Source: Marivirga harenae
Lineage (GTDB): Bacteria; Bacteroidota; Bacteroidia; Cytophagales; Cyclobacteriaceae
Assembly: GCF_030534335.1 (NCBI RefSeq)
Contig: NZ_CP130565.1
Location: 193,501-257,500 of the forward strand
DNA: 64,000 nucleotides
Direction of reading: 5' to 3'
The notes under the pieces: model-generated
What the model was told of the DNA's origin: nothing
Databases searched by the model: none
What the model saw: the letters and a program-made list of their open reading frames with translations, nothing else
Made by a program: the position numbers and the translations under genes
In this document: piece by piece, positions 1-64,000 of the stretch
Position numbering within the stretch: the stretch's first letter is position 1
Layout of the letters: every line of letters starts with the position of its first letter

Positions 1-596
1 ATTTCTTCCTTAAAGCTTCCGTCTTCAGTAGCTTTTGCAACTCTCTTGTAGGAATTGATCGCATATTCATCTTGCTGTTCACGAGTAATTTTCATCTCTT
101 TGGCAGTATTGTCTGCACAGTTCCCCATTGGAAATTTATTGTAAACTTCCCAAAGACCATCATTCAAAAGACCATCAACTAATTCGCCATTTCCGTACTT
201 ATAGCCATATCTAGCTTTTGGGATATAGTAAGGAATGTTAGACATACTCTCCATTCCACCTGCAACGATAGTGTCAGCATGACCTAACATGATACTCTGA
301 GCACCGAACATCACAGATTTCATTCCGGATGAACACACTTTATTTACGGTTGTACACGGAACATTAAAGCCTATACCAGCACCTATAGCCGCTTGTCTGG
401 CTGGGGCCTGTCCAAGGTTAGCAGACACTACATTTCCCATGAATACTTCATTCACTTCTTTAGCGTCTACATTGGCTTTAGATAAAGCTCCTTTAATAGC
501 GGCAGAACCAAGTTGTACAGCACTTAGGCTAGCTAAACTTCCTCCAAAACTTCCGATTGGTGTCCTTACTGCGGACACAATATATACTTCTTGCAT
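1..596 (-). CDS. Thiolase (acetyl-CoA acetyltransferase family), C-terminal part outside window
   Basis: This is the N-terminal 198 residues of a thiolase; the rest lies left of the window. The protein starts MQEVYIVSAVRTPIGSFGG, the usual thiolase opening. It carries the acyl-accepting cysteine at residue 88 in the motif NKVCSSGMK, followed by a GGMESMSN motif. Family members condense or cleave acetyl-CoA/acetoacetyl-CoA in the cytoplasm; whether this one is biosynthetic or degradative cannot be told from half a protein. It lies 70 bp downstream of the batC-like gene on the same strand and could be co-transcribed, although no functional link is obvious. The start is the only sensible ATG before the conserved N terminus. 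Confidence 0.9.
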   Translation of the reverse strand, partial: MQEVYIVSAVRTPIGSFGGSLASLSAVQLGSAAIKGALSKANVDAKEVNEVFMGNVVSANLGQAPARQAAIGAGIGFNVPCTTVNKVCSSGMKSVMFGAQSIMLGHADTIVAGGMESMSNIPYYIPKARYGYKYGNGELVDGLLNDGLWEVYNKFPMGNCADNTAKEMKITREQQDEYAINSYKRVAKATEDGSFKEE

Positions 597-666
597 TACA
601 ATTTTATTTTAGTCGTTTCAATGTAAAATTAATTAAAATAAGCTTGGGATAAAACCTGAATCAAAA

Positions 667-1575
667 TTACCAATCAGGTTTGCCCGAATCTTGTTTTTTG
701 GTCGCTTTCTTCCTCAATTGCTGAAAATATTGAGACTCTTTATTTCTTAAGGCCTCCAATATCATTTGAGCCTTTTCTTCGGAAATATTCATTTCTTCTA
801 GCTTCTGTTTCGCACTTGGTTTCATATCCTGCTCTTCCCCATCTTTTTGTTCCTCTCCCTCTTTTTGTTCCTGTTGCTTTTGCTCTTCCTGCTCTTTTCC
901 TTTTTCCTCCTTATTTTGCTCCCCGTCTTGCTGCTCAGCATCATCTTTCTGTTGCTGCTCCTCCGATTCTTTATCTTCTTGGCTCTTTTCTTGATTCTCG
1001 TCTTGCTTCTGATTTTCAGAGTCTTGATTTTCCTTATTTTGTTGGTCCTTATTTTCTTGATCTTGTTCCTCCTGATCTTTATTCTCTTGATTTTGGTCTT
1101 GATTCTGATCTTGATTTTGCTTTTCTTGCTCTTGCATTTTCTTTTTGAGCAACTCATAATTATAACGAGCCTTACTATTGCTAGGATCTGCTTTCAAAGC
1201 CTCTTTAAAAAAAGACAGGGCACTTTCATATTCCTTTTGCATTTCAGAAAGATTACCCATTTGTAGCATAGATCTAGATTTTAATTTGGCGTTCTCAACA
1301 TCAGAGACCCTCCTATAAGCATCAAATGCATTGACTGTATCCTTCAACTGAAAATAGGCGTGAGCCCTATTCAATTCAGCCTCAGGACTTTCATATCCCA
1401 ACGAATCTAAAAGGTAAGTATAGTGTTCTACGACTTTTTCATAATTGCCATTTTTCAAAGCCTGTTGTGCTCTTTCTTTGGCAGCATTTGCCTTGGCTAT
1501 TTTTCCTACAGGATCAATAGCAGCAAGTTGAAAAGAAGTAAAAAACCCTAGTAATATGAATACAAAATTCTTCAT
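667..1575 (-). CDS. TPR protein of the Bat aerotolerance type (BatC-like)
   Basis: A 302-residue protein with an N-terminal signal peptide, TPR-like helices at about residues 30-145 (the phrase ALKADPSNSKARYNYELLKKK is a clear TPR), and a long tail of Gln, Glu, Asp and Lys at about 145-255. A short conserved C-terminal helix follows. This is the architecture of BatC/BatE-type TPR proteins encoded beside von Willebrand-domain proteins in Bacteroidota; a role in periplasmic complex assembly or oxidative stress tolerance is only inferred in that family. Its ATG overlaps the stop of the upstream VWA gene by 4 bp, so the two are translationally coupled. The low-complexity tail creates long open frames on the other strand that are not genes. 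Confidence 0.75.
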   Translation of the reverse strand: MKNFVFILLGFFTSFQLAAIDPVGKIAKANAAKERAQQALKNGNYEKVVEHYTYLLDSLGYESPEAELNRAHAYFQLKDTVNAFDAYRRVSDVENAKLKSRSMLQMGNLSEMQKEYESALSFFKEALKADPSNSKARYNYELLKKKMQEQEKQNQDQNQDQNQENKDQEEQDQENKDQQNKENQDSENQKQDENQEKSQEDKESEEQQQKDDAEQQDGEQNKEEKGKEQEEQKQQEQKEGEEQKDGEEQDMKPSAKQKLEEMNISEEKAQMILEALRNKESQYFQQLRKKATKKQDSGKPDW

Positions 1576-2540
1576 ATTTTAATTATTTTAAGTGTGGTTA
1601 CTAAATCTAATAACAGCAAAATGATGGCTGCAATCAAAAAATAAAAATATTTATTAGCTGATACATCAACAGTTTTGGCATCTTTTAATTCCCCTTCTAT
1701 ATTATTAATGGTAGCAATTAACCTTCCCACTTCATTTTCACCTTCATTAATCTCAAAATATTCGCCATCTGTTTCATCTGCAAGATTCTTTAAAGATCGA
1801 GCATCTAATTTGGTGATTATTTCATTTCCACTTCGATCTTTTCTAAACCCTCTTCGAGTTCTGATTTTACTACCTTCCTCAGTACCCACTCCTAGTGAAA
1901 ACAATCGAATTCCAGACTCATTGATTTTGGTTACTGCACTTTCCGTGTCATCCCCAAAATCCTCACCATCGCTAATAAGGATGATGATTTTTGATTTTTG
2001 CTGATTAGAAGGGCCTTCCTCTGACGTTAATTTTTCATGTGCCATTGTTAAAGCCCCTCCAAAATCTGTACTGCTTCCTGGAACCAAACCTGTATTCAAT
2101 GTCTCAATAAATAGATTGAGAGCATTTTGATCATATGTTAATGGACATTGAACAAAAGCCTCAGACGAAAAAATTAGCAAACCAATCCGATCAGAATTAA
2201 AAGCATCGACTATGTTTTTCAATTCATATTTAATTTTTTCAAGTCTAGTGGGTGCAACATCATAAGCATCCATGGAAGCGGATAAATCTACTGCTATCAT
2301 AATATCCTTCCCTACTGCCTTAATTTCCTTTTTATCATCGCCAAAGGAAGGTCCTAACAGGGAAATAATAAGCAAAGTAAATACAGCAGACCTTAACAAA
2401 AATTTTGGCAAAATATTGGAATAGGCTTGACCAACTCTTTTAGCTACAGAAAAAACCCGAAAGGTATAAGTCAGATAGAGTACTAAAAAAATAATTATAA
2501 ATATAATCTCTTCCGCCCCGAGGGAGTGAATCCAAGTCAT
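1572..2540 (-). CDS. VWA-domain membrane protein of the Bat type (BatB-like)
   Basis: A 322-residue inner-membrane protein. It has two hydrophobic segments at about residues 10-30 and 48-65, a von Willebrand A domain at about 78-285 exposed to the periplasm, and one C-terminal membrane helix. The metal-ion-dependent adhesion site is intact: D85-x-S87-x-S89 in VDLSASMDA, with the later TDFGGAL and ISDGEDFGDD motifs. This is the BatA/BatB layout; the next gene is a TPR protein, which fits batB-batC. The neighbouring moxR, DUF58 and batA genes normally found upstream are absent, because the upstream DNA runs into tRNA genes. It could equally be called BatA. Confidence 0.75.
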   Translation of the reverse strand: MTWIHSLGAEEIIFIIIFLVLYLTYTFRVFSVAKRVGQAYSNILPKFLLRSAVFTLLIISLLGPSFGDDKKEIKAVGKDIMIAVDLSASMDAYDVAPTRLEKIKYELKNIVDAFNSDRIGLLIFSSEAFVQCPLTYDQNALNLFIETLNTGLVPGSSTDFGGALTMAHEKLTSEEGPSNQQKSKIIILISDGEDFGDDTESAVTKINESGIRLFSLGVGTEEGSKIRTRRGFRKDRSGNEIITKLDARSLKNLADETDGEYFEINEGENEVGRLIATINNIEGELKDAKTVDVSANKYFYFLIAAIILLLLDLVTTLKIIKI

Positions 2541-2824
2541 AGATTTAAATTTTTACAAAAATATAAAAGCAAATGTAAAGGGCAACATTGATTTGGTTCT
2601 AAGATTTGTAAAACGACAGAAAGAATGTCTTGTTATAATTTTCAGGATTAATATTAAACGGATTTTTATACCTCAGACATTTCAAACCGTCAGGTAGACA
2701 ATTCATATTATTAATGAGCATTGAAAATGAAAAAGTGATTTAATAAATATTGAAGAATTAATTTACTGGCATACAGCGGGATGAAAACAATATCTAAAAA
2801 AAGTTAGATTTATTTTGATTCTGA
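2541..2824. other. Intergenic region upstream of the bat-like genes
   Basis: AT-rich spacer between the divergent bat-like genes and the tRNA genes. No coding potential was seen; it presumably holds the promoter of the batB-like gene, but I could not place one convincingly. Confidence 0.4.
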
Positions 2825-2857
2825 TTTGGTAGAGACGGAAAACTTCCTTTATATTTG
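2825..2857 (+). promoter_or_regulatory. Bacteroidota-type promoter for the tRNA pair
   Basis: TTTG at 2825-2828 and TATATTTG at 2850-2857 match the -33 (TTTG) and -7 (TAnnTTTG) boxes of the Bacteroidota primary sigma factor, with a 21-bp spacer. The boxes lie 47 bp before tRNA-Ser, so both tRNAs are probably transcribed from here. Confidence 0.6.
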
Positions 2858-2903
2858 CATCACTTTTCGGAAACGAGGAGGGGATTTGAGTTAAACAAAG
2901 CCC

Positions 2904-2993
<90 letters not shown>

Positions 2994-3034
2994 AGAAAGT
3001 TCTTAGTACAAAAGAGAGATTAACAGTAAAATCT

Positions 3035-3108
3035 CGGGGTGTAGCGTAGCCCGGTATCGCGCCTCGTTTGGGACGAGGAGGTCGTAGGTTCGAATCCTGC
3101 CACCCCGA
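3035..3108 (+). tRNA. tRNA-Pro (anticodon UGG), insertion target of the element
   Basis: A 74-nt tRNA without encoded CCA. The acceptor stem pairs CGGGGTG with CACCCCG. The anticodon arm CCTCG/CGAGG encloses TTTGGGA with TGG at 3069-3071. The T loop is TTCGAAT. The last 16 nt (3093-3108) are repeated at 33928-33943 as part of a 90-bp direct repeat, so the gene is the attachment site and is kept intact on the left side of the element. Confidence 0.95.
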
Positions 3109-3182
3109 CTATTAGAGTTTAAACACTCACAAAAACCCCTTAAATTCAGTTTTAAGGGGTTTTTTATTTTATTTGTTTTCAA
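3093..3182 (+). repeat. Left attachment repeat (attL)
   Basis: This 90-bp stretch matches 33928-34017 with one difference (C at 3124, T at 33959). It covers the last 16 nt of tRNA-Pro and the rho-independent terminator. Weaker similarity continues for about 20 bp beyond the exact repeat. Confidence 0.9.
3134..3166 (+). terminator. Rho-independent terminator of the tRNA pair
   Basis: The stem ACCCCTTAAA (3135-3144) pairs perfectly with TTTAAGGGGT (3151-3160) around a 6-nt loop, followed by a T run. A second copy lies at 33970-34000 within attR. Confidence 0.85.
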
Positions 3183-3208
3183 ATAATACCAAATAAAAGC
3201 ATTTGCCG

Positions 3209-3250
3209 AGTGAACAATTCGGTGAACACCAAAATTTGGCTGGTGAACAC
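3209..3250 (+). promoter_or_regulatory. Candidate recombinase arm-type sites, left end
   Basis: Three copies of GTGAACA stand at 3210-3216, 3222-3228 and 3243-3249. The first two are 12 bp apart and form AGTGAACAATTCGGTGAACA at 3209-3228. The same arrangement recurs at 33851-33870 with 18 of 20 bases identical and in the same orientation. Repeats of this kind on both flanks of the core are what arm-binding domains of tyrosine recombinases recognise; the assignment is inferred. Confidence 0.55.
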
Positions 3251-3356
3251 TTTTATTTTAAGTTTACAGTTGTTGTCTGCTGCTAATACTATTTAGTTGC
3301 TTTTGTGTCAGTGCTCATTTTGAGCAATAGGTAATGTTTAACCTAAAATTACTGAC

Positions 3357-4598
3357 ATGCAAAGTACATTTAACATCTCGTTTCTAATCAGAAAAGCCAG
3401 AGGTTCTAAAGAAAACAGAACCATCTATGTTCGTATTAATGTAAATGGAAAAAGAGCTGAGTTTTCCTCTCAGCAGTCCATCCATGAGAAACATTGGGAT
3501 TCAAAAAAATGCTTTCCAAAGAGCAACACAATCGAACTCAAAAGAATATGTAATCACCTAGACAGAATAAAATTCAATCTGTCTGAAATCTATCGTGAAC
3601 ATATTATTCAAAACCCTTCCATTTCTTCAAAGGATATCAAAAACCTGTTTTTAGGAAATGGACCCTCGGAGGATAATTATCTTTCAGATATTCTCACTTA
3701 CCACGAAGAAAAAATGAAAAACACATTGGCTCCAGGTACACTAAAAAACTATGGTGCAACAGAAAATTATTTAAAACGATTTTTAGCAGCCAAGCATAAA
3801 ACGGATGACATCAAATTAAAAGACATAACTAGTAAATTCGTCTTTGATTTCGAATATTACTTGAGAACATCCAAGCCCATTGATCATCACAATCCACTTT
3901 CTAATAATGGAGTAATGAAGCATATGGAGCGCTTTAAGAAACTAATCAATCTCGCAATGAAAATTGAGTGGATTGAAAAGAATCCATTTAGAAATTTCAC
4001 TCCAAAATTCGACAGAGTTGAAAGAGAATTCTTAACCGAAGCAGAATTAACCAAAATTAAAGAAAAAGATTTTGGAAGAAGGTTAGAGCAAGTAAGGGAT
4101 ATTTTTGTGTTTAGCTGTTATACAGGATTATCCTTTATAGATGTAGCCAACTTATCCGAGGAAAATATCATAATTGGAATGGATGGCGAGAAATGGATCT
4201 CAACCCACCGACAGAAAACTTTTAACAAAGTATTTCTTCCATTACTACCTCAAGCCGAAGCAATATTGGAGAAGTATAAAGACAATCCGCAAGCTCAGCA
4301 CAGGGGTGTGCTACTTCCAGCAGCGTCCAATCAAAAAACAAACGCCTATTTAAAGGAGATTGCCGACATCTGCGAAATCAAGAAAAAGCTAACCTTTCAT
4401 ATAGCGCGTCATACCTTCGCTACAACGGTGACTTTAACCAATGGCGTTCCTATTGAAACGGTGAGCAAGATGCTTGGCCATACAAAACTGGCCACTACTC
4501 AAATTTATGCCAAGGTAGTAGAGAATAAAATCGGTACTGATATGGCGGCACTTAAGAAAAGGCTGAGCAACAACGAATTAGTAAAAAAGGCAGATTGA
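3357..4598 (+). CDS. Tyrosine recombinase (integrase) of the element
   Basis: A 413-residue site-specific recombinase with the Bacteroidota layout: an arm-binding domain at about 1-100, a SAM-like core-binding domain at about 105-210, and a catalytic domain at about 225-400. The C-terminal motifs are clear: H348-x-x-R351 in HIARH, H375 in GHTKLATT, and the nucleophile Y384 in QIYAKV. In the first catalytic box, where most relatives have Arg after TGL, this protein has Ser259 (CYTGLSFIDVANL). The same substitution is known in the IntDOT group, so the enzyme need not be inactive. The gene lies next to attL and reads into the element. A strong hairpin terminator overlaps its stop. Confidence 0.95.
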   Translation: MQSTFNISFLIRKARGSKENRTIYVRINVNGKRAEFSSQQSIHEKHWDSKKCFPKSNTIELKRICNHLDRIKFNLSEIYREHIIQNPSISSKDIKNLFLGNGPSEDNYLSDILTYHEEKMKNTLAPGTLKNYGATENYLKRFLAAKHKTDDIKLKDITSKFVFDFEYYLRTSKPIDHHNPLSNNGVMKHMERFKKLINLAMKIEWIEKNPFRNFTPKFDRVEREFLTEAELTKIKEKDFGRRLEQVRDIFVFSCYTGLSFIDVANLSEENIIIGMDGEKWISTHRQKTFNKVFLPLLPQAEAILEKYKDNPQAQHRGVLLPAASNQKTNAYLKEIADICEIKKKLTFHIARHTFATTVTLTNGVPIETVSKMLGHTKLATTQIYAKVVENKIGTDMAALKKRLSNNELVKKAD

Positions 4599-4611
4599 TC
4601 TGCCTTTTTTT
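4583..4611 (+). terminator. Terminator of the integrase gene
   Basis: GGCAGA (4589-4594), loop TTGA, TCTGCC (4599-4604), then seven T. An A run in front makes it able to work in both directions. The stem contains the last integrase codons. Confidence 0.85.
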
Positions 4612-4796
4612 GCTTTAAGGGCACAATAAATATAATATTAATTAGTTTGTTTTATTGTTGTTTAACTACTGTAGTATATTTATGAATATTGATATAGTAA
4701 TAAACAATTATAAACGAACCAATATTTCAGTCAAAATAGAACCAATGCTCCCCACTTTTGAACCAAAATTATTACAAACTCAAACCTTAGTGAAAA

Positions 4797-6008
4797 GTGA
4801 AGTATGAATTACAGTTATTTGACTATATCGTAAATGAATATTTTAATTCAAAAAACAATAGACCGCCTCTAAAAGAAGAAGAATTTAGAATATGGGCCGA
4901 AGACCTTGAGAGAGAAGAAGAGAGGATTAAACAATCCTTTATGATGTTAGCCTTCAGTGAAATTGAAGATAAGATCATCGAGCGTCAAATACAGCTTTAT
5001 CAACAAAAGCTAATCCTAATTTCCAATCATATCTCACAGCAAGTCGGTTACCTATCGATCGAATATGAGCTTCAGTTAAAAGATGGAGATTACCTTTCTC
5101 AACTGGGTTTAATACTTATTGATTGTATCACAGCATTATTGACTTTCATTGAAAAACACTTTACCAAATACTTTAGCCAGGATAGTCAAATTCCTACATC
5201 CTATTTTATCAATTCGCAGAATCAATTGAGGAATCAACTAGTAAGAGTTAAAGAATTAGGTAAGCTAAAGAAAATTGATTCCTCGCTCCTTAAGATTATC
5301 AATCATCATATCAATACATTTATTGACAATCCAAAAAATGCTTCCTACAGAAAACTCATTTATTGCAAAACCTTCCTCGAGGAAATTGAAACGATTCTTT
5401 CAAGAGATTTAAAAGGCATTCGGCTTGAGAAGCAATTTATTTCAAACTTACTCTACTTGAATTTTAATGTATTTGCAATTTACAACTATATCAGCCTCAG
5501 GATAAAGAAAAACTATCAATCTAAATCTACTTATAGAGAGCAATTATTGCTTCTGCAGCTGTTCAAAAAGCTCATCAATCAATCACAAGTGAAACCTGAT
5601 TTCGAATTCAACCAGGGTGTAGAAAGTCTAAAAGCAAGCCTAATAAATTGGGTCAATGAAGAGATATTCTTTTTCAAAGAAAGGAAGCAATTGGCAATTA
5701 AATTTAACCATCACCACACATTGATCAACAGGCCAGTATCAAACACCAAGATTTATAGCAAATTATCCGTAGGTCAATTAGCTTATTTAATGAAATTATT
5801 AGCAAACTCAAACATTATTGCTCCTGAAAATACCTCGAAGTTAGTAGAGTTCATTTCTAATAATTTCTCTACTAGTAGTCAAAAAGATATCTCACTCAAA
5901 AGCTTAAGAAACAAAATCTATTCTCCTGAAAATACCACCATTGAAAATGTTCAGGAAATAATGGAAACCCTGGTAGAAAAAGCCGAAAAAGATAAATCTT
6001 TAAATTAA
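4797..6008 (+). CDS. RteC-like protein
   Basis: A 403-residue, mostly helical, soluble protein without signal peptide. The last 90 residues contain the string LSVGQLAYLMKLL, then FISNNFSTSSQKDISLKSLR and an NKIYSPE motif. These resemble the conserved end of RteC proteins, which control excision of Bacteroides conjugative transposons such as CTnDOT. The N-terminal 300 residues are divergent and I recognise no domain there. It sits between the integrase and the excisionase-like gene, which fits a regulator of excision. I see no rteA/rteB two-component genes in the element. The assignment rests on pattern memory and is moderately sure. Confidence 0.6.
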   Translation: MKYELQLFDYIVNEYFNSKNNRPPLKEEEFRIWAEDLEREEERIKQSFMMLAFSEIEDKIIERQIQLYQQKLILISNHISQQVGYLSIEYELQLKDGDYLSQLGLILIDCITALLTFIEKHFTKYFSQDSQIPTSYFINSQNQLRNQLVRVKELGKLKKIDSSLLKIINHHINTFIDNPKNASYRKLIYCKTFLEEIETILSRDLKGIRLEKQFISNLLYLNFNVFAIYNYISLRIKKNYQSKSTYREQLLLLQLFKKLINQSQVKPDFEFNQGVESLKASLINWVNEEIFFFKERKQLAIKFNHHHTLINRPVSNTKIYSKLSVGQLAYLMKLLANSNIIAPENTSKLVEFISNNFSTSSQKDISLKSLRNKIYSPENTTIENVQEIMETLVEKAEKDKSLN

Positions 6009-6052
6009 TTTAAATTTTTTTCGACCAAAATCGCTATTTCAAGCAAATTGAA

Positions 6053-6087
6053 GGGGGTTGCAGGGGGTTGCACAACCCCTTTGCAAC
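6053..6087. promoter_or_regulatory. Nested palindrome and tandem repeat before the HTH gene
   Basis: GGGGGTTGCA is repeated in tandem at 6053-6062 and 6063-6072. The second copy forms a long dyad with the downstream CAACCCCTTTGCAAC (arms 6057-6070 and 6073-6087, with one imperfection). It lies about 60 bp before the HTH gene. It could be an operator for that protein or RteC-like control, or a transcript hairpin; the sequence alone does not decide. Confidence 0.5.
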
Positions 6088-6145
6088 TGTTTTCGCATTC
6101 CTCCTTTTTGCAGCTTTGCCATGACAACAAAAACAACTAAAATTT

Positions 6146-6415
6146 ATGGCAGCAGAAGTTATCACAACAGACGACTTACGCGAATTCAAACTCGAACTCG
6201 TGGACGAATTCAAAAAGCTCCTTTCGGAGCAAAAAGGAGTTTCAACCAAAAAATGGCTGAAATCAGATGAGGTTAGAAAACTCCTGGGCATTAGTCCAGG
6301 AACACTTCAAAATCTCAGGGTAAACGGCACTTTGCCTTTCACTAAAATGGGCGGGGTTTTATACTACGATTCTCAGGACATTCACAGCATTTTGGAACAA
6401 AACAAAATAAGCTGA
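6146..6415 (+). CDS. Small HTH protein, excisionase-like
   Basis: An 89-residue protein. The first 40 residues are a helical, charged segment. Residues 45-85 are a MerR/excisionase-type winged helix: KKWLKSDEVRKLLGISPGTL, then an LPFTKMGGVLYYD wing and a short helix. Proteins of this size and form act as recombination directionality factors or small repressors in Bacteroidota elements. The stop shares one base with the ATG of the next gene (TGATG), so the two are translationally coupled; this ties it to the replication module. It may control both excision and replication, which is an inference. Confidence 0.75.
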   Translation: MAAEVITTDDLREFKLELVDEFKKLLSEQKGVSTKKWLKSDEVRKLLGISPGTLQNLRVNGTLPFTKMGGVLYYDSQDIHSILEQNKIS

Positions 6416-7329
6416 TGAATACTCAAGAAAACTCAGTAAAGGAACCGGTGAATTTCATTCACCAGTTCCTATCAGCAATGGATAAAATTTCTGAAACTCC
6501 TGAAATGAATCCGTCTCATGTTAGTCTCTACATTGGCTTGTTTACTATTTGGAATTATAGCCATTTTAAAAACCCTATTTCCATCAGTAGAAAAGAGGTC
6601 ATGACGGTTTCAAGAATAGGCTCAAAGCACACTTATCACAAGTGCTTAAAAGACCTCCACAAAATGGGCTTTCTGAAATATTTTCCATCTCACAATCCCA
6701 TGAAAGGTAGCCTAATAGAGATGTTCATTTTCGGTACAAGTACTGAACAAGTACTGAACAACCTTAGGGGCAATATCGGGACAAGTACTGCACTAGCTGG
6801 GGGCAATAGTGGTACAAGTAGTGAACAAGTAGTGCACCAGCTTAGGGGCAAAAGTGGTACAAGCAGTGAACAAGTACTGCACCCTTACATAAACAATACA
6901 AACTATATAAACAATAAACAAGATATATATGAAGAAAATAAAAAATCAGAAAAGGAAAAAAAAGGAAAAACTAAAAGCAGCACAAATTCAAGAGCTTCAG
7001 CTCCAGTCTCGGATTCTAGCGAAAACGCATCACCAAAAGATTCGCGTTTCTCACCACCATCAAAAAAAGAGCTAAAAGATTTCTTTGAAAAGCAAACCGA
7101 AAAATATTCTATTCCGGTTCGCTTCGCTCCCGTGGAGGCTGAAAAATTTTTCAATTATTATTCAGCAAAAGGCTGGAAAGTGGGCTCAAAGTCACCCATG
7201 AAAGATTGGAAAGCAGCTGTCCGAAACTGGCTCTTGAATTTCAAAAAATTCAATGGCATTCAAGACCAGGAAAACGAAGCTGGCAAACTCCACAACAATG
7301 AACAAAAAAGTTATGACATACCTCTCTGA
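6415..7329 (+). CDS. Probable replication initiator with iteron-like repeats in its gene
   Basis: A 304-residue protein. Residues 25-105 look like a winged-helix domain of phage replication/DnaD type (NPSHVSLYIGLFTIWNYSHF, then VSRIGSKHTYHKCLKDLHKM). Residues 107-158 are a run of 15-residue repeats (GTSSEQVVHQLRGKS and variants) encoded by 45-bp DNA repeats. Residues 165-220 are low complexity and charged. The C-terminal part (about 225-290) has the spaced tryptophans of DnaD/phage-O-like ends (GWKVGSKSPMKDWKAAVRNW). The next gene is a DnaC-like ATPase, so the pair resembles lambda O and P: initiator plus helicase loader. No similarity search backs the family name. The calling as initiator comes from domain shape, repeats and neighbour. 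Confidence 0.6.
   Translation: MNTQENSVKEPVNFIHQFLSAMDKISETPEMNPSHVSLYIGLFTIWNYSHFKNPISISRKEVMTVSRIGSKHTYHKCLKDLHKMGFLKYFPSHNPMKGSLIEMFIFGTSTEQVLNNLRGNIGTSTALAGGNSGTSSEQVVHQLRGKSGTSSEQVLHPYINNTNYINNKQDIYEENKKSEKEKKGKTKSSTNSRASAPVSDSSENASPKDSRFSPPSKKELKDFFEKQTEKYSIPVRFAPVEAEKFFNYYSAKGWKVGSKSPMKDWKAAVRNWLLNFKKFNGIQDQENEAGKLHNNEQKSYDIPL
6733..6886 (+). repeat. Iteron-like direct repeats, candidate replication origin
   Basis: Four direct repeats: 6733-6777 (45 bp), 6778-6810 (33 bp, an internal deletion), 6811-6855 (45 bp) and a partial copy from 6856. Each carries one or two copies of an 11-mer close to ACAAGTASTGM, at 6736, 6747, 6781, 6814, 6825, 6859 and 6870. Downstream is a strongly AT-rich tract at 6890-6965. 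Phased 11-mers followed by an AT-rich tract inside an initiator gene is how lambda-type origins are built. Confidence 0.6.
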
Positions 7330-7526
7330 CCTCCGAAGCCTTGGCGAAGGAGGTCTATATCTCATTCAAAATCAATGATGAAATGGAAAACTATGGTACT
7401 CAATTAGCTTTTAGCACAATCCCAAAGCGGGAAGGAAGGGCAAAATGGCGGGCCAGCGCTGGCTTCGCGTATGGCAGCATCATTTTGCCTTGATTTTTGC
7501 CATACTTTTTATCAAGAAAAAGTATG
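7328..7526. other. Hairpin-rich spacer between initiator and helicase loader
   Basis: This gene-free stretch holds several inverted repeats. GACCTCC/GGAGGTC (7328-7334 with 7349-7355). GGCAAAATG/CATTTTGCC (7439-7447 with 7481-7489) enclosing the 12-bp palindrome GCCAGCGCTGGC (7452-7463). GTATGGCA/TGCCATAC (7469-7476 with 7498-7505). A perfect 10-bp stem CATACTTTTT/AAAAAGTATG with 6-nt loop at 7501-7526. Such structure could be a single-strand initiation site, a mobilisation origin or regulatory RNA. No function can be assigned. Confidence 0.6.
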
Positions 7527-7582
7527 AGTAAGAAAGCACAACAAAAAGATTTAAAAGATGAAAATAGAATTAGTTATTAAAA

Positions 7583-8227
7583 ATGGACAATCAACCTAAA
7601 AACTACTCCTCCACCAAATTCCAATTTGAAAAATGCATTGATTTTCTGCATAAGGCAGGTCAATCAGAATTTGGAGATCATTTTAAAGTTTACCCTGCAG
7701 ACTATGAAATCATCTTCAAAATACTGGCGTATTTTTTCGAAGATGAAAAGCTATGTAAGCAGTACAAACTTTCAATAAGAAAAGGACTTCTTTTGACTGG
7801 CCCAGTTGGCTGTGGTAAAACAACCCTCATGATGCTATTCCGCCACTTCCTCCACTCAGTCCATAAATACCCAGTTAAATCAACAAGAGAAATTTCTTAC
7901 GAATTTCTCGACCATGGTTTTTCCATCATCAACAAATACTCAAAAGCCCACTTCCAACGCTACCAAGACCAAATGGTGCCACGAACCCTGTGCCTCGATG
8001 ACCTCGGCTTGGAATCCACAATCAAGCATTTCGGCAACGAGACCAACACTATAGCTGAAATACTTCTTAATCGCTATAGCCTTTTCACCTCCAGAGGAAT
8101 GATTACACATGCTACAACCAACTTAAATCCTGATGAATTGGAGAATCTCTATGGAAACAGAGTAAGGTCACGAATGAGAGAAATGTTTAATCTCATCTCG
8201 TTTAATTCAAAAGACAAAAGAATGTAG
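7583..8227 (+). CDS. DnaC/IstB-like AAA+ ATPase, probable helicase loader
   Basis: A 214-residue ATPase. The Walker A motif is GPVGCGKTT with K79, the Walker B motif is LCLDDLG at about residues 133-139, and a sensor-like TTN motif follows (ITHATTNLNPDELENLYGNR). An arginine-rich box near the end (RVRSRMREMF) fits the arginine finger region. Loaders of this type place the replicative helicase at an origin; IstB-type relatives assist transposases. Because the gene follows a phage-O-like initiator and no transposase is present, a helicase loader is the better reading. Confidence 0.75.
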   Translation: MDNQPKNYSSTKFQFEKCIDFLHKAGQSEFGDHFKVYPADYEIIFKILAYFFEDEKLCKQYKLSIRKGLLLTGPVGCGKTTLMMLFRHFLHSVHKYPVKSTREISYEFLDHGFSIINKYSKAHFQRYQDQMVPRTLCLDDLGLESTIKHFGNETNTIAEILLNRYSLFTSRGMITHATTNLNPDELENLYGNRVRSRMREMFNLISFNSKDKRM

Positions 8228-8286
8228 CATTGCACAATATACATATCTCTACTCCCTTAAAGCATCATTTTAATCCAATGACATTA

Positions 8287-8670
8287 TTAGGAAGCCTTAC
8301 TTTCTATTTTTACTTTATCAATAATATCTAGAATATCTTTTTCAATTGGCATGGATTGCAACGGAGGAACATTAGCTCCCCCTGTATTCCCCACAGGAAT
8401 CCTTCCCACAAAAGATTTCACACCCCCTACAAGTAATCTAGGTATCTGCCCAATAATTTCTTTAGTGCTTTTTATTCTTATGCCAAATTTTAACATCAAC
8501 CAATGAACTTCGGAATGTTGAAAAGGATAGGGCTGGCCTAAGACATGAGCCCGTTCTAACTGTTGCCAGGCTTTTGGCAATTCTTTTTTATTTAAGTATT
8601 CCCTATATAATTCCAATTCTTTGCAGTAATAAATTTTGAGTCTTTCAGGCATTAATGTATTGAAATTCAT
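8287..8670 (-). CDS. DUF3703 family protein
   Basis: A protein of 127 residues from the chosen ATG; an ATG 13 codons further upstream is open but adds a non-conserved extension. The body carries the DUF3703 pattern: AWQQLERAHVLGQPYPFQHS, then VHWLMLKFGI and GRIPVGNTGGANVPP. The biochemical role is unknown. The family is commonly found beside heavy-metal transporters and metalloregulators, as here, where it is the last gene downstream of the efflux operon, 187 bp after the Fur-type gene. It converges with the helicase-loader gene. Confidence 0.75.
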   Translation of the reverse strand: MNFNTLMPERLKIYYCKELELYREYLNKKELPKAWQQLERAHVLGQPYPFQHSEVHWLMLKFGIRIKSTKEIIGQIPRLLVGGVKSFVGRIPVGNTGGANVPPLQSMPIEKDILDIIDKVKIESKAS

Positions 8671-8857
8671 ATCAAAATATTTTTTGAACGAAAATACAGG
8701 ATAATTCAATGCAGTGGAATTGCAATTATTGGAAAGTAAAAATGCTTTATATTATTTCTTCAAATTGCTCTATGAACAAGTCTAGGCATACGGCCAAAAA
8801 TATAATTAAAGTTTGAAATTTTTCAAGCTTACCCACTATTAACAATCCATTTACAAC

Positions 8858-9298
8858 TCAACTAGCGCATTTCCCGCAAATACCCTTTACTACCAAATTC
8901 GCCTCTTCTGATATGAATTTTTGTGGTAAACTAATCTCTGGGATTTTATATTTAGGTAGGCAAATGGTCTCATTACATTCCTTGCAATGAAAATGGACAT
9001 GCAAGTCTCGCTCTAATTCACATTTGCAACCATCTTCACATAATGCATATTTGGGCGCACCTGTACCGTCATCAATGCTATGGACTAGCCCATTTTCCTG
9101 AAATGTTTTAAGCGTGCGAAATAAGGTCACTCTATCAGATTTTTCAACCTCCTTTTCCAAATCAGTCAAACTAATGGCAATTTCTTGATCTAGCAAGGCT
9201 TCTAATACCAACAGACGCATAGCCGTTGGTCTAATATTCTTTTCTTGTAAATTCTTTTCAAGTTCCCTTATTTTCATTTCTTGATCTTTAACAATCAT
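8858..9298 (-). CDS. Fur-family metalloregulator (Zur-like)
   Basis: A 146-residue protein with an N-terminal winged helix (about 15-80; the recognition region is KSDRVTLFRTLKTFQENGLV) and a C-terminal metal/dimer domain. Cys105-x-x-Cys108 and Cys141-x-x-Cys144 form the structural zinc site, and the histidine cluster H100, H102, H104 (DLHVHFHC) is the expected sensory ligand set. Fur-family proteins repress transport genes when bound to metal. Its start overlaps the end of the CDF gene by 11 bp, so it is in the same operon as the efflux genes. Regulating an export operon with a Fur-type protein is less usual than with ArsR or MerR types. Which metal it senses cannot be read from sequence. Confidence 0.85.
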   Translation of the reverse strand: MIVKDQEMKIRELEKNLQEKNIRPTAMRLLVLEALLDQEIAISLTDLEKEVEKSDRVTLFRTLKTFQENGLVHSIDDGTGAPKYALCEDGCKCELERDLHVHFHCKECNETICLPKYKIPEISLPQKFISEEANLVVKGICGKCAS

Positions 9299-10175
9299 CT
9301 AACTCACAATTTTCCTCCATGCTTTCAGTTTCAATCGTAATATGATTAACAGATTCATCCTTTAATTCATTACGAGCTTTTTTCTTGATCTCTGAAAGCT
9401 CCGATAATCTAAAATCTTCTTTCAATCTTATGTGAATACTCATAATATGATAATTTCCGTCCAAAGACCACACATGGCAATCGTGCACATCTTTAATCTC
9501 ATCAATCACTTCCAATTTCTTCCGTATTTTATCAATTGATACATCAGAAGGAATTCCTTGCATTACAACGAGCAAACTCTTTTTTAGATTCTTATAGACA
9601 TTGTATAGCACGAATAAGGATATTAATACAGAAAGCAATGGGTCAATAAATGGAGCATCAAAATACATCATGATAATACTACCTATAAACACAGCAACCC
9701 AGCCTAATACATCCTCCAGTAGGTGCAATGAGACTACTTTTTCATTCAGAGATTCACCCTTTCTCAGTTTAAAGACAGCTGCTCCATTCACGATAATGCC
9801 CAGTATAGAAAGGTACAACATTCCTTCTACATTGGTTTCTTCAGGATTGAAAAGACCGGGAATTGCCTTAGTTAAGATAAATACGGAGCCCACGACTAAT
9901 ACTATGGAGTTTATGATAGCTCCTAACAGGGAAAACCGTTTATATCCAAACGAAAAGGTCTTTGTTCTGCCTTTTTTGGACAATTTTTGAAAATACCAGG
10001 ATAGCCCCAAGCTCAGGCTATCTCCCAAATCATGTAAGGCATCAGATAAAATAGCCAAACTATTGGTGTACAGCCCCCCAATAATTTCAATTATCGTAAA
10101 TGCAAGGTTGAGGAAGAAGGCTACTTTTACATTGCCTTCAGAATGATCATGTGAATGTTCGTTATTATTTCCCAT
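9288..10175 (-). CDS. CDF-family cation efflux transporter (CzcD/ZitB-like)
   Basis: A protein of 295 residues from the ATG at 10175, 2 bp after the previous gene's stop. An upstream ATG at 10259 lies inside the previous gene and is less likely. A short His-rich N terminus (EHSHDHSEG) is followed by six membrane helices. HxxxD/DxxxD-type zinc motifs lie in helices 2 and 5: SDALHDLGDS and HLLEDVLGW. A cytoplasmic domain contains HDCHVWSLDG. Such transporters export zinc, cobalt or cadmium from the cytoplasm against protons. It pairs with the RND pump, which would carry the ions on across the outer membrane. Confidence 0.9.
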   Translation of the reverse strand: MGNNNEHSHDHSEGNVKVAFFLNLAFTIIEIIGGLYTNSLAILSDALHDLGDSLSLGLSWYFQKLSKKGRTKTFSFGYKRFSLLGAIINSIVLVVGSVFILTKAIPGLFNPEETNVEGMLYLSILGIIVNGAAVFKLRKGESLNEKVVSLHLLEDVLGWVAVFIGSIIMMYFDAPFIDPLLSVLISLFVLYNVYKNLKKSLLVVMQGIPSDVSIDKIRKKLEVIDEIKDVHDCHVWSLDGNYHIMSIHIRLKEDFRLSELSEIKKKARNELKDESVNHITIETESMEENCELDDC

Positions 10176-10177
10176 AA

Positions 10178-10969
10178 TTATTTTGAAAGATTTAAAATTC
10201 TTATTGCGCCTCGAATCACAAAGGTGAAAACTATTCCACCAATTACTAAATCTGGCCATTTACTCTCTAATAAATACACCAGTACACCCGCCAAAATCAC
10301 ACCGCCATTCACAATTATATCATTAGAGGTGAAAATGCTACTCGCTTGCATGTGAGCCTCATTACTTTTTGCTTTATTGATTAGCCAAAGTGTCACTAAA
10401 TTTCCTGCTAGGGCTAGGATTGAAATTATAATCATCCAGTGAAACAAAGGTGTTCCACTTTCAGTAAAAAATCTTCTCAATACCTCCAAAAAACCTAAAA
10501 GAGCCAAGCCCATTTGAAAATAGCCACTTATTTTTGCCACTTTCTTTTTCCTAGCAACAGCAGCACCAACTGCCAATAAACTAAGCCCATAAACAATAGA
10601 GTCTGCTAGCATGTCCAAGGAATCAGCAACTAAGCCCATAGAGCTTGAAATCCAGCCTGTAGTCATCTCAATTACAAAAAAGACTAAATTTATTCCTAAC
10701 ACCCACCAAAGTACTTTTCTCTGCTGCGTATGATCAATAATTTCTGGCAAGTCTGCTTCTTGGGTGTTTACTAATTTTTCATTCAGTTGAAGTTCGGCTA
10801 GGGCGTTTTGAATGCCATCAATTTCAGCACTATGATATACCTGCAATTGTCGATGGGGAATATCAAATTCAAGCTGCTTAACCTCTTCTAAACTTTCTAG
10901 CTTCATTCGAATCATCTGTTCCTCAGAGGCGCAATCCATTTTATGTATTTTAAAAGTGCTCTTATTCAT
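10178..10969 (-). CDS. CDF-like cation transporter with N-terminal HMA-like domain
   Basis: A 263-residue protein. Residues 1-70 resemble a heavy-metal-associated domain, but with a single cysteine (MDCASEE, Cys13) instead of CxxC. After a linker, residues 88-262 are a CDF-type membrane region with ADSLDMLADS in helix 2 and TSNDIIVNGG in helix 5. The usual C-terminal cytoplasmic domain is missing. In this family the aspartates of helices 2 and 5 bind the ion. It is followed 2 bp later by a second, full-length CDF gene. The two may work as a pair, or this one may be a metal-sensing variant; neither can be decided here. Confidence 0.8.
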   Translation of the reverse strand: MNKSTFKIHKMDCASEEQMIRMKLESLEEVKQLEFDIPHRQLQVYHSAEIDGIQNALAELQLNEKLVNTQEADLPEIIDHTQQRKVLWWVLGINLVFFVIEMTTGWISSSMGLVADSLDMLADSIVYGLSLLAVGAAVARKKKVAKISGYFQMGLALLGFLEVLRRFFTESGTPLFHWMIIISILALAGNLVTLWLINKAKSNEAHMQASSIFTSNDIIVNGGVILAGVLVYLLESKWPDLVIGGIVFTFVIRGAIRILNLSK

Positions 10970-11027
10970 ATTTTGTTAAATATTAACTGATACAAAACCG
11001 CATGTTCTGAAAATTTTGAAATTCAAT

Positions 11028-12236
11028 CTAATGTCCATGAGAAGCCTTACTTTTATTCATCTCTGAAATCAAATAGTAAGCATCACTCCATGCGACTAGC
11101 GCCCCTGCTGGAAGTGGCTCCAGAAGTTTTATCTCAACCCATCCATCTGCCTTCAACCCAGTTCGTATTTCCACAGCTTGAAAAGTCCATTCCGTTTCAC
11201 CGTCTTTTTGAAGCTCTTCTGCAAGGAAAATATAAGGCTTTCCATCTTCTTCAATAATGGCTTCCTCTGGTAATGCTATGGCTTGCTTATTACTAGTTTC
11301 AATTCTAGCATTAATATACATACCGGGGATTAAAAAATTTTCCTTCTGCTCAATTTCTGCATGAACATGTACCGCTTTTGGGTTCTGCTCAAATTTCTTA
11401 CCCACAGAATATATTTTAGCAGTCAAATTTGCACCTGGCACTGAAGCAACCGAGAATTTCATTTGTTGGCCTACCTCCACTTTATGAACATCCTTTTCAA
11501 ACACCATCAAATCCGCATGAACATGTTCTGTATTCACAATCATGAACATTTCAGTTTGAGGCTCAACATATTGGCCGATCTGAACTTTGACTTTTTCTAT
11601 GTACCCATTTATAGGACTGACAACAGGTACATACTGATAAATTTCACCAGCCTGAATTCTTCTTATGTTTAAACTTAATTGTTTCAATTGAGCTTCATAA
11701 CCCTTCATTTCTCCTTGTTTTGCTTGGTAATTTGCTAAGGTCTCCTGGTAATCCTTTCCTGAGCCTACTTCCTCCTCATAAAGGCGCTTTTGTCTTTGCA
11801 TCTCTTTTTCAAGATACTGGAATTGACTATAAGCTTGTATATAGTTACTTTGAAGATTGCTGAGATTAGGGTGTGACAAAAAAGCCAATACTTCACCTTT
11901 TTTAACCTTATCTCCTTCAATCACTTTTATACTTGTTACATTGGCTCCTAATATGCCAGTAACGGTAGCTTCATGCTGTGGAGGAACTTCTAAATGTCCA
12001 TTTGCCTCCACAATTCCAGATAGGTTGCGGCTAGGCAGGGAATCCACCTTTATCCCTAGGCTTTCAAACTTAAGATTGGAAAGATGTAAAACAGACATTC
12101 CTGCTTCTTTATGTCCAGCCTCTTCTGCTGATTTATCCTTCGTATTATTTTCTATTCCAGTTGATTTACTGCCACAAGCTGTAATTACTGTTCCAAAAAA
12201 GAAGAATACCAGAATATATATAATTTGATTTTTCAT
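11028..12236 (-). CDS. RND efflux periplasmic adaptor lipoprotein (CzcB/CusB-like)
   Basis: A 402-residue membrane-fusion protein from the ATG at 12236. This start gives a lipoprotein signal peptide with lipobox VITAC (Cys21); a longer frame to 12341 overlaps the end of the pump gene and is unlikely. A barrel-sandwich/lipoyl half appears at about 85-125 (VTGILGANVTSIKVIEGD), a coiled-coil hairpin at about 130-190, the second lipoyl half near PVVSPINGYIEKVKVQIGQ, then beta-barrel and membrane-proximal domains. It bridges the inner-membrane pump and the outer-membrane channel. It starts 35 bp after the pump gene and is part of the same operon. Confidence 0.9.
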   Translation of the reverse strand: MKNQIIYILVFFFFGTVITACGSKSTGIENNTKDKSAEEAGHKEAGMSVLHLSNLKFESLGIKVDSLPSRNLSGIVEANGHLEVPPQHEATVTGILGANVTSIKVIEGDKVKKGEVLAFLSHPNLSNLQSNYIQAYSQFQYLEKEMQRQKRLYEEEVGSGKDYQETLANYQAKQGEMKGYEAQLKQLSLNIRRIQAGEIYQYVPVVSPINGYIEKVKVQIGQYVEPQTEMFMIVNTEHVHADLMVFEKDVHKVEVGQQMKFSVASVPGANLTAKIYSVGKKFEQNPKAVHVHAEIEQKENFLIPGMYINARIETSNKQAIALPEEAIIEEDGKPYIFLAEELQKDGETEWTFQAVEIRTGLKADGWVEIKLLEPLPAGALVAWSDAYYLISEMNKSKASHGH

Positions 12237-12271
12237 TGCTTTATGTTTTATAAATCTGATGATTTTATGAC

Positions 12272-15200
12272 TTATTTTGATGTTTTTAAATAATATTCTA
12301 ATTGATAGCGACTTTCTAAGTATTGGCCAAAGGCATTCCAAGAATCCACTTCTACACTGATAGCATCTTTTACATTTTGTAGAAAAGAAACATAGTCAAT
12401 AGCTCCTTCTCTGTAGGCTGCAATAGCACCTTTCCGCTGTTCGGTAGCAAGTGGCAAGGCCTCTTCACGGTAATATTTCCAGGAATCGTACCATTTCAGA
12501 TACTGCGCTCTAACACGATTGTATTCATTGTTCAATTTCAATTGAGTCTCTTTATAATTTTGCTTAGCAATATCCTTTTGAATTTTAGCAGACTGCGACC
12601 TACCTAGTTCAGGTGCAAAAAATAAAGGAATTTTAATACCTACCTGATAAGTATAAAACCCAGACTGGCCTGCAATTTCCTGTCTGCCATATTGCCCTTG
12701 CAACTTCGGCAGAAACTGTGACCGCCTCTCCCTTATGATGGCATCTGCCACTTCAACTTCTTGTGCCGAAATATCCAATAATGGATGACTTCTTAGAGAA
12801 TCTGCCACAAAATTTAGGGGATCTTCTAATTGTTCTGATGGAATATCTGCTACGGTGAATAAGCTGTCATTAGCAAACCACAGATTCAGTCGTTGCAGGG
12901 CACTTAGGTAGTCTCTGTAGGCTTGCTCTCTTTCAATATGTACTTTGTTGGCTTGATTAGCTGTTGCTAAAAATTCTAACTTAGAAGTAGCCTCTGTTTC
13001 CAATCTTATTTTAGCCGCTCTTTCTATATCCCTAAAAACAGAATCAAGTTTATCGTAAACTTCAAACTTATTCTTTGCAGCATAGAGATTTCCCCACGCA
13101 CTACTTACTTCTCGCTCCAATTCGATTATAGATAGGTCGAGTGCTTTTTCAGCTAGCGCCACTTTTTCCTTTTGAAGGTTTCGCTTAGAGGCGACACCAA
13201 AAACATCAATATTTTGCTGTTGAAAGCCAATGCTTGTATACACTCCATTGGAACCATTGCCCGCTTCTTCTCTTCCTTTGAAAATCTGAGTATTCCCCAA
13301 ATCCCAAGCTGTTTTCTTTAGTACTAGTTGCTTTTCAATTTCCAGTTTTGCCGATTTGATTTTAGGATAATTCTCGACCGCCTTTTTCTTAGCCTCATCT
13401 AAAGTGATTTCAGTAAACGAATCTTGCTGAACACCTTGTGCATGGCCTGAGCTTGACAAACCAAATAATCCTCCACAAATGATAAGTATAATAATAACAT
13501 TGACACTTGGTGATCTTAGTCCTTTTCTCCTGTCAATTCTTCCTTCAACAAAAGTGTAAAGCACTGGCAATACTACCAGCGTAAGCATCGTGGCAGTAAG
13601 CATCCCTCCAATGACTACTGTGGCCAAAGGCCGCTGTACTTCAGCTCCTGCGGAGGCAGAAAATGCCATCGGTAAAAATCCAAAAATATCGGTTGTTGCA
13701 GTAAGCATAATTGGTCTGATTCGTTCTTTGGTTCCTGTTAAAATTCGTTCTCTAATACTTGTAACACCTTCTTCTTTCAATGAATTGAACCGATTGATTA
13801 ATACCAACCCATTCAAAACGGCTACCCCAAATAGTACGATAAAGCCTACCCCTGCTGAAATACTGAAGGGCATATCTCGCAGCCAAAGAGCAAAAACACC
13901 CCCAATTGCAGCTAGTGGAATAGCGATATAAATCATAATGGATTGCGAGAAAGATTTTAAAGCAAAGTATAACAGTACAAATATTAAGAAGAGTGCTATG
14001 GGTACAACAATCATCAAACGACTTTTTGCCCGCTCCAGATTTTCAAATTCACCGCCATAGCTTATATAATACCCGGGAGGTAAGTCAAGCTCAGCATCCA
14101 GTTTAGCTTGAATGTCTTTCACTACTGATTCAACATCTCTACCTCTTGTATTAACGCCCACATAAGTTCTCCTATAAGTATTATCACGAGAAATCTGCAT
14201 GGGGCCTGGCACATAACTAATGTCTGCTACCTCTTTAATCGGGACCTGCGTACCGTCTGGCAAATCTATATACAGGGTCTGTAAATCCTCTATACTTTGC
14301 CTGTAGGCTTCATCAAATCGAATGACTAAATCGAAACGCTTTTCTCCTTCAAAAATCACCCCCGCTACTCCTCCAGCAAAGGCTGAGCTTACATATTCAT
14401 TCAGCTTTTGAATGTCCAATCCATATTGCGCAATCTTATCGCGATTATAGCGCACTGTCATTTGAGGTAAGCCTGATGTCCGTTCAGGATTAACATCTCC
14501 AGCACCCGGCACAGTCTCAATAATTTCAGCCATTTCCTGTACCTTCTTAGCAAGAATATCTAAATCATCACCATATAATTTAACGGCAATATCTTCCCGT
14601 ACCCCCTCTAGTAATTCGTTGAATCGCAGCTCTACCGGCTGTGTAAAAACAAAATTCACACCTGTAAGATGCGTTTCGAGCTTTTCCTTGATTTTCGTTA
14701 TCAATTCATTTTTTGTCTTAGCGGAAACCCATTGATCTTTATCTTTTTCCAATATTAAATACATATCGGCTATGTCCATTGGCATGGGGTCTGTAGGTAT
14801 ATCTGCCACTCCAATTCGAGCAGTAACAGTTTTAATCTCAGGAAAATTTTCGAGCAATAGTTGCTCTATTTTAATCGAAACCTTTTTCGATTCGCTAAGT
14901 GAGCTGCCTGGCCTTACCAATGCCTGCATGGCAATATCTCCTTCATCTAACTGTGGCACAAATTCGCCTCCCATTTTGGAAAATGTATACCCTGCAACTC
15001 CCAGTAAAGCAATGGCTAAGATGATGACCAGCATTTTGAAACGTAAAGCCCCTTTCAGTAGCGGTATGTAGGCATTATGAATGGCGCTTATGATTTTATC
15101 GCTCACCTTTTCTAAGCCTCGCTCAAATCTGCCAAACCAATTCTTTTTATTTTGAATGGGCTTCATCAGTAAGGCCGACATCATCGGAACGTAAGTCAAG

Positions 15201-16678
15201 CATAGGAGAATAGCCCCTATCATGGCGAAGCCAAAGGTGTAAGCCATGGGCTGAAACATTTTACCTTCTACTCCTGTGAGAAATAAAATAGGAGCAAAAA
15301 CAATCAATATAATGATTTGACCAAAAAATGCGGAACCCATCATAGTGCTACCAGCATCATAAGCCAAATCATCCATCACGCCCTGATTAAATTTTACTTT
15401 ACCAGACCTAATCCGCTTTTGTACTTCATAAACAGTTCCTTCAATAATGATGACAGCTCCATCTATGATAATCCCAAAATCAATGGCTCCTAAACTCATA
15501 AGATTAGCCCAAACACCAAATTGCTTCATTAGTATAAAAGCAAATAGAAGCGAAAGCGGAATAGTAGTAGCGGTGATAATACCACCTCGTAAACTACCTA
15601 AAAGCAATACCAAGGCAAAAATCACAATTAAAGCTCCCTCAATCAAATTGGTTTTAACCGTATCAGTGGTTCTTGAAATCAAATCACTTCTGTCAATTAT
15701 CGTATTGATGCTTAAACCTTCAGGAAGCGATTTTTCCACTTCTGCCATACGGTCTTTCACATCCTGTATGACCTTATTTGGGTTAGCTCCTTTGAGCATC
15801 ATGATAATGCCACCAACTGCTTCTTTTCCATCCTGGGTAAAAGCTCCATAGCGCACTTGATTTCCGAAATGCACTTTTTCCGCTATATCCGCAATAGTGA
15901 TAGGAATACCGTTTTCTGTCTTCACCGATATCTTACGGATATCATCTAATGATCTAATTAAACCTTCCCCTCGTATGAAGTTAGACATGTGGTTTTTCTC
16001 TATGTAGGCGCCTCCCGTATTAACATTATTTCTAGCCAGTGCCTCATAAACTTGAGAAATACTTACGTTCATGGCATTAAGCTTTTCAGGATTAATGGCT
16101 ACTTCATATTGCTTGATATACCCGCCAAAAGAGTTAATATCAACTACTCCCTTCAGTAAGGTCAATTGCCGTTTTACGATCCAATCTTGTATACTTCGAA
16201 GCTCCATTGGGGAATATACCGAGTCATAGCCCTCCTCTGGCTGAATGGTATATTCGTAAATTTGACCCAAGCCTGTTGTTATCGGCCCCATACTTGGGCT
16301 TCCAAATTTATCAGGGATGGTTTCCTGTAAGTCGTTGAGCTTTTCCTGTACTAATTGCCTAGGCAAATAAGTACCCATCTCATCTTCAAAAACGATGGTT
16401 ACAACTGAGAGGCCAAACCGTGAAACTGACCTAATTTCATTGACTCCCGGCAAGTTACCCATAGCCAATTCCACAGGGTAAGTCACAAACTGTTCTATAT
16501 CCTCCGTGGCTAGATTAGGCGAAACGGTCATCACTTGCACCTGATTATTGGTAATATCAGGTACAGAACCCAAATTGACCGTGTACATGGAGTATGTTCC
16601 AACTCCTATGAGTGCCATAGTGAGCAGACCCACAATAAATTTATTCTTTATAGAAAAAGAAATGATTTTATTAATCAT
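12272..16678 (-). CDS. Heavy-metal RND pump fused to a TolC-type outer-membrane factor
   Basis: A 1468-residue protein, some 430 residues longer than a normal CzcA/CusA pump. Residues 1-1045 are the complete RND pump with 12 membrane helices and two large periplasmic loops. The proton-relay motif in helix 4 reads D400-FGIII-D406-GAVIII-E413, the form seen in pumps for divalent ions (Zn, Co, Cd, Ni) rather than Cu/Ag. A second hydrophobic segment at about 1058-1080 ending in SGHAQ looks like an internal signal sequence. Residues 1090-1468 are a TolC/CzcC-like efflux domain (long helices, ITLDEAKKKAVENYPKIKSA). Such fusions occur in Bacteroidota. The fused part may be cut free by signal peptidase. 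It is the first gene of the efflux operon. Confidence 0.92.
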   Translation of the reverse strand: MINKIISFSIKNKFIVGLLTMALIGVGTYSMYTVNLGSVPDITNNQVQVMTVSPNLATEDIEQFVTYPVELAMGNLPGVNEIRSVSRFGLSVVTIVFEDEMGTYLPRQLVQEKLNDLQETIPDKFGSPSMGPITTGLGQIYEYTIQPEEGYDSVYSPMELRSIQDWIVKRQLTLLKGVVDINSFGGYIKQYEVAINPEKLNAMNVSISQVYEALARNNVNTGGAYIEKNHMSNFIRGEGLIRSLDDIRKISVKTENGIPITIADIAEKVHFGNQVRYGAFTQDGKEAVGGIIMMLKGANPNKVIQDVKDRMAEVEKSLPEGLSINTIIDRSDLISRTTDTVKTNLIEGALIVIFALVLLLGSLRGGIITATTIPLSLLFAFILMKQFGVWANLMSLGAIDFGIIIDGAVIIIEGTVYEVQKRIRSGKVKFNQGVMDDLAYDAGSTMMGSAFFGQIIILIVFAPILFLTGVEGKMFQPMAYTFGFAMIGAILLCLTYVPMMSALLMKPIQNKKNWFGRFERGLEKVSDKIISAIHNAYIPLLKGALRFKMLVIILAIALLGVAGYTFSKMGGEFVPQLDEGDIAMQALVRPGSSLSESKKVSIKIEQLLLENFPEIKTVTARIGVADIPTDPMPMDIADMYLILEKDKDQWVSAKTKNELITKIKEKLETHLTGVNFVFTQPVELRFNELLEGVREDIAVKLYGDDLDILAKKVQEMAEIIETVPGAGDVNPERTSGLPQMTVRYNRDKIAQYGLDIQKLNEYVSSAFAGGVAGVIFEGEKRFDLVIRFDEAYRQSIEDLQTLYIDLPDGTQVPIKEVADISYVPGPMQISRDNTYRRTYVGVNTRGRDVESVVKDIQAKLDAELDLPPGYYISYGGEFENLERAKSRLMIVVPIALFLIFVLLYFALKSFSQSIMIYIAIPLAAIGGVFALWLRDMPFSISAGVGFIVLFGVAVLNGLVLINRFNSLKEEGVTSIRERILTGTKERIRPIMLTATTDIFGFLPMAFSASAGAEVQRPLATVVIGGMLTATMLTLVVLPVLYTFVEGRIDRRKGLRSPSVNVIIILIICGGLFGLSSSGHAQGVQQDSFTEITLDEAKKKAVENYPKIKSAKLEIEKQLVLKKTAWDLGNTQIFKGREEAGNGSNGVYTSIGFQQQNIDVFGVASKRNLQKEKVALAEKALDLSIIELEREVSSAWGNLYAAKNKFEVYDKLDSVFRDIERAAKIRLETEATSKLEFLATANQANKVHIEREQAYRDYLSALQRLNLWFANDSLFTVADIPSEQLEDPLNFVADSLRSHPLLDISAQEVEVADAIIRERRSQFLPKLQGQYGRQEIAGQSGFYTYQVGIKIPLFFAPELGRSQSAKIQKDIAKQNYKETQLKLNNEYNRVRAQYLKWYDSWKYYREEALPLATEQRKGAIAAYREGAIDYVSFLQNVKDAISVEVDSWNAFGQYLESRYQLEYYLKTSK

Positions 16679-16973
16679 AAGACTTTTAATTAGTTATTTA
16701 AAAAGAGGAAAATGGACACAATCTAATTTGAATGGTCATCTTAGAGACCAACTCAATAGACATCACCAATACCTACTTAAAGCTTGATGAGGTGTTTATT
16801 TCCTTCAATTTTTAATGAATCATTTAGATTTTCCTCAGGCTGAAAGAATAAAAGAATCTTCCAGCTGTTAAGGCTTCTTGGAATTGCTCATTCAATCAGT
16901 ATAGTAGTACTCCTTAGCAATTTCTAAATGCCAATCATTATCAAAAGGGCGCACCTATCTGTTGAATAAAGCT
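16679..16973. other. Promoter region of the efflux operon
   Basis: About 295 bp between the pump gene and the upstream DUF6660-like gene, on the same strand. It holds no gene that I can support. It is where a metal-responsive operator would be expected, but I did not find a clear palindrome. Confidence 0.3.
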
Positions 16974-17321
16974 TTATAGACGAGGAGGTTTTAGGAAGTC
17001 GAAGATTTCAATAGTTCTGAAATCCTGATAATAGAGAGAATAAGAACCTGATAATAGATCAGGATGTGAAAATGGAATTTCTGTTATAGGAAAGAAATGG
17101 AGATGGCAGCAATGACATACACAGAGCGGTGAACAAGCATCTTCTTCCTGATTATGCTCGTGGCTTTGATTTTCATTTGCCAAATCACGATAAGAAGTGA
17201 TTTCTTGATCATTATTTATTGATTTAGCATCAGAGCAGGGTATCCCGCAAAGCGTAATCAAATAAATACTCAATATGTAGCATAAAACTTTCACGAAAGC
17301 AAAGGTAGAGATTAAATCCAT
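16974..17321 (-). CDS. Small Cys/His-rich DUF6660-like exported protein
   Basis: A 115-residue protein with an N-terminal hydrophobic segment (about 8-30) and a metal-binding-like middle with HEHNQEEDACSP followed by LCVCHCCHLHFF. This pattern fits the small DUF6660 family that accompanies metal efflux genes in Bacteroidota. A role as periplasmic metal buffer or sensor is inferred only from residues and position. It lies directly upstream of the pump operon in the same direction. The start is uncertain: a GTG at codon 11 (VKVLCYILSI) would give a tidier signal peptide. Confidence 0.65.
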   Translation of the reverse strand: MDLISTFAFVKVLCYILSIYLITLCGIPCSDAKSINNDQEITSYRDLANENQSHEHNQEEDACSPLCVCHCCHLHFFPITEIPFSHPDLLSGSYSLYYQDFRTIEIFDFLKPPRL

Positions 17322-17808
17322 GCAAGGCTATTGCATTTATGCAACTAGGCAAATCAAAAATACTTGTAAACCGAAATCAAAGCCGTTTTTGATAAATCAC
17401 TCTTAACATATTAAAAATTTAACTTCTCCTAATCGAGCTTCCTGCGAAACAAAACGCATTGGTAAATTTTAAACTGAACTTTTAATCTCCTCTGGAACAA
17501 GCTGTCTAACTTCTATATAATCAATTCTCAAAATATCCCTTAAAGTGGGGATAAACTCACACCCCTTACTCAGTCTCCTCCTCGGGAGAAAGATTAAGTA
17601 TAGATTTCCAGCCATTAGATGCGAGCTAGTCCAATAGCCGAAATCCATCTCAATCGGTACCATTAACTTGAACATTCTTCAATTCTAACGAATAAATGGC
17701 GTGCAAAAACAATGATGTCTGATTTAAGGTTGATTACCTGTGATTTTCTGATAACACCTTAAATTACCTAGCTTTTGCTTAGTAGCCTACAAAATAAATC
17801 GCAACAAA
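17322..17808. other. Gene-poor stretch with one doubtful small frame
   Basis: Nearly 490 bp without a convincing gene. A 68-codon frame on the minus strand (17469-17675) has plausible composition but no family that I know and no conserved neighbour, so I do not call it a gene. The tail at 17750-17808 presumably holds the promoter of the next gene. Confidence 0.4.
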
Positions 17809-18276
17809 ATGGAGCAATTAGTTAAAGACGAAAAACTTGAATTAAAATATCAACCAGGAAAAGGCGCCTGGACTTACCATATTCAAATTCCGAACACAAA
17901 ACACATAGTGGGGAAGTGGGGCTCTATGAAGGTTTCAGGGACAATTGACGACTATAAAATAGAGAGTCATAACTTAGCAAAAATAGGAGATCAGGATAAA
18001 CTCATTTCTATAAATAGCACCATTAGAAAAGCAATCAATAAAAGCGGTGGCGACACAGTAAAAGTAACCCTCTATTTACAAACTTCCAGCGAGCAAATTA
18101 CCGAAAAGGAAGTTTTAGAAACTTTCAAAGATTCAGGTGTATTGACAGCATTTAAAAAAATGCCAGAAGAAGAAAGAAATGAAATTATCGGGAAAATAAT
18201 TCCTTTGAAATCAGAAGACAAGCAAGTAAAAATGATTTTGAAATACATTGACCAACTGAGTAAAAATAATAATTAA
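17809..18276 (+). CDS. DUF1905 / YdeI-type protein
   Basis: A 155-residue soluble protein. Residues 10-100 match the DUF1905 beta-barrel pattern (GAWTYHIQIPNTKHIVGKWG, then INSTIRKAINKSGGDTVKVT). Residues 108-150 form the short helical YdeI/OmdA-like domain (LETFKDSGVLTAFKKMPEEE). Members of this group are often described as bacteriocin-protection or OmpD-associated proteins, but a biochemical activity is not established. It stands alone, convergent with the ankyrin gene. An inverted repeat ATTTGATTT/AAATCAAAT between the two (18286-18294 with 18320-18328) may help termination. Confidence 0.75.
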   Translation: MEQLVKDEKLELKYQPGKGAWTYHIQIPNTKHIVGKWGSMKVSGTIDDYKIESHNLAKIGDQDKLISINSTIRKAINKSGGDTVKVTLYLQTSSEQITEKEVLETFKDSGVLTAFKKMPEEERNEIIGKIIPLKSEDKQVKMILKYIDQLSKNNN

Positions 18277-18338
18277 GCAGACTCCATTTGATTTGCTTTA
18301 ATAGGATATTTAAGTACCTAAATCAAATTCATAATCCC

Positions 18339-19166
18339 TCATTTTACAACCTCCACCTCCTTCAAAACATCCAACCCCTCCAATAACCCGTTAATCTTCC
18401 GAACATGATTCCCTACAATCCCTTTATAAAACGCTAATTGCTTTTTATCATCAACAATATTTTCATACTGTTTTTTGAGCCTTTCTAACTCCTCAAACGC
18501 TTTTAAAACAGTAGGATCACTAGTCAAATCCTCCACATGCATTTGCCCATATTTAGAGACCAAAAATGTAGGATAAAACATATTCACAGCAAGATATTCC
18601 TTTGGCTCAGTGGTAAATAATTCATGAGCGCTTTTTGCTCCATAAGATTTTAAGATTTCAATTGCCTCCAGTAAAGATTCTTCCTTATTCTCAAAAACTT
18701 CATAGGCTGAATAATGAAGTGATTCAATATCATCTACAACAGTCTGGAAAGTGTTAGGTGTTATGGTATTAGGATTGGCACCTAATTCCAGGAATAGTTT
18801 TAACCGCTCAGGATCTTCACTTAATGCCAAGGAATACAAACTAGTAACATACTCATCATCATGAGCATTTATGTTCGCTTTAGCTTCTAAAACCAAGTAA
18901 CGTACAATATCGTGATTTAACTTGCTGTAATAACTTCCAGTTGCCTGAAATACCGTTTCCTTATTCGAATTCCGAGCATTAATATTAGCTCCTTGGGCAA
19001 TCAAAGGTTTTATCCTATCCATAAAGCCAGGCCCACTCTTTAAATTCTCATAGAGCTCATCATTCAGGGCTGAACCAAAGTCATATTGCGGTGATTTGCT
19101 TTCTTGATTTTCGAAGATGAATTGATTTAGTTTTAATACTTTATTGACTTGTACAAACTTATACAA
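18339..19166 (-). CDS. Ankyrin-repeat protein
   Basis: A 275-residue protein without signal peptide. Ankyrin-like units lie at about residues 45-150: AQGANINARNSNKETVFQA, then LEAKANINAHDDEYVTSLYS and LELGANPNTITPNTFQTV. The C-terminal 80 residues are helical and charged. Ankyrin repeats bind other proteins; the partner here is unknown. It sits between the DUF1905 gene and the restriction/RhuM remnants, in cargo that varies between strains in other elements, so an immunity or defence role is possible but unproven. Confidence 0.75.
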   Translation of the reverse strand: MYKFVQVNKVLKLNQFIFENQESKSPQYDFGSALNDELYENLKSGPGFMDRIKPLIAQGANINARNSNKETVFQATGSYYSKLNHDIVRYLVLEAKANINAHDDEYVTSLYSLALSEDPERLKLFLELGANPNTITPNTFQTVVDDIESLHYSAYEVFENKEESLLEAIEILKSYGAKSAHELFTTEPKEYLAVNMFYPTFLVSKYGQMHVEDLTSDPTVLKAFEELERLKKQYENIVDDKKQLAFYKGIVGNHVRKINGLLEGLDVLKEVEVVK

Positions 19167-19247
19167 TTATCAACACTAAGACTAAACCTAAAGGTTTAGC
19201 CTTCATATAAAATTCATATATTTGAAATCAGTAATTTCAGGATTTAG

Positions 19248-19442
19248 TCATATCAATTAATTTTAAATGCCAATATTCAATTGAATATAAAAGATGAAAT
19301 CAATGAAAGCTTCAAACTCAAAAAGCAATCCGAACACCTTTTAGAAGTAGCAAAAAAAGCAGTGGAAATGGCAATAGAACAAGATGAAAATGCTGCCTTA
19401 GCTTGGATTAACGAACAAACTAAAGACCTTGAATTAAATTAA
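19248..19442 (+). pseudogene. Tail of a type I restriction specificity subunit (hsdS fragment)
   Basis: An open stretch of 64 codons with no usable ATG near its front and a stop at 19440-19442. It encodes a typical end of HsdS proteins, with KLKKQSEHLLEVAKKAVEMA followed by an IEQDENAALAWI motif. An in-frame TAG at 19245-19247 cuts it off upstream, and no target-recognition domains precede it. HsdS chooses the DNA target of type I restriction enzymes; this piece cannot. RhuM genes are often found within type I restriction loci, so this is probably the scar of a lost hsdS-hsdM-hsdR system. Confidence 0.7.
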
Positions 19443-19444
19443 AA

Positions 19445-20482
19445 ATGAGCAACAACCTTAACCCCAACCAAAGCGAATTCCTGCTCTACGTTTCCCAGGC
19501 GGGGGAAGTAAAGGTAGATGTCCTATTACAAGATGAAACTGTTTGGCTTACCCAAAAAGGTATGCAAGAGCTTTTCGAAAAAGCCAAATCCACGATATCG
19601 GAGCATATTAGTAATGTATTTGAAGAAGGTGAACTGGATGAGAAAGTGGTTGTTCGGGATTTCCGAACTACCAGTCCGCATGGCGCTATCAAAGGGAAAA
19701 CACAAGAAAACACCGTAAGGTATTATAATTTGGATGTGATCATTTCTGTGGGTTACCGAGTGAAGTCACAGCGTGGTACACAATTCCGTATTTGGGCAAC
19801 CAAAGTTTTACGTGAATTCATTATCAAAGGCTTTGCTATGGATGACGAACGTTTAAAACAAGGTTCTGCCCAATTTGGTAAAGATTACTTCGATGAGCTG
19901 CTAGAACGAATTCGGGAGATTCGAGCAAGTGAAAGAAGATTCTACCAAAAAATCACCGATATCTATGCTCAATGTAGCATTGATTACGATCCTAAAGCAG
20001 AAATCTCGCAGACATTCTTCAAAACAGTGCAAAACAAACTCCATTGGGCTATTACGGGTCATACCGCAGCTGAAATCATTAAAGAAAGAGCGGATGCTAA
20101 AAAACCTCATATGGGTATAACCACATGGAAGAGCGCACCAAAAGGAAAAGTACTTAAAACAGATATTACAACAGCTAAAAATTACCTCAAAGAGAAAGAA
20201 CTCAAGGACCTCAACCGTATAGTCACCATGTATTTAGACTTTGCGGAGCTACAAGCTGAAAGACAAAATCCCATGAAAATGAGCGATTGGATAAGCAAAC
20301 TGGATGGCTTTTTACAATTTAATGATTACAAAGTTTTAAAGGATGCCGGTAAAATCTCAGCACAGATAGCCAAACAACTAGCAGAAAAAGAATACCAGAA
20401 ATTCAGAGTAGAACAAGATAAAAATTTCGAATCTGACTTCGATAAAGAGGTAAAACGCATCACCAAGAAACGGAATAAATAG
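19445..20482 (+). CDS. RhuM family protein
   Basis: A 345-residue protein matching the RhuM family through nearly its whole length. Hallmarks are the opening SEFLLYVSQAGEVKVDVLLQ, VWLTQKGMQELFEKAKSTIS, the YNLDVIISVGYRVKS box, and RIWATKVLREFIIKGF. The N-terminal part resembles a winged-helix DNA-binding fold. RhuM was named in Salmonella pathogenicity island 3; its activity is not established, and the genes are often found inside type I restriction loci or defence islands. It starts 2 bp after the hsdS remnant. It is full length and looks functional. Confidence 0.9.
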   Translation: MSNNLNPNQSEFLLYVSQAGEVKVDVLLQDETVWLTQKGMQELFEKAKSTISEHISNVFEEGELDEKVVVRDFRTTSPHGAIKGKTQENTVRYYNLDVIISVGYRVKSQRGTQFRIWATKVLREFIIKGFAMDDERLKQGSAQFGKDYFDELLERIREIRASERRFYQKITDIYAQCSIDYDPKAEISQTFFKTVQNKLHWAITGHTAAEIIKERADAKKPHMGITTWKSAPKGKVLKTDITTAKNYLKEKELKDLNRIVTMYLDFAELQAERQNPMKMSDWISKLDGFLQFNDYKVLKDAGKISAQIAKQLAEKEYQKFRVEQDKNFESDFDKEVKRITKKRNK

Positions 20483-20502
20483 CATGTAAAACACCTGAGG
20501 AA

Positions 20503-21426
20503 ATGCAAAATATTCGAATCAAATCATCCCTTCAAAATTTCAATAAATCAATAAAACCTGTCCTTGTCGATTTAAAGGAGTTAGACAAAAAGGAAATTAG
20601 AAGTGACCGGGGATTAAGAAATGCTATCGAGAAAAGAAATACTTTAGATGAACAATTGCAGACTATTTTTACCAAATCATTTTCTGATCCGGATAGTTGG
20701 TTATGGAATAATTATGAATCTTATGGCATTGACAAATTTATAGGGTGGCACTATATAGGCAAAGAAGATACTTTTCAAGATAAATGTAATAACATCAATA
20801 GAACCTTAAATAACAGGATAGAATTTTTAGATCAATTCTCATCGATACTTCCTCACTTAGATGTCATTCTGAAAAGAGAGCCTTTAATTGACATTGAAAA
20901 CCCTAATATTGAAGATATTCTTTATCTGATACTTTTCAAATTAAATAATCTAAAAGGAAATAATCTAAATTCTGTCCAGTGGATTTTAGCAGGAAATGGA
21001 ATTACTCTCCCTAGAGGTGATGATGAATTAAAAGAAATTATTCAAGAGCTTTTAAAGTCTTCTTTCATAACAAACGATTATAAATCATACCAAATTACCA
21101 TTAAAGGAGAATTGCAACTAGGTAGATGGCAACGATCCAGAGAAAGAAAAACAGTTAAGCAAAATAAAAATTCCATTGATGAAGTAATAAAAGAACTCAA
21201 AATACTGGGCCTTGGTCAAGAAATACTATTTAATGAATTAGAAGAACTCAATGCACTAAGTAAGACCTTAAACCAGAAAAATTGGAAGCAATTGGTGAAA
21301 GGAAAAATATTTGATCTCACCTTATCAGAAATCATCAATAAGGAAACAGCTTCTTTCATAGTTTCTAAAATCTTACCAAATGAAGATTTTAAATACTTAT
21401 TATCAAAAGGCAGTGAGAACTTATGA
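20503..21426 (+). CDS. Protein of unknown function following RhuM
   Basis: A 307-residue soluble, helix-rich protein that I do not recognise. It has no signal peptide or membrane segment. An aromatic patch near residue 65 (DPDSWLWNNYESYGIDKF) and a C-terminal half with a winged-helix look (LKSSFITNDYKSYQITIKGE, then GRWQRSRERK) are the only landmarks. It lies 20 bp after rhuM in the same direction and is probably co-transcribed with it. Given the hsdS scar and rhuM, a defence or regulatory role is a fair guess, no more. Confidence 0.65.
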   Translation: MQNIRIKSSLQNFNKSIKPVLVDLKELDKKEIRSDRGLRNAIEKRNTLDEQLQTIFTKSFSDPDSWLWNNYESYGIDKFIGWHYIGKEDTFQDKCNNINRTLNNRIEFLDQFSSILPHLDVILKREPLIDIENPNIEDILYLILFKLNNLKGNNLNSVQWILAGNGITLPRGDDELKEIIQELLKSSFITNDYKSYQITIKGELQLGRWQRSRERKTVKQNKNSIDEVIKELKILGLGQEILFNELEELNALSKTLNQKNWKQLVKGKIFDLTLSEIINKETASFIVSKILPNEDFKYLLSKGSENL

Positions 21427-21890
21427 TTTATCAAGTTCAAAGTAAAAAACAAACTGAAGGTCCCAGCTCATACCCAAAAACCCCATCGAGCGCGTTGTGA
21501 AGCAAAACGCGTTCAACCCGCCAGCTACAGCGAAACAGCCTGCTTGTGCCTAGTCATTTCACAAACCTGCAAATTCCCCAAGGTGGCAAAAAATTAAATC
21601 AAACCCACACCACCAGCTCCGTCTCCTTCCCTTTTGGGGAAGGATTAAGGATGAGGCTTTTTGAGAATGAACTAAGAATGGGGGCTACCGTCAATTTTAA
21701 ATAGTACTTTTATGCATAATGTATCACTTTTCGATACTTTTCGCATAAAATCACTAAAGCGTTCTATCATTAAATTGATGCAGAAATCAACTCAATTCCC
21801 TCCCTTGGCAAGCGTGGTGATTGTGCCCAAACTACCTTAATTCGGTCAATAATATTGAATAGCTACAATATGCCTTATATCAAAATACTG
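21427..21890. repeat. Gene-free spacer with REP-like palindrome and nested inverted repeat
   Basis: No gene is visible. At 21625-21643 the hairpin CCTTCCC/GGGAAGG, inside a CTCCTTCC...GGATTAAGGATGAGG setting, looks like one of the REP-type palindromes scattered in Bacteroidota genomes. At 21708-21750 a nested inverted repeat is present: TTTTATGC/GCATAAAA as the outer arms (21708-21715 and 21743-21750) and GTATC/GATAC as the inner arms (21721-21725 and 21733-21737). Confidence 0.5.
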
Positions 21891-21912
21891 TATTTAAGTA
21901 TTTGCTTAAATA
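21891..21912. promoter_or_regulatory. Candidate operator of the mercury operon
   Basis: A perfect 8-bp dyad, TATTTAAG (21891-21898) and CTTAAATA (21905-21912), separated by 6 bp, stands 50 bp before the ArsR-type gene. ArsR-family repressors bind such AT-rich dyads over their own promoters, so self-regulation is likely. Confidence 0.5.
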
Positions 21913-21961
21913 ATGAACTTCATTAACTTGCATGCGTTATGGAAGTACAAATAAAGTAACC

Positions 21962-22339
21962 ATGGATAAAAATCAATCATGTATAAGGGTATTGGCTGAT
22001 GAAGTACAAATTCAGCAATGCAAAGAAAATCTCGAAGAAAACAAAGAATCATTCGGTAAGCTGAGTAGCATCCTGAATTTAGCCGGTAATGAGGTCAGAC
22101 TGAAAATACTTTACCTTTTAGAACAAGAAGGCCAATTATGCCCCTGTGATCTTTCCGATATTTTGGGAATGAGTATTCCTGCAATATCTCAGCACATCCG
22201 AAAAATGAAAGACCGGAATATCATCACAGGAAAACGAAGCGGTCAAACCATTTTTTATGCAATTAATGAAGAACATTTAGAGCTTCTAAAACCCTTGTTT
22301 CAGGAAATCACAGTTGGTGACAAAAAAGAAATGATATGA
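21962..22339 (+). CDS. ArsR-family metal-responsive repressor
   Basis: A protein of 125 residues from the ATG at 21962; an upstream ATG at 21932 gives ten extra non-conserved residues. The winged helix covers about 35-105, with recognition helix ILGMSIPAISQHIRKMKDRN. Cysteines lie in the N terminus (SCIR and QQC) and in ELCPCD-type position LCPCDLSD at the start of the DNA-binding helices, a common inducer site in ArsR proteins. In Bacteroidota this type replaces MerR in mercury operons: it would release DNA on binding Hg(II). Its stop overlaps the start of the transporter by 4 bp (ATGA). Confidence 0.88.
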   Translation: MDKNQSCIRVLADEVQIQQCKENLEENKESFGKLSSILNLAGNEVRLKILYLLEQEGQLCPCDLSDILGMSIPAISQHIRKMKDRNIITGKRSGQTIFYAINEEHLELLKPLFQEITVGDKKEMI

Positions 22340-22968
22340 CTACGCAGGAAAACTCAAATATTGAATCCAATAATAACAAAAAACTTTTAGGGGCAGGATT
22401 AGTATCTGCAATTGCAGCATCAATATGCTGTATCACCCCGGTTTTAGCCCTGGTTTCAGGTGCATCTGGGATTGCTTCCACATTTTCGTGGTTAGATCCT
22501 TTGAGACCATATCTAATAGCAGTGACCATACTGGTTTTAGCTTTTGCCTGGTATCAAAAATTGAAACCCAGAACGGAAGAGGAAATAGCTTGTGCTTGTG
22601 AAGAGGACGAAAAACCCAATTTTTGGCAAAGCAAGAAGTTTCTGGGAATTGTAACGGTTTTTGCGGTGGTGATGATGGCTTTTCCTCTGTATGCTGATAT
22701 GTTTTATCCTTCACAAGATCAAAAACAGACTATTGTGGTAGAAACTGATAATCTGCAAACTACCACTTTCGAAATCAAGGGGATGACCTGTAATGGCTGT
22801 GCTTCGCATGTAGAGAATGATGTTAATAAACTAAACGGTATAGTGGAAGTAGATGCGAGTTACGAAGATGCTGATGCTATGGTAAAATATGATCAATCAA
22901 AAGTAACTAGTGAAGAAATTAAGGCAGCCATAAACGGCACAGGCTATAAAGTAATCAGTCAGAAATAA
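22336..22968 (+). CDS. merTP: Mercury transporter, MerT-MerP fusion
   Basis: A 210-residue protein. The N-terminal part is MerT-like with three membrane helices (about 18-40, 52-72, 102-122). The vicinal pair Cys31-Cys32 in the first helix (SICCITPV) and Cys86-x-Cys88 in the cytoplasmic loop are the classical Hg(II) hand-over residues. Residues 142-210 are a periplasm-facing HMA domain like MerP with GMTCNGCASHV (Cys152, Cys155). The fused form takes up Hg(II) and passes it to the cytoplasmic reductase. It is coupled to the regulator upstream, and the reductase gene starts 2 bp downstream. Confidence 0.9.
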   Translation: MTTQENSNIESNNNKKLLGAGLVSAIAASICCITPVLALVSGASGIASTFSWLDPLRPYLIAVTILVLAFAWYQKLKPRTEEEIACACEEDEKPNFWQSKKFLGIVTVFAVVMMAFPLYADMFYPSQDQKQTIVVETDNLQTTTFEIKGMTCNGCASHVENDVNKLNGIVEVDASYEDADAMVKYDQSKVTSEEIKAAINGTGYKVISQK

Positions 22969-22970
22969 TT

Positions 22971-24317
22971 ATGAAGAAATACGATTTATTTGTAATTGGC
23001 TCTGGCATGGCAGGGATGAATATCGCCAATCGCTGTGCCTCTAAAGGATTGAAAGTAGGCATAACGGATGAATTACCTTATGGTGGTACTTGCGCTTTGC
23101 GCGGTTGCGATCCGAAGAAAATTATGCTGGCAGCTACGGAATTAAGGCATTTCGCAACCAATTTGGAGGATAGAAACATCTCTGATATTCCGGAAATTTC
23201 ATGGAAAGCTGCCATGAAAAGCAAACAGGAATTTGTGGAAATTATGCCTGCAAAATTAGAAAAAGGCTATGAGAAAAATGGGGTGGAGACCTTTCATTCT
23301 TCTGCCCGCTTCATAAAGGAAAATCAACTGAAGGTAGGAGATGAGATTATAGAAGCAGCTAAGATTGTGATTGCCACTGGAGCGAAAGCCCGTCATCTTG
23401 ATTTTCCCGGTGGAGACTTAACACTCACAAGTACCGACTTTTTAAACTTCGAAAACCTTCCTAAATCTCTCATATTTATAGGTGGTGGCTATATAGCTTT
23501 TGAATTTGCCCACATGGCTGCTCGCTATGGCAGTAAAGTGACTATTATTCACCGGGGAGAGAGACCTCTAGAGAATTTTGATCCTTTTATTGTGGAACAA
23601 ATCACTAAAGCCACGGAAGAATTAGATATAGAGTTAATACTTAACACAGATGTCAGCAAAATCGAAAAATCGGAAGCTGGATATAAAGTCACTGCAAACC
23701 CTGATGGTAATGAAAAGAACTGGGAAGCTGAAGTGGTAATTAATTCAGCAGGAAGGCTGCCTGCTATTTTTGACCTTGATTTAGATAAAGGCAATGTGAA
23801 GTTCACTCAAAAAGGAATAGTCGCAAACGAATATCTGCAAAGTACATCAAACCCAAATGTATATGTTGCCGGAGATGCAGCTGCTACTGATGGCAAGCCT
23901 CTTACTCCTGTGGCCGTGATGGAAGGTCATATTGTAGCATCCAACATTCTAAAAGAAAATAGCAAAAAGCCTGATTACAGTGCTATACCAACTGTGGTCT
24001 TTACCTCACCAGCAATGGCATCAGTAGGACTATCTGAAGAGCAGGCCAACCAAATGGGATTGGATTTCATTGTTAAAAAAAATAGTATTCCTAATTGGTT
24101 TACAGCCAAAAGGCTCAATGAAAAGACCTATGCTTTTAAAACGCTCATCGAAAAAGATAGTGGTAAAATTTTGGGAGCACACCTTACAGGACCCCATGCA
24201 GAAGAAGTTATTAATCTTTTTGCCATGGCAATTAAAGGAGGCCTGACTTCAAAAGACATAAAAACCATGATCCTTACCTATCCCTCAGCAAGTTCGGATA
24301 TAGTGTACATGGTTTAA
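22971..24317 (+). CDS. FAD/NAD(P) disulfide oxidoreductase of the mercury operon (MerA-like)
   Basis: A 448-residue flavoprotein of the dihydrolipoamide dehydrogenase/mercuric reductase group. It has the FAD motif GSGMAG at residues 10-15, the redox disulfide Cys41/Cys46 in GGTCALRGCDPKK, an NAD(P)-binding GGGYIAFEFA motif, the second FAD motif YVAGDAA, and the dimerisation domain at about 340-448. Canonical MerA has a C-terminal vicinal Cys pair that receives Hg(II), and often an N-terminal HMA domain. Both are missing here; the end reads SSDIVYMV. It is therefore MerA-like by context and motif, but the mercuric reductase activity is uncertain. Confidence 0.85.
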   Translation: MKKYDLFVIGSGMAGMNIANRCASKGLKVGITDELPYGGTCALRGCDPKKIMLAATELRHFATNLEDRNISDIPEISWKAAMKSKQEFVEIMPAKLEKGYEKNGVETFHSSARFIKENQLKVGDEIIEAAKIVIATGAKARHLDFPGGDLTLTSTDFLNFENLPKSLIFIGGGYIAFEFAHMAARYGSKVTIIHRGERPLENFDPFIVEQITKATEELDIELILNTDVSKIEKSEAGYKVTANPDGNEKNWEAEVVINSAGRLPAIFDLDLDKGNVKFTQKGIVANEYLQSTSNPNVYVAGDAAATDGKPLTPVAVMEGHIVASNILKENSKKPDYSAIPTVVFTSPAMASVGLSEEQANQMGLDFIVKKNSIPNWFTAKRLNEKTYAFKTLIEKDSGKILGAHLTGPHAEEVINLFAMAIKGGLTSKDIKTMILTYPSASSDIVYMV

Positions 24318-24345
24318 TTTTTAAAATCATAAAAATAGAACTCAA

Positions 24346-24552
24346 ATGGAAGTAGTATTAGAATCAACGATAAAATGCCCCAACTGTGGGCATGAAAAAA
24401 CAGAAGAAATGCCAACAGATGCTTGTCAATTCTTCTATGAGTGTGAAAATTGTAACACAGTTTTAAAACCACAAACTGGTGATTGCTGTGTCTATTGTAG
24501 TTACGGAACAGTAGCATGTCCACCGATCCAACAAAACAAAAGCTGCTGTTAA
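24346..24552 (+). CDS. GDCCVxC-domain cysteine-rich protein
   Basis: A 68-residue protein with nine or more cysteines: Cys11-x-x-Cys14, Cys27, Cys33-x-x-Cys36, the signature GDCCVYC at 45-51, and Cys58, and a C-terminal Cys-Cys. The GDCCVxC family is known from mercury-resistance clusters. The cysteine layout implies metal binding, perhaps hand-over of Hg(II) to the reductase, which lacks its own C-terminal pair. It is the last gene of the operon and is followed by a strong terminator. Confidence 0.88.
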   Translation: MEVVLESTIKCPNCGHEKTEEMPTDACQFFYECENCNTVLKPQTGDCCVYCSYGTVACPPIQQNKSCC

Positions 24553-24563
24553 AAAAGCTCCAA

Positions 24564-24602
24564 AAAACGAACGCATCAATAAACATAATACGTTCGTTTT
24601 TC
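24564..24602 (+). terminator. Terminator of the mercury operon
   Basis: AAAACGAACG (24564-24573) pairs perfectly with CGTTCGTTTT (24591-24600), loop 17 nt, ending in a T run. It lies just after the GDCCVxC gene. Confidence 0.75.
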
Positions 24603-26529
24603 CTTATTCCCATTTAAAGCTTTCTCTAAATGAATTATTAGGCAAAGACCATGCGCCTTGGCTAATTTCCCTACATCCCTTAGACAATCCAAAAAAATTA
24701 GCCAAAGCCCATGGCTCCCACAGCCGAAAGCCTTTAATTTCCCTAAAGGGTAAATCAAAGGCCCTCGGCTAACCAACCGCACTTACCCGCACAATCCTTC
24801 CCTCGTAGCTTTTGCTTTTTTCTTCTGTTAAGCAGGTAAAGAGGTAAAAAATGCAAAAGGAAGCGGTCTTTTTGGCTCCCAAGCCAAAAAGTTGTTGTTT
24901 GATATACCAGCCGCACTGCCAGGCACTATGGTGTGCTGCACTTGGGCTGCGGCAAAGGGTCTCGCCAGCATTGGCTTCAGGCTTTTAAATAAGTGTAAAT
25001 TTATAAGGTATTTAAAGCCAAAAGCCAACCCCTTCGGGGCATGTGCTGTCATGCCCCTTGCAGCTTAGCCCAATTGCATCACGGCAACCTACCTGGTCTG
25101 TTCCTTTAAAATTCCGTAAACTCCATTTAAAATAAACAGCCCCCGGTTGCCAGAGTTAGGCTCGCCTGCGGGCGCCCCCGGGCTGCGGCTTGTCATGGTT
25201 TTTGTAGCCCATCGTGACCAAAGCCCCTTCAAATAAAGGCGCTTTGTCACTCCCACAGCAAGTATAATTCAGCCACGCTTTACACATCCCTTTCTTCAAT
25301 GGCTGTATTAAACTTGCTTTTTCCTTCTCAACAAAAAACCACGCCAAGCCTTGTTCGCTCCGTTACTCTCCGCTCGTGGCTAGCCCCCGTTCCCTTCGGT
25401 CACTCTCGGTCTACCACCCAGGGTCGCACTCGCAGACGGCTCGACACACAGCGGATTGCAAACCATTCCGTAAACTCCATTATTTGCAACCGCTCTTCCT
25501 GCGTTCACCTTCCCACGTCTACCCGCATTAGTGCCTTGATCAAACTGTTGTGGTAATACGATAGGATAGTATTCCACATCCCTTCCCAAATTCCCCACCA
25601 CCCGTTTAAGGTGCGGCTTTAGGCCGCATTGAGTTTGCCCCAGGAATTTGGATAAACTTCGATTGGAATTTTGCAGGTAAATATTTCTTCAAAAATTAAA
25701 TAAAAGAGGAAAGCAAATTAGGGATGAATTGCTTTTTCGGCCGCAAGTCCAAGCCCTTCGGTTTTTTTGAAAAATCTCCTCCGCTCACCAACGGAAGTAT
25801 TTTCCAAAAAAGACTTGCCCCCGAAGCAATTCCCCCTGAAAGAAAAGCTTTCTCTTTTCTTTTTTTTTCTTTTCTCTTTTGAAAATATTTCCCTGTCGTG
25901 TGTAGGTTATTTGATAGGTATTTTTTCATAGCTCACTTTACAATAAACAATTTAATAGCTTTATAGATATGTTGAAAGTAACTAGGACTTTAAAATATTT
26001 TCTCCAGCCTTTTATGAGGAGGAGGTAGCTTTCCAAAGCTAAGTTCCTGCCATAATTCCTACTTTCCAAAAAAGCTCTTTAATGGCTTTCTTGCTTCTGG
26101 AAAGTGAAAAAATCAATCCAAACATAGTGAAAGTTACAGGCATGCGGATGAGAAAGATGCAAGAGTTCGCTTTGCCGGCTACAAAAAAAATCTCCTCCGC
26201 CAGATGGCGGAAGTATTTTTTATGTGCTGCTCTTGCATCTATCTCACCGGTCCTGTGTGGATGCGCACTATGTTTAAATTAATTTTTAGAGTGCGCATCG
26301 CCAGCCGGTGGTTGGTGACGTACGTTCGTCTTCGTCCAGCGTTTAGTTTTACGCGGTTCAGTGTTCAGTCTGAAGGTTATTATTTCCTTCGGTTTTTGTG
26401 GTTTGAGATTAATTTCTCGCCATTGCCGTTTTAGTTTTATTGCCTGGTGGGTTTTGCCTGCCAGGTTTTTATTTTTTTGTTAATTCAGCTTCGTTATTCC
26501 TTTAGCAACTATTACCAACGCTGACCGAT
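24603..26529. other. Gene-free region of about 1.9 kb with short repeats
   Basis: No frame here is convincing; several short ones exist on both strands but have no recognisable motif. Base composition looks richer in G+C than the surroundings between about 24900 and 25650. Structure seen: inverted repeat TTGGCTAATTT/AAATTAGCCAA around 24658-24706; a 17-bp direct repeat ATTCCGTAAACTCCATT at 25111-25127 and 25465-25481; and two 33-bp elements at 25771-25803 and 26187-26219 that share the first 14 and last 11 bases, differ in an 8-bp middle, and in the second copy fold as TCCGCC/GGCGGA. It may be the worn remains of a transfer region; this is a guess. Confidence 0.5.
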
Positions 26530-27789
26530 TTATGACTTTCTTTTCTTAAGAGCTTGCCATTTTAAGTAAGTTCCCGAACGCCACAACCACTCTAGTGGAC
26601 CGTATAAAAAATACTTGAGCCATATTCTGCTCAATAGAATCTGGAGAACAAAAATGATGATACCGAATACAAATAATTCTGTGGCACCCCAACTACTGAA
26701 AACTGATCCAAAAGCCCATGCAGAAAACAAAATGGCACCAATGACCCCTTGCATTTCATAATTGGTTAGCGCCATTCGACCATAAGGAGATAATACGTCA
26801 AGGTATTTGCTAAAACTGCTGGTATTATACAGAATAATAAATCCCATCCCCAAAGCAGCTGAGAAAAATACTAAATTGAGATCTCCCAAAGTTTTAACCA
26901 CCAACATCATCGCAGGTATATATTCATCACCCGGTCTCATTAATGATCGCACTTCTACAGCAGGAAAGAGGCTTTCAATCCAATTCACGAATAGGGCAGC
27001 TACTGCAAAACCGACAAACAGGAAAAGATTCCGTCTTTTTCTTTCACCCAGAGTCTCAAAAAAGCGGATTCTACCCACAACCAATCCTAAAATAAACAAA
27101 GCAAAAGTAAGATAGCCTCGCCCATACATACCAAACTGATAGTTCAGCTTCCCTTCAAATCTTTCAGCATAATTGTGCTTTACAGAATTAATAAAAGAGG
27201 GGTTTTGGATATGCGCTGGAATTTCCCTTGCTTCAGGAGAACCGCTTTCAGTTGGGTTTTCTGCAGTTTGCGCTTTCAAGTTACTATTATGAATCCTAGA
27301 CTGGATAGCTCGAGGCGTTCCAATTAGCAGAAGAGCAGCCACCAGTAGTAAACTCCAGTTTCTCAGAGAATATAGTGGGATGAGTAAAAGTCCAAAAACG
27401 GCATATATGGAAATGATTTCAATACTGTAAAATGAATGGCCAACTACTCCAATCAGTAACAAAATGAACATCCTCCATATAAATCGCTTTCTAAAATCTA
27501 TCCCTTTCTTGGCTGCCCTGTCCATCTGAATAAAAAAACTGAGTCCGAAAAGAAAAGCAAAAATATTGATAAACCTGCCCATAATCAGATTACTGCCAAT
27601 CCATTGAATCGTTTTATCCATTTCCGGAAAGCGAGTTTGAGCTTGCTCAACTGAAACTTCAAATATTCCGAAATTTTGCAACATATGCATCAGAATAACA
27701 CCCAGAAGAGCAAAACCCCTTAAAGCATCTAGGACTGTAATTCGTTTTAAAGGTTGGGTTAATGTGGTGGGCTGACTTACATTTTTCAT
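26530..27789 (-). CDS. DUF418 family membrane protein (YeiB-like)
   Basis: A 419-residue integral membrane protein with about ten helices. The opening ITVLDALRGFALLGVILMHM is the family signature (heparan-alpha-glucosaminide N-acetyltransferase/acyltransferase-like, YeiB and DUF418 group). A second signature near the end is DVLSPYGRMALTNYEMQGVI, and the C-terminal DUF418 domain contains GPLEWLWRSGTY. Function is unknown; relatives are thought to handle acylated or small organic substrates in the membrane. It closes the row of minus-strand genes that begins beside the AraC gene, about 95 bp after the flavodoxin gene. Confidence 0.88.
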   Translation of the reverse strand: MKNVSQPTTLTQPLKRITVLDALRGFALLGVILMHMLQNFGIFEVSVEQAQTRFPEMDKTIQWIGSNLIMGRFINIFAFLFGLSFFIQMDRAAKKGIDFRKRFIWRMFILLLIGVVGHSFYSIEIISIYAVFGLLLIPLYSLRNWSLLLVAALLLIGTPRAIQSRIHNSNLKAQTAENPTESGSPEAREIPAHIQNPSFINSVKHNYAERFEGKLNYQFGMYGRGYLTFALFILGLVVGRIRFFETLGERKRRNLFLFVGFAVAALFVNWIESLFPAVEVRSLMRPGDEYIPAMMLVVKTLGDLNLVFFSAALGMGFIILYNTSSFSKYLDVLSPYGRMALTNYEMQGVIGAILFSAWAFGSVFSSWGATELFVFGIIIFVLQILLSRIWLKYFLYGPLEWLWRSGTYLKWQALKKRKS

Positions 27790-27883
27790 TTTGATACACT
27801 ATTTTTATATAACAAATGTAGTGTCCTCAATTCATCTCTTACTTATACAGAATACAGCTTAACCTACCAATTTTACTGTTATA

Positions 27884-28507
27884 CTACTTCATGATGTGAA
27901 GGCTTTCTAGCCAATCCTTCACTTCACCTTTTACTTCCTTGCGTTTTTCACCCTCCATTACAAAATAGATTCCGTCTCTTTCTACTCCACCTTTAGTCGA
28001 ATAGCCTTCCAGAATGGTACTCTCAGGACAAAGCTCCTTTACGGTATTAAAACTACTTCCAACTCCATACCCAGCATTAGTATTAAATGGGATGACTGTT
28101 TTACCACTAAGATCATATTTGGTCAAAAAGCTTTTCATTGGGGGAGGTAATTGCATATCCCAGGTCGGGAATCCAATGAAAATGATATCATACTTTTGGA
28201 TATTTTTAATTTCAGTTTTGAGAGGAGGTAAATAGCTAGTTTCATTTTCTTGGTCCACTTGCGAAACTATAGCCTCATAATCTTCCGGATAAGGTGTTTT
28301 CAACTCCAATTCAACAATTTCCCCACCGACTTCCTCATAAATCATCTTGGCAACAGCCTGAGTATTATTCGTTCTGCTTAGGTACACTATTAGCACATCA
28401 TCAGACTTAATTGCTTGATCCAAGGTCTTATTTTCATTAGCCTGGCTGCAAGCACTAATAGGTATAATGAATAAAATACCGACCAAGAGATAATTAAGAA
28501 ATTGCAT
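27884..28507 (-). CDS. Flavodoxin-like lipoprotein
   Basis: A 207-residue protein from the ATG at 28507, which gives a lipoprotein signal peptide with lipobox ISAC (Cys20). The flavodoxin fold follows: phosphate loop VYLSRTNNTQAVA for FMN, then IIFIGFPTWDMQLPPPM and PFNTNAGYGVGSS loops. Proteins like this (Flavodoxin_4 type) bind FMN and transfer electrons to unknown partners. An exported flavodoxin is notable, because FMN would have to be loaded or exported too. It is 32 bp downstream of the cupin gene in the same row. Confidence 0.85.
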   Translation of the reverse strand: MQFLNYLLVGILFIIPISACSQANENKTLDQAIKSDDVLIVYLSRTNNTQAVAKMIYEEVGGEIVELELKTPYPEDYEAIVSQVDQENETSYLPPLKTEIKNIQKYDIIFIGFPTWDMQLPPPMKSFLTKYDLSGKTVIPFNTNAGYGVGSSFNTVKELCPESTILEGYSTKGGVERDGIYFVMEGEKRKEVKGEVKDWLESLHIMK

Positions 28508-28539
28508 TACACTATAGTTATTTATGCTAGTCACTTTGC

Positions 28540-29394
28540 TTATTTATCACTGTCGCCACCTAAGAGCTTCGTAAAGGAAAGAGCGCTAAGCTTCCAGTTT
28601 CCATCTTCTTTCACATATACCTCAGTCACTTCGAAAGGATTAGTGACTTCATTTCCACCGACTACAGCTAAAAGTGTAATGTTATTCAATAAAATGGCGG
28701 TATTTCCCATTACATTAAGCGATACTTCTTTGACATCTGCTTTCTTATACCAAATACCCCCACTTTCAATCACACTAAGTTCCTTTTCCTTGCCCCAGCT
28801 TCCTCCCATGTGGACGAAGACTGATTGCTCATGAAATAAATCATCCAGTTGACCTACATTTTTATCCGCCATCCAATCCCATTTCTTTTTGGATAAATCC
28901 ATGATTTCCTTTTCTACATTTTTTGTATTGGAAACAGTTAATTCAATACTATAAAATTCTTCCTCCTTTACCGGTTCAAGCCATTCTGTAGGCTCATTAC
29001 CTGTAATGGCAAGGTAAGTAACTCCTGTCTGAGGGGTGGCGGCATGCCAATGTGCTACTCCAGGTGCACATTTCACAACATCTCCTTCTTTTACAGTTTG
29101 CACTTTCTTGCCCCTTTCCTGATAAAAACCGATGCCTTCTGTGATAATTAATTGCTGTCCGGCAGGATGCTTATGCCAATCGAGTTTTGCTCCTTTAGCA
29201 AATACAGCTTGTACGATACTATAATCAAAGGTTTTATCAGCATCACTCACATGATAGAGCCAAACATCCCCACTGTGGTGTACATTAGGTGCTTTTTCTC
29301 CTTTGGGAAATGTTGAATCATCTTGTGCATTTACTTGCATGCAAAGCAATAAACTGAATAGAATAGCGGAATAATTTATATACTTTTTCATCAT
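28540..29394 (-). CDS. Exported cupin fused to an NTF2-like (DUF4440) domain
   Basis: A 284-residue secreted protein with signal peptide ending near VNAQ. Residues 30-145 are a cupin: LDWHKHPAGQQLIITEGIGF gives the first metal motif and PGVAHWHAATP the second. Residues 158-275 are an NTF2-like DUF4440 domain (IMDLSKKKWDWMADKNVGQL, then FVHMGGSWGKEKELSVIESG). Each domain alone is common; the cupins are related to those that cluster with carboxymuconolactone decarboxylases. The substrate is unknown. It lies in one row with the hydrolase and the flavodoxin. Confidence 0.85.
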   Translation of the reverse strand: MMKKYINYSAILFSLLLCMQVNAQDDSTFPKGEKAPNVHHSGDVWLYHVSDADKTFDYSIVQAVFAKGAKLDWHKHPAGQQLIITEGIGFYQERGKKVQTVKEGDVVKCAPGVAHWHAATPQTGVTYLAITGNEPTEWLEPVKEEEFYSIELTVSNTKNVEKEIMDLSKKKWDWMADKNVGQLDDLFHEQSVFVHMGGSWGKEKELSVIESGGIWYKKADVKEVSLNVMGNTAILLNNITLLAVVGGNEVTNPFEVTEVYVKEDGNWKLSALSFTKLLGGDSDK

Positions 29395-29431
29395 AACTAT
29401 ATTTATATTTCAATTCGTAGTGTATTAATAC

Positions 29432-30529
29432 TTAGTCAAGTCCTTTTTCTTGTAGCCAATTGAACATAAGCTCGGCAATCTTTTCATTGTTTAAATCTGA
29501 CATTGGGAAGTGGCTATTCCCTTTAATTCCAATATCTGGCAAATATATCAGGGTCACATCCCCGCCATAATCATTGACTACATCTCTCCATTTTTTAGCC
29601 ATAGCCAATGCTGCCCTCCACTGCTCTTGCCCTGGATATTTCACAGGCGCTGTTGGAATATAATCACCGTAATAAATAATAATCGGGATCTGTGTTAATT
29701 TCTTGAAATCCGACATGGAAACCCCTCTGGCGCTCAACTTTCCACCAACATATGATATGGGTTCTGGTATTTCATTTTCAGGAAAAACAAAATTACTGCC
29801 CGGCTCATAGGAGACAATGCCTTTTATATTATCATTTTGAAGTGCAGTTAACCATCCCTGACCTCCACTATGCGAGTGAGTTACCAATATGCCAGCACCA
29901 ACTTTATCAAATAATGCGGATACTGCATTGATGTTAACTTCTATGTCGAGAGGGCCAGTATCTGGTGTCATCTGTCTGTAAAATTGGTTTAAAGCCAGTG
30001 AATCTTGAGGAAACTGGCTTCCTTTGAAAAACTCATTATCAATTCCCAATCGGAAAATCCCAAACCAGAGCTGATTATCAGGTTTGGCTGTAATAGTAGT
30101 GGGTTCTGTACTTCTCCCTGCTTTTCCTCTCCTTGGTTGATCAATCAAATAAACAGGAAATTGCTTCTTAAGAAAAATATTCTGAAAACCTTCTCTTCCA
30201 TCTGGGGTCGTCTCCCAGGTTTTAGCAGATTGCCCGTAACCATGCCAGAAAATCAGTGGCAGCTTACGTTTATCCTGTGGGATTTGATAGAATACATAAG
30301 CGTGATCGCCATGCAAAGTCTGTCCTTGTGAGGCTTGATTGGAAGGATTAAAATAACCATGGCCTATCGGGTCAAAGGTGCCTGAAGCTTTTACAATTTC
30401 TCCACCGACCATAAAGCTACCTTGTTCCTCAATAATTAAGGGTTGCTTTTGTGCATGACTTGAAAAAACAGTCATCATCAGAACAACAGCAAGAAAAGCA
30501 AGAAATGAAATGTTATTTTGATAGTGCAT
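29432..30529 (-). CDS. Secreted alpha/beta hydrolase
   Basis: A protein of 365 residues from the ATG at 30529; the frame is open to 30550, but the shorter start gives the proper signal peptide (ends at SSHAQ). The fold shows FWHGYGQSAKTWETTPDGRE (oxyanion region), the nucleophile elbow THSHSGGQGW and the catalytic histidine near SHFPMSDLNNEK. This group of hydrolases acts on esters or related substrates in the periplasm. It is the first gene of the row next to the divergent AraC gene. Confidence 0.85.
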   Translation of the reverse strand: MHYQNNISFLAFLAVVLMMTVFSSHAQKQPLIIEEQGSFMVGGEIVKASGTFDPIGHGYFNPSNQASQGQTLHGDHAYVFYQIPQDKRKLPLIFWHGYGQSAKTWETTPDGREGFQNIFLKKQFPVYLIDQPRRGKAGRSTEPTTITAKPDNQLWFGIFRLGIDNEFFKGSQFPQDSLALNQFYRQMTPDTGPLDIEVNINAVSALFDKVGAGILVTHSHSGGQGWLTALQNDNIKGIVSYEPGSNFVFPENEIPEPISYVGGKLSARGVSMSDFKKLTQIPIIIYYGDYIPTAPVKYPGQEQWRAALAMAKKWRDVVNDYGGDVTLIYLPDIGIKGNSHFPMSDLNNEKIAELMFNWLQEKGLD

Positions 30530-30765
30530 AGTATCCTTTTTGGTCAACAAGCATAATTTACATAATTATTTGAGAAAATTTTGTTCGTCAATCATTAGCC
30601 AAGTCCTTAACTTCAATTATGAATGACAGCTGCTACAAATTTGAACCTCTTCTTAATGAGATTACTTATACATTCTACTGCTATTCTTACCAATTTTACG
30701 GATTCAACAATTGAGTCGCAGGAATTAAAAAAGTATTGTATTAGTTTTGATAAAAAGTAGTTGTT
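30530..30765. other. Divergent promoter region, hydrolase and AraC genes
   Basis: About 235 bp between divergently transcribed genes. It must carry both promoters and is the likely binding site of the AraC protein. I found no clear pair of direct repeats that would mark an operator. Confidence 0.4.
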
Positions 30766-31662
30766 ATGGACGAGATACAAAAATTTGAAACTGTTAGCCA
30801 ATACAATGCATACAACAATCATGAAACACTACACCCTCTGGTTACAGTTGTGGATTTCTCAAAGGCTCATCCAAGGTATCTAAAAAAGACATATTTCGGT
30901 CTGTATCTTGTACTCTTGAAAGAGATAAACTGTGGGGATCTAAGATATGGAAAACAAACTTACGATTATCAGGAAGGCACTTTGATATTCGTTGCACCGG
31001 GGCAGGTCATTTCAATTGATAATAACAACCAACTCTATCATCCCAAAGGACATGGAATTGCCTTCCATCCAGATCTTATCAAGGGCACTTCACTGGGTAA
31101 ACACATTGATCACTATTCGTTTTTTAGCTATAAGGTAAATGAAGCACTGCATGTTTCTGAACGCGAGCGAAAAATGGTAATGGACTGTTTTTCCAAAATC
31201 AGCTATGAACTAGAGATGAATGTTGACAATCACAGCAAAAAATTAATTACCTCTAATATTGAATTGCTCTTAAATTATTGCGATAGGTTTTATGACCGCC
31301 AGTTCATTACCCGTGACAATGTGCATAAAGGAATTTTGAAAAGGTTTGAAACTTTATTGAATGCTTACTTTTCTTCTGATAAACCCGAAACTATTGGCTT
31401 GCCTTCTGTGGCTTATTGCGCAGATGAACTCAACCTATCATCAAACTATTTTGGTGATTTGATTAAAAGGGAAACTGGTAAAACTGCACTTGAATTCATT
31501 CAGCTTAAGTTAATTGAAGAGGCGAAAGAAAGAATCTTTGACCCAAGTAAGTCACTAAGCCAAATTGCTTTCGACCTGGGCTTTAAATACCCACAACATT
31601 TTACTCGCGTTTTTAAACAGCATGTAGGCGTATCTCCAAAAGAATATCGGAATATGAATTAA
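30766..31662 (+). CDS. AraC-family transcription activator
   Basis: A 298-residue regulator. Residues 20-110 are a cupin-like sensory half (FVAPGQVISIDNNNQLYHPK, then GIAFHPDLIKGTSLG). Residues 200-298 hold the double helix-turn-helix: LSSNYFGDLIKRETGKTALE and LSQIAFDLGFKYPQHFTRVF, ending with the family motif GVSPKEYR. It faces the hydrolase-cupin-flavodoxin-DUF418 row and probably switches it on in response to an unknown small molecule. Confidence 0.92.
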   Translation: MDEIQKFETVSQYNAYNNHETLHPLVTVVDFSKAHPRYLKKTYFGLYLVLLKEINCGDLRYGKQTYDYQEGTLIFVAPGQVISIDNNNQLYHPKGHGIAFHPDLIKGTSLGKHIDHYSFFSYKVNEALHVSERERKMVMDCFSKISYELEMNVDNHSKKLITSNIELLLNYCDRFYDRQFITRDNVHKGILKRFETLLNAYFSSDKPETIGLPSVAYCADELNLSSNYFGDLIKRETGKTALEFIQLKLIEEAKERIFDPSKSLSQIAFDLGFKYPQHFTRVFKQHVGVSPKEYRNMN

Positions 31663-31687
31663 CCCTAATTCGATTAAAAACAAAAGA

Positions 31688-31712
31688 CCGTAGCTATGAA
31701 CTACGGCCTTTC
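31688..31712. terminator. Bidirectional terminator between convergent genes
   Basis: CCGTAG (31688-31693), loop of 7 nt, CTACGG (31701-31706), followed by a CCTTTCTT tract on one side and preceded by AAAACAAAAG on the other. It lies between the AraC gene and the convergent small membrane-protein gene, whose stop it overlaps. Confidence 0.65.
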
Positions 31713-31879
31713 TTATTGATTTTCTTGACCACCCATTTCATGGCCAAAGACATACAAAAACTAACTAATGCTCCTACAGCTGCCAAGATACAAGTCTTGA
31801 TAATATCAGCACTTTGCAAATTGACTAGCACTGTTAGGATTGTTCCACCAGCGGTGCCTGCCTTACCGTGGACTTGCAT
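31694..31879 (-). CDS. Small membrane protein of unknown function
   Basis: A 61-residue protein. The sequence GTAGGTILTVLVNLQSADII is followed by one strong membrane helix (about 30-50) and a basic end (KWVVKKINKKGRSS). The start overlaps the DUF5675 gene by 17 bp. Size and layout recall small holin-like or immunity proteins, but no signature proves it. It seems to be conserved as part of a set with the next two genes; that is from memory of similar small proteins in Bacteroidota. Confidence 0.6.
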   Translation of the reverse strand: MQVHGKAGTAGGTILTVLVNLQSADIIKTCILAAVGALVSFCMSLAMKWVVKKINKKGRSS

Positions 31880-32531
31880 CTCCCTTGTTTTTTACCTCAG
31901 GCAGTGGAGGTATTTTGACCTCATCATCCACCGTTACCTGACTGACTGCAGTCAGGACACTGGCACCAACGGTTAGATATCCTGCAACTGTGATCAAGCC
32001 AGCTGGCAATGTGATGGGCGCTCCTAAAATAGCACCTCCTGCAGCTGCTAATATCAAGCCGACTGTCCTTAATTTTCTAAACAACTTTGGAGTGGGCTTC
32101 TTCGCCCTTTCTAAAATATTCATAGCTGATTTCTCTTTAATAGTGATGTAAATATGATTCTGGTTCTCTTTGGCCTCTTCAAAGACTTCCAAAAGCCTGT
32201 CCATGGCTTCACTCGATCGTATTCCTTTTCCTATTCCTTTTAGCTCCGAGACTGGTGCAATGCAGCCTTCCAGTTCTGTCCGGGCATCATTCGCAGGATG
32301 GATTAAAATCCAACTCCTTCCAGGAACACTTTTCAATATCAGGTGAAATCCCCTTTCATGGGTAATCCTCTTTTCTAAAAGATATCTACCTTCAGGAATG
32401 CAACTGATATTTAATTCATTGTCCTTCCAGGGAAGTTCAATGGTATGACAGATTTTTTCACTGCCATACCTCAAGCTTCCATTGGTTCCACCTGACCTAT
32501 AATTTCGAATAAGTTCAAAACTCATTTCCAA
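31863..32531 (-). CDS. DUF5675 family protein with C-terminal membrane part
   Basis: A 222-residue protein. Residues 1-130 match DUF5675: LIRNYRSGGTNGSLRYGSEK, TIELPWKDNELNISCIPEGR, and RSWILIHPANDARTELEGCI. This fold resembles a small peptidoglycan- or ligand-binding barrel with a conserved Cys, but no activity is known to me. Residues 150-205 contain two glycine/alanine-rich hydrophobic segments (GLILAAAGGAILGAPITLPA). The gene overlaps the small membrane-protein gene and follows the unknown gene by 3 bp, so three genes are translated together. Confidence 0.75.
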   Translation of the reverse strand: MEMSFELIRNYRSGGTNGSLRYGSEKICHTIELPWKDNELNISCIPEGRYLLEKRITHERGFHLILKSVPGRSWILIHPANDARTELEGCIAPVSELKGIGKGIRSSEAMDRLLEVFEEAKENQNHIYITIKEKSAMNILERAKKPTPKLFRKLRTVGLILAAAGGAILGAPITLPAGLITVAGYLTVGASVLTAVSQVTVDDEVKIPPLPEVKNKGDASPR

Positions 32532-32534
32532 ATT

Positions 32535-33305
32535 CTATAAAGGTCCAGGAATAGTATTGTCAATCTCTACCAATGCAAGAGCATTGTACGCACCGTTTTT
32601 AAGCGGGTACATAGTTCCATTTACTTCCTGCAGGAATTCCACCCCAAAAAGTAAAAAAATAGGTTGGTCTCCTGTGCTTGGAACCGTAGCGGTCAACGTG
32701 ATAGCGGCCTCCGATTGCGGACCAATAGCGATTTCATTACTTTCATCTGTGTCCAGATTAAAAGTTTCCTCTTCAAAATCCACCTTACTTGCAGCTGCCA
32801 CAAGTCGCATGTGGGATGCACCACCCGGGGCAGCAAAAGTATTCTGCGGGATGAAATCAGGAATCTCCACTGTTGCCTCACCACTTGCACGGTCAATAGC
32901 TGCCGTAAAAGGCGCATACATGGTTGCATTCAGCTTTCCGTTTTGATTAAACTCAAAACCCTTCAGCAGCTCAACAGCACCTTCACTAGCCGTTCTTTGT
33001 CCTCTATCGTTGGATGTATCGCTTTTCACGACCTTGACCATTTCTCTGGTCATTCGGCTGGCCACTCTACCATCAGCCGCCTTCAAAAGCAACGGGCGAA
33101 CCGAAGTCCTCAAAAGCCTTCCAGCCTTTCCGGCTCTCCCGAATTCAGCGCCATTCTCTCGAGTCCGTTGGAAAGCTGGATCATTCTTCATCCGCTCTTT
33201 GTCAATACCTCCTTTTTCTCTGGCCAAGTATCCATCTTTCGTTTTGTAGAAAGACAAATCTCCGATTTTGCCTTTCAGTTTGATAATTCCCTTTTGTCTT
33301 GCCAT
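32535..33305 (-). CDS. Unknown protein of a Bacteroidota-specific family (MARQKG type)
   Basis: A protein of 256 residues from the ATG at 33305. The frame extends to 33413, but the shorter start gives the conserved opening MARQKGIIKLKGKIGDLSFY. A second conserved box follows (NDPAFQRTRENGAEFGRAGK). The C-terminal half (about 130-256) is beta-rich and ends in YPLKNGAYNALALVEID. I recall relatives in Bacteroidota, usually next to DUF5675, but no function. The Lys/Arg-rich front and beta-rich back might belong to a particle or tail-like structure; this is speculation. It is the first gene of the trio. Confidence 0.65.
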   Translation of the reverse strand: MARQKGIIKLKGKIGDLSFYKTKDGYLAREKGGIDKERMKNDPAFQRTRENGAEFGRAGKAGRLLRTSVRPLLLKAADGRVASRMTREMVKVVKSDTSNDRGQRTASEGAVELLKGFEFNQNGKLNATMYAPFTAAIDRASGEATVEIPDFIPQNTFAAPGGASHMRLVAAASKVDFEEETFNLDTDESNEIAIGPQSEAAITLTATVPSTGDQPIFLLFGVEFLQEVNGTMYPLKNGAYNALALVEIDNTIPGPL

Positions 33306-33467
33306 AATTGAAAAATATATTTGATGAGCCACCAAAGTATTCCCCAAATGAGCGTTTGTCAAAAACTGGCTTCCGTTAAAGGTCGTGTTGACTGCATTGG
33401 CAAAATATGACAATCAAGCTTTCTAAAAATTAGCTATATTAGAGTATATCAAAGCCTAGGATAAAGT

Positions 33468-33695
33468 ATGGATAAAGTATCAATAAAATATGGAGAAATG
33501 ATCTTAAAAAGAACCGTCATATACCCCAAGGACATACAACGCATTACAGGCAAAAGCGAGCGCACCGGAAGACGAATATTAGAACGTATAAGAGAGCAAA
33601 AAGGAAAAGAGAAGCATCAGCTCATCACAGTTTCCGAGTTCTCAGATTACACCGGAATAGATGCTGAAACAGTCCAGGAATACCTCACCGATTAA
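33468..33695 (+). CDS. Small HTH-like DNA-binding protein
   Basis: A 75-residue basic protein. The pattern YPKDIQRITGKSERTGRRIL, followed by an EFSDYTGIDAETVQEYL helix, looks like a compact helix-turn-helix that reads DNA. It diverges from the DUF5675 trio and could be its repressor. It is the last gene before the right repeat of the element; it might also act as a recombination directionality factor. Family not recognised. Confidence 0.6.
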   Translation: MDKVSIKYGEMILKRTVIYPKDIQRITGKSERTGRRILERIREQKGKEKHQLITVSEFSDYTGIDAETVQEYLTD

Positions 33696-33850
33696 GCCAA
33701 ATTTTTAGGTTCGAATCCAGAAATTTTCCGCCTTTTATTCATAAAATTTGCCCTTTTTTGTGTATATTTAACATATCAAAGAAAGGGTCTTTGATAACTG
33801 TTGCTTATTGAATCACTGATACAAAATCGAACATTTGAGACTAAAATAGT

Positions 33851-33870
33851 GGTGAACAATTAGGTGAACA
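33851..33870 (+). promoter_or_regulatory. Candidate recombinase arm-type sites, right end
   Basis: Two GGTGAACA units 12 bp apart, 58 bp before the right repeat. The 20-bp block is 18/20 identical to 3209-3228 and in the same orientation. See the left-end entry. Confidence 0.55.
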
Positions 33871-33927
33871 GCAAATACTGTAAAAACTTAACTAACTGAA
33901 TTATAGAGGTTAATATCATAGGGTCGC

Positions 33928-34017
33928 AATCCTGCCACCCCGACTATTAGAGTTTAAATACTCACAAAAACCCCTTAAATTCAGTTTTAAGGGGTTTTTT
34001 ATTTTATTTGTTTTCAA
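33928..34017 (+). repeat. Right attachment repeat (attR)
   Basis: A copy of 3093-3182: the final 16 nt of tRNA-Pro and its terminator (stem 33970-33979 with 33986-33995). The rest of the tRNA is missing here; the base before the repeat already differs. This marks the right border of the element. Confidence 0.9.
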
Positions 34018-34033
34018 GTAATATCAATAAAGC

Positions 34034-34185
34034 ATTATTGTATTGAGAAACTTCTCCCAATATATATTCAAATACTTAGTCTATTTCGTATTTCCCCTTA
34101 AGATGTACTCTTAACAAATGTTTTATAATTTCAAGTCAGCCCGGCCCATAGATTCCCTTGATACTGCGAACGAACTTCCAATTCA
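34034..34185 (-). pseudogene. Decayed porP/sprF 3' fragment
   Basis: Read on the minus strand, this stretch resembles the end of the intact PorP-like gene at 40803-41762. Compare the DNA blocks TTGTATTGAGAAACTTCTCC and, further on, TTCCCTTGATACTGCGAACG with 40873-40892 and 41005-41024. The similarity covers about 150 bp; stop codons and small deletions break the frame. It is outside the element, directly right of attR, so it belongs to the original chromosome downstream of tRNA-Pro. Confidence 0.7.
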
Positions 34186-34262
34186 TACTGGTTTTAGATC
34201 TGATATTCCTTACAGGATTAATGCTCGTAGGATTAATTGCAGAAGACAAATTTATTTAATAG

Positions 34263-34523
34263 AGAAATTCGCGAACTAATCAAGAGGGCTTACTGCGTAT
34301 TGTTGATATTTTTAGTGTCACGGAAGTAAAACATCATACTGATTTATTTTATGATTATTTCAGTGAAGAAATAGATACTCGCAGGAATCGGAAAGTTAAT
34401 CAATTATCTTTGTGTAAGGACGCAAGAGTTATTACTTCACACAAAAGAATTCAAAAAGAAATATTACCAGTGATGAGCACCAACCATCCTAAGCAGTTTT
34501 CATATCTTTGTTGTCCTTCCTGA
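34263..34523 (+). pseudogene. Possible gene remnant, unidentified
   Basis: An open stretch of 86 codons without a proper start codon, bounded upstream by TAG at 34260-34262. It reads TEVKHHTDLFYDYFSEEIDT in the middle. The composition looks coding, but I recognise no family. Another short minus-strand piece near 34530-34650 also reads like protein. The whole 34.0-34.6 kb stretch is probably decayed DNA. Confidence 0.25.
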
Positions 34524-34644
34524 GTTTAGTATCTATCTGTTGAAATTTCTCATACAGGAAAGATTCAACAGAACAATATCCCCTTCATTACCATCTATAA
34601 TTGAGGTAGCAATTTTATCAGGTATTTCTTTATCTCCATTCCTA

Positions 34645-35073
34645 TTATGAAGAGGAACGGGTCGATAATTGAAGCCAGAATTCCTCTATTCGAAGTATTG
34701 CTTTTAAAAAATCGTCCATGTCTAAAGGCTTTTTGACGTAACTATTGCTGTGGTTTTCATAAGCCTTATCAATATCCTTGGGATTGGAAGAAGTAGTTAA
34801 CATTACCACAGGTATTTTTTTCAAATCTTTATTCTCTTTTATGCTCTTTAAAACCTCATGGCCATTATAAATGGGAATATTGATATCAAGAAGAATTAAA
34901 TCGGGCCTTGCCGCATTGGAGTATTCTCCTCTTTGAAAAACATAATCTAAAGCTTGCTCGCCATTTTTAACAACATTGATTTCTGTTTTAATTTTGCTTT
35001 CTTCAAATGCTTCTAAAGTAAGAATTATATCCCCTTCATTATCTTCTACTAACAAAATATTAGCTGGTTTCAT
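34645..35073 (-). CDS. Single-domain response regulator (Rcp1-like)
   Basis: A 142-residue CheY-like receiver without output domain. The acidic pocket is E10-D11, the phosphorylation site is D63 in DLILLDINIP, the switch threonine is in VVMLTTSS, and the lysine in YVKKPLD. The insert before D63 (FQRGEYSNAARP) is typical for the Rcp1 group that works with phytochrome-like kinases. It lies 160 bp downstream of two HisKA kinases and is the natural phosphate acceptor. The output partner is unknown. Confidence 0.9.
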   Translation of the reverse strand: MKPANILLVEDNEGDIILTLEAFEESKIKTEINVVKNGEQALDYVFQRGEYSNAARPDLILLDINIPIYNGHEVLKSIKENKDLKKIPVVMLTTSSNPKDIDKAYENHSNSYVKKPLDMDDFLKAILRIEEFWLQLSTRSSS

Positions 35074-35237
35074 ATTGATCTAAAATTACAATGTTACATT
35101 TCATAAAATGGCAGCACCTTTTGTCAATGAATATAAAAAGTTGCTCGAATGAGCATATTCAAGATAAGCAAAAATTTGGCTTCGTGCCAATTCTATGATG
35201 GTGGATGATTAACAGACGTAAAATTACAGATAATAAA

Positions 35238-36575
35238 TTACTTTGGCACAGTAAAATAAAAAATTGCGCCCCTACCTTTTTTAGATTCAACCCATATCTT
35301 ACCTCCCCAAGATTCTACATGTTTCTTGGCAAGAGATAAGCCGACACCTGTACCTCCATATTCATTACGGTTATGCAGTTGTTGAAATATTAGAAATATT
35401 TTATCGAAAAACTTAGGGTCAATTCCAATACCATTATCTTTAATTGAAAAGCGCCATCCCTCTATTTTTTCTGTTGCATCAATTTCGAGCTGGGGAGCTG
35501 TTCCTTCTTTTGAGTATTTAATGGCATTGTCTAGTAGCAAGTGCAGTACCTGAGTAAACCCATCTTTTCTGACATGCAAAACTGGCAATTCATCTGCAGC
35601 AATAGTTACCGATTTTTCAGAGATAACTTTTGCTCTTAAGTCTATAAAATCTGAGACTAATTGATTCACATCAACCTTTTCAAGAGATTCAGTTGTTCTG
35701 CCTGCTCTTGAATAATCCAACAAATCCAGGATAATCTGCTTCATCCGTGTTGCCCCTTCTGAAGCAAAATGGATATATTGGAGTGCCTTTTCATCCAACT
35801 GACCTTGATATTTGGTATTCAGTTTATCCATAAAACTAGATACCAGCCTTAAAGGCTCCTGCAGGTCGTGGGATGCCACAAATACATATTCCTCAAGTTC
35901 AGCATTCTTAAGCTGTAATGCATCCTGACTTTTCTCAAGTTCATTCCTTAGTCTGTTCTGCTCATTGATATGGTTTTCTAATCCAATGAAAATTTTAGGA
36001 ATGAGCGCTGATGACAGGTAGCAAACGAAAATAACATTAGAACTAACGGCAACCCATTCATTGACAGAACTCATATCAACATTATACTCAAAATCCCAAA
36101 ACTCGAAATGTATAATAAGACCAAACATTACCGATATTAACAATACGAGATGACTCCACCAATAAGCATACTTATTGTCAAAGATAATGATAGAGAAAAC
36201 ACATGCTGCATAGAAGTAAATCAAAACCGAACCTGAAGAAGGCGAGGTAAAAAAATTTAACATGGCGGCAAAAGCATATACGGTTAAAGAAAAAATCAAT
36301 TTCCTCACCTTTACTTTAACGCTTGGCGCAAATGCAATAAATAGCATAAGGCCAATAGTGACAAAATGCAGTAATGTTATATACTCTTTATTTTCAAATG
36401 TGATTAAAAACAAAGACGGGACTAACGCAATGAAACAAAGAGGCAGTACAAAAATCATGGTGGTGGAAAACAAGGTGTTTCGCCAATAATTTACACTGTC
36501 TCCAGATTCTACATTGCTTAGAGAACAATTCCTTCTAATAGTATCCTTATATTTTTGCCAAATATTTCTCATCAA
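35238..36575 (-). CDS. Membrane histidine kinase
   Basis: A 445-residue kinase. About six hydrophobic segments fill residues 30-205, then a coiled coil (about 205-230), a HisKA domain with phospho-acceptor H236 in ASHDLQEPLRLV, and an HATPase domain with N box DNAIKYS and G boxes DNGIGIDPKFF and GGTGVGLSLAKK. The membrane part has no clear extracellular loop, so the signal may be in the membrane or inside. Its start overlaps the stop of the large PAS kinase by 4 bp. The two catalytic parts are very similar and probably arose by duplication. Confidence 0.9.
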   Translation of the reverse strand: MMRNIWQKYKDTIRRNCSLSNVESGDSVNYWRNTLFSTTMIFVLPLCFIALVPSLFLITFENKEYITLLHFVTIGLMLFIAFAPSVKVKVRKLIFSLTVYAFAAMLNFFTSPSSGSVLIYFYAACVFSIIIFDNKYAYWWSHLVLLISVMFGLIIHFEFWDFEYNVDMSSVNEWVAVSSNVIFVCYLSSALIPKIFIGLENHINEQNRLRNELEKSQDALQLKNAELEEYVFVASHDLQEPLRLVSSFMDKLNTKYQGQLDEKALQYIHFASEGATRMKQIILDLLDYSRAGRTTESLEKVDVNQLVSDFIDLRAKVISEKSVTIAADELPVLHVRKDGFTQVLHLLLDNAIKYSKEGTAPQLEIDATEKIEGWRFSIKDNGIGIDPKFFDKIFLIFQQLHNRNEYGGTGVGLSLAKKHVESWGGKIWVESKKGRGAIFYFTVPK

Positions 36576-39500
36576 GCTTTTGGTATAGTAAAGTAAAATG
36601 TAGAGCCTTCCCCTCTAGTTGATTCTAATCGAATAGTTCCTCCCCAGGATTCTACATGTTTCTTAGCAATAGCCAAACCTATACCAGAACCAGAGAATTC
36701 ATCTCTATTATGAAGCCTTTGAAAAATAATAAAAATCTTTTCAAAAAACTTAGGTTCAATTCCTATTCCGTTGTCTTCCACTTTAAATTGCCAAAAACCG
36801 TCAAGTTCTTCGGCATCAATTTTTATAATTGGACGTACTCCCTTTCTTGAATATTTAATGGCATTATCAAGTAAGCAATGGATCGTTTGGGTCAAGGGTG
36901 CTGGATAAGACTTTACAGTAGGTAAATTATAAACCTCCAGCCTAACATTTTTTTCGCTGATTGCCTTTTTTCTTAATATTTTGTAGTCATCCACAATTTT
37001 TTTCGTGCTGACCTTCACTTGAGACATATTCAATTTACCGGCTCTAGAGTAATCCAATAAATCCAAAATGATCGTTTTCATACGCTTAGCTCCATCAGTA
37101 GCAAAACCAATATATTGAAGTGCTTTATCATCTAGCTGATCTTCATATTTTCTCTTTAATAAATCCATGAAACTAGTTACCATTCTTAAAGGCTCTTGTA
37201 AATCATGAGAAGCGATATAAGCAAATTGCTCTAACTCCTGATTAGTCAATTCTAATTCATTAGTATATTTCTTTAAAGAATCATTTAGTTCAATAAGTTT
37301 TTCTTCAGCTTTTCTTCTCTCTGTTATATCAAGTATAATTGCTAAAAATGTTTTTTTGTTGGTTTCTGTCACTAATTGTAGATGTACTTCAACAGGATAA
37401 AGGCTTCCATTTTTTCTTTTGTGGTTTGTGAAAAAAACAATTTTCTCTTTTTCATTATTGATCAGAGGTGCAACCAACTTAACAAAAGATGCTTCTGTAA
37501 ACTCTGGCTTCAGATCAATGGGAGTAAGTGACTTCATTTCGCGTTCTGAATAGCCGATATTTAGTAAGGCTCCTCTGTTGACATAACTAAACTGTAGTGA
37601 TGTAGGCTCAAACATATAAATTTCATTCAAGCTATTTTCCAAAGTTTCCAATAAACTATTCTTTTGTGCCTCTGTGATTTTCCGCTCATGAATGTCCTGA
37701 AAACTTCCGTACACACGCTGACATTTTCCATCTATGAATTCCGCATTCCCGATGACCCGCACCCAACGTTCCTGTTTTTTAGCTGTAATAATTACCGCTT
37801 CAAAATCGAAACCTTTACCGGTCTCTATCGCTTTCGTTATTCTTTCATTCACCAACTGACGAAAATCTTTCCTATAGAAATTGATGCTTTCTTGAAGATC
37901 ATGCTCAAAGGAATCAGGATCTATCTCGTGCAACTCGTAAACGGTGTCTGACCAGTATAATTTATCATGCACCATATCAATTTCCCAGCTACCAATTCTG
38001 GCCAAATCAGTTGCCAGCTCCAATAGTTCTTCGTTTTTTACTTCTTCCGTAATGTCCAGCGCTACAGAATTATATACCACTGTTCCGTCTCCGAAAAACT
38101 CAGGGGTTCCTAGACCCTGGATAATGCGCTTTTCGCCATCGGGCCTAATAATTCTATATCTCATAGACCACTTCGATTGATTATCTATTGAGTCTGTGAT
38201 GCTTTTTTTTACTGCCTGAAAATCACCTCCATCTTTTACTTGATTCCAGACCAAATCAAGGTCTTTTGTGACTGCTTCAGGACTATAGGACCAAATTTTC
38301 TCTGCTCCCCTACTCACATATTTAAATTCATCTTTGCCAGCGGGGTGAATAAAGTATTGATAGACTACGCCAGGTATATTGTCCGATAAATTTTGAAGTC
38401 GGCTTTCAGCTTCCTTGCGGTCAGTGATGTCTTCGCAAATTGCTACCGTTTTAAGGGGCTTCCCTTTTTCATCTCTAATGAAGGCTACGTGTAGGCGGAC
38501 CCAAACAATAGTCCCGTCTTTTTTTACATAACGCTTTTCATTTCTATATTCCCCTTCTCCATGAGCTGCTTTACTGAATAATTCCCAATCCTTCTCCCTG
38601 TCATCCGGGTGCGTAAGTTCCACAAAAGACATATTCATGAGCTCATCAGCGGTATAACCAGTGATAGCTTCGTAATAGGAATTAGCTAAGCTGATTTTTC
38701 CTGTTAAAGGATCAACTTGTGCTATTCCCAAGGTAGCAATATCAAAAATAGTCCTGAACTTTTCTTCACTTCTAACTACTCCTAATTCTGCTTCCTTGCG
38801 ATCAGTGATATCCTGAAAACTGCCAATCAACTTCACGCATTTTCCTTCAATGTACTCGGGGCTAGCTATTACCCTGATCCATCGTTCTTCGTTTCTAGTT
38901 GATATTATAGCAGCTTCATAATCTAAGTAAACTCCTTCATTGATACTTTTGTAAATTTGATCTTCAACAAATGGTTTATGTTCTTCCCTATAAAAATCAA
39001 TTGCGCGTTCAATAGTTGGGTTAAAAGAATTTGGATCCGTTTTGTGCAACCGGTGTACCTCTTCCGACCAAAAAAGATCATCTTCGATCAAATCATATTC
39101 CCAGCTTCCAACTTTGGCCAGATCACTTGCTTGTTTATTGAGCTGGCTTAACTTTTTCTCTTGAGTAATATTCTTAGCTGAAGAATAAATCAGCCCTTCA
39201 TCAACATTTGCTTTGCAGCACCAGCTCAACCATATCAATTCGCCTGATTTTGTTAAAAAGCGTACATCAAATCCAAAATTACTCTCGCCTGCTTCTAGTC
39301 GCTCCAATTCTTTATAGGCTTTATGCAAATCATCTGGGTAAATAAATTTCTCTAAGCTCTGATAAAGGATCTCTTCTTCTTCATACCCTAAGAGCTCACA
39401 ACCTGCTTGGTTAATGCGTAAGAATCGTCCTTTAAAATCTCCTACGCTCACTATATCAGGAATTGCATCATATAAATGGCTTAATTCATTTTCCAGCCTC

Positions 39501-40360
39501 TTACGGTTTATTTCTGATCCTATAAAATGTTCAAGTTCTTCAAAAAGCTGGATGTATTTTTTCAAATAATTCGCTTTGTTCTGAGTCCCTATCAGAAGCA
39601 CTCCAACAATTTGATCGTTTAATCTTAGAGGAATACCCAATGCAGTTTGTATGCCTGCTTTTTCTGCTGCCTTTTGTCGTGAAAATTGAGATTTCTTGTT
39701 GATACCGTTCCATAACAATGTTGATCTTTTTTCCCATACTGCGCCAGGCAGTCCTTCTCCAAGTCTAAATGACCTAACATTGTCACTTAATTTATAGAAG
39801 TTATTTGCTTGAGGAGATGCAGAGGTTTTGGCAATTAATTGAACAAGGGTATTTTCAATATTAGGCAGCCATAATTCCGCAAAGTCAAACTGACCATATT
39901 CACACATGGTTTTGCATAAGGCATTTGAAGCAGAAAACAGGTCACTTGCAGAGGAAAAATCCAAACTGATATCCGCCAATAATTCTTTTTGCTGTTCCTT
40001 CTGCTTTTGCTCGGTTACATCCTGACAAACCACTAGCATACATTGACGATCGTTGAAATCAAGTTTGTGCCCGTTGACTTCCATTTGAATAAGCGTGCCA
40101 TCCTTTTTGATGTGAGTAAATATGCCGATATAGATATTTCCTTCTACTCTTTTTGTATTTAAAAGGGCCTTGATAAGCTTGGGAACTTCTTCTGGCGGTC
40201 GTAGGTCTTTTATAGTAAGTGCAAGGAATTCTTTTTGTGAATATCCATAATGATCAATGGCTGCCTTATTAACATCAAGAATATGAAGATCATCCACATC
40301 ATACATCAATGAGGGAAGCGGATTAAAATAGAAAAAATTGCTGTAATCAGGCTTTTTCAT
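36572..40360 (-). CDS. Multi-PAS/GAF hybrid sensor histidine kinase
   Basis: A 1262-residue soluble kinase with no membrane helix. In order: PAS (about 8-125), GAF (about 130-290; LGIPLRLNDQIVGVLLIGTQ), then six PAS/PAC units to about residue 1030, most closing with a DITDRKEAE or similar helix. HisKA follows with H1052 in ASHDLQEPLRMV, and HATPase (DNGIGIEPKFF, GSGIGLAIAKK). Two PAS units (about 410-525 and 785-900) are near copies of each other (LAKVGSWEYDL and LARIGSWEIDM), pointing to internal duplication. It is the first gene of a kinase-kinase-regulator operon. It likely senses several cytoplasmic cues such as redox state or small ligands. Confidence 0.9.
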   Translation of the reverse strand: MKKPDYSNFFYFNPLPSLMYDVDDLHILDVNKAAIDHYGYSQKEFLALTIKDLRPPEEVPKLIKALLNTKRVEGNIYIGIFTHIKKDGTLIQMEVNGHKLDFNDRQCMLVVCQDVTEQKQKEQQKELLADISLDFSSASDLFSASNALCKTMCEYGQFDFAELWLPNIENTLVQLIAKTSASPQANNFYKLSDNVRSFRLGEGLPGAVWEKRSTLLWNGINKKSQFSRQKAAEKAGIQTALGIPLRLNDQIVGVLLIGTQNKANYLKKYIQLFEELEHFIGSEINRKRLENELSHLYDAIPDIVSVGDFKGRFLRINQAGCELLGYEEEEILYQSLEKFIYPDDLHKAYKELERLEAGESNFGFDVRFLTKSGELIWLSWCCKANVDEGLIYSSAKNITQEKKLSQLNKQASDLAKVGSWEYDLIEDDLFWSEEVHRLHKTDPNSFNPTIERAIDFYREEHKPFVEDQIYKSINEGVYLDYEAAIISTRNEERWIRVIASPEYIEGKCVKLIGSFQDITDRKEAELGVVRSEEKFRTIFDIATLGIAQVDPLTGKISLANSYYEAITGYTADELMNMSFVELTHPDDREKDWELFSKAAHGEGEYRNEKRYVKKDGTIVWVRLHVAFIRDEKGKPLKTVAICEDITDRKEAESRLQNLSDNIPGVVYQYFIHPAGKDEFKYVSRGAEKIWSYSPEAVTKDLDLVWNQVKDGGDFQAVKKSITDSIDNQSKWSMRYRIIRPDGEKRIIQGLGTPEFFGDGTVVYNSVALDITEEVKNEELLELATDLARIGSWEIDMVHDKLYWSDTVYELHEIDPDSFEHDLQESINFYRKDFRQLVNERITKAIETGKGFDFEAVIITAKKQERWVRVIGNAEFIDGKCQRVYGSFQDIHERKITEAQKNSLLETLENSLNEIYMFEPTSLQFSYVNRGALLNIGYSEREMKSLTPIDLKPEFTEASFVKLVAPLINNEKEKIVFFTNHKRKNGSLYPVEVHLQLVTETNKKTFLAIILDITERRKAEEKLIELNDSLKKYTNELELTNQELEQFAYIASHDLQEPLRMVTSFMDLLKRKYEDQLDDKALQYIGFATDGAKRMKTIILDLLDYSRAGKLNMSQVKVSTKKIVDDYKILRKKAISEKNVRLEVYNLPTVKSYPAPLTQTIHCLLDNAIKYSRKGVRPIIKIDAEELDGFWQFKVEDNGIGIEPKFFEKIFIIFQRLHNRDEFSGSGIGLAIAKKHVESWGGTIRLESTRGEGSTFYFTIPKA

Positions 40361-40802
40361 CTTTAATAAACAGTTAATTCTTAAGGATCCACAGTTATAA
40401 TTCTGACTAGCGTGGCCACTTCTCAGACCTAGCTTTCAGTCGCTAGAATATAAAGTACGAATTTTAAAGCAAAAAACTAAAATGTTTAAAAAGAGAAAAT
40501 AGGAAAGCCGCAAATAATTATTACTTCTAAAATACAATGTTTTAAAAGTTTAATTAGAACCATTTTACTAGGATCACAATAAGATCCTGATATTAACCGG
40601 TTCCTGTAAACATCTTGAATTTAAGTTCTAAATCATCGGAAATTTTGAAAAGTCAGGTATACTTTCACCTCTTCATTAGGTGATTTAGCTGAATTCGATA
40701 TATTTTTAAGGTGAAAGTGTACTCATTGCTCAGCTCAAATAATTAAACCAAGAAAAACCGAATACATTATGTCCGGCTTTTCTGATTTATCAAAAATAAG
40801 TA
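40361..40802. other. Intergenic region with a terminator for the porP gene
   Basis: No gene is visible. It should contain the promoter of the kinase operon, which I cannot place. At the right side a terminator serves the porP gene (separate entry). Confidence 0.4.
40753..40778 (-). terminator. Terminator of the porP gene
   Basis: Read on the minus strand: CCGGA, a 9-nt loop, TTCGG (with one G-U pair), then five T. It lies 25 bp after the porP stop. Confidence 0.55.
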
Positions 40803-41762
40803 TTACCACATACTTATACCTGGCTTGTTCTGGTCAAACAATCTTATTCCTAGCACAACTTCATGTGAACCACTGTTGTATTGAGAAACTTCTCCCCATT
40901 TGTATTCAAATGCATATCCTATTTTATATTTTTCTTTAAAGTGAATACCCAACATATTAACAAGCGTATTATCATTTCTGTAGGAAAGCCCAGCCCAAAG
41001 ATTTCCTTGATATTGAGAACGGACTCCCAGTTCGTAAAAAGCAGGTCTTGCTTGATCAAGCCTGACAAACGTATTGGGAATGATGTCAAAGTCTTTATTA
41101 ATTTGAAATCGATAACCTCCCATAATATGATGCCTGCCGTTACTGATATTATTTTTGGTATCTTCATTACCACTCAGTTGTAATTCGGAGGCTTCCATTA
41201 AACTATAGGAAACATAATAATCAGGTGAGTACAAAGAAATCCCAAAATTAGTGTGTAAAAACGTATTGGAATACCCATTTTCCATTACCGATTGGTAAGT
41301 TTCGTCTGTTGACTGATCTTTTACCCATAAATCCGATAAATCAATTTGATTATTGTAAAAACTTGGCGACAAACCCAAGGAAAAATAAGTTTCTTTAAAC
41401 ACAGGAACATGAACAGCATAGGTAAAGGACACCTCAGCTTGTCTATAGTAGCCCTGATTTTGTAAAATCACAAATCCTCCGACTCCATGCTTTAAGGATT
41501 GTGCAAATTCGCTTCTTTCTTTGTCTCCATCAAACTTCAAGGTACTATAAGCACTCAGATAATTAGTTTGTGGCGCTTTTTGAAAACCAACCCATTGTTG
41601 GCGAAAACCAGCATTAATATCCAGAAAGTCATTCACCCCCGCCAATGAAGGGTTATAAGCAGGTAAATTTTGAATGTATTGACCCAACAGAGGGTTTGTT
41701 TGTGCCTTTATCAATCCAATTGATAAAGCATTTATTACGATTAATATGATGATTTTTTTCAT
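40803..41762 (-). CDS. PorP/SprF family type IX secretion-associated outer-membrane protein
   Basis: A 319-residue protein with signal peptide (ends near IKAQ) and the PorP/SprF signature at the mature start: NPLLGQYIQNLPAYNPSLAG and INAGFRQQWVGFQ. The rest has the alternating pattern of an outer-membrane barrel. Members work with type IX secretion substrates that carry a type B C-terminal domain; in Flavobacterium, SprF is needed to place the adhesin SprB on the surface. Here the gene follows a giant adhesin with such a domain, at 118 bp, so they are very likely a dedicated pair. Confidence 0.92.
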   Translation of the reverse strand: MKKIIILIVINALSIGLIKAQTNPLLGQYIQNLPAYNPSLAGVNDFLDINAGFRQQWVGFQKAPQTNYLSAYSTLKFDGDKERSEFAQSLKHGVGGFVILQNQGYYRQAEVSFTYAVHVPVFKETYFSLGLSPSFYNNQIDLSDLWVKDQSTDETYQSVMENGYSNTFLHTNFGISLYSPDYYVSYSLMEASELQLSGNEDTKNNISNGRHHIMGGYRFQINKDFDIIPNTFVRLDQARPAFYELGVRSQYQGNLWAGLSYRNDNTLVNMLGIHFKEKYKIGYAFEYKWGEVSQYNSGSHEVVLGIRLFDQNKPGISMW

Positions 41763-41880
41763 GATTATCTTATTTATATTTTTATGGTGATATGGAATCT
41801 TTGTTAGAAATTCAACTTCGATTGTATTTCAAAATCGAAGCTGAATTTCCATATTGATTTCACATCTTCATTTAAAGTGA

Positions 41881-44800
41881 TTATTTAATGATCATTACAC
41901 TGCCCTTATAAACCTTACCAGTGCTATCATTAAGTTGAATGATGTAGTAATAATTACCAATAGACATTAATTTTCCATTATAGTAGCCATCCCACTGTTG
42001 GGTGTATCCAGTATTTTTGAACACCTCAATTCCATCACTATTATAAATTCTAATAGTACTCTTAGGATAATTGCCCATTCTATCGATTTCCCAAGTATCA
42101 TTGCTTCCATCGCCATTGGGTGTGAAAGCCGTTGGAATACTTAGTTCGATTTCCATATTAGCCGTCACGGTGATGCTGAAATTAGCTTCAAATGCATTGC
42201 CACCACTATCTTCTGTTCTTACTCGTATTTTCAGCCTGCTATTATAATCGAAATCCAATGGTTTACTTGTGAATAATTCATCATCAATTATTTGAAAATA
42301 ATCATTATCATCATCCCCTTCTCCGCTCACCAGTTGATAGGTAAAATTATCAATTACATCTGCATCAGCAGTGGTGAAATACCCTACTTCTGTTCCGCTT
42401 GCGTCTGCTTCATGTAGTTGAGTATTGCTTAAACTTAATGATGATGGTGCATTATCATTGACATTTTCAATTGCAACACTAATCTCGCTTACATTACTAG
42501 TATTTATTCCATCCGAAACAGTAATTCCTAAAGTGAACTGATTTACTTTTTCATAATCTAGCGCACCGGAATTATTAACTACAAGCAAACCAGTATTCTC
42601 ATTTATGCTAAATGCATTTTGATCGTTACCTGAAATTATTGTCCAATTGGTCAGTTCAGTATTACCATCCTTATCAGTAGCTCTAATCATTCCTAACTCA
42701 GTTCCTATTGGCTCATTTTCTGCAATAGAGAAACTTATATTATTTTCAATTATAGGTGCTAAATCATTCAAATCTGTTATTTGAATAACAATTACTGCTA
42801 CATTACTTTCTAGTTCACCATCGGTTACTTTCACATTTAATGTGTAAGTACTTCTAGTTTCAAAATCCAATGCAGCACTATTATTTACACTCAAAACCCC
42901 CGTGTTTGGATCTAATTCGAATGCATCATCAGTATTGCCGCTCAAAATTTCCCAATTCCCAAGTACGGATGCCGCGTCTGCATCTGAAGCCACTATTTGA
43001 CCTATATTAGTCTCATCAGATAAATTCTCTTCAATTGTGAAGCTTTGATTTTCAGCAATTCCAGGTTCGTTGTCATTGATATTTAAAACATTGATGGTTA
43101 TTTCAGAACTGAATTGATGAACACCATCACTAGCGATTACCTCTGCTACAAATTGAGTCTTTCTCTCTGCATCAAGCAAAGAAGAATTCAATACTTTGAT
43201 AATTCCATTGTTTGCATCAATAGCAAAAGCCTTTTCATTTTCTTCACTAATTAGATTCCATGTAAATTGTTGTTGGGTACCATCCGCATCTGTGGCTTTT
43301 ACAGTACCCACTAAGCTATTTTCTACTGAATTTTCATTTATGCTAAAGCTTTGATTCGCTGTGATTACTGGTGCATTATCATTCAAGTTATTGATTTTAA
43401 CTAGTACATTTCCTGCTGCTGAAGTGTTCGCTCCATCTTGAACTGTTAAGGTCAAAGTATAAGAACCTACTGCTTCATAATCCAAGTCAGTAGCTTTTAC
43501 TGATAGCTCACCGGTATTGGTATCAATCTGGAAAGCCTCATTCGTATTGCCAGCTGTAATCGTCCATTTCTCATAAGTAGTACTACCGTCTGCATCGTTT
43601 ACAGAAACTGATCCTACTACCGTATTCTCAGCACTGTTTTCATCAATATCGAATGACTGATTTGCTGCGATTATCGGTGCATTATCATTCAAATTATTGA
43701 TGTCAATTGATAATTCAACTGCTGCTGATGTATTCGCTCCATCTTGAACTGTTAGCGTCAAAGTGTAATTACCCACTGCTTCATAATCCAAGTCAGTAGT
43801 CTTTACTGAGATTTCTCCAGTACTTGCATCAATCTGGAAGGCTTCGTTGGTGTTACCCGCTGTGATGATCCAGTTTTCGTAAGTAGTCGTGCCGTCTGCA
43901 TCGCTTACCGAAACAGAACCTACTACTGTATTTTGAGCACTATTTTCATCTATATCGAATGATTGATTAGATGCGATTATCGGTGCATTATCATTCAAAT
44001 TATTGATGTCAATTGATAATTCAACTGCTGCTGATGTATTCGCTCCATCTTGAACTGTTAGCGTCAAAGCGTAATTACCCACTGCTTCATAATCCAAGTC
44101 AGTAGTCTTTACTGAGATTTCTCCAGTACTTGCATCAATCTGGAAGGCTTCGTTAGTGTTACCTGCTGTGATGATCCAGTTTTCGTAAGTAGTCGTGCCG
44201 TCTGCATCACTTACCGAAACAGAACCTACTACTGTATTTTGAGCACTATTTTCATCTATATCGAATGACTGATTAGCAGAGATTATCGGGGTATTGTCAT
44301 TTTGATTGTTCACATCAAGGGTCAATTCTACTGCTTCAGAAGTATTTGCTCCATCTTGAACTGTTACCGTCAAAGTATAAGCTCCCACTGCTTCATAATC
44401 CAAGTCAGTAGTTTTTACGGATAGCTCACCGGTATTGGCATCAATCTGGAAGGCTTCGTTTGTATTTCCAGCTGTAATCGACCAGTTTTCATAAGTAGTC
44501 GTGCCATCTGCATCGCTTACCGCAACAGCACCTACTACTGTATGCTGAACACTGTTCTCATCAATATCGAATGACTGATTAGCAGCGATTACCGGTGCAT
44601 TATCATTCAGGTTATTGATCCCAATTGTCAAATCCACTGCTGCTGCAGTATTTACTCCGTCTTCAACTGATACTGTTAAAGTATAAGCAGCTACTGCTTC
44701 ATAATCCAAATCAGTAGTTTGTACTGAAATCTCGCCTGTATTGGCATCAATCTGGAAGGCTTCGTTCGTATTGCCTGATGTGATCGTCCAGTTTTCATAA

Positions 44801-47800
44801 GTAGTGCTGCCATCTGCATCGCTTACTGCAACTGTACCCACTACCGTATTTTGAGCACTATTCTCATCAATATTAAATGATTGATTTGCTGCAATTACTG
44901 GAGCATTGTCATTTAAATTATTGATGTCAATTGTCAAATCAACCGCAGAAGAAGTGTTCGCTCCATCCTGAACTGTCAAAGTTAAGGTATAAGCACCTAC
45001 TGCTTCATAATCCAAGTCTGTAGTCTTTACTGAGATTTCTCCGGTATTGGTATCAATTTGGAAGGCTTCGTTCGTATTTCCAGCCGTAATAGTCCAATTC
45101 TCGTAAGTAGTTGCTCCGTCTGCATCGCTTACTGCAACTGTACCCACTACCGTATTTTGAGCATTGTTCTCATCAATATTAAATGATTGATTTGCTGCAA
45201 TTACTGGAGCATTGTCATTTAAATTATTGATATCAATTGTCAAATCAACCGCAGAAGAAGTGTTCGCTCCATCTTGAACTGTTACAGTTAAGATATAAGC
45301 ACCTACTGCTTCATAATCCAAGTCTGTAGTCTTTACTGAGATTTCCCCGGTATTGGCATCAATTTGGAAGGCTTCGTTTGTATTCCCTGCCGTGATGGTC
45401 CAATTTTCATAAGTAGTGGCTCCGTCTGCATCGCTTACTGCAACTGTACCCACTACCGTATTTTGAGCACTATTCTCATCAATATTAAATGATTGATTTG
45501 CTACAATTACTGGAGCATTGTCGTTCAAGTTGTTGATTTCAATAGTTAAATCAACAGCTGAAGAAGTGTTCGCTCCATCTTGAACTGTTACAGTTAAGTT
45601 ATAAGCACCTACTGCTTCATAATCCAAATCAGTGGTTTTTACTGAAATCTTTCCTGTATTCGCATCAATTTGGAAGGCTTCGTTTGTATTCCCTGCCGTG
45701 ATGCTCCAGTTTTCATAAGTAGTGCTGCCGTCTGCATCGCTTACTGAAACAGTTCCTACTACCGTGTTTTCTGCACTATTCTCATCAATATCAAATGACT
45801 GATTAGCAGCTATTATTGGTGCATTATCATTAAGATTATTGACCGAAATAACTAATACTTTTTCAAAACTGCCTCCAAGTTCATCTGAAGCTTTTACTTT
45901 TATGCTTAAACTTGATTTGCTTTCATAGTCGAAGCTGCTGCTGCTAACTAATTCGCCATCAACTATTGAAAATAGATTATTGTCAGTATCACCCTCGCCA
46001 CTGGTCAATGCGAAAGTAATATTCATGTCCTCATCGATTCCGGAAACATGTAATTGATCTAAGACTGTACCAGCTGTACTATTTTCATCAATGTCATTTA
46101 CAGTAATAGAAATATCTGCATCTTGGTCAAATGAAAAAACTCTGCTATGCAGGATACTTGGCGACTCTTCATCTTCGTATCCTCCATATTCTACCACAAA
46201 GCCATTAAGGCTATATCCACCAGGCAGATCATTCCACTTTCCATTTTGCGTGGAATATAATTGCATATAGTGTTCGCCCGATGAATTATTTGGTTCCCCT
46301 GGATTCCAATTAATAAAAGCATCCCCTACTGCTACTGGTGAAGCGTTGCCGTTTGAAATAGCTACTCCCTTTTCTGGTCCACTCACCCAATACCATTTCC
46401 CTTCTGCACTAGCTTGACTTGCATACAATGTGGAACCAACTGCAGCATTTATGAAATTGTGGTCATCTGATCCTGCAATCCACCCATCACTAGCTAATTT
46501 ATTTTCAATAAAGTCATTTTCATTTTGCGAAGTGACTGTCGCTAAGTATCCTGGCAATCCTAAGAATGTCATAGCTTCCGCTGCTGTCTTTGCCTGAGCC
46601 CACGTTTTGCTACCTGATATATATTGATAATAGTGATCTTTGCCATTTACTTTTAGACTGATACTATTCTCTAAAATAAATGCAATTGTTCTGTCATCCA
46701 TATTTGAAGAACTAGAAGAGAACATCACATTTCTAAATATTTCTTGCCAAACTGCTGCACTAGCAGTTCCGGTGAAATTTAAACTACCGCTATTAGCGTC
46801 AAAGTTAGCTGAAATACCTGAAGGCAAATCAATTCCTGATTGCAGCTTGTCACCAGTTTGATAGCCCGTGTTAACATAAACTTTTGGGTCTGTTATATCA
46901 CCACTACCAGTGATTGTGACAGACTCATCAACTTTACTATTGAGAGCATACAAGCTGCTTTTTGCGCTAGCAGAACCTCCTAATGCATATGGAAATTCCA
47001 CAGTTACAGTTACTTTAGACCTTGCGGATTCACATCCATCAACAGTCTGACTTACCCAGTATTCGCTAACTCCAACATTATTTGTAGAAGGAGTTATTTC
47101 ATGAACAACACCAGTACCTCCGTTTTCAGCATCATAGTAAGTCAAATTTTGACCTGTAATATGTGTGCTTAAAGCGGCAGCTGTTTCATCAAGATTATAT
47201 GTGACATCCGTTGATACAGGCGCACTAACAAAATTGATGGTTAAGCTTGCATTCTCGGAAGTTGAAGAAGTATTACATGAAGAAGAATTAATAACACATC
47301 TGTAGAGGAAGCCATCCATACCCAAGGTGGCCGCAGAGATATTCAATGTACTGCTTGATGCATTACTGTAAGTGTTATCATTTACTAAATCCACAAAACC
47401 CGACCCTTCATTCACTTGCCACTGATAGGATAATCCTCCTCCCGTAGCAGTTACACTGAAAGTTGCGTTGCTGAGGTCACACGCAGAAGCATTGGATGGC
47501 TGTGACTGAATCCCTGGATCATTATTTAAATCTTGAAAATCCTTAACACCATCCTCATCACAATCGGGAGCTCCTGTATCTTCACTATCGGAAGTCCCAT
47601 CATTATTGGAATCTTGATCTCGGTAATCAGGTATTTCATCACCATCAGTATCTTTATTAGTATCAGATGTATCTAACTCTTGGCCATTTGATATTCCATC
47701 ACCGTCACAATCTAAGTCGGGATCCAAAGGCATGGCAGTAATCAAAGGTGAATAAACATAAAAATAAGTACCCGACACATTTTGTAAATAGTATGTTCTT

Positions 47801-48624
47801 AGGTAATGATCTTTAAATTCATCTGCTGCATCTACATTTACGGTATAGTCAAGTGCCTCATTGGTAAAATCAGTGGCAACACCATTCCATAATACTTGTT
47901 TTGTTGCGTCTGCATCCCCTACTGAAGGTAATTGGTTAGTCAAGGAATAAACCAAACCATATTCTTCAACACAAGTCTGTGTTAAACTTGCTTCAATTTG
48001 TAAAGTCTCTCCACAGGTGCTCTGAGTTGTTAGAGTTCCAGTGAAATTAGTAGGAGTATAGTTTAAGTTAAATGGGTTAGTATAACCAACAGGAGTTTCC
48101 ACCATTGAGGAGGTTGAAGTCGATGTTTTATAAACTCCAGGCGATAAGGGCTTAATTGGTGCGACTAATGCTTCGTACCATGTACTAGAATAGTTTCCCG
48201 CATCAATGGCTACAGTTAAAGAGTAATTTTTTCCAAAGTTTTTATTAGCATTGAGCCAATTTAGCACCTCAGTTTGAGTAGCTGCATTATTTGCAAATGC
48301 ATTAGCTGACATTGACTTATCAGAAAGGTTAATCCAATCAGTAAATCTCTGAAAGTCTCCATCGCTAGTCGTAAAACCGGCAGCATTGGTATAGGCGTAT
48401 GTTTGTCCATTCACGTTGAATACACCATCCTGGTCGTAGTCAATATAAAGTCCAGCTTTTGCAGAGCCAGAAACAGACCCTCCACTACTATTGTTATGAT
48501 AGTGAAATACAATGGCGTACCAATGACCACATCCATCATTGGCTATCCATACCCCACCTGAGTGGGCTTGTGCTCCTACCCAAGTAAGAAATAGGATAAT
48601 TGTAAGTAATAATTTGTTTTTCAT
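41881..48624 (-). CDS. Giant cadherin-repeat surface adhesin with T9SS type B C-terminal domain
   Basis: A protein of 2247 residues from the ATG at 48624 (signal peptide ends at GAQA; an ATG 12 codons upstream gives no better signal). In order: a unique N-terminal part (to about 300); calcium-binding thrombospondin-3-like repeats (DCDGDGISNGQELDTSDTNK, about 305-370); an Ig-like segment; a C-type-lectin-like domain at about 660-820 (WNPGEPNNSSGEHYMQLYS); thirteen cadherin-like repeats, eight of them nearly identical 102-residue units; and a C-terminal gliding-motility domain (IPTAFTPNGDGSNDTWEIDR ... GNYYYIIQL). It is exported by type IX secretion and placed on the cell surface, where it may serve gliding or attachment. 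Confidence 0.93.
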   Translation of the reverse strand: MKNKLLLTIILFLTWVGAQAHSGGVWIANDGCGHWYAIVFHYHNNSSGGSVSGSAKAGLYIDYDQDGVFNVNGQTYAYTNAAGFTTSDGDFQRFTDWINLSDKSMSANAFANNAATQTEVLNWLNANKNFGKNYSLTVAIDAGNYSSTWYEALVAPIKPLSPGVYKTSTSTSSMVETPVGYTNPFNLNYTPTNFTGTLTTQSTCGETLQIEASLTQTCVEEYGLVYSLTNQLPSVGDADATKQVLWNGVATDFTNEALDYTVNVDAADEFKDHYLRTYYLQNVSGTYFYVYSPLITAMPLDPDLDCDGDGISNGQELDTSDTNKDTDGDEIPDYRDQDSNNDGTSDSEDTGAPDCDEDGVKDFQDLNNDPGIQSQPSNASACDLSNATFSVTATGGGLSYQWQVNEGSGFVDLVNDNTYSNASSSTLNISAATLGMDGFLYRCVINSSSCNTSSTSENASLTINFVSAPVSTDVTYNLDETAAALSTHITGQNLTYYDAENGGTGVVHEITPSTNNVGVSEYWVSQTVDGCESARSKVTVTVEFPYALGGSASAKSSLYALNSKVDESVTITGSGDITDPKVYVNTGYQTGDKLQSGIDLPSGISANFDANSGSLNFTGTASAAVWQEIFRNVMFSSSSSNMDDRTIAFILENSISLKVNGKDHYYQYISGSKTWAQAKTAAEAMTFLGLPGYLATVTSQNENDFIENKLASDGWIAGSDDHNFINAAVGSTLYASQASAEGKWYWVSGPEKGVAISNGNASPVAVGDAFINWNPGEPNNSSGEHYMQLYSTQNGKWNDLPGGYSLNGFVVEYGGYEDEESPSILHSRVFSFDQDADISITVNDIDENSTAGTVLDQLHVSGIDEDMNITFALTSGEGDTDNNLFSIVDGELVSSSSFDYESKSSLSIKVKASDELGGSFEKVLVISVNNLNDNAPIIAANQSFDIDENSAENTVVGTVSVSDADGSTTYENWSITAGNTNEAFQIDANTGKISVKTTDLDYEAVGAYNLTVTVQDGANTSSAVDLTIEINNLNDNAPVIVANQSFNIDENSAQNTVVGTVAVSDADGATTYENWTITAGNTNEAFQIDANTGEISVKTTDLDYEAVGAYILTVTVQDGANTSSAVDLTIDINNLNDNAPVIAANQSFNIDENNAQNTVVGTVAVSDADGATTYENWTITAGNTNEAFQIDTNTGEISVKTTDLDYEAVGAYTLTLTVQDGANTSSAVDLTIDINNLNDNAPVIAANQSFNIDENSAQNTVVGTVAVSDADGSTTYENWTITSGNTNEAFQIDANTGEISVQTTDLDYEAVAAYTLTVSVEDGVNTAAAVDLTIGINNLNDNAPVIAANQSFDIDENSVQHTVVGAVAVSDADGTTTYENWSITAGNTNEAFQIDANTGELSVKTTDLDYEAVGAYTLTVTVQDGANTSEAVELTLDVNNQNDNTPIISANQSFDIDENSAQNTVVGSVSVSDADGTTTYENWIITAGNTNEAFQIDASTGEISVKTTDLDYEAVGNYALTLTVQDGANTSAAVELSIDINNLNDNAPIIASNQSFDIDENSAQNTVVGSVSVSDADGTTTYENWIITAGNTNEAFQIDASTGEISVKTTDLDYEAVGNYTLTLTVQDGANTSAAVELSIDINNLNDNAPIIAANQSFDIDENSAENTVVGSVSVNDADGSTTYEKWTITAGNTNEAFQIDTNTGELSVKATDLDYEAVGSYTLTLTVQDGANTSAAGNVLVKINNLNDNAPVITANQSFSINENSVENSLVGTVKATDADGTQQQFTWNLISEENEKAFAIDANNGIIKVLNSSLLDAERKTQFVAEVIASDGVHQFSSEITINVLNINDNEPGIAENQSFTIEENLSDETNIGQIVASDADAASVLGNWEILSGNTDDAFELDPNTGVLSVNNSAALDFETRSTYTLNVKVTDGELESNVAVIVIQITDLNDLAPIIENNISFSIAENEPIGTELGMIRATDKDGNTELTNWTIISGNDQNAFSINENTGLLVVNNSGALDYEKVNQFTLGITVSDGINTSNVSEISVAIENVNDNAPSSLSLSNTQLHEADASGTEVGYFTTADADVIDNFTYQLVSGEGDDDNDYFQIIDDELFTSKPLDFDYNSRLKIRVRTEDSGGNAFEANFSITVTANMEIELSIPTAFTPNGDGSNDTWEIDRMGNYPKSTIRIYNSDGIEVFKNTGYTQQWDGYYNGKLMSIGNYYYIIQLNDSTGKVYKGSVMIIK
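43375..45828 (-). repeat. Tandem 306-bp repeats coding for cadherin units
   Basis: Eight consecutive 306-bp units, each coding for one cadherin-like repeat (INNLNDNAP, then ANQSFDIDENSAQNTVVG). The copies at 43675-43980 and 43981-44286 differ at only about eight positions, while others differ more. The pattern shows recent duplication or gene conversion. Confidence 0.9.
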
Positions 48625-48696
48625 GGTAATTCTATTTTTGATTACCACAAAAAACCACACTCTTTAAGAATTAAGATTATGTGAACTACTGAAATA

Positions 48697-48725
48697 CAAA
48701 TTTAGGTGTATCACCTATAAAACAA
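48697..48725 (-). promoter_or_regulatory. Promoter of the adhesin-porP operon
   Basis: On the minus strand, TAAATTTG (plus-strand 48697-48704) fits the -7 box TAnnTTTG, and TTG lies 18 bp upstream (48723-48725). The leader to the ATG would be about 65 nt. Confidence 0.5.
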
Positions 48726-49221
48726 GCAGGAATGAATATCAACGAAGATATCAAATGCATACACATTATTAATACAATCCTTAAAAGCTAGGCTGTAAAA
48801 AATTTGTCTGGAAAATTTAGATTCATATCGGATTGTGGGGCACCTTCTTAAGATGTAAATACTAAAGTATATGTAAAGATGCTCTACAGGATAGCAGTCC
48901 ACCAATAGGCGATTTCCTTATTACTTGAGCAAATAAAAATTTACCCACCCGAGTAAACCACACCAAACAACGATTGAAATCTTCAAAAACCAAGGTAAAA
49001 AACAGTTGTAATACTACTTAGCAATTTTTCAGTTTATCAATACTCAACTTCAAAATAATTGAGTAAATGAATTCAGAGGCTCCAAAAGCTTAGTACGAAT
49101 AAGGACTTGTACATTATGTAGTTGTTTCAAAGTTCAGCGTGCTTAAATCTGGAGGGATTGCTTTTTTGATTACAATAAAAGCAAATAGCATTAAACCTCA
49201 TGCATTACGGTTTTTTTTTTG
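48726..49221. other. Intergenic region between adhesin and the sigma-factor cluster
   Basis: About 500 bp with no convincing gene. At 49193-49213 a small hairpin AAACC/GGTTT with a T run lies next to the stop of the Spy-like gene; it may be a weak terminator for transcription from the left. Confidence 0.4.
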
Positions 49222-49704
49222 TCAACGAATCCTTCTCTCCATTCTGCTATCACGATCAGGGGCACCTGTCAAACGAGGTATGACTTGCTTCAGAAATGCA
49301 TCAAATTTCTCAAGCTGCTCATCATTGCAAAGCGATTTCACATCGTCTAGATGAAGGTAAGTGGTACTTAACTTCTTAGATTTTACATTCATAATTTCTT
49401 GAAAAGTTGCTTCTTGCTTGGCCAGATTTTCTGTAGCTGATGAAGATGACTGCAATTGACTAAAGTATTGATCAGTTAATTTACGCTCTTGATCGTTAAG
49501 CGTTCTAATTGCATTTCTATGCTTATCAACCATTTCTCCAAAAGAAGATTTTTGATCTTCCGTAAAATCAAGCTGCATAGCTATTTTTTCCTTGATCCCC
49601 TCTTTAGATCTGCTTCTGTCTGGTTTCAGTACAAAAAGTACTAGCATGGCGATGTTAATCACCAATAATACCAAAAATCCGATTTTATATATTTTATTGT
49701 TCAT
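49222..49704 (-). CDS. Spy/CpxP-like periplasmic protein with membrane anchor
   Basis: A 160-residue protein with one N-terminal membrane helix (IGFLVLLVINIAMLVLFVL) and a helical periplasmic part with two LTxxQ-like boxes (DFTEDQKSSFGEMVDKH and KSLCNDEQLEKFDAFL). This is the Spy/CpxP/CnrX layout: a chaperone or metal/envelope stress sensor. Its start overlaps the gene upstream by 11 bp. It follows an ECF sigma factor and a small membrane protein, as in many Bacteroidota. A role in controlling the sigma factor is inferred. Confidence 0.7.
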   Translation of the reverse strand: MNNKIYKIGFLVLLVINIAMLVLFVLKPDRSRSKEGIKEKIAMQLDFTEDQKSSFGEMVDKHRNAIRTLNDQERKLTDQYFSQLQSSSSATENLAKQEATFQEIMNVKSKKLSTTYLHLDDVKSLCNDEQLEKFDAFLKQVIPRLTGAPDRDSRMERRIR

Positions 49705-50002
49705 TTTCGTATAAGTTATAGTCAGTGGTTATTTGTGAATATGCTGAGTTATCCAGGTGTACATTATCTTTTCCTAAATAGTTAGAAGCTGCCCAGATAT
49801 TAAAACTCAGGATAATGGCAATCATCGCTGCCATTTTTAACATGGACGTTCCTAACCCCCCCTTTGTATTCTTGCTTACATTTTTCTGAGCGGCAATCTT
49901 CGCTTGAATTTTTTGAAACCCATCTTCTGGAGCTTTAGCTCTTTCAATGTTTTCAACACTCTTTAATGCCCTATTTATTCGATCTTCAGACTTCATATCC
50001 AT
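49694..50002 (-). CDS. Small membrane protein, possible anti-sigma factor
   Basis: A 102-residue protein. The cytoplasmic N terminus (about 1-45; RINRALKSVENIERAKAPED, then GFQKIQAKIA) precedes one membrane helix (MLKMAAMIAIILSFNIWAA) and a short periplasmic tail. It begins 14 bp after the sigma-factor gene. Size, topology and place fit an anti-sigma factor, although no zinc-binding HxxxCxxC motif is present. No better family is known to me. Confidence 0.6.
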   Translation of the reverse strand: MDMKSEDRINRALKSVENIERAKAPEDGFQKIQAKIAAQKNVSKNTKGGLGTSMLKMAAMIAIILSFNIWAASNYLGKDNVHLDNSAYSQITTDYNLYENEQ

Positions 50003-50016
50003 TTTGACGTAAAATT

Positions 50017-50601
50017 TTATTTTTTCCCTCGCTCTGGGAAGAATTTTTTTAGTTCTACTTTTAAATTTGCTTTAGCCCTTTGCACTAAAGACTCTACTGA
50101 TTTCCTACTTTGCTCCATTATTTCTCCCACCTTTTTCTGTGGTAAGCCTTCAATTTGAGTTAGAATGAATGCAGTTTTCTGGTTTTCAGGCAGTGACTCT
50201 ATTGCTTTAAATAAAAAAGCTGCATCTTCTTTGTTTTCCATTTGTATGCCAGGATGCACAAATTCAATGGAATCATATTTCATTTCACCTGATTCTTTTG
50301 AATAAAGAGAAGTGAAAATTCCAAAGCGCTTTTTACTATTTCTCTTCCGTATAAAATCTAATGCCTTATTCACAGCTATGCGGTAAATCCATGTACTAAC
50401 AGCAGAGTTATGCTCAAAATTTGCTACAGAATTGTAAAGGGTCACAAACACATCTTGGAGCAGTTCTTCTGCATCTTCCGAATTTTTGGTATAGCTAATT
50501 AAAGTATTGTAAACCCGGTCAGCATACTCATTATACAACTGTTCCAAAGCTTCTTCACTTCCTTTTGCAATAGCTTCTAAACAGTTTTTTTCGTTAATCA
50601 T
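50017..50601 (-). CDS. ECF-type RNA polymerase sigma factor
   Basis: A 194-residue sigma factor. Region 2 covers about 22-95 (DRVYNTLISYTKNSEDAEEL, WIYRIAVNKALDFIRKR). Region 4 covers about 135-185 (AFILTQIEGLPQKKVGEIME, SVESLVQRAKANLK). An unusually long linker stands between the regions. It directs RNA polymerase to an extracytoplasmic stress regulon. The small membrane protein and the Spy-like protein downstream likely form the control unit. Target promoters are not visible. Confidence 0.92.
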   Translation of the reverse strand: MINEKNCLEAIAKGSEEALEQLYNEYADRVYNTLISYTKNSEDAEELLQDVFVTLYNSVANFEHNSAVSTWIYRIAVNKALDFIRKRNSKKRFGIFTSLYSKESGEMKYDSIEFVHPGIQMENKEDAAFLFKAIESLPENQKTAFILTQIEGLPQKKVGEIMEQSRKSVESLVQRAKANLKVELKKFFPERGKK

Positions 50602-50677
50602 AGGTTTAAAAAATCCAGCTTATGGATTCATAATTTACAATGTATAGCTCAACATTTTTACAACAAAGCGACATTTG

Positions 50678-51691
50678 TCACTTATTAACTTTCAAAACAA
50701 TCTTTCCCTCAACCATGTAATTCTCGACCAGTTTATGGGCTTCTGCTGCCTCTTCTAATTTCATAATCTTTCCGATAAGTGGTTTGATTTGTTTTTCCGT
50801 CAAAAGCGTGAATAAAGCTTTTAAATCTTCCTGAAACCAATCAGGGTGTTTTTTTCTCTCCGAAGTGATCACATAAAATTTAGCATTGGGCTTTGTAGGA
50901 AGCAAATTCCAAAACAGGACCTTGAAAAAATCGAGGATTACATTACCCCCATTCCCGTCTGCCGAACTTTGGTAACCATAGGCGACTAAGGTTCCTTTCT
51001 TCTTCAAAAGGCTTAAAGATTTCGGAAAATAACTTCCACCAATTGGGTCAAATACAGCATCGATACCATTCGGTTCTTTCTCCTTGATTATCGCTTCGAA
51101 GTCTTCATTTTTATAGTCAATGGGAATTGCCCCCATTTTTTCTACTAACTCATTTTTACCTTTAGAAGCAGTGCCGTACATCTTCAAATTCATGAGTTTG
51201 CCTAATTGTATTAGTGCGGTACCTACAGCTCCTGAAGCAGCATGAATTAAAACAGTGTCTCCATTTTTCAACTTAGTAAATCTGTGCAGCATTTGATATG
51301 CAGTTAGGTAAGATAAAACCATACTTACGGCTTCTGCATTATCTAATTCTTCGGGGACAACTACAATAGATTCTGCCTTCAGGCAAATGTATTCAGTGTA
51401 GGCTCCAATAACGGTCAAATCCGCTACTTTTTGTCCCACAGTTACATTTTCTACTCCTTCCCCCAAAGCATCTATCACACCAACCAAATCGTAGCCTGGT
51501 GAAAAAGGTGGTTTATTTCTAACCGCTGGATAAATACCTCTACGAATTAATGTATCCGTAAAGCAGGCACTGGTAGTCAGTACCTTAACTCTTACTTCGC
51601 CAGCTTGAGGAATCGGGAGCTCCTTTTCTGTAACCTTCTTCAAGACATCTGGTGCCCCATATTCCGAAATTACCATTCTATTGTATTCCAT
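50678..51691 (-). CDS. Medium-chain dehydrogenase/reductase (quinone oxidoreductase-like)
   Basis: A 337-residue zinc-independent MDR enzyme. The N-terminal catalytic domain opens with MVISEYGAPDVLKKV and has the PGYDLVGVIDALGEGV motif. The NADPH-binding domain contains AASGAVGTALIQLGK. The zinc ligands of alcohol dehydrogenase are missing. Relatives reduce quinones or enones. It is 76 bp upstream of nothing related; the neighbouring sigma factor lies on the same strand downstream, but I see no functional link. Confidence 0.85.
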   Translation of the reverse strand: MEYNRMVISEYGAPDVLKKVTEKELPIPQAGEVRVKVLTTSACFTDTLIRRGIYPAVRNKPPFSPGYDLVGVIDALGEGVENVTVGQKVADLTVIGAYTEYICLKAESIVVVPEELDNAEAVSMVLSYLTAYQMLHRFTKLKNGDTVLIHAASGAVGTALIQLGKLMNLKMYGTASKGKNELVEKMGAIPIDYKNEDFEAIIKEKEPNGIDAVFDPIGGSYFPKSLSLLKKKGTLVAYGYQSSADGNGGNVILDFFKVLFWNLLPTKPNAKFYVITSERKKHPDWFQEDLKALFTLLTEKQIKPLIGKIMKLEEAAEAHKLVENYMVEGKIVLKVNK

Positions 51692-51945
51692 CTTTATTTT
51701 TTTGTTATCTAGAGTTTTTAGTGAGCCATTTTCTAATCCTTATACTGACGAATATTTTGAGATTCCAGTTATAAATAATCTGTAAACTGCTATAAACTGC
51801 AACAAATACACTTTTAAGCTATATGAGTGGCAAACCATATCTGACCCTTTAATTTTTCATTCCTAAAAATATTTTCAATGGACAAGTAAAGTAAAAATTT
51901 GCTTGTTGTAATTTTGCACATGATTAATCTCTTATCTGAACACCA
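51692..51945. other. Spacer between the barrel receptor and the reductase gene
   Basis: No gene visible in about 250 bp; AT-rich. It must hold the reductase promoter. Confidence 0.3.
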
Positions 51946-54687
51946 TTATCTAAAATTCCGAAGTTGATAGGTAAATGTTAGCATAAAATAGCGTTGAAGA
52001 ACTTGCGTTTGGCTTTCTTCCAGATATTGAGAAGTCACTTCTTGATTAAAACTTTGATTTTGACCTAGTAAATCAAAAACAGATAATTCTAATTCTCCTC
52101 TGTCGTCTTTCAAAAACTTTTTTGCAAGGCCCATATTCCACAGGGTGTAATTTGTATCAAAACTATTATTTATTCCAGTGTATTTCTGGTAAGAAGCTTC
52201 ATTTCGAAATACAAATCCCTTTGGAAATATCAAATTGACCGTTGACCCAACAGTCTGTGTGTAATATTGATTGTTTGTTTTGGATTGTAAGGAGTTTAGA
52301 ACACGACTTCCTGCGACCTGATAATAGACATTATAATCTATATTTTCACTAATATTACTCACTAAGCCCACCTTTAAATCAGCAGAATACGTCTCAGCTG
52401 TATTACTTACCCCATTGGTCAATCCTGGTAAATTAACATATCCAAGCCCTGCCGATAGATTCAAGTTATTTTTAATAGGAGAAATGAGCACTCCGTAGGT
52501 TGTATTATTTCGGACTGACCAATAACCATCGAAGTTGGTTGGACTTGTAATCTGAGCACCTTTTGTCAAAACAACTCCTCCAGCAGAGACAGAATCTTCT
52601 GCAATGATGGCTGTACTATTCCCAATATAATTATTGCTGGTTTTTATACTCGTTCTATTTGATAGCGTGGCGTTTATGTCAAAATAATTCTTTTGAAGTC
52701 GGAAATCTAAATTATGATTGTATGACAAATCTAGATTAGGATTACCAGCTGATAAGAACAAAGGATTACTATTATCTACCACCGTCTGAAGTTGGCTAGC
52801 ACTGGGAACTGTGGTAGTGGCTGCATATCTTAGAAAGAAGTTACCGTCCTCACCTAATGGAAAGCGCGTAAGCAATGAAGGTAAAAAGTTACCAAAATTC
52901 TGATTTGACCGCTCATTAGTTAGAGACAATAAGTTGCTATTTTTTAAAGCAGCATATTGATAGGAAAGTCTGATATCAAAGATATTACCATATTTATTAT
53001 TTGAATAGCTAATACCTGGTAAATGGGTTTGGTAAACGCTCTCAATCGTATTCGACAATTCACTACTAAACACCTTGGCTGAAGCGTTCTCTTCTAAAAA
53101 GAAAGTTTCGGTTTCAATATTCCGAACTGAATTATTAAAAGTGTAGCTGGCTGCTACTTGACCAGTCAGACCCACAGGCTCAGTATAAGTGACTGTTGCT
53201 CCTGTTGACAATTCATATTCTTCAGTATTGTAATCAATCAGTGAATCAAGTACTAAATCCTCATATAAACTTTCACGTGTGGTCGGTTGATATTTAGTAT
53301 TTAGATCAAGGGATACTGTTCTACCTACCTTTTCGAATTTATGCTGGAAGATCAGGTTATTGGTGAAATTCAAAGAATTGTTAAAGCTGTTGTAGCTATT
53401 TGAAGTTTCATTCAATAGCTCTTCCTCATCGGTCAAAGTCTTACCAAAGGTAGTTTCATTGCTTTCATTATCCTGATAGCTAATTGCGGATCTAAGCAAT
53501 AAACTATTATTCTCATTAAATTCATGGTTAAGCCTCAAATTCAATCGATGATTGGTGTTGTTAGTAGTCGTTTGTTGCTCTTCAGAATAAAATTGAGATC
53601 CATTAGTAAGAAAAGTTTCTCGACTCAATAGTGCGTCATTATTATTGATGGAGTTATTAAAAAAGTAACTTCCTTCGAAAGTCGTTCTTGTCGATAATTC
53701 ATCACTAAAATTTAGACCAGAGGAATGAGTCGAAGTTATTCCATCTTGTGTCCCAGTAATGAAGGTCTGATCTCCTCCTCTGCGCGCTCCACCTCTGTTT
53801 CCACCAGCGCTGACTCCAATGAGATCCTCACTTCCAAAATTCTGCTGATTGATATTATTTGACATTCCCAAGAAAGTTATTCGTTGATCTCCATCGAAGA
53901 AATTAAGAGTGGCTCCAGCTTTGTACAATCCATTTTCTCCATATCCAGCATATAGTTTTCCAAATTGACCATTTCTCTTGTCTTCTTTGGTAACCACATT
54001 CATGGTTTTGGTGGTATTACCGTCATCAAAACCGGTTAGCCTAGCTTGGTCGCTTTCCTCATCATAAACTTGTATTTTATCCACTATATCAGCTGGAATA
54101 GTATTGAGAGAGAGTAAAGGATCTTGTCCAAAAAATCTCTTTCCATCCAGTAAGACCTGTTGTACACTTTCACCATTTGCAGTGACCCCATCACTGCTAA
54201 TAACAATTCCAGGCATTTTGCTTACTAAGTCTTTGGCCGATGCATCTGGATTGGTTTTATAAGCTAAAGCGTTAAATTGAGTTGTATCTCCTATCTGCTG
54301 AACCGCTACCACTTTTCCCTTTACTACAACCTCATTCAAAGAGGTGACATCTGGTTCCAATTTGATAAGTCCTAGATCAGTATCAGGTAATGATATTCTA
54401 ATAATTTTAGCGAAAGTCTTATAACCCACATAGGATATTCTTAATTTATAAAAGGCCTGCTCCAATTCGTTCATTTGAAATCTTCCTTCTGCATCAGCTA
54501 CAGCATATTTGGAGCGTGCTGAATCTTTTACATTCACCAATAATACTGAGGCACCGACAAGCGGCAAACCATCTGAATTATCCTGCAATAAGCCAGACAC
54601 AGAGATTGTCTGTGCCTGACTTTGAGCATTTAAATTTATGGCATTAATTGATAGTAAAATTACTACAAATAACAGCTTCTTTTTCAT
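51946..54687 (-). CDS. TonB-dependent-type outer-membrane barrel protein
   Basis: A 913-residue protein with signal peptide (ends near LNAQ). A carboxypeptidase-D-like beta-sandwich lies at about 28-115 (VSGLLQDNSDGLPLVGASVL), a plug-like domain at about 130-235 (SKMPGIVISSDGVTANGESV, VLLDGKRFFG), and a barrel of the OMP_b-brl_3 type follows. A Gly/Arg-rich loop (about 285-300) stands in the first barrel strands. The ligand is unknown. It overlaps the small Spy-like gene upstream by 4 bp (ATGA), so the two are coupled. Confidence 0.88.
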   Translation of the reverse strand: MKKKLLFVVILLSINAINLNAQSQAQTISVSGLLQDNSDGLPLVGASVLLVNVKDSARSKYAVADAEGRFQMNELEQAFYKLRISYVGYKTFAKIIRISLPDTDLGLIKLEPDVTSLNEVVVKGKVVAVQQIGDTTQFNALAYKTNPDASAKDLVSKMPGIVISSDGVTANGESVQQVLLDGKRFFGQDPLLSLNTIPADIVDKIQVYDEESDQARLTGFDDGNTTKTMNVVTKEDKRNGQFGKLYAGYGENGLYKAGATLNFFDGDQRITFLGMSNNINQQNFGSEDLIGVSAGGNRGGARRGGDQTFITGTQDGITSTHSSGLNFSDELSTRTTFEGSYFFNNSINNNDALLSRETFLTNGSQFYSEEQQTTTNNTNHRLNLRLNHEFNENNSLLLRSAISYQDNESNETTFGKTLTDEEELLNETSNSYNSFNNSLNFTNNLIFQHKFEKVGRTVSLDLNTKYQPTTRESLYEDLVLDSLIDYNTEEYELSTGATVTYTEPVGLTGQVAASYTFNNSVRNIETETFFLEENASAKVFSSELSNTIESVYQTHLPGISYSNNKYGNIFDIRLSYQYAALKNSNLLSLTNERSNQNFGNFLPSLLTRFPLGEDGNFFLRYAATTTVPSASQLQTVVDNSNPLFLSAGNPNLDLSYNHNLDFRLQKNYFDINATLSNRTSIKTSNNYIGNSTAIIAEDSVSAGGVVLTKGAQITSPTNFDGYWSVRNNTTYGVLISPIKNNLNLSAGLGYVNLPGLTNGVSNTAETYSADLKVGLVSNISENIDYNVYYQVAGSRVLNSLQSKTNNQYYTQTVGSTVNLIFPKGFVFRNEASYQKYTGINNSFDTNYTLWNMGLAKKFLKDDRGELELSVFDLLGQNQSFNQEVTSQYLEESQTQVLQRYFMLTFTYQLRNFR

Positions 54688-55091
54688 TGGTCTTCAGTTT
54701 CCATCTCTGAATCTCTGCCCTTTCTCTTGGCTCTTGATTGAGAAATACTTTCATAGATTTTATATTGTTCTTCGCTTAAGACATCCTTAACAAGTGTGTC
54801 TTTTTCTGTTCTAATGGCTTCCATTTTTTCTCTTCTACTCTCTCGGTCTCCAGAACTTCTTAACTCTTCCATGGTTTCCTCCAGCGTCACTTGAAACTCC
54901 TCATAAATACCATCTAATAAGAGCTTTTGATCGCTGCTTAGATCTTCAACCTTCTCATACAAAGCTTGCTTCTCTCTTTTGATCATTTCCTCTGGTCCTC
55001 CCCCGGGTCTACCCCCTCTGGGCCCTTGTGAAAAGGCACTGAAACTAAGGGTGAAGAATGCTACTACTGCTAAAAATTTTATCGTTTTCAT
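54684..55091 (-). CDS. Small exported Spy-like protein
   Basis: A protein of 135 residues from the ATG at 55091 (an ATG seven codons upstream gives a poorer signal peptide). The signal peptide ends near FSQ. A Gly/Pro/Arg-rich stretch (GPRGGRPGGGPEEM) follows, then two helices with LTxxQ-like boxes (LSSDQKLLLDGIYEEF and VLSEEQYKIYESI). It resembles Spy/CpxP-type periplasmic chaperones. Translational coupling with the barrel receptor suggests it helps the receptor or responds to envelope stress. Another Spy-like gene lies 5 kb away beside the sigma factor. Confidence 0.7.
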   Translation of the reverse strand: MKTIKFLAVVAFFTLSFSAFSQGPRGGRPGGGPEEMIKREKQALYEKVEDLSSDQKLLLDGIYEEFQVTLEETMEELRSSGDRESRREKMEAIRTEKDTLVKDVLSEEQYKIYESISQSRAKRKGRDSEMETEDQ

Positions 55092-55784
55092 TCTATTATT
55101 TATTTGATTCAATGGTTAGACGCGAAAAAAGAAAACATCCCTCGCCACCCTCGAAAAAAATAATTTTATAGCAATATGGATCTATTGCGAGGGAGAAGAA
55201 AATGCGTAGCGTCCAAAGAAGAAAAGAGTGTATCGTCCTAAAATTACTTTACTATGGTTCGACCTATGCAGTATGGTTCGATCCCATTAATGATTTTTTT
55301 CGCACTCATTTTTAGCAATAGAGAGAACCTTTACCTTGCTTTCAATATTTGAATTTCTAGCATTATATTTCCCGTGCCAGCTTCTCTATCAAGATCTAAC
55401 AGCAAGGAGTATGAAGTGCTATCATTAATCTTTTGGGATCTGAAGTTAGAGAGAAATTCATATGAAAAACTGATCTTACTGTCTATTCAGCACTCATAAT
55501 GTGCTATAAATATGTTTGCTTGTAGAGCTACTGAACTAATCATAGTTCGATGGTCAAGTCTTAGGTATTCTCTACGAAAACACGTAATATAAACAGTGAC
55601 TATCACTTATAGACGTAGAGAAAATGCTTGCATTAGCGTTGACAGCTTGCTTTTTAATATTCGAATTAGCGATACCGCACACCTATTACAAACAGAACAT
55701 TATAAACTACCTAAGGAGTAAGTGGTCTGGAAAATAATGTTAATTTTGTTCTTTTTCAGGGTATTTTAAGACTAGATAAATGCC
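55092..55784. other. Intergenic region without visible genes
   Basis: About 690 bp. A 10-bp direct repeat TATGGTTCGA occurs at 55253-55262 and 55272-55281 (19 bp apart) and might be a binding site upstream of the Spy-like/receptor pair. Nothing else stands out. Confidence 0.4.
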
Positions 55785-55816
55785 AAAAAAAGGTATCGAA
55801 TTAGACTTCGACACCC
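55785..55816 (-). terminator. Terminator of the rhodanese gene
   Basis: On the minus strand the stem GGTGTCGAA/TTCGATACC (one mismatch; plus-strand 55808-55816 and 55793-55801) with a 6-nt loop is followed by a run of T. It lies 23 bp after the rhodanese stop. Confidence 0.7.
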
Positions 55817-55838
55817 TCAAATAGATCATTTGTTTTCC

Positions 55839-56840
55839 TTAATCGATTGTTGGGGTACCAACCAATTCTTCTTTCGGATCGATTTCGAAAGGAAGATTAT
55901 CGTCATGACTCCATTCTGTCCATGATCCATCATAATTTTTGACATTTTTGTATCCTAAAAGCTCACTCAGGACAAACTGAGTATGCGCTGACCTAACTCC
56001 AGTGTGACAGTAGGCTATAATCTTTTTATCTTTTGTTACACCTTTTGATTCGTACAAATACATGAGATCAGCCGCTTCTTTGAAACGAAATGATTCATCG
56101 TAATCTATGGTATTTGCCCAATCAATATGAATACTTTTTGGAAGTCTTCCAGCTTTTGCTGCTCCATTTTTTAGCATCTTTCCAGTGTATTCATCCAAAG
56201 TTCTGACGTCCAACAAGATAACATTCGGATCATCTAAGGCAGCTATTACTTCCTCTTTGGACGCATAATGCGCTATAGATTCCTTTGTTGAATCAAATAC
56301 AAAAGGAGTAGTAATGCTTACTAACTGTACCGGTGTAGTATCAAGCGAAAAACCTGCATCAGTCCAGCCGTTCTTTCCACCGTTGATAATGCGTACTTTA
56401 TCGTGACCATATCTTCTCAAAATAAAAACGAAGCGCAGTGCATCTACATTACCCTTCGTATCATATATAATAATCTCGTGATCGGAAGAAGCACCAAGAC
56501 GAGTTAATAAAGTTTCCATTTTTTCTTTAGTGGCTATCATCCCTCCATAATCGTAGTCTTCTCGATTTTCGTATTCAGATCTCCAAATATTAAGCGCACC
56601 CGGGACATGGCTTGATTCGTAATCTTCTAATTTGGATACTTCAATTAAAGTAAAGGTTGCACTATTTTCAATCATTTGTTTTACATCAGTTGCCTCTACA
56701 AGGTAAGCATCATTATAATAATCAATTTTTGGAGCTTCTTTTTGAGCTGAACTATCTTCCTGCGAAGATTTTTGGTTTCCACATGCCACGATGATCATCA
56801 GGGCAAAAAGCGTTATTAGATATTTTATCGATGAATTCAT
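55839..56840 (-). CDS. Tandem-rhodanese sulfurtransferase lipoprotein
   Basis: A 333-residue protein with lipoprotein signal (lipobox VAC, Cys20). Two rhodanese domains: an inactive N-terminal one (about 45-180; DYESSHVPGALNIWRSE) and a C-terminal one (about 190-320) with the active loop Cys278 in YCHTGVRSA. This is the thiosulfate/3-mercaptopyruvate sulfurtransferase form. As a lipoprotein it would act in the periplasm, moving sulfane sulfur from thiosulfate to an acceptor. It follows the porin gene by 36 bp. Confidence 0.9.
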   Translation of the reverse strand: MNSSIKYLITLFALMIIVACGNQKSSQEDSSAQKEAPKIDYYNDAYLVEATDVKQMIENSATFTLIEVSKLEDYESSHVPGALNIWRSEYENREDYDYGGMIATKEKMETLLTRLGASSDHEIIIYDTKGNVDALRFVFILRRYGHDKVRIINGGKNGWTDAGFSLDTTPVQLVSITTPFVFDSTKESIAHYASKEEVIAALDDPNVILLDVRTLDEYTGKMLKNGAAKAGRLPKSIHIDWANTIDYDESFRFKEAADLMYLYESKGVTKDKKIIAYCHTGVRSAHTQFVLSELLGYKNVKNYDGSWTEWSHDDNLPFEIDPKEELVGTPTID

Positions 56841-56876
56841 TTTATTTTGGTTTTGCTACTGATTAAACTTTTTTTT

Positions 56877-58169
56877 TTAAAATATGGCGTTTAGACCGAT
56901 TACAAAGTAATTTCCTCGTTGGATTGAAAGCCCTTGCTGTCCAGTCCACTGATTTCTTCCAGGTGTACCTTGCTGAATTACATAATGGGCGATCCATTTA
57001 AGTCTGTGTGTATTCTGGTAAAAATTAAAACCTACATTATAAGTATCATTGCTTCCAGAAAAAGATCCTACTGCGTGTGCTTCTTTTTGTGCCATCGCCT
57101 CTTCAGCACCATTGTATTGCATCCACATTACTGTCGGCTCTAAAATTTTTCCGTCTACAAGTATGTTATATGAAGCCCTAATATGGCCTGTGTTAGCGTT
57201 GTACACATTCAGACCACCAACACCCTTATCTCCTCCTTCGCGGCTGAGTAAATGCCAGTCCCCATCAATGTTTAATGGACCCCAGTTTAAAAGGAAGTCG
57301 GCACTAAGAGAAGTGTTTAGATCAAAGAGACCTGTTTCGCCCTGATAGCTACCACCGAGACCTATTGAAAGACCATATCGTTCATTGTAATAATTGGACT
57401 TATATCCTATTGTATATTTACTCATTTCAGGATCACCGAAATTAAACACTGTCCGGCCCACGAATAGAGGAGCTGCAGAAGTACCGACTGAATTTTGTCC
57501 ACCAGGTAGATCGGTTGTTACTACAGGATTAAAAATTCCCGCATTGTAATTGATCTGAAAACCTTCCGTGTCATTGAATAGAAGACCCCCGACATTGATA
57601 CCTGGTGTTCGCCCAGACCCAATACCTGTCAAGTGAAATCTAATATAATTTTGCTGAATAGCCTTGTCTCCGGAAGTGGTGGCAAAGCTTGAAGTAATAC
57701 TTTCCCTACCTAGTTGCGGTCTAAAATAACCCCCCGTTATGATTAGGCTCTCACTATCTGATAATTTCGCATGGAAAAAGGCATCCCAAATACCAAATCC
57801 TACATCATGTACTTCACTAGGACCAAAACTTGCATTAAGCTCATCTTTACCTACACCATCATAAAATGTAACTAAAGTGAAGTTGAGCCAAGAGTATGGA
57901 TTAGCTCTAAAACCTAATCGAGCACGCCTTAAGTGGATATTGAAGCGATTTTCTACATCCTCAAAAGTGCCATCTCCATCCAAATCTGCTCTCATGCCTA
58001 TTGTCTGAACACCCCAAAGCTGTACCATCATAAACGGATCGATCTTGAAATTAGGATTCTTTTCAATCCAAGTCGGTTTTTTTGCCTGACCGTAAGAACT
58101 GAGAGTATCTAGTACAGTCAAAAGCACCAAAACCAGTGTTACTCTACTTATTTGTTTTTTAAAATTCAT
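56877..58169 (-). CDS. Outer-membrane porin (phosphate-selective porin O/P-like)
   Basis: A 430-residue protein with a signal peptide (ends near SYGQA) and a 16-strand-like barrel pattern ending in phenylalanine (YFVIGLNAIF), as outer-membrane insertion signals do. The section WGVQTIGMRADLDGDGTFED and RLGFRANPYSWLNFTLVTFY is typical for the porin O/P group in Bacteroidota. Substrate preference cannot be read; with a rhodanese and a TauE/SafE permease next to it, anions such as thiosulfate or sulfite are plausible. Confidence 0.8.
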   Translation of the reverse strand: MNFKKQISRVTLVLVLLTVLDTLSSYGQAKKPTWIEKNPNFKIDPFMMVQLWGVQTIGMRADLDGDGTFEDVENRFNIHLRRARLGFRANPYSWLNFTLVTFYDGVGKDELNASFGPSEVHDVGFGIWDAFFHAKLSDSESLIITGGYFRPQLGRESITSSFATTSGDKAIQQNYIRFHLTGIGSGRTPGINVGGLLFNDTEGFQINYNAGIFNPVVTTDLPGGQNSVGTSAAPLFVGRTVFNFGDPEMSKYTIGYKSNYYNERYGLSIGLGGSYQGETGLFDLNTSLSADFLLNWGPLNIDGDWHLLSREGGDKGVGGLNVYNANTGHIRASYNILVDGKILEPTVMWMQYNGAEEAMAQKEAHAVGSFSGSNDTYNVGFNFYQNTHRLKWIAHYVIQQGTPGRNQWTGQQGLSIQRGNYFVIGLNAIF

Positions 58170-58522
58170 TAAATAAAGTCACGGTCAGAAATTTTACACA
58201 TTTCGACCATTATAAACTACAAGAAAAAGAAATCTCAGGAATCACACTGTAACTAATGCTACATATAATGGGATATGTGCAGGTTTCTTTACTTGAAAAT
58301 ATTTGTTATTAAAATCATGTGGTGGCTAATATTTGAAAACTATTGCCAAAAAAGTAAATGCAATAGTTATTTAGTGAGAAGGGGAAATCCTTTGATACGG
58401 GGGAGGGCAAAAATAACAGATTGAAAATACTATCAGCTAATGAAAATATAGAAATCCCATGACGGGCAATAGTGAGCGCACTGCAAGATGGTTTCATAAG
58501 AGATTCAATGCTAAACCATTCA
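58170..58522. other. Intergenic region before the porin gene
   Basis: About 350 bp. A 75-codon minus-strand frame (58315-58542) overlaps the end of the TauE gene and has no signature; I read it as chance. The promoter of the porin-rhodanese pair should be here. Confidence 0.4.
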
Positions 58523-59302
58523 TTAAAGTATGTTGAGTGCATTTACCAAAAGCACCCTCACTCCTATTATGAACACTAACACTGCAGTTATTACTTTCAT
58601 CCCGCTAGGTGAAAGCTTTTTAAAACTTAATCGAACACCTACTTGCCCTCCTGTCAAAACAGCTAAACCAAGAGCTATAAGCATAGAAACAGGTGCATTA
58701 AAAGTTTGAGAGTAGAAAAGTCCTCCTAAGCCAGAGATTGAATTAACTAAAATGAAAAAACTCGACAGTGCAGCTATTTTAACAGATGTCCCCCATTTTA
58801 AGTAATATAAAATAGGTGCAAGAAAAATACCACCCCCAATGCCAACCATACCAGACACAAATCCTATACCAGCACCCAATATATAGTGTATGAAAGCAGG
58901 ATACTTCTTAGTTACTTCTCGCTCAAAGCCTGAATAGTTTTTGGCTTGCCAAATCAGGAAAATCGCAGCAATTATTAACACGCCACCCAGTATCACAAAA
59001 AACACTTGCTCTTCTAGTTTAAACGAGGCTCCAGCAAAGGCCATAGGTACACTAGTGATTACAAATGGAAAGAAATCAGCTATTTTAAAATGCCCTTTTT
59101 TTATAAACCAATAGGTACTTCCAACCACGACAATAATATTGCATACCAAAGCTAATGACCTCATTGTAAAAAATGAAACTGCCAATAAGGCAAGAATCGC
59201 TAAATAGCTAGAACCACCGCCAAAGCCGACTGAACCATATAATACTGCTATCACGAAGAAAAGAATACATAAAAATATTATACTCGTTAAGCTTAAAATC
59301 AT
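58523..59302 (-). CDS. TauE/SafE-family anion permease
   Basis: A protein of 259 residues from the ATG at 59302 with about eight membrane helices. The two halves each carry the family motif: AVLYGSVGFGGGSSYLA and SGMVGIGGGIFLAP. A charged loop sits in the middle. Members export or import sulfite, sulfoacetate or related organosulfonates. The gene is divergent to moeA with 54 bp between the starts, so both must share a promoter region. With the rhodanese and porin genes it forms a minus-strand group. Confidence 0.88.
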   Translation of the reverse strand: MILSLTSIIFLCILFFVIAVLYGSVGFGGGSSYLAILALLAVSFFTMRSLALVCNIIVVVGSTYWFIKKGHFKIADFFPFVITSVPMAFAGASFKLEEQVFFVILGGVLIIAAIFLIWQAKNYSGFEREVTKKYPAFIHYILGAGIGFVSGMVGIGGGIFLAPILYYLKWGTSVKIAALSSFFILVNSISGLGGLFYSQTFNAPVSMLIALGLAVLTGGQVGVRLSFKKLSPSGMKVITAVLVFIIGVRVLLVNALNIL

Positions 59303-59355
59303 AGTGTTTTTTAAAAATATATGAGGCAACTTCTAATTCAAACCGTTATATTTAT

Positions 59356-60552
59356 GTGAATATAACGGAAATTTTGATTACTGTAGAAAAAGCCATATCG
59401 CTAATTAAAGAAAACGTACAATGCACTTCTAAAACGGAGATGATCTCCATTGAAAAAGCAAAGGGATATGTACTGGCTGAAGATATTGCTGCACCTATAA
59501 ACCTTCCTCCCTTTAGACAATCAGCCATGGACGGTTACGCTTTGCATTTAAGCGATACGGATACTTATACTGTTAGAGGCGAAATAAAGGCAGGTGATGT
59601 ACCATCAATTGATCTTTCTGCTGGAGAAGCTGTTCGTATTTTTACGGGAGCTCAAGTTCCAACAACAGCAGATACAGTTGTGAAGCAAGAACTAACTGCC
59701 AAAGATAAAAATACGATCAGAATTGAAGGGGAAATTACTTTAGGAAGCAATATTCGCCCGATTGGCGAGCAAATTAAAAAGGACACGCTCGCACTCCCTA
59801 AGCAAACAACACTCTTTCCAAGCACTTTAGGTTATTTGGCCGGTCTGGGCATAACGCAAGTACTTACCTACAAAAAACCAACCGTTGCTATAGTAGTAAC
59901 AGGTAATGAATTAGTAGAAATAGGCACGCCCCTGTCGGATGGTAAAGTATATGAGAGTAATGCTATAATGCTTAAAAATGCACTAGCCAGCTTGGGTATT
60001 CAGGAAGTTATAATTCAAAAAGTAACTGATGAGTACCATGAAACGGAAACGATTTTAAATAAAATGCTCAACAATTACGACTTTACAATCGTCTCCGGTG
60101 GTATTTCAGTGGGTGATTATGATTTTGTGGGCGATGCCCTTGCAGCCATAGGTGTTGATGAAGTCTTCTATAAAGTCAAACAAAAGCCTGGTAAACCGCT
60201 GTACTTTGGTAAAAAGAATAATCGTTTTGCTTTTGCGCTGCCTGGTAATCCTGCTTCAGCACTAAGTTGTTTTTACGTATATGTGGCTTTGGCAATTACC
60301 AGGTATTCGGGAAAGGAAAGGTCTGATGTACTTAGTCAGAGGCTTACCGCTGTCAACAGTTTTACTTCAAATGGAACTAGAGCGCAATTTCTTAAAGCGC
60401 TTGCAACAGCAGAAAAGGTTGAAATATTAGATGGTCAAGCATCGTCAATGCTTCGGTCTTTTGCGGTAGCAAACGCATTAGTTTATTTGCCAGAAGGTGA
60501 ACAAACAATAAATAAAGGAAGCGAAGTTAATGTACTTTTATTACCTCAATAA
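59356..60552 (+). CDS. moeA: Molybdopterin molybdenumtransferase MoeA
   Basis: A 398-residue protein, normal length for MoeA. The start is GTG (59356); the frame before it has no ATG. Hallmarks: PINLPPFRQSAMDGYAL near residue 55, FTGAQVPTTADTVVKQE, the MogA-like core TIVSGGISVGDYDFV, and the Mo-insertion loop ALPGNPASALSCF. It inserts molybdenum into adenylated molybdopterin in the cytoplasm. First gene of the Moco operon; 3 bp separate it from the next gene. Confidence 0.95.
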   Translation: MNITEILITVEKAISLIKENVQCTSKTEMISIEKAKGYVLAEDIAAPINLPPFRQSAMDGYALHLSDTDTYTVRGEIKAGDVPSIDLSAGEAVRIFTGAQVPTTADTVVKQELTAKDKNTIRIEGEITLGSNIRPIGEQIKKDTLALPKQTTLFPSTLGYLAGLGITQVLTYKKPTVAIVVTGNELVEIGTPLSDGKVYESNAIMLKNALASLGIQEVIIQKVTDEYHETETILNKMLNNYDFTIVSGGISVGDYDFVGDALAAIGVDEVFYKVKQKPGKPLYFGKKNNRFAFALPGNPASALSCFYVYVALAITRYSGKERSDVLSQRLTAVNSFTSNGTRAQFLKALATAEKVEILDGQASSMLRSFAVANALVYLPEGEQTINKGSEVNVLLLPQ

Positions 60553-60555
60553 ATT

Positions 60556-60888
60556 ATGAGCTATCAGATAAAATTCAAATTATGGATTGAAGCAGATGAA
60601 TATTCCTTTTTAGGCAATGGTCGTATTAAACTGTTAAAGGCAGTAGACGAACTTGGCTCTTTGAGCAAGGCCGCTAAGCACTTAAATATATCTTACAAGA
60701 AAGCGTGGGATCTCATTAAAAGTGTCAATGATGCAGGAGAAGAAGAAATGACGATCACCACAACGGGAGGAAATACTGGTGGTGGCATGAAACTCACACC
60801 ATATGCAAAAACAATGATTAGTCAATTTGAGCATTTACAAAATCAGACCGCTGATTTTATTGATCATCACCCTTTTAATAAGAAGTAA
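60556..60888 (+). CDS. ModE-type winged-helix protein lacking the molybdate-binding part
   Basis: A 110-residue protein with the ModE/LysR-type winged helix: LLKAVDELGSLSKAAKHLNI, SYKKAWDLIKSVNDAG, and the wing TTTGGNTGGGMKLTPYAK. Full ModE has two molybdate-binding domains behind it; here none follow. The short form could still bind DNA, with molybdate signalled by another protein. Its place in the Moco operon suggests it controls molybdenum genes. The next gene begins 2 bp later. Confidence 0.85.
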   Translation: MSYQIKFKLWIEADEYSFLGNGRIKLLKAVDELGSLSKAAKHLNISYKKAWDLIKSVNDAGEEEMTITTTGGNTGGGMKLTPYAKTMISQFEHLQNQTADFIDHHPFNKK

Positions 60889-60889
60889 A

Positions 60890-61132
60890 ATGAAGCATAA
60901 AATACATATTAAATATTTCGGTCAAATTGCAGAAGCGACCAACAAGACAAATGAATATCTTGATGTAGAGAAAAGTAGTGTAGAAGCTGTAATCAGTCAG
61001 TTAAACAACTCCTATCCTGCTTTAGTCTCTCAAGAATTTAATGTAGCTCTCGATCATAAGATCGTGGATAGGGAAACAGAAATCTCGAAAGATGTAGAAC
61101 TCGCATTATTACCACCATTTGCGGGAGGCTAA
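60890..61132 (+). CDS. moaD: Molybdopterin synthase small subunit MoaD
   Basis: An 80-residue ubiquitin-like protein from the ATG at 60890 (a longer frame from 60827 lies inside the upstream gene). It ends in the obligatory Gly-Gly (LLPPFAGG), which is activated by MoeB and carries the sulfur for molybdopterin. It pairs with MoaE, two genes downstream. Confidence 0.92.
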   Translation: MKHKIHIKYFGQIAEATNKTNEYLDVEKSSVEAVISQLNNSYPALVSQEFNVALDHKIVDRETEISKDVELALLPPFAGG

Positions 61133-61138
61133 AACAAA

Positions 61139-61858
61139 GTGATCGATAACGAAAGATACATAAGACAAATCCTACTTCCTGAGATAGGAATAGAAGGACA
61201 GGAAAAGATAAGTACTGCAAAAGTATTAGTGGTAGGAGCCGGAGGATTGGGGTGTCCTGCCATGCAGTACCTAGCTTCTTCAGGTGTAGGTACAATTGGT
61301 ATTGTAGATTTTGACAAGGTTTCTGCTTCCAATCTACATAGGCAGATCTTATATTCGATAGATGATATAGGTGTACCCAAAGTAGATGTAGCAAAAAGAC
61401 AATTAGAGAGAATTAATCCAAATTGTATCATTAAGAAGTATGACGTAATGTTATCTACTGAAAATGCAAAAACTATCATAAATGATTATGACATTATCAT
61501 TGATGCAACAGATATGATTTCAAGCCGCTATTTAATAAATGATACCTGCCTAGAGATGCAAAAGCCTTTTGTCTATGGGGCTGTATATAAGTATCAAGGT
61601 CAGGTGTCTGTCTTTAATCTGAATAATGGACCTACCTACAGATGTCTTTTTCCAAATCCTCCAATATCAAAAATTAAAGATTGCAATGAGAGTGGCATTC
61701 TACCTGTACTGCCTGGCATTATTGGGCTGATGCAAGCAACCGAAACGATCAAAATTATCACAGGATTAGGCAACCCATTATCTGGCACTGTTGGCTTATT
61801 TGATATAAAAACAATGCAATGGGAACATATTAAACTTTCGAGAAAGCAGACCATATAA
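61139..61858 (+). CDS. moeB: MoeB/ThiF-type adenylyltransferase
   Basis: A 239-residue E1-like enzyme, starting at GTG (61139). The nucleotide-binding GAGGLGCPAMQYLASSGVG motif, the DFDKVSASNLHRQ loop and the conserved IKDCNESGILPVLPGIIG region are all present. It adenylates the Gly-Gly end of MoaD. The C-terminal zinc-binding Cys pairs of E. coli MoeB are not seen, and no rhodanese domain is attached; the separate rhodanese lipoprotein nearby is periplasmic and so an unlikely sulfur donor. Confidence 0.88.
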   Translation: MIDNERYIRQILLPEIGIEGQEKISTAKVLVVGAGGLGCPAMQYLASSGVGTIGIVDFDKVSASNLHRQILYSIDDIGVPKVDVAKRQLERINPNCIIKKYDVMLSTENAKTIINDYDIIIDATDMISSRYLINDTCLEMQKPFVYGAVYKYQGQVSVFNLNNGPTYRCLFPNPPISKIKDCNESGILPVLPGIIGLMQATETIKIITGLGNPLSGTVGLFDIKTMQWEHIKLSRKQTI

Positions 61859-61871
61859 AACAATTAATATA

Positions 61872-62309
61872 ATGAGTAAACCAAAAAATGTATTTGTTCA
61901 AGGAGCTATAACACCAGAATTTATTGCAAATTCAATTGCAAAACACCAATCTAAAACGAGCATTGGTGCTCATAATATTTTTTTAGGTCAAGTCCGTGCA
62001 GATACAATAGATAAAAAGACTGTTACAGCCATTGATTATAGTGCTTATGAAGAAATGGCTAATAAAACCTTTCATGATATACGAGAGGCCATATTTGAAA
62101 AATACAATATTACCTGTATGCATATCTACCATAGCTTAGGTATTGTAAACGTTGGAGAGGTTTGTCTTTTTGTATTTGTCTCTGCCCCACACAGGAAAAT
62201 TGTTTTTGAAGCTTTGGAAGAAATTGTAGAAGCGATCAAGCAAGAAGCTCCTGTATTTGGAAAAGAACTATTTGAAAACGGAACACATCAATGGAAAGTG
62301 AACAATTAA
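61872..62309 (+). CDS. moaE: Molybdopterin synthase large subunit MoaE
   Basis: A 145-residue protein with the MoaE pattern: GAHNIFLGQVRADTIDKKT, DYSAYEEMANK, HIYHSLGIVNVGEVCLFVFV and SAPHRKIVFEALEEIVEAIK. With MoaD it inserts the dithiolene sulfurs into precursor Z. The next gene begins 1 bp after its stop. Confidence 0.94.
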   Translation: MSKPKNVFVQGAITPEFIANSIAKHQSKTSIGAHNIFLGQVRADTIDKKTVTAIDYSAYEEMANKTFHDIREAIFEKYNITCMHIYHSLGIVNVGEVCLFVFVSAPHRKIVFEALEEIVEAIKQEAPVFGKELFENGTHQWKVNN

Positions 62310-62310
62310 A

Positions 62311-63222
62311 ATGGTAGATATCACGCATAAAAGCAGCACACTACGTATTGCAATGGCTCAGGCAACAGTAAAGGTGAGTAAACAAGAGACAATCAATGCC
62401 ATTAATGATGACCTGGTCCCTAAGGGAAATGTTTTTGCTATGAGCAAAGCGGCTGGTCTCTTGGCTGTAAAAAAAACACCTGAGTTACTTCCTGACTGCC
62501 ACCCCATGCCAATAGAATTCACTGGCATAGAATACGCAATAAACGGATTAGAGATTACTATAGTCTTTACAGTTAAGACGATTTATAAAACTGGTGTAGA
62601 GGTAGAAGCAATGCACGGTGCAAGTATAGTAGCGCTTAACATGTATGATATGCTGAAGCCAATAGATAAGGGTATAGAAATACAGCAGATAAAATTGCTG
62701 GAAAAGCGCGGTGGGAAAACTGATTTTAAAAAAGACCTAGAGCCTGCTATTAAAGCTGCCGTTGTAGTTTGTTCCGATACAATTGCAGCAGGCAAGAAAG
62801 AGGATAAAGCAGGTAAAGCAATCATTGCCAAATTAGAAGCAGTAGGTGTTACTATTACAGACTATCAGGTAATACCTGATGAAAAAGACCTTATCCAGGA
62901 AAAGACAAATACTTACCAATCAAGCGGACTAGATTTAATAATATTTACTGGTGGTACAGGACTTTCCCCTAGAGATGTGACTCCAGAAAGCTTACAACCA
63001 TTATTGCAACGCTCCGTCCCTGGAATAGAAGAAGCTATACGCAGTTATGGACAATCACGCACTCCTTACGCGATGCTTTCAAGAAGCACAGCTGGAATGA
63101 TAGGCAACACGCTAGTGCTTGCATTGCCAGGATCAACAAAAGGGGCAACAGAATCTATGGATGCAATCTTTCCTGCCGCCCTTCACATTTTTAAAGTTGC
63201 CCAAGGTGCTAGGCATGACTAA
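62311..63222 (+). CDS. moaCB: MoaC-MoaB/Mog fusion (bifunctional Moco enzyme)
   Basis: A 303-residue protein. Residues 1-145 are MoaC (MVDITHKSSTLRIAMAQATV, PDCHPMPIEFTGIE, VEVEAMHGASIVALNMYDM), which makes precursor Z together with MoaA. Residues 150-303 are a MoaB/MogA domain (VVVCSDTIAAGKKEDKAG, FTGGTGLSPRDVTPESL), which adenylates molybdopterin. The fusion joins an early and a late step. Such bifunctional MoaC-MoaB proteins are known in several bacterial groups. Confidence 0.93.
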   Translation: MVDITHKSSTLRIAMAQATVKVSKQETINAINDDLVPKGNVFAMSKAAGLLAVKKTPELLPDCHPMPIEFTGIEYAINGLEITIVFTVKTIYKTGVEVEAMHGASIVALNMYDMLKPIDKGIEIQQIKLLEKRGGKTDFKKDLEPAIKAAVVVCSDTIAAGKKEDKAGKAIIAKLEAVGVTITDYQVIPDEKDLIQEKTNTYQSSGLDLIIFTGGTGLSPRDVTPESLQPLLQRSVPGIEEAIRSYGQSRTPYAMLSRSTAGMIGNTLVLALPGSTKGATESMDAIFPAALHIFKVAQGARHD

Positions 63223-63240
63223 CGATTTAAAGGAAAATAT

Positions 63241-64000
63241 ATGCTAGAAGATAGTTTTGGAAGGAAACACACTTATTTACGTATCTCGCTTACAGAGCGA
63301 TGCAATTTGAGATGTAACTATTGTATGCCTGCAGACGGCATACCGCTGTCTCCCAAGTCGCACTTAATGAACGCAGATGAGATATATTCCATAGCCAGCA
63401 CATTTGTAAAGGCTGGTGTAACAAAAATACGTTTGACAGGTGGAGAACCCTTGGTGAGAAAAGATGCCAGGGACATACTAAAGAAATTGGCTTCATTACC
63501 CGTAGAACTTGCGATAAGCACAAATGCAGTTACTACAGACAGACATATTGAAGATTTTAAAAAATTAGGTATCCAAAATATAAATATTAGTCTTGACACA
63601 TTAATTCCAGAACGTTTTAAGCAAATTACGCGGAGAGATTACTTTGAAAAGGTTTATTCAAACATTTTTCAACTGCTAGAGCATGGATTTAATGTAAAAA
63701 TCAATTGTGTGCTGATGAAGGGAGTCAATGATGATGAAATTATTGATTTCATAAAACTTTCAGAAAAGCATTTACTCCACATTCGATTTATTGAGTTTAT
63801 GCCTTTTGATGGCAACCGATGGAATATGTCCAAACTAGTTTCGCAGCAAGCGATACTAAATTGTGTAGAAAATGTATTCGAGAGAGAAGCAATAAAGCGC
63901 ATTGCAGACCGACCCAATGATACCTCGAGAAATTATCAGATTAAAGGTTACAAGGGCACATTTGCAATTATTAGTACAGTTACGAATCCTTTCTGTGATT
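63241..64000 (+). CDS. moaA: GTP 3',8-cyclase MoaA, C-terminal part outside window
   Basis: The first 253 residues of MoaA; the reading frame runs off the right edge. The radical-SAM site Cys21-x3-Cys25-x2-Cys28 (TERCNLRCNYCMP) is intact, followed by LTGGEPLVRKDARDI and ISLDTLIPERFKQIT. It opens GTP to the first Moco intermediate. Last visible gene of the operon. Confidence 0.95.
   Translation, partial: MLEDSFGRKHTYLRISLTERCNLRCNYCMPADGIPLSPKSHLMNADEIYSIASTFVKAGVTKIRLTGGEPLVRKDARDILKKLASLPVELAISTNAVTTDRHIEDFKKLGIQNINISLDTLIPERFKQITRRDYFEKVYSNIFQLLEHGFNVKINCVLMKGVNDDEIIDFIKLSEKHLLHIRFIEFMPFDGNRWNMSKLVSQQAILNCVENVFEREAIKRIADRPNDTSRNYQIKGYKGTFAIISTVTNPFCD

What the first reader, a model, noticed from the sequence alone, without database searches (positions are those of the whole stretch)
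3093..34017. A 30.8-kb integrative element in tRNA-Pro carrying metal, mercury, defence-like and unknown cargo
Two 90-bp direct repeats with one mismatch share the tRNA-Pro 3' end and its terminator. An integrase gene lies directly inside the left repeat. The borders are thus visible to the base. The gene mix does not match a conjugative transposon that I know.
Basis: partly seen in the sequence, partly recalled or inferred. Interest (0 to 1): 0.75.

Follow-up and report, generated by a model that had tools for sequence, protein, structure and literature searches.

The report
Replicating integrative element beside proline tRNA
This is a real mobile DNA element that inserts next to a transfer-RNA gene in a marine bacterium; it carries metal genes and what looks like its own copying machinery but no visible transfer machinery, and it shares an unstudied module (a folded RNA-like stretch plus small unknown genes) with islands in other bacteria of the same class.

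Summary
Confirmed, with corrections. The window is from a Marivirga chromosome. An element of about 30.8 kb sits at tRNA-Pro (3093-33944). The true duplicated core is 17 bp, the tRNA 3' end; the rest of the 90-bp repeat is an element-borne terminator whose right copy is best read as a relic of a second element. Two other Marivirga species carry the element at the same site, two have an empty site; one of the latter carries most of it in tRNA-Met with another integrase. Cargo DNA is 92.5-99.7% identical between species whose flank is 78-82% identical. A relative left a circular form: 'plasmid' p1 of Marivirga BKB1-2 is its own chromosomal element joined at attP. No relaxase, conjugation or virion gene was found. 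The backbone looks like a lambda-type replicon: an initiator gene containing iterons and AT-rich repeats, then a DnaC-like loader. The right end is a conserved module: covarying structure R1 (no Rfam match), a 54-aa ORF, DUF5675, unclassified protein P7 and a 75-aa HTH-like gene. P7 lies within 3 kb of R1 in 9 of 12 loci outside the host's family. Best reading: a replicating, helper-moved element of an unnamed Bacteroidia family; the transfer route is unproven.

The parts
3035..3109 (+). tRNA-Pro (TGG), integration target
3093..3109 (+). left att core, 17 bp, tRNA 3' end
3110..3203 (+). element-borne terminator and left end
   Evidence: 3093-3182 is 100% identical to the left ends in G003 and G004
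3357..4598 (+). tyrosine integrase
   Evidence: Pfam; 98% identical in G003 and G004 at the same tRNA
4797..6008 (+). P1, unknown protein
   Evidence: no Pfam, PHROG or NCBIfam match at the limits used (only E 0.11); DNA 100.0% identical to M. sericea
6146..6415 (+). HTH_17, excisionase-like
6415..7329 (+). P2, replication-initiator-like protein (role inferred)
   Evidence: PHROG matches of unknown function; repeats inside the gene
6736..6883 (+). iteron array inside P2 (predicted origin)
6889..6927 (+). AT-rich 9/18-bp repeats (predicted melting region)
7583..8227 (+). DnaC-like helicase loader
   Evidence: phrog_50, 9e-20
8287..8709 (-). DUF3703 protein
8858..9298 (-). Fur-family regulator
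9288..10259 (-). CDF cation efflux
10178..10969 (-). HMA plus short CDF protein
11028..12341 (-). CusB/HlyD membrane fusion protein
12272..16678 (-). RND pump fused to outer-membrane efflux domain
16974..17321 (-). DUF6660
17809..18276 (+). DUF1905 protein
18339..19166 (-). ankyrin repeat protein
19445..20482 (+). RhuM family, PADLOC candidate PDC-S05
20503..21426 (+). P4, unknown gene after RhuM
   Evidence: no family match; only E 0.04 in PHROGs
21932..22339 (+). ArsR regulator
22336..22968 (+). MerT-HMA fusion
22971..24317 (+). MerA-like reductase without C-terminal Cys pair
24346..24552 (+). 68-aa Cys-rich protein
25703..25859 (+). H1, diverged second copy of structure R1
   Evidence: 34.3 bits, E 5e-5
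26120..26277 (+). R1, conserved covarying structure
26270..26434 (+). 54-aa ORF, MFKLIFRVR...SPLPF
   Evidence: open in 22 of 22 copies read; for copies without it
26442..26478 (+). intrinsic terminator
26486..31681 (.). inserted cassette: DUF418, flavodoxin, cupin-DUF4440, an ORF without Pfam match (looks like a hydrolase, recalled), AraC
   Evidence: families; absent at this point in G003, G004 and G009; same cassette in another locus of G004
31682..31712 (-). terminator on the DUF5675 side
31863..32525 (-). DUF5675 domain plus hydrophobic C-terminal stretch (read from the sequence)
32535..33305 (-). P7, unclassified conserved protein (start corrected)
33468..33695 (+). 75-aa HTH-like gene (HTH75) beside the right end
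   Evidence: weak HTH_23, E 0.012, below cut-off
33928..33944 (+). right att core, 17 bp
33945..34036 (+). probable relic of another element's left end (terminator copy)

Best explanation
A non-conjugative integrative element. Shown or strongly supported: a tyrosine-integrase element duplicates a 17-bp core identical to the tRNA-Pro 3' end and supplies a replacement terminator, so the tRNA stays whole; a relative of this element forms circles carrying attP. Inferred: the HTH_17 protein directs excision; the excised circle replicates like lambda, with P2 binding iterons inside its own gene, the neighbouring AT-rich repeats melting, and the DnaC-like protein loading the host helicase; transfer depends on a helper (a conjugative element or a phage) acting on a site in the conserved right-end module (R1, 54-aa ORF, DUF5675, P7, HTH75). 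Cargo enters at fixed points of that module, and cores are reshuffled by recombination between co-resident elements.
For: Same element at the same tRNA in G003 and G004, no element in G005 and G009. Most of the backbone and cargo in tRNA-Met of M. arenosa with a 55% identical integrase. Flank identity 78-82% against 95.7-98.1% (metal genes) and 96.0-99.7% (mer) across G003, G004 and G009; one 2,347-bp run is identical to M. sericea. p1 aligns end to end with its chromosomal element, with one attP whose left arm is that of attR and right arm that of attL. Iteron-like repeats inside P2 in 8 of 10 Marivirga copies tested and AT-rich repeats in 10 of 10. The hallmark genes recur together in other genera and families.
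Against: No excised form of this exact element was seen; p1 belongs to a tRNA-Met relative. No replication assay; no iteron array in own2, G005 and G179 (AT-rich repeats only) and no repeat at all in P2 of G365 and G335. No helper or oriT/pac site was identified. rep-dnaC identity (78.7-89.6%) is lower than cargo identity, so the element is a mosaic rather than one recent transfer. Only 58 of the 189 gaps between p1 and its chromosomal copy lie in homopolymers, so p1 could be a diverged plasmid instead of a poorly polished circle.
Confidence: 0.72

Rival explanations
1. A relaxase-less mobilizable element (iOriT type): R1 or another hairpin of the 24.6-26.5 kb region is an oriT used by a conjugative element.
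For: Dense hairpins: of the nine folds tried in this region, seven had z of -2.9 or below and two (25080-25210, 25330-25470) did not; R1 folds nearly as well on either strand; no relaxase found in the element.
Against: No relaxase family among the 25 listed Pfam families of 76 ORFs near R1 in other genomes; 52 further families were not listed, so this is weak. R1 precedes genes (54-aa ORF or DUF6943), which suits a leader RNA.
Confidence: 0.3
2. A phage satellite: induced by a helper phage, replicating with its own O/P-like module and packaged in helper capsids.
For: Int, HTH, initiator and helicase-loader layout; phage-like DnaC loader.
Against: No terminase, capsid or packaging family found (Pfam; PHROGs for 10 proteins); P7 has no match in 50,697 phage records or, in a scan for close relatives only, in IMG/VR. 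The element with cargo is 27-34 kb in three hosts, large for known satellites (recalled).
Confidence: 0.25
3. A decayed prophage or ICE that lost its transfer genes and is now an immobile island.
For: No virion or conjugation genes found.
Against: Open integrase frame, near-identical DNA between species, different insertion sites, and a circular relative; P7 kept at 63-67% in the closest other genera.
Confidence: 0.08
4. The 90-bp right repeat is the host's own attB terminator, not a relic of a second element.
For: In G005 the host side of the tRNA-Met site resembles the element terminator (90% over about 101 bp).
Against: Five other Marivirga genomes (G003, G004, G005, G008, G009) show a different host terminator at this tRNA-Pro.
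Confidence: 0.22

Closest known systems
Riemerella anatipestifer 10K genomic island (PMC6764341, abstract and passages seen)
   Same: Bacteroidota island in a tRNA gene (tRNA-Arg), integrase-driven integration and excision, circular form, 12 ORFs, mostly hypothetical.
   Different: 53-bp att; its genes were not compared with this element here; no metal cargo mentioned in the passages seen.
Relaxase-less integrative mobilizable elements (iOriT; PMC11389934, passages seen)
   Same: Integrase, no mating apparatus, no relaxase, cargo.
   Different: No oriT shown here; has a lambda-like replication module.
Phage-inducible islands / phage satellites (recalled)
   Same: Int, HTH and replication initiator without virion genes.
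   Different: No packaging or capsid-remodelling gene found; large metal cargo.
NBU and CTnDOT-type elements of Bacteroides (recalled)
   Same: Bacteroidota-type tyrosine integrase; NBUs use tRNA 3' ends.
   Different: No mob, primase or tra gene found.

Membership tests
tRNA-integrated genomic island with tyrosine integrase | Integrase next to a duplicated tRNA 3' end, with empty sites in relatives | tested here: met
ICE | Relaxase plus type IV secretion genes | tested here: not met
   31 of 43 ORFs >=80 aa scanned against Pfam, the other 12 overlap longer scanned ORFs
IME with relaxase (iMOB) | Own relaxase | tested here: not met
   same Pfam scans; PHROGs and NCBIfam for 10 proteins each
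IME without relaxase (iOriT) | oriT recognised by a helper relaxase | not testable with these tools
   structured region found, function unknown
Phage satellite | Helper-phage dependence and packaging | not testable with these tools
   no packaging gene found
Temperate phage | Capsid, tail and terminase genes | tested here: not met
   PHROGs for 10 proteins
mer operon with canonical MerA | MerA with C-terminal Cys pair | tested here: not met
   ends in ...DIVYMV, no CC pair; below TIGR02053 cut-off
Known RNA family (Rfam 15) for R1 | Match to a covariance model | tested here: not met
   no match at E <= 1 within 24.6-26.5 kb

The most novel reading that the evidence does not exclude
The element is one member of an undescribed, class-wide family of Bacteroidia integrative elements defined not by transfer genes but by an end module: structured leader R1 with a 54-aa ORF or DUF6943, then DUF5675 (possibly a membrane-bound YkuD-like wall enzyme), P7 and a 75-aa HTH gene, beside a tRNA. 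The module would be a new way for non-conjugative elements to be transferred or kept, with R1 as a new RNA.
Probability: 0.35. Interest if true: 0.8.

Novelty: new variant of a known kind. Interest (0 to 1): 0.6.

Why it matters
Many genomic islands have no known way to move. Here the ends, sites without the element, an excised circle of a relative and a likely replication origin of one island family can all be read from public genomes, and the islands share a conserved module of an unclassified protein, DUF-only genes and a covarying structure without Rfam match. That makes a defined set of candidates for testing how such islands replicate and transfer in Bacteroidota.

Tried and rejected
Conjugative transposon: no relaxase or tra family in the Pfam scans. 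Prophage: no virion family. P7 as a viral structural protein: no match in the phage records, none in a close-relative scan of IMG/VR; Foldseek gave no hit at E <= 0.001 in PDB or BFVD. P7 as a relative of DUF6266: hhalign of the P7 alignment against one DUF6266 protein gave no support. The hairpin motif as a genome-wide REP: 12 places in 4 of 10 Marivirga genomes. DUF5675 fold: model with mean pLDDT 67.8; best PDB hits Tlde1a (E 0.06 and 0.17) and DpaA (0.57), none significant, suggestive only. RNA strand of R1: alifold energies -110.6 (+) and -106.1 (-), with 113 and 85 G-U cells, do not settle it. P1 as an RteC relative (recalled idea): no such Pfam match. R1 always beside P7: rejected, see the full report. 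Paper searches: DUF5675 gave 2 Vibrio phage papers; DUF6943 and DUF6266 none; broader searches listed 15, 12, 0, 12 and 10 papers, no listed title being about these elements (searches had more papers than were listed). Only listings were seen, except the abstract and passages of PMC6764341 and passages of PMC11389934. The library holds open-licence papers only.

Full report
What is there. The window is G000:C1:193501-257500 of a 4.37-Mb chromosome. Named records that carry the same DNA are Marivirga, and G001-G009 are of the same genus as G000, so the host is a Marivirga. I identify G003 as M. sericea (contig length 463,646, NZ_FXAW01000004.1), G009 as M. arenosa (3,942,954 bp, NZ_CP129970.2) and contig 2 of G005 as the 25,320-bp plasmid p1 of Marivirga BKB1-2.

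Borders. The repeats are real. Relatives show what they are. In G003 and G004 the left end has the same 90 bp as the window, but the right end shares only the first 17 (G003) or 19 (G004) bases, after which the host's tRNA terminator follows. The host terminator (AAGCCAGTAG..CTACTGGCTT type) also follows tRNA-Pro directly in G005, G008 and G009. I count G005 and G009 as sites without an element; G008 has a further core-like piece downstream. Of eight other Marivirga genomes examined at this tRNA (G002-G009; G001 was not), two carry this element (G003, G004). G006 carries a different element with the same right-end module. G007 starts like G006 but its contig ends. G002 has another sequence and a 49% identical integrase nearby. 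In the window the right core is followed by a copy of the element's own left end (93% over about 121 bp), so the simplest reading is that a second element once lay to the right and only its left tip remains. The tRNA-Pro site is a hotspot: the right-flank DNA of M. sericea lies about 68 kb from the tRNA in the window's genome, about 49 kb in G004, 5.2 kb in G009 and 3.9 kb in G005.

Mobility. The left flank is 82.2% (G003), 80.3% (G004) and 78.4% (G009) identical to the window. Within the element, metal genes are 98.1, 95.7 and 97.8% identical, the ankyrin-RhuM block 96.4, 95.4 and 92.5%, and mer genes 96.0, 96.4 and 99.7%. A 2,347-bp run (4575-6921) is identical to M. sericea, and a 1,275-bp run (5196-6470) to M. 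arenosa. In M. arenosa most of the backbone and cargo sits by tRNA-Met with a 55% identical integrase and att repeats of its own. Against a single recent transfer: rep-dnaC is only 78.7-89.6% identical, so modules have different histories.

Circular form. NZ_CP129969.1 ('plasmid p1', circular, 25,320 bp) aligns end to end with the element at tRNA-Met of its own chromosome at 98.2%, with 181 mismatches and 189 gap openings. int, P1, the DnaC-like gene and DUF5675 are frame-broken in p1 and open on the chromosome. The high share of gaps suggests a poorly polished assembly of the excised circle rather than a diverged plasmid; that is inference, and only 58 of the 189 gaps lie in homopolymers of three or more, which does not help it. 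The p1 junction has the left arm of attR and the right arm of attL, as attP should.

Replication. P2 (6415-7329) holds iteron-like repeats (ACAAGTACTGA and longer units) followed by AT-rich 9-mers. In one search the ten Marivirga copies were W, G003, G003C17, G004el, G004C567, G009a, G009b, G006b, own2 and G005: iteron-like repeats in the first eight (G004C567 at the score limit), AT-rich repeats in all ten. Outside the genus G179 had AT-rich repeats, G365 and G335 none, G354C7 and G372 (short fragments) none; no P2 was found in two further stretches. The next gene is a DnaC-like loader. By analogy with lambda O/P (established knowledge) this predicts an origin inside the initiator gene.

No transfer genes. 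Of 43 ORFs of at least 80 aa in the element, 31 were scanned against Pfam; the other 12 overlap longer scanned ORFs on the other strand. No relaxase, T4SS, terminase or capsid family appeared.

Right-end module. The stretch 24.6-26.5 kb looked noncoding at first. It holds R1 (26120-26277) and a diverged second copy H1 (25703-25859). On 21 aligned copies (19 distinct), R1's structure has 98.0% paired cells, 9 pairs changed on both sides (1 of 500 shuffles reached that) and a covariation score of 0.169, against 0.059 +/- 0.008 in shuffles (0 of 500) and at most 0.048 when slid. The structure was derived from the same alignment and the sequences are related, so these controls lean in its favour. 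In the genus and family copies R1 is followed by an ORF of 53-58 codons, open in 22 of 22 copies read; 21 end in LPF and one in VPF; the +1 frame has stops in 17 of 22 and the +2 frame in 22 of 22. Of 35 R1 places, two more (L157, L161) have the 54-aa ORF, one (L084) is cut to 33 aa, and 10 of the 12 loci outside the host's family lack it. A + strand terminator follows at 26442. Rfam has no match there at E <= 1.

How far the module reaches. A class-level scan with the R1 model (stricter filters) hit 11 of 395 genomes. All 12 hit loci outside the host's family, from nine genomes, were read. P7 lies within 3 kb of R1 in 9 of 12; in 8 of these 9 R1 points towards P7 (L216 was called on the other strand); 6 of 12 have a tRNA within 5 kb of R1. 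L205 has DUF6266 there instead; L210 and L214 have only integrases. The weakest of these R1 matches have E near 1e-3. Against a strict link: of the ten R1 loci from other genera of the host's order, only four have P7 in the stretch read (L082, L155, L157, L161); L083, L084, L085, L087, L089 and L092 do not, and L083 and L084 have mer genes beside R1. DUF6943 was found in 8 of 12 class loci, 12 of 21 stretches from other genera and 0 of 22 Marivirga stretches; HTH75 in 5 of 12, 10 of 21 and 13 of 22 (some stretches are parts of one locus).

P7 and relatives. P7 matched 55 of 148 genomes of the host's family, with up to 15 matches in one genome, and has no Pfam, NCBIfam or PHROG match. P2 matched 34 of 148. 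P2 and P7 lie about 6-24 kb apart in G002, G335, G349, G032, G292, G391, G365, G372, G354 (two places) and G179; in G348 they are about 81 kb apart, and in G389, G404, G405 and G408 on different contigs. Not every genome with both was measured. In G002, G335, G349, G032, G292, G391 and G365 no integrase of this type was found in the stretch read, and in G354 and G372 it lies on the P7 side, so the integrase looks exchangeable.

Cargo. The 5.2-kb cassette 26486-31681 is absent at this place in G003, G004 and G009 and present in another locus of G004 between the same neighbours, with 25-bp, 92% identical repeats near its ends. G006 has 42-bp terminator repeats at the same boundary. M. sericea carries an 8.7-kb insert at 25888/26024.

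Verdict. The island is real and its family is mobile. It is a known kind (a tRNA-targeted integrative element) in a variant whose replication layout and end module I found in none of the paper listings searched. How it passes between cells is unresolved.

Noticed in passing
window 22971-24552: The MerA-like reductase lacks the C-terminal Cys pair, but the next gene is a 68-aa protein ending in ...SCC; it could supply the Cys pair in trans (speculation).
   Followed up: partly
window 19445-21426: RhuM gene followed by an unknown 307-aa gene; RhuM matches PADLOC candidate PDC-S05.
   Followed up: partly
G000:C1 about 2427844-2444804 and 3201720-3227803: Two further loci with the right-end module in the same genome, by tRNA-Met and tRNA-Arg.
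   Followed up: partly
window 25203-25330: A 126-bp stretch between CATGGTTTTT and AAAAACCACG is replaced by a shorter hairpin in G003 and G004; mechanism unknown.
   Followed up: no
L037-L039 (G009 2403089-2435924): Three att-like copies around the M. arenosa tRNA-Met element suggest tandem accretion there too.
   Followed up: no
window 41881-48660: Cadherin-repeat protein of 2,259 aa with a type IX secretion C-terminal domain beside PorP/SprF, in the hotspot right of the element.
   Followed up: no
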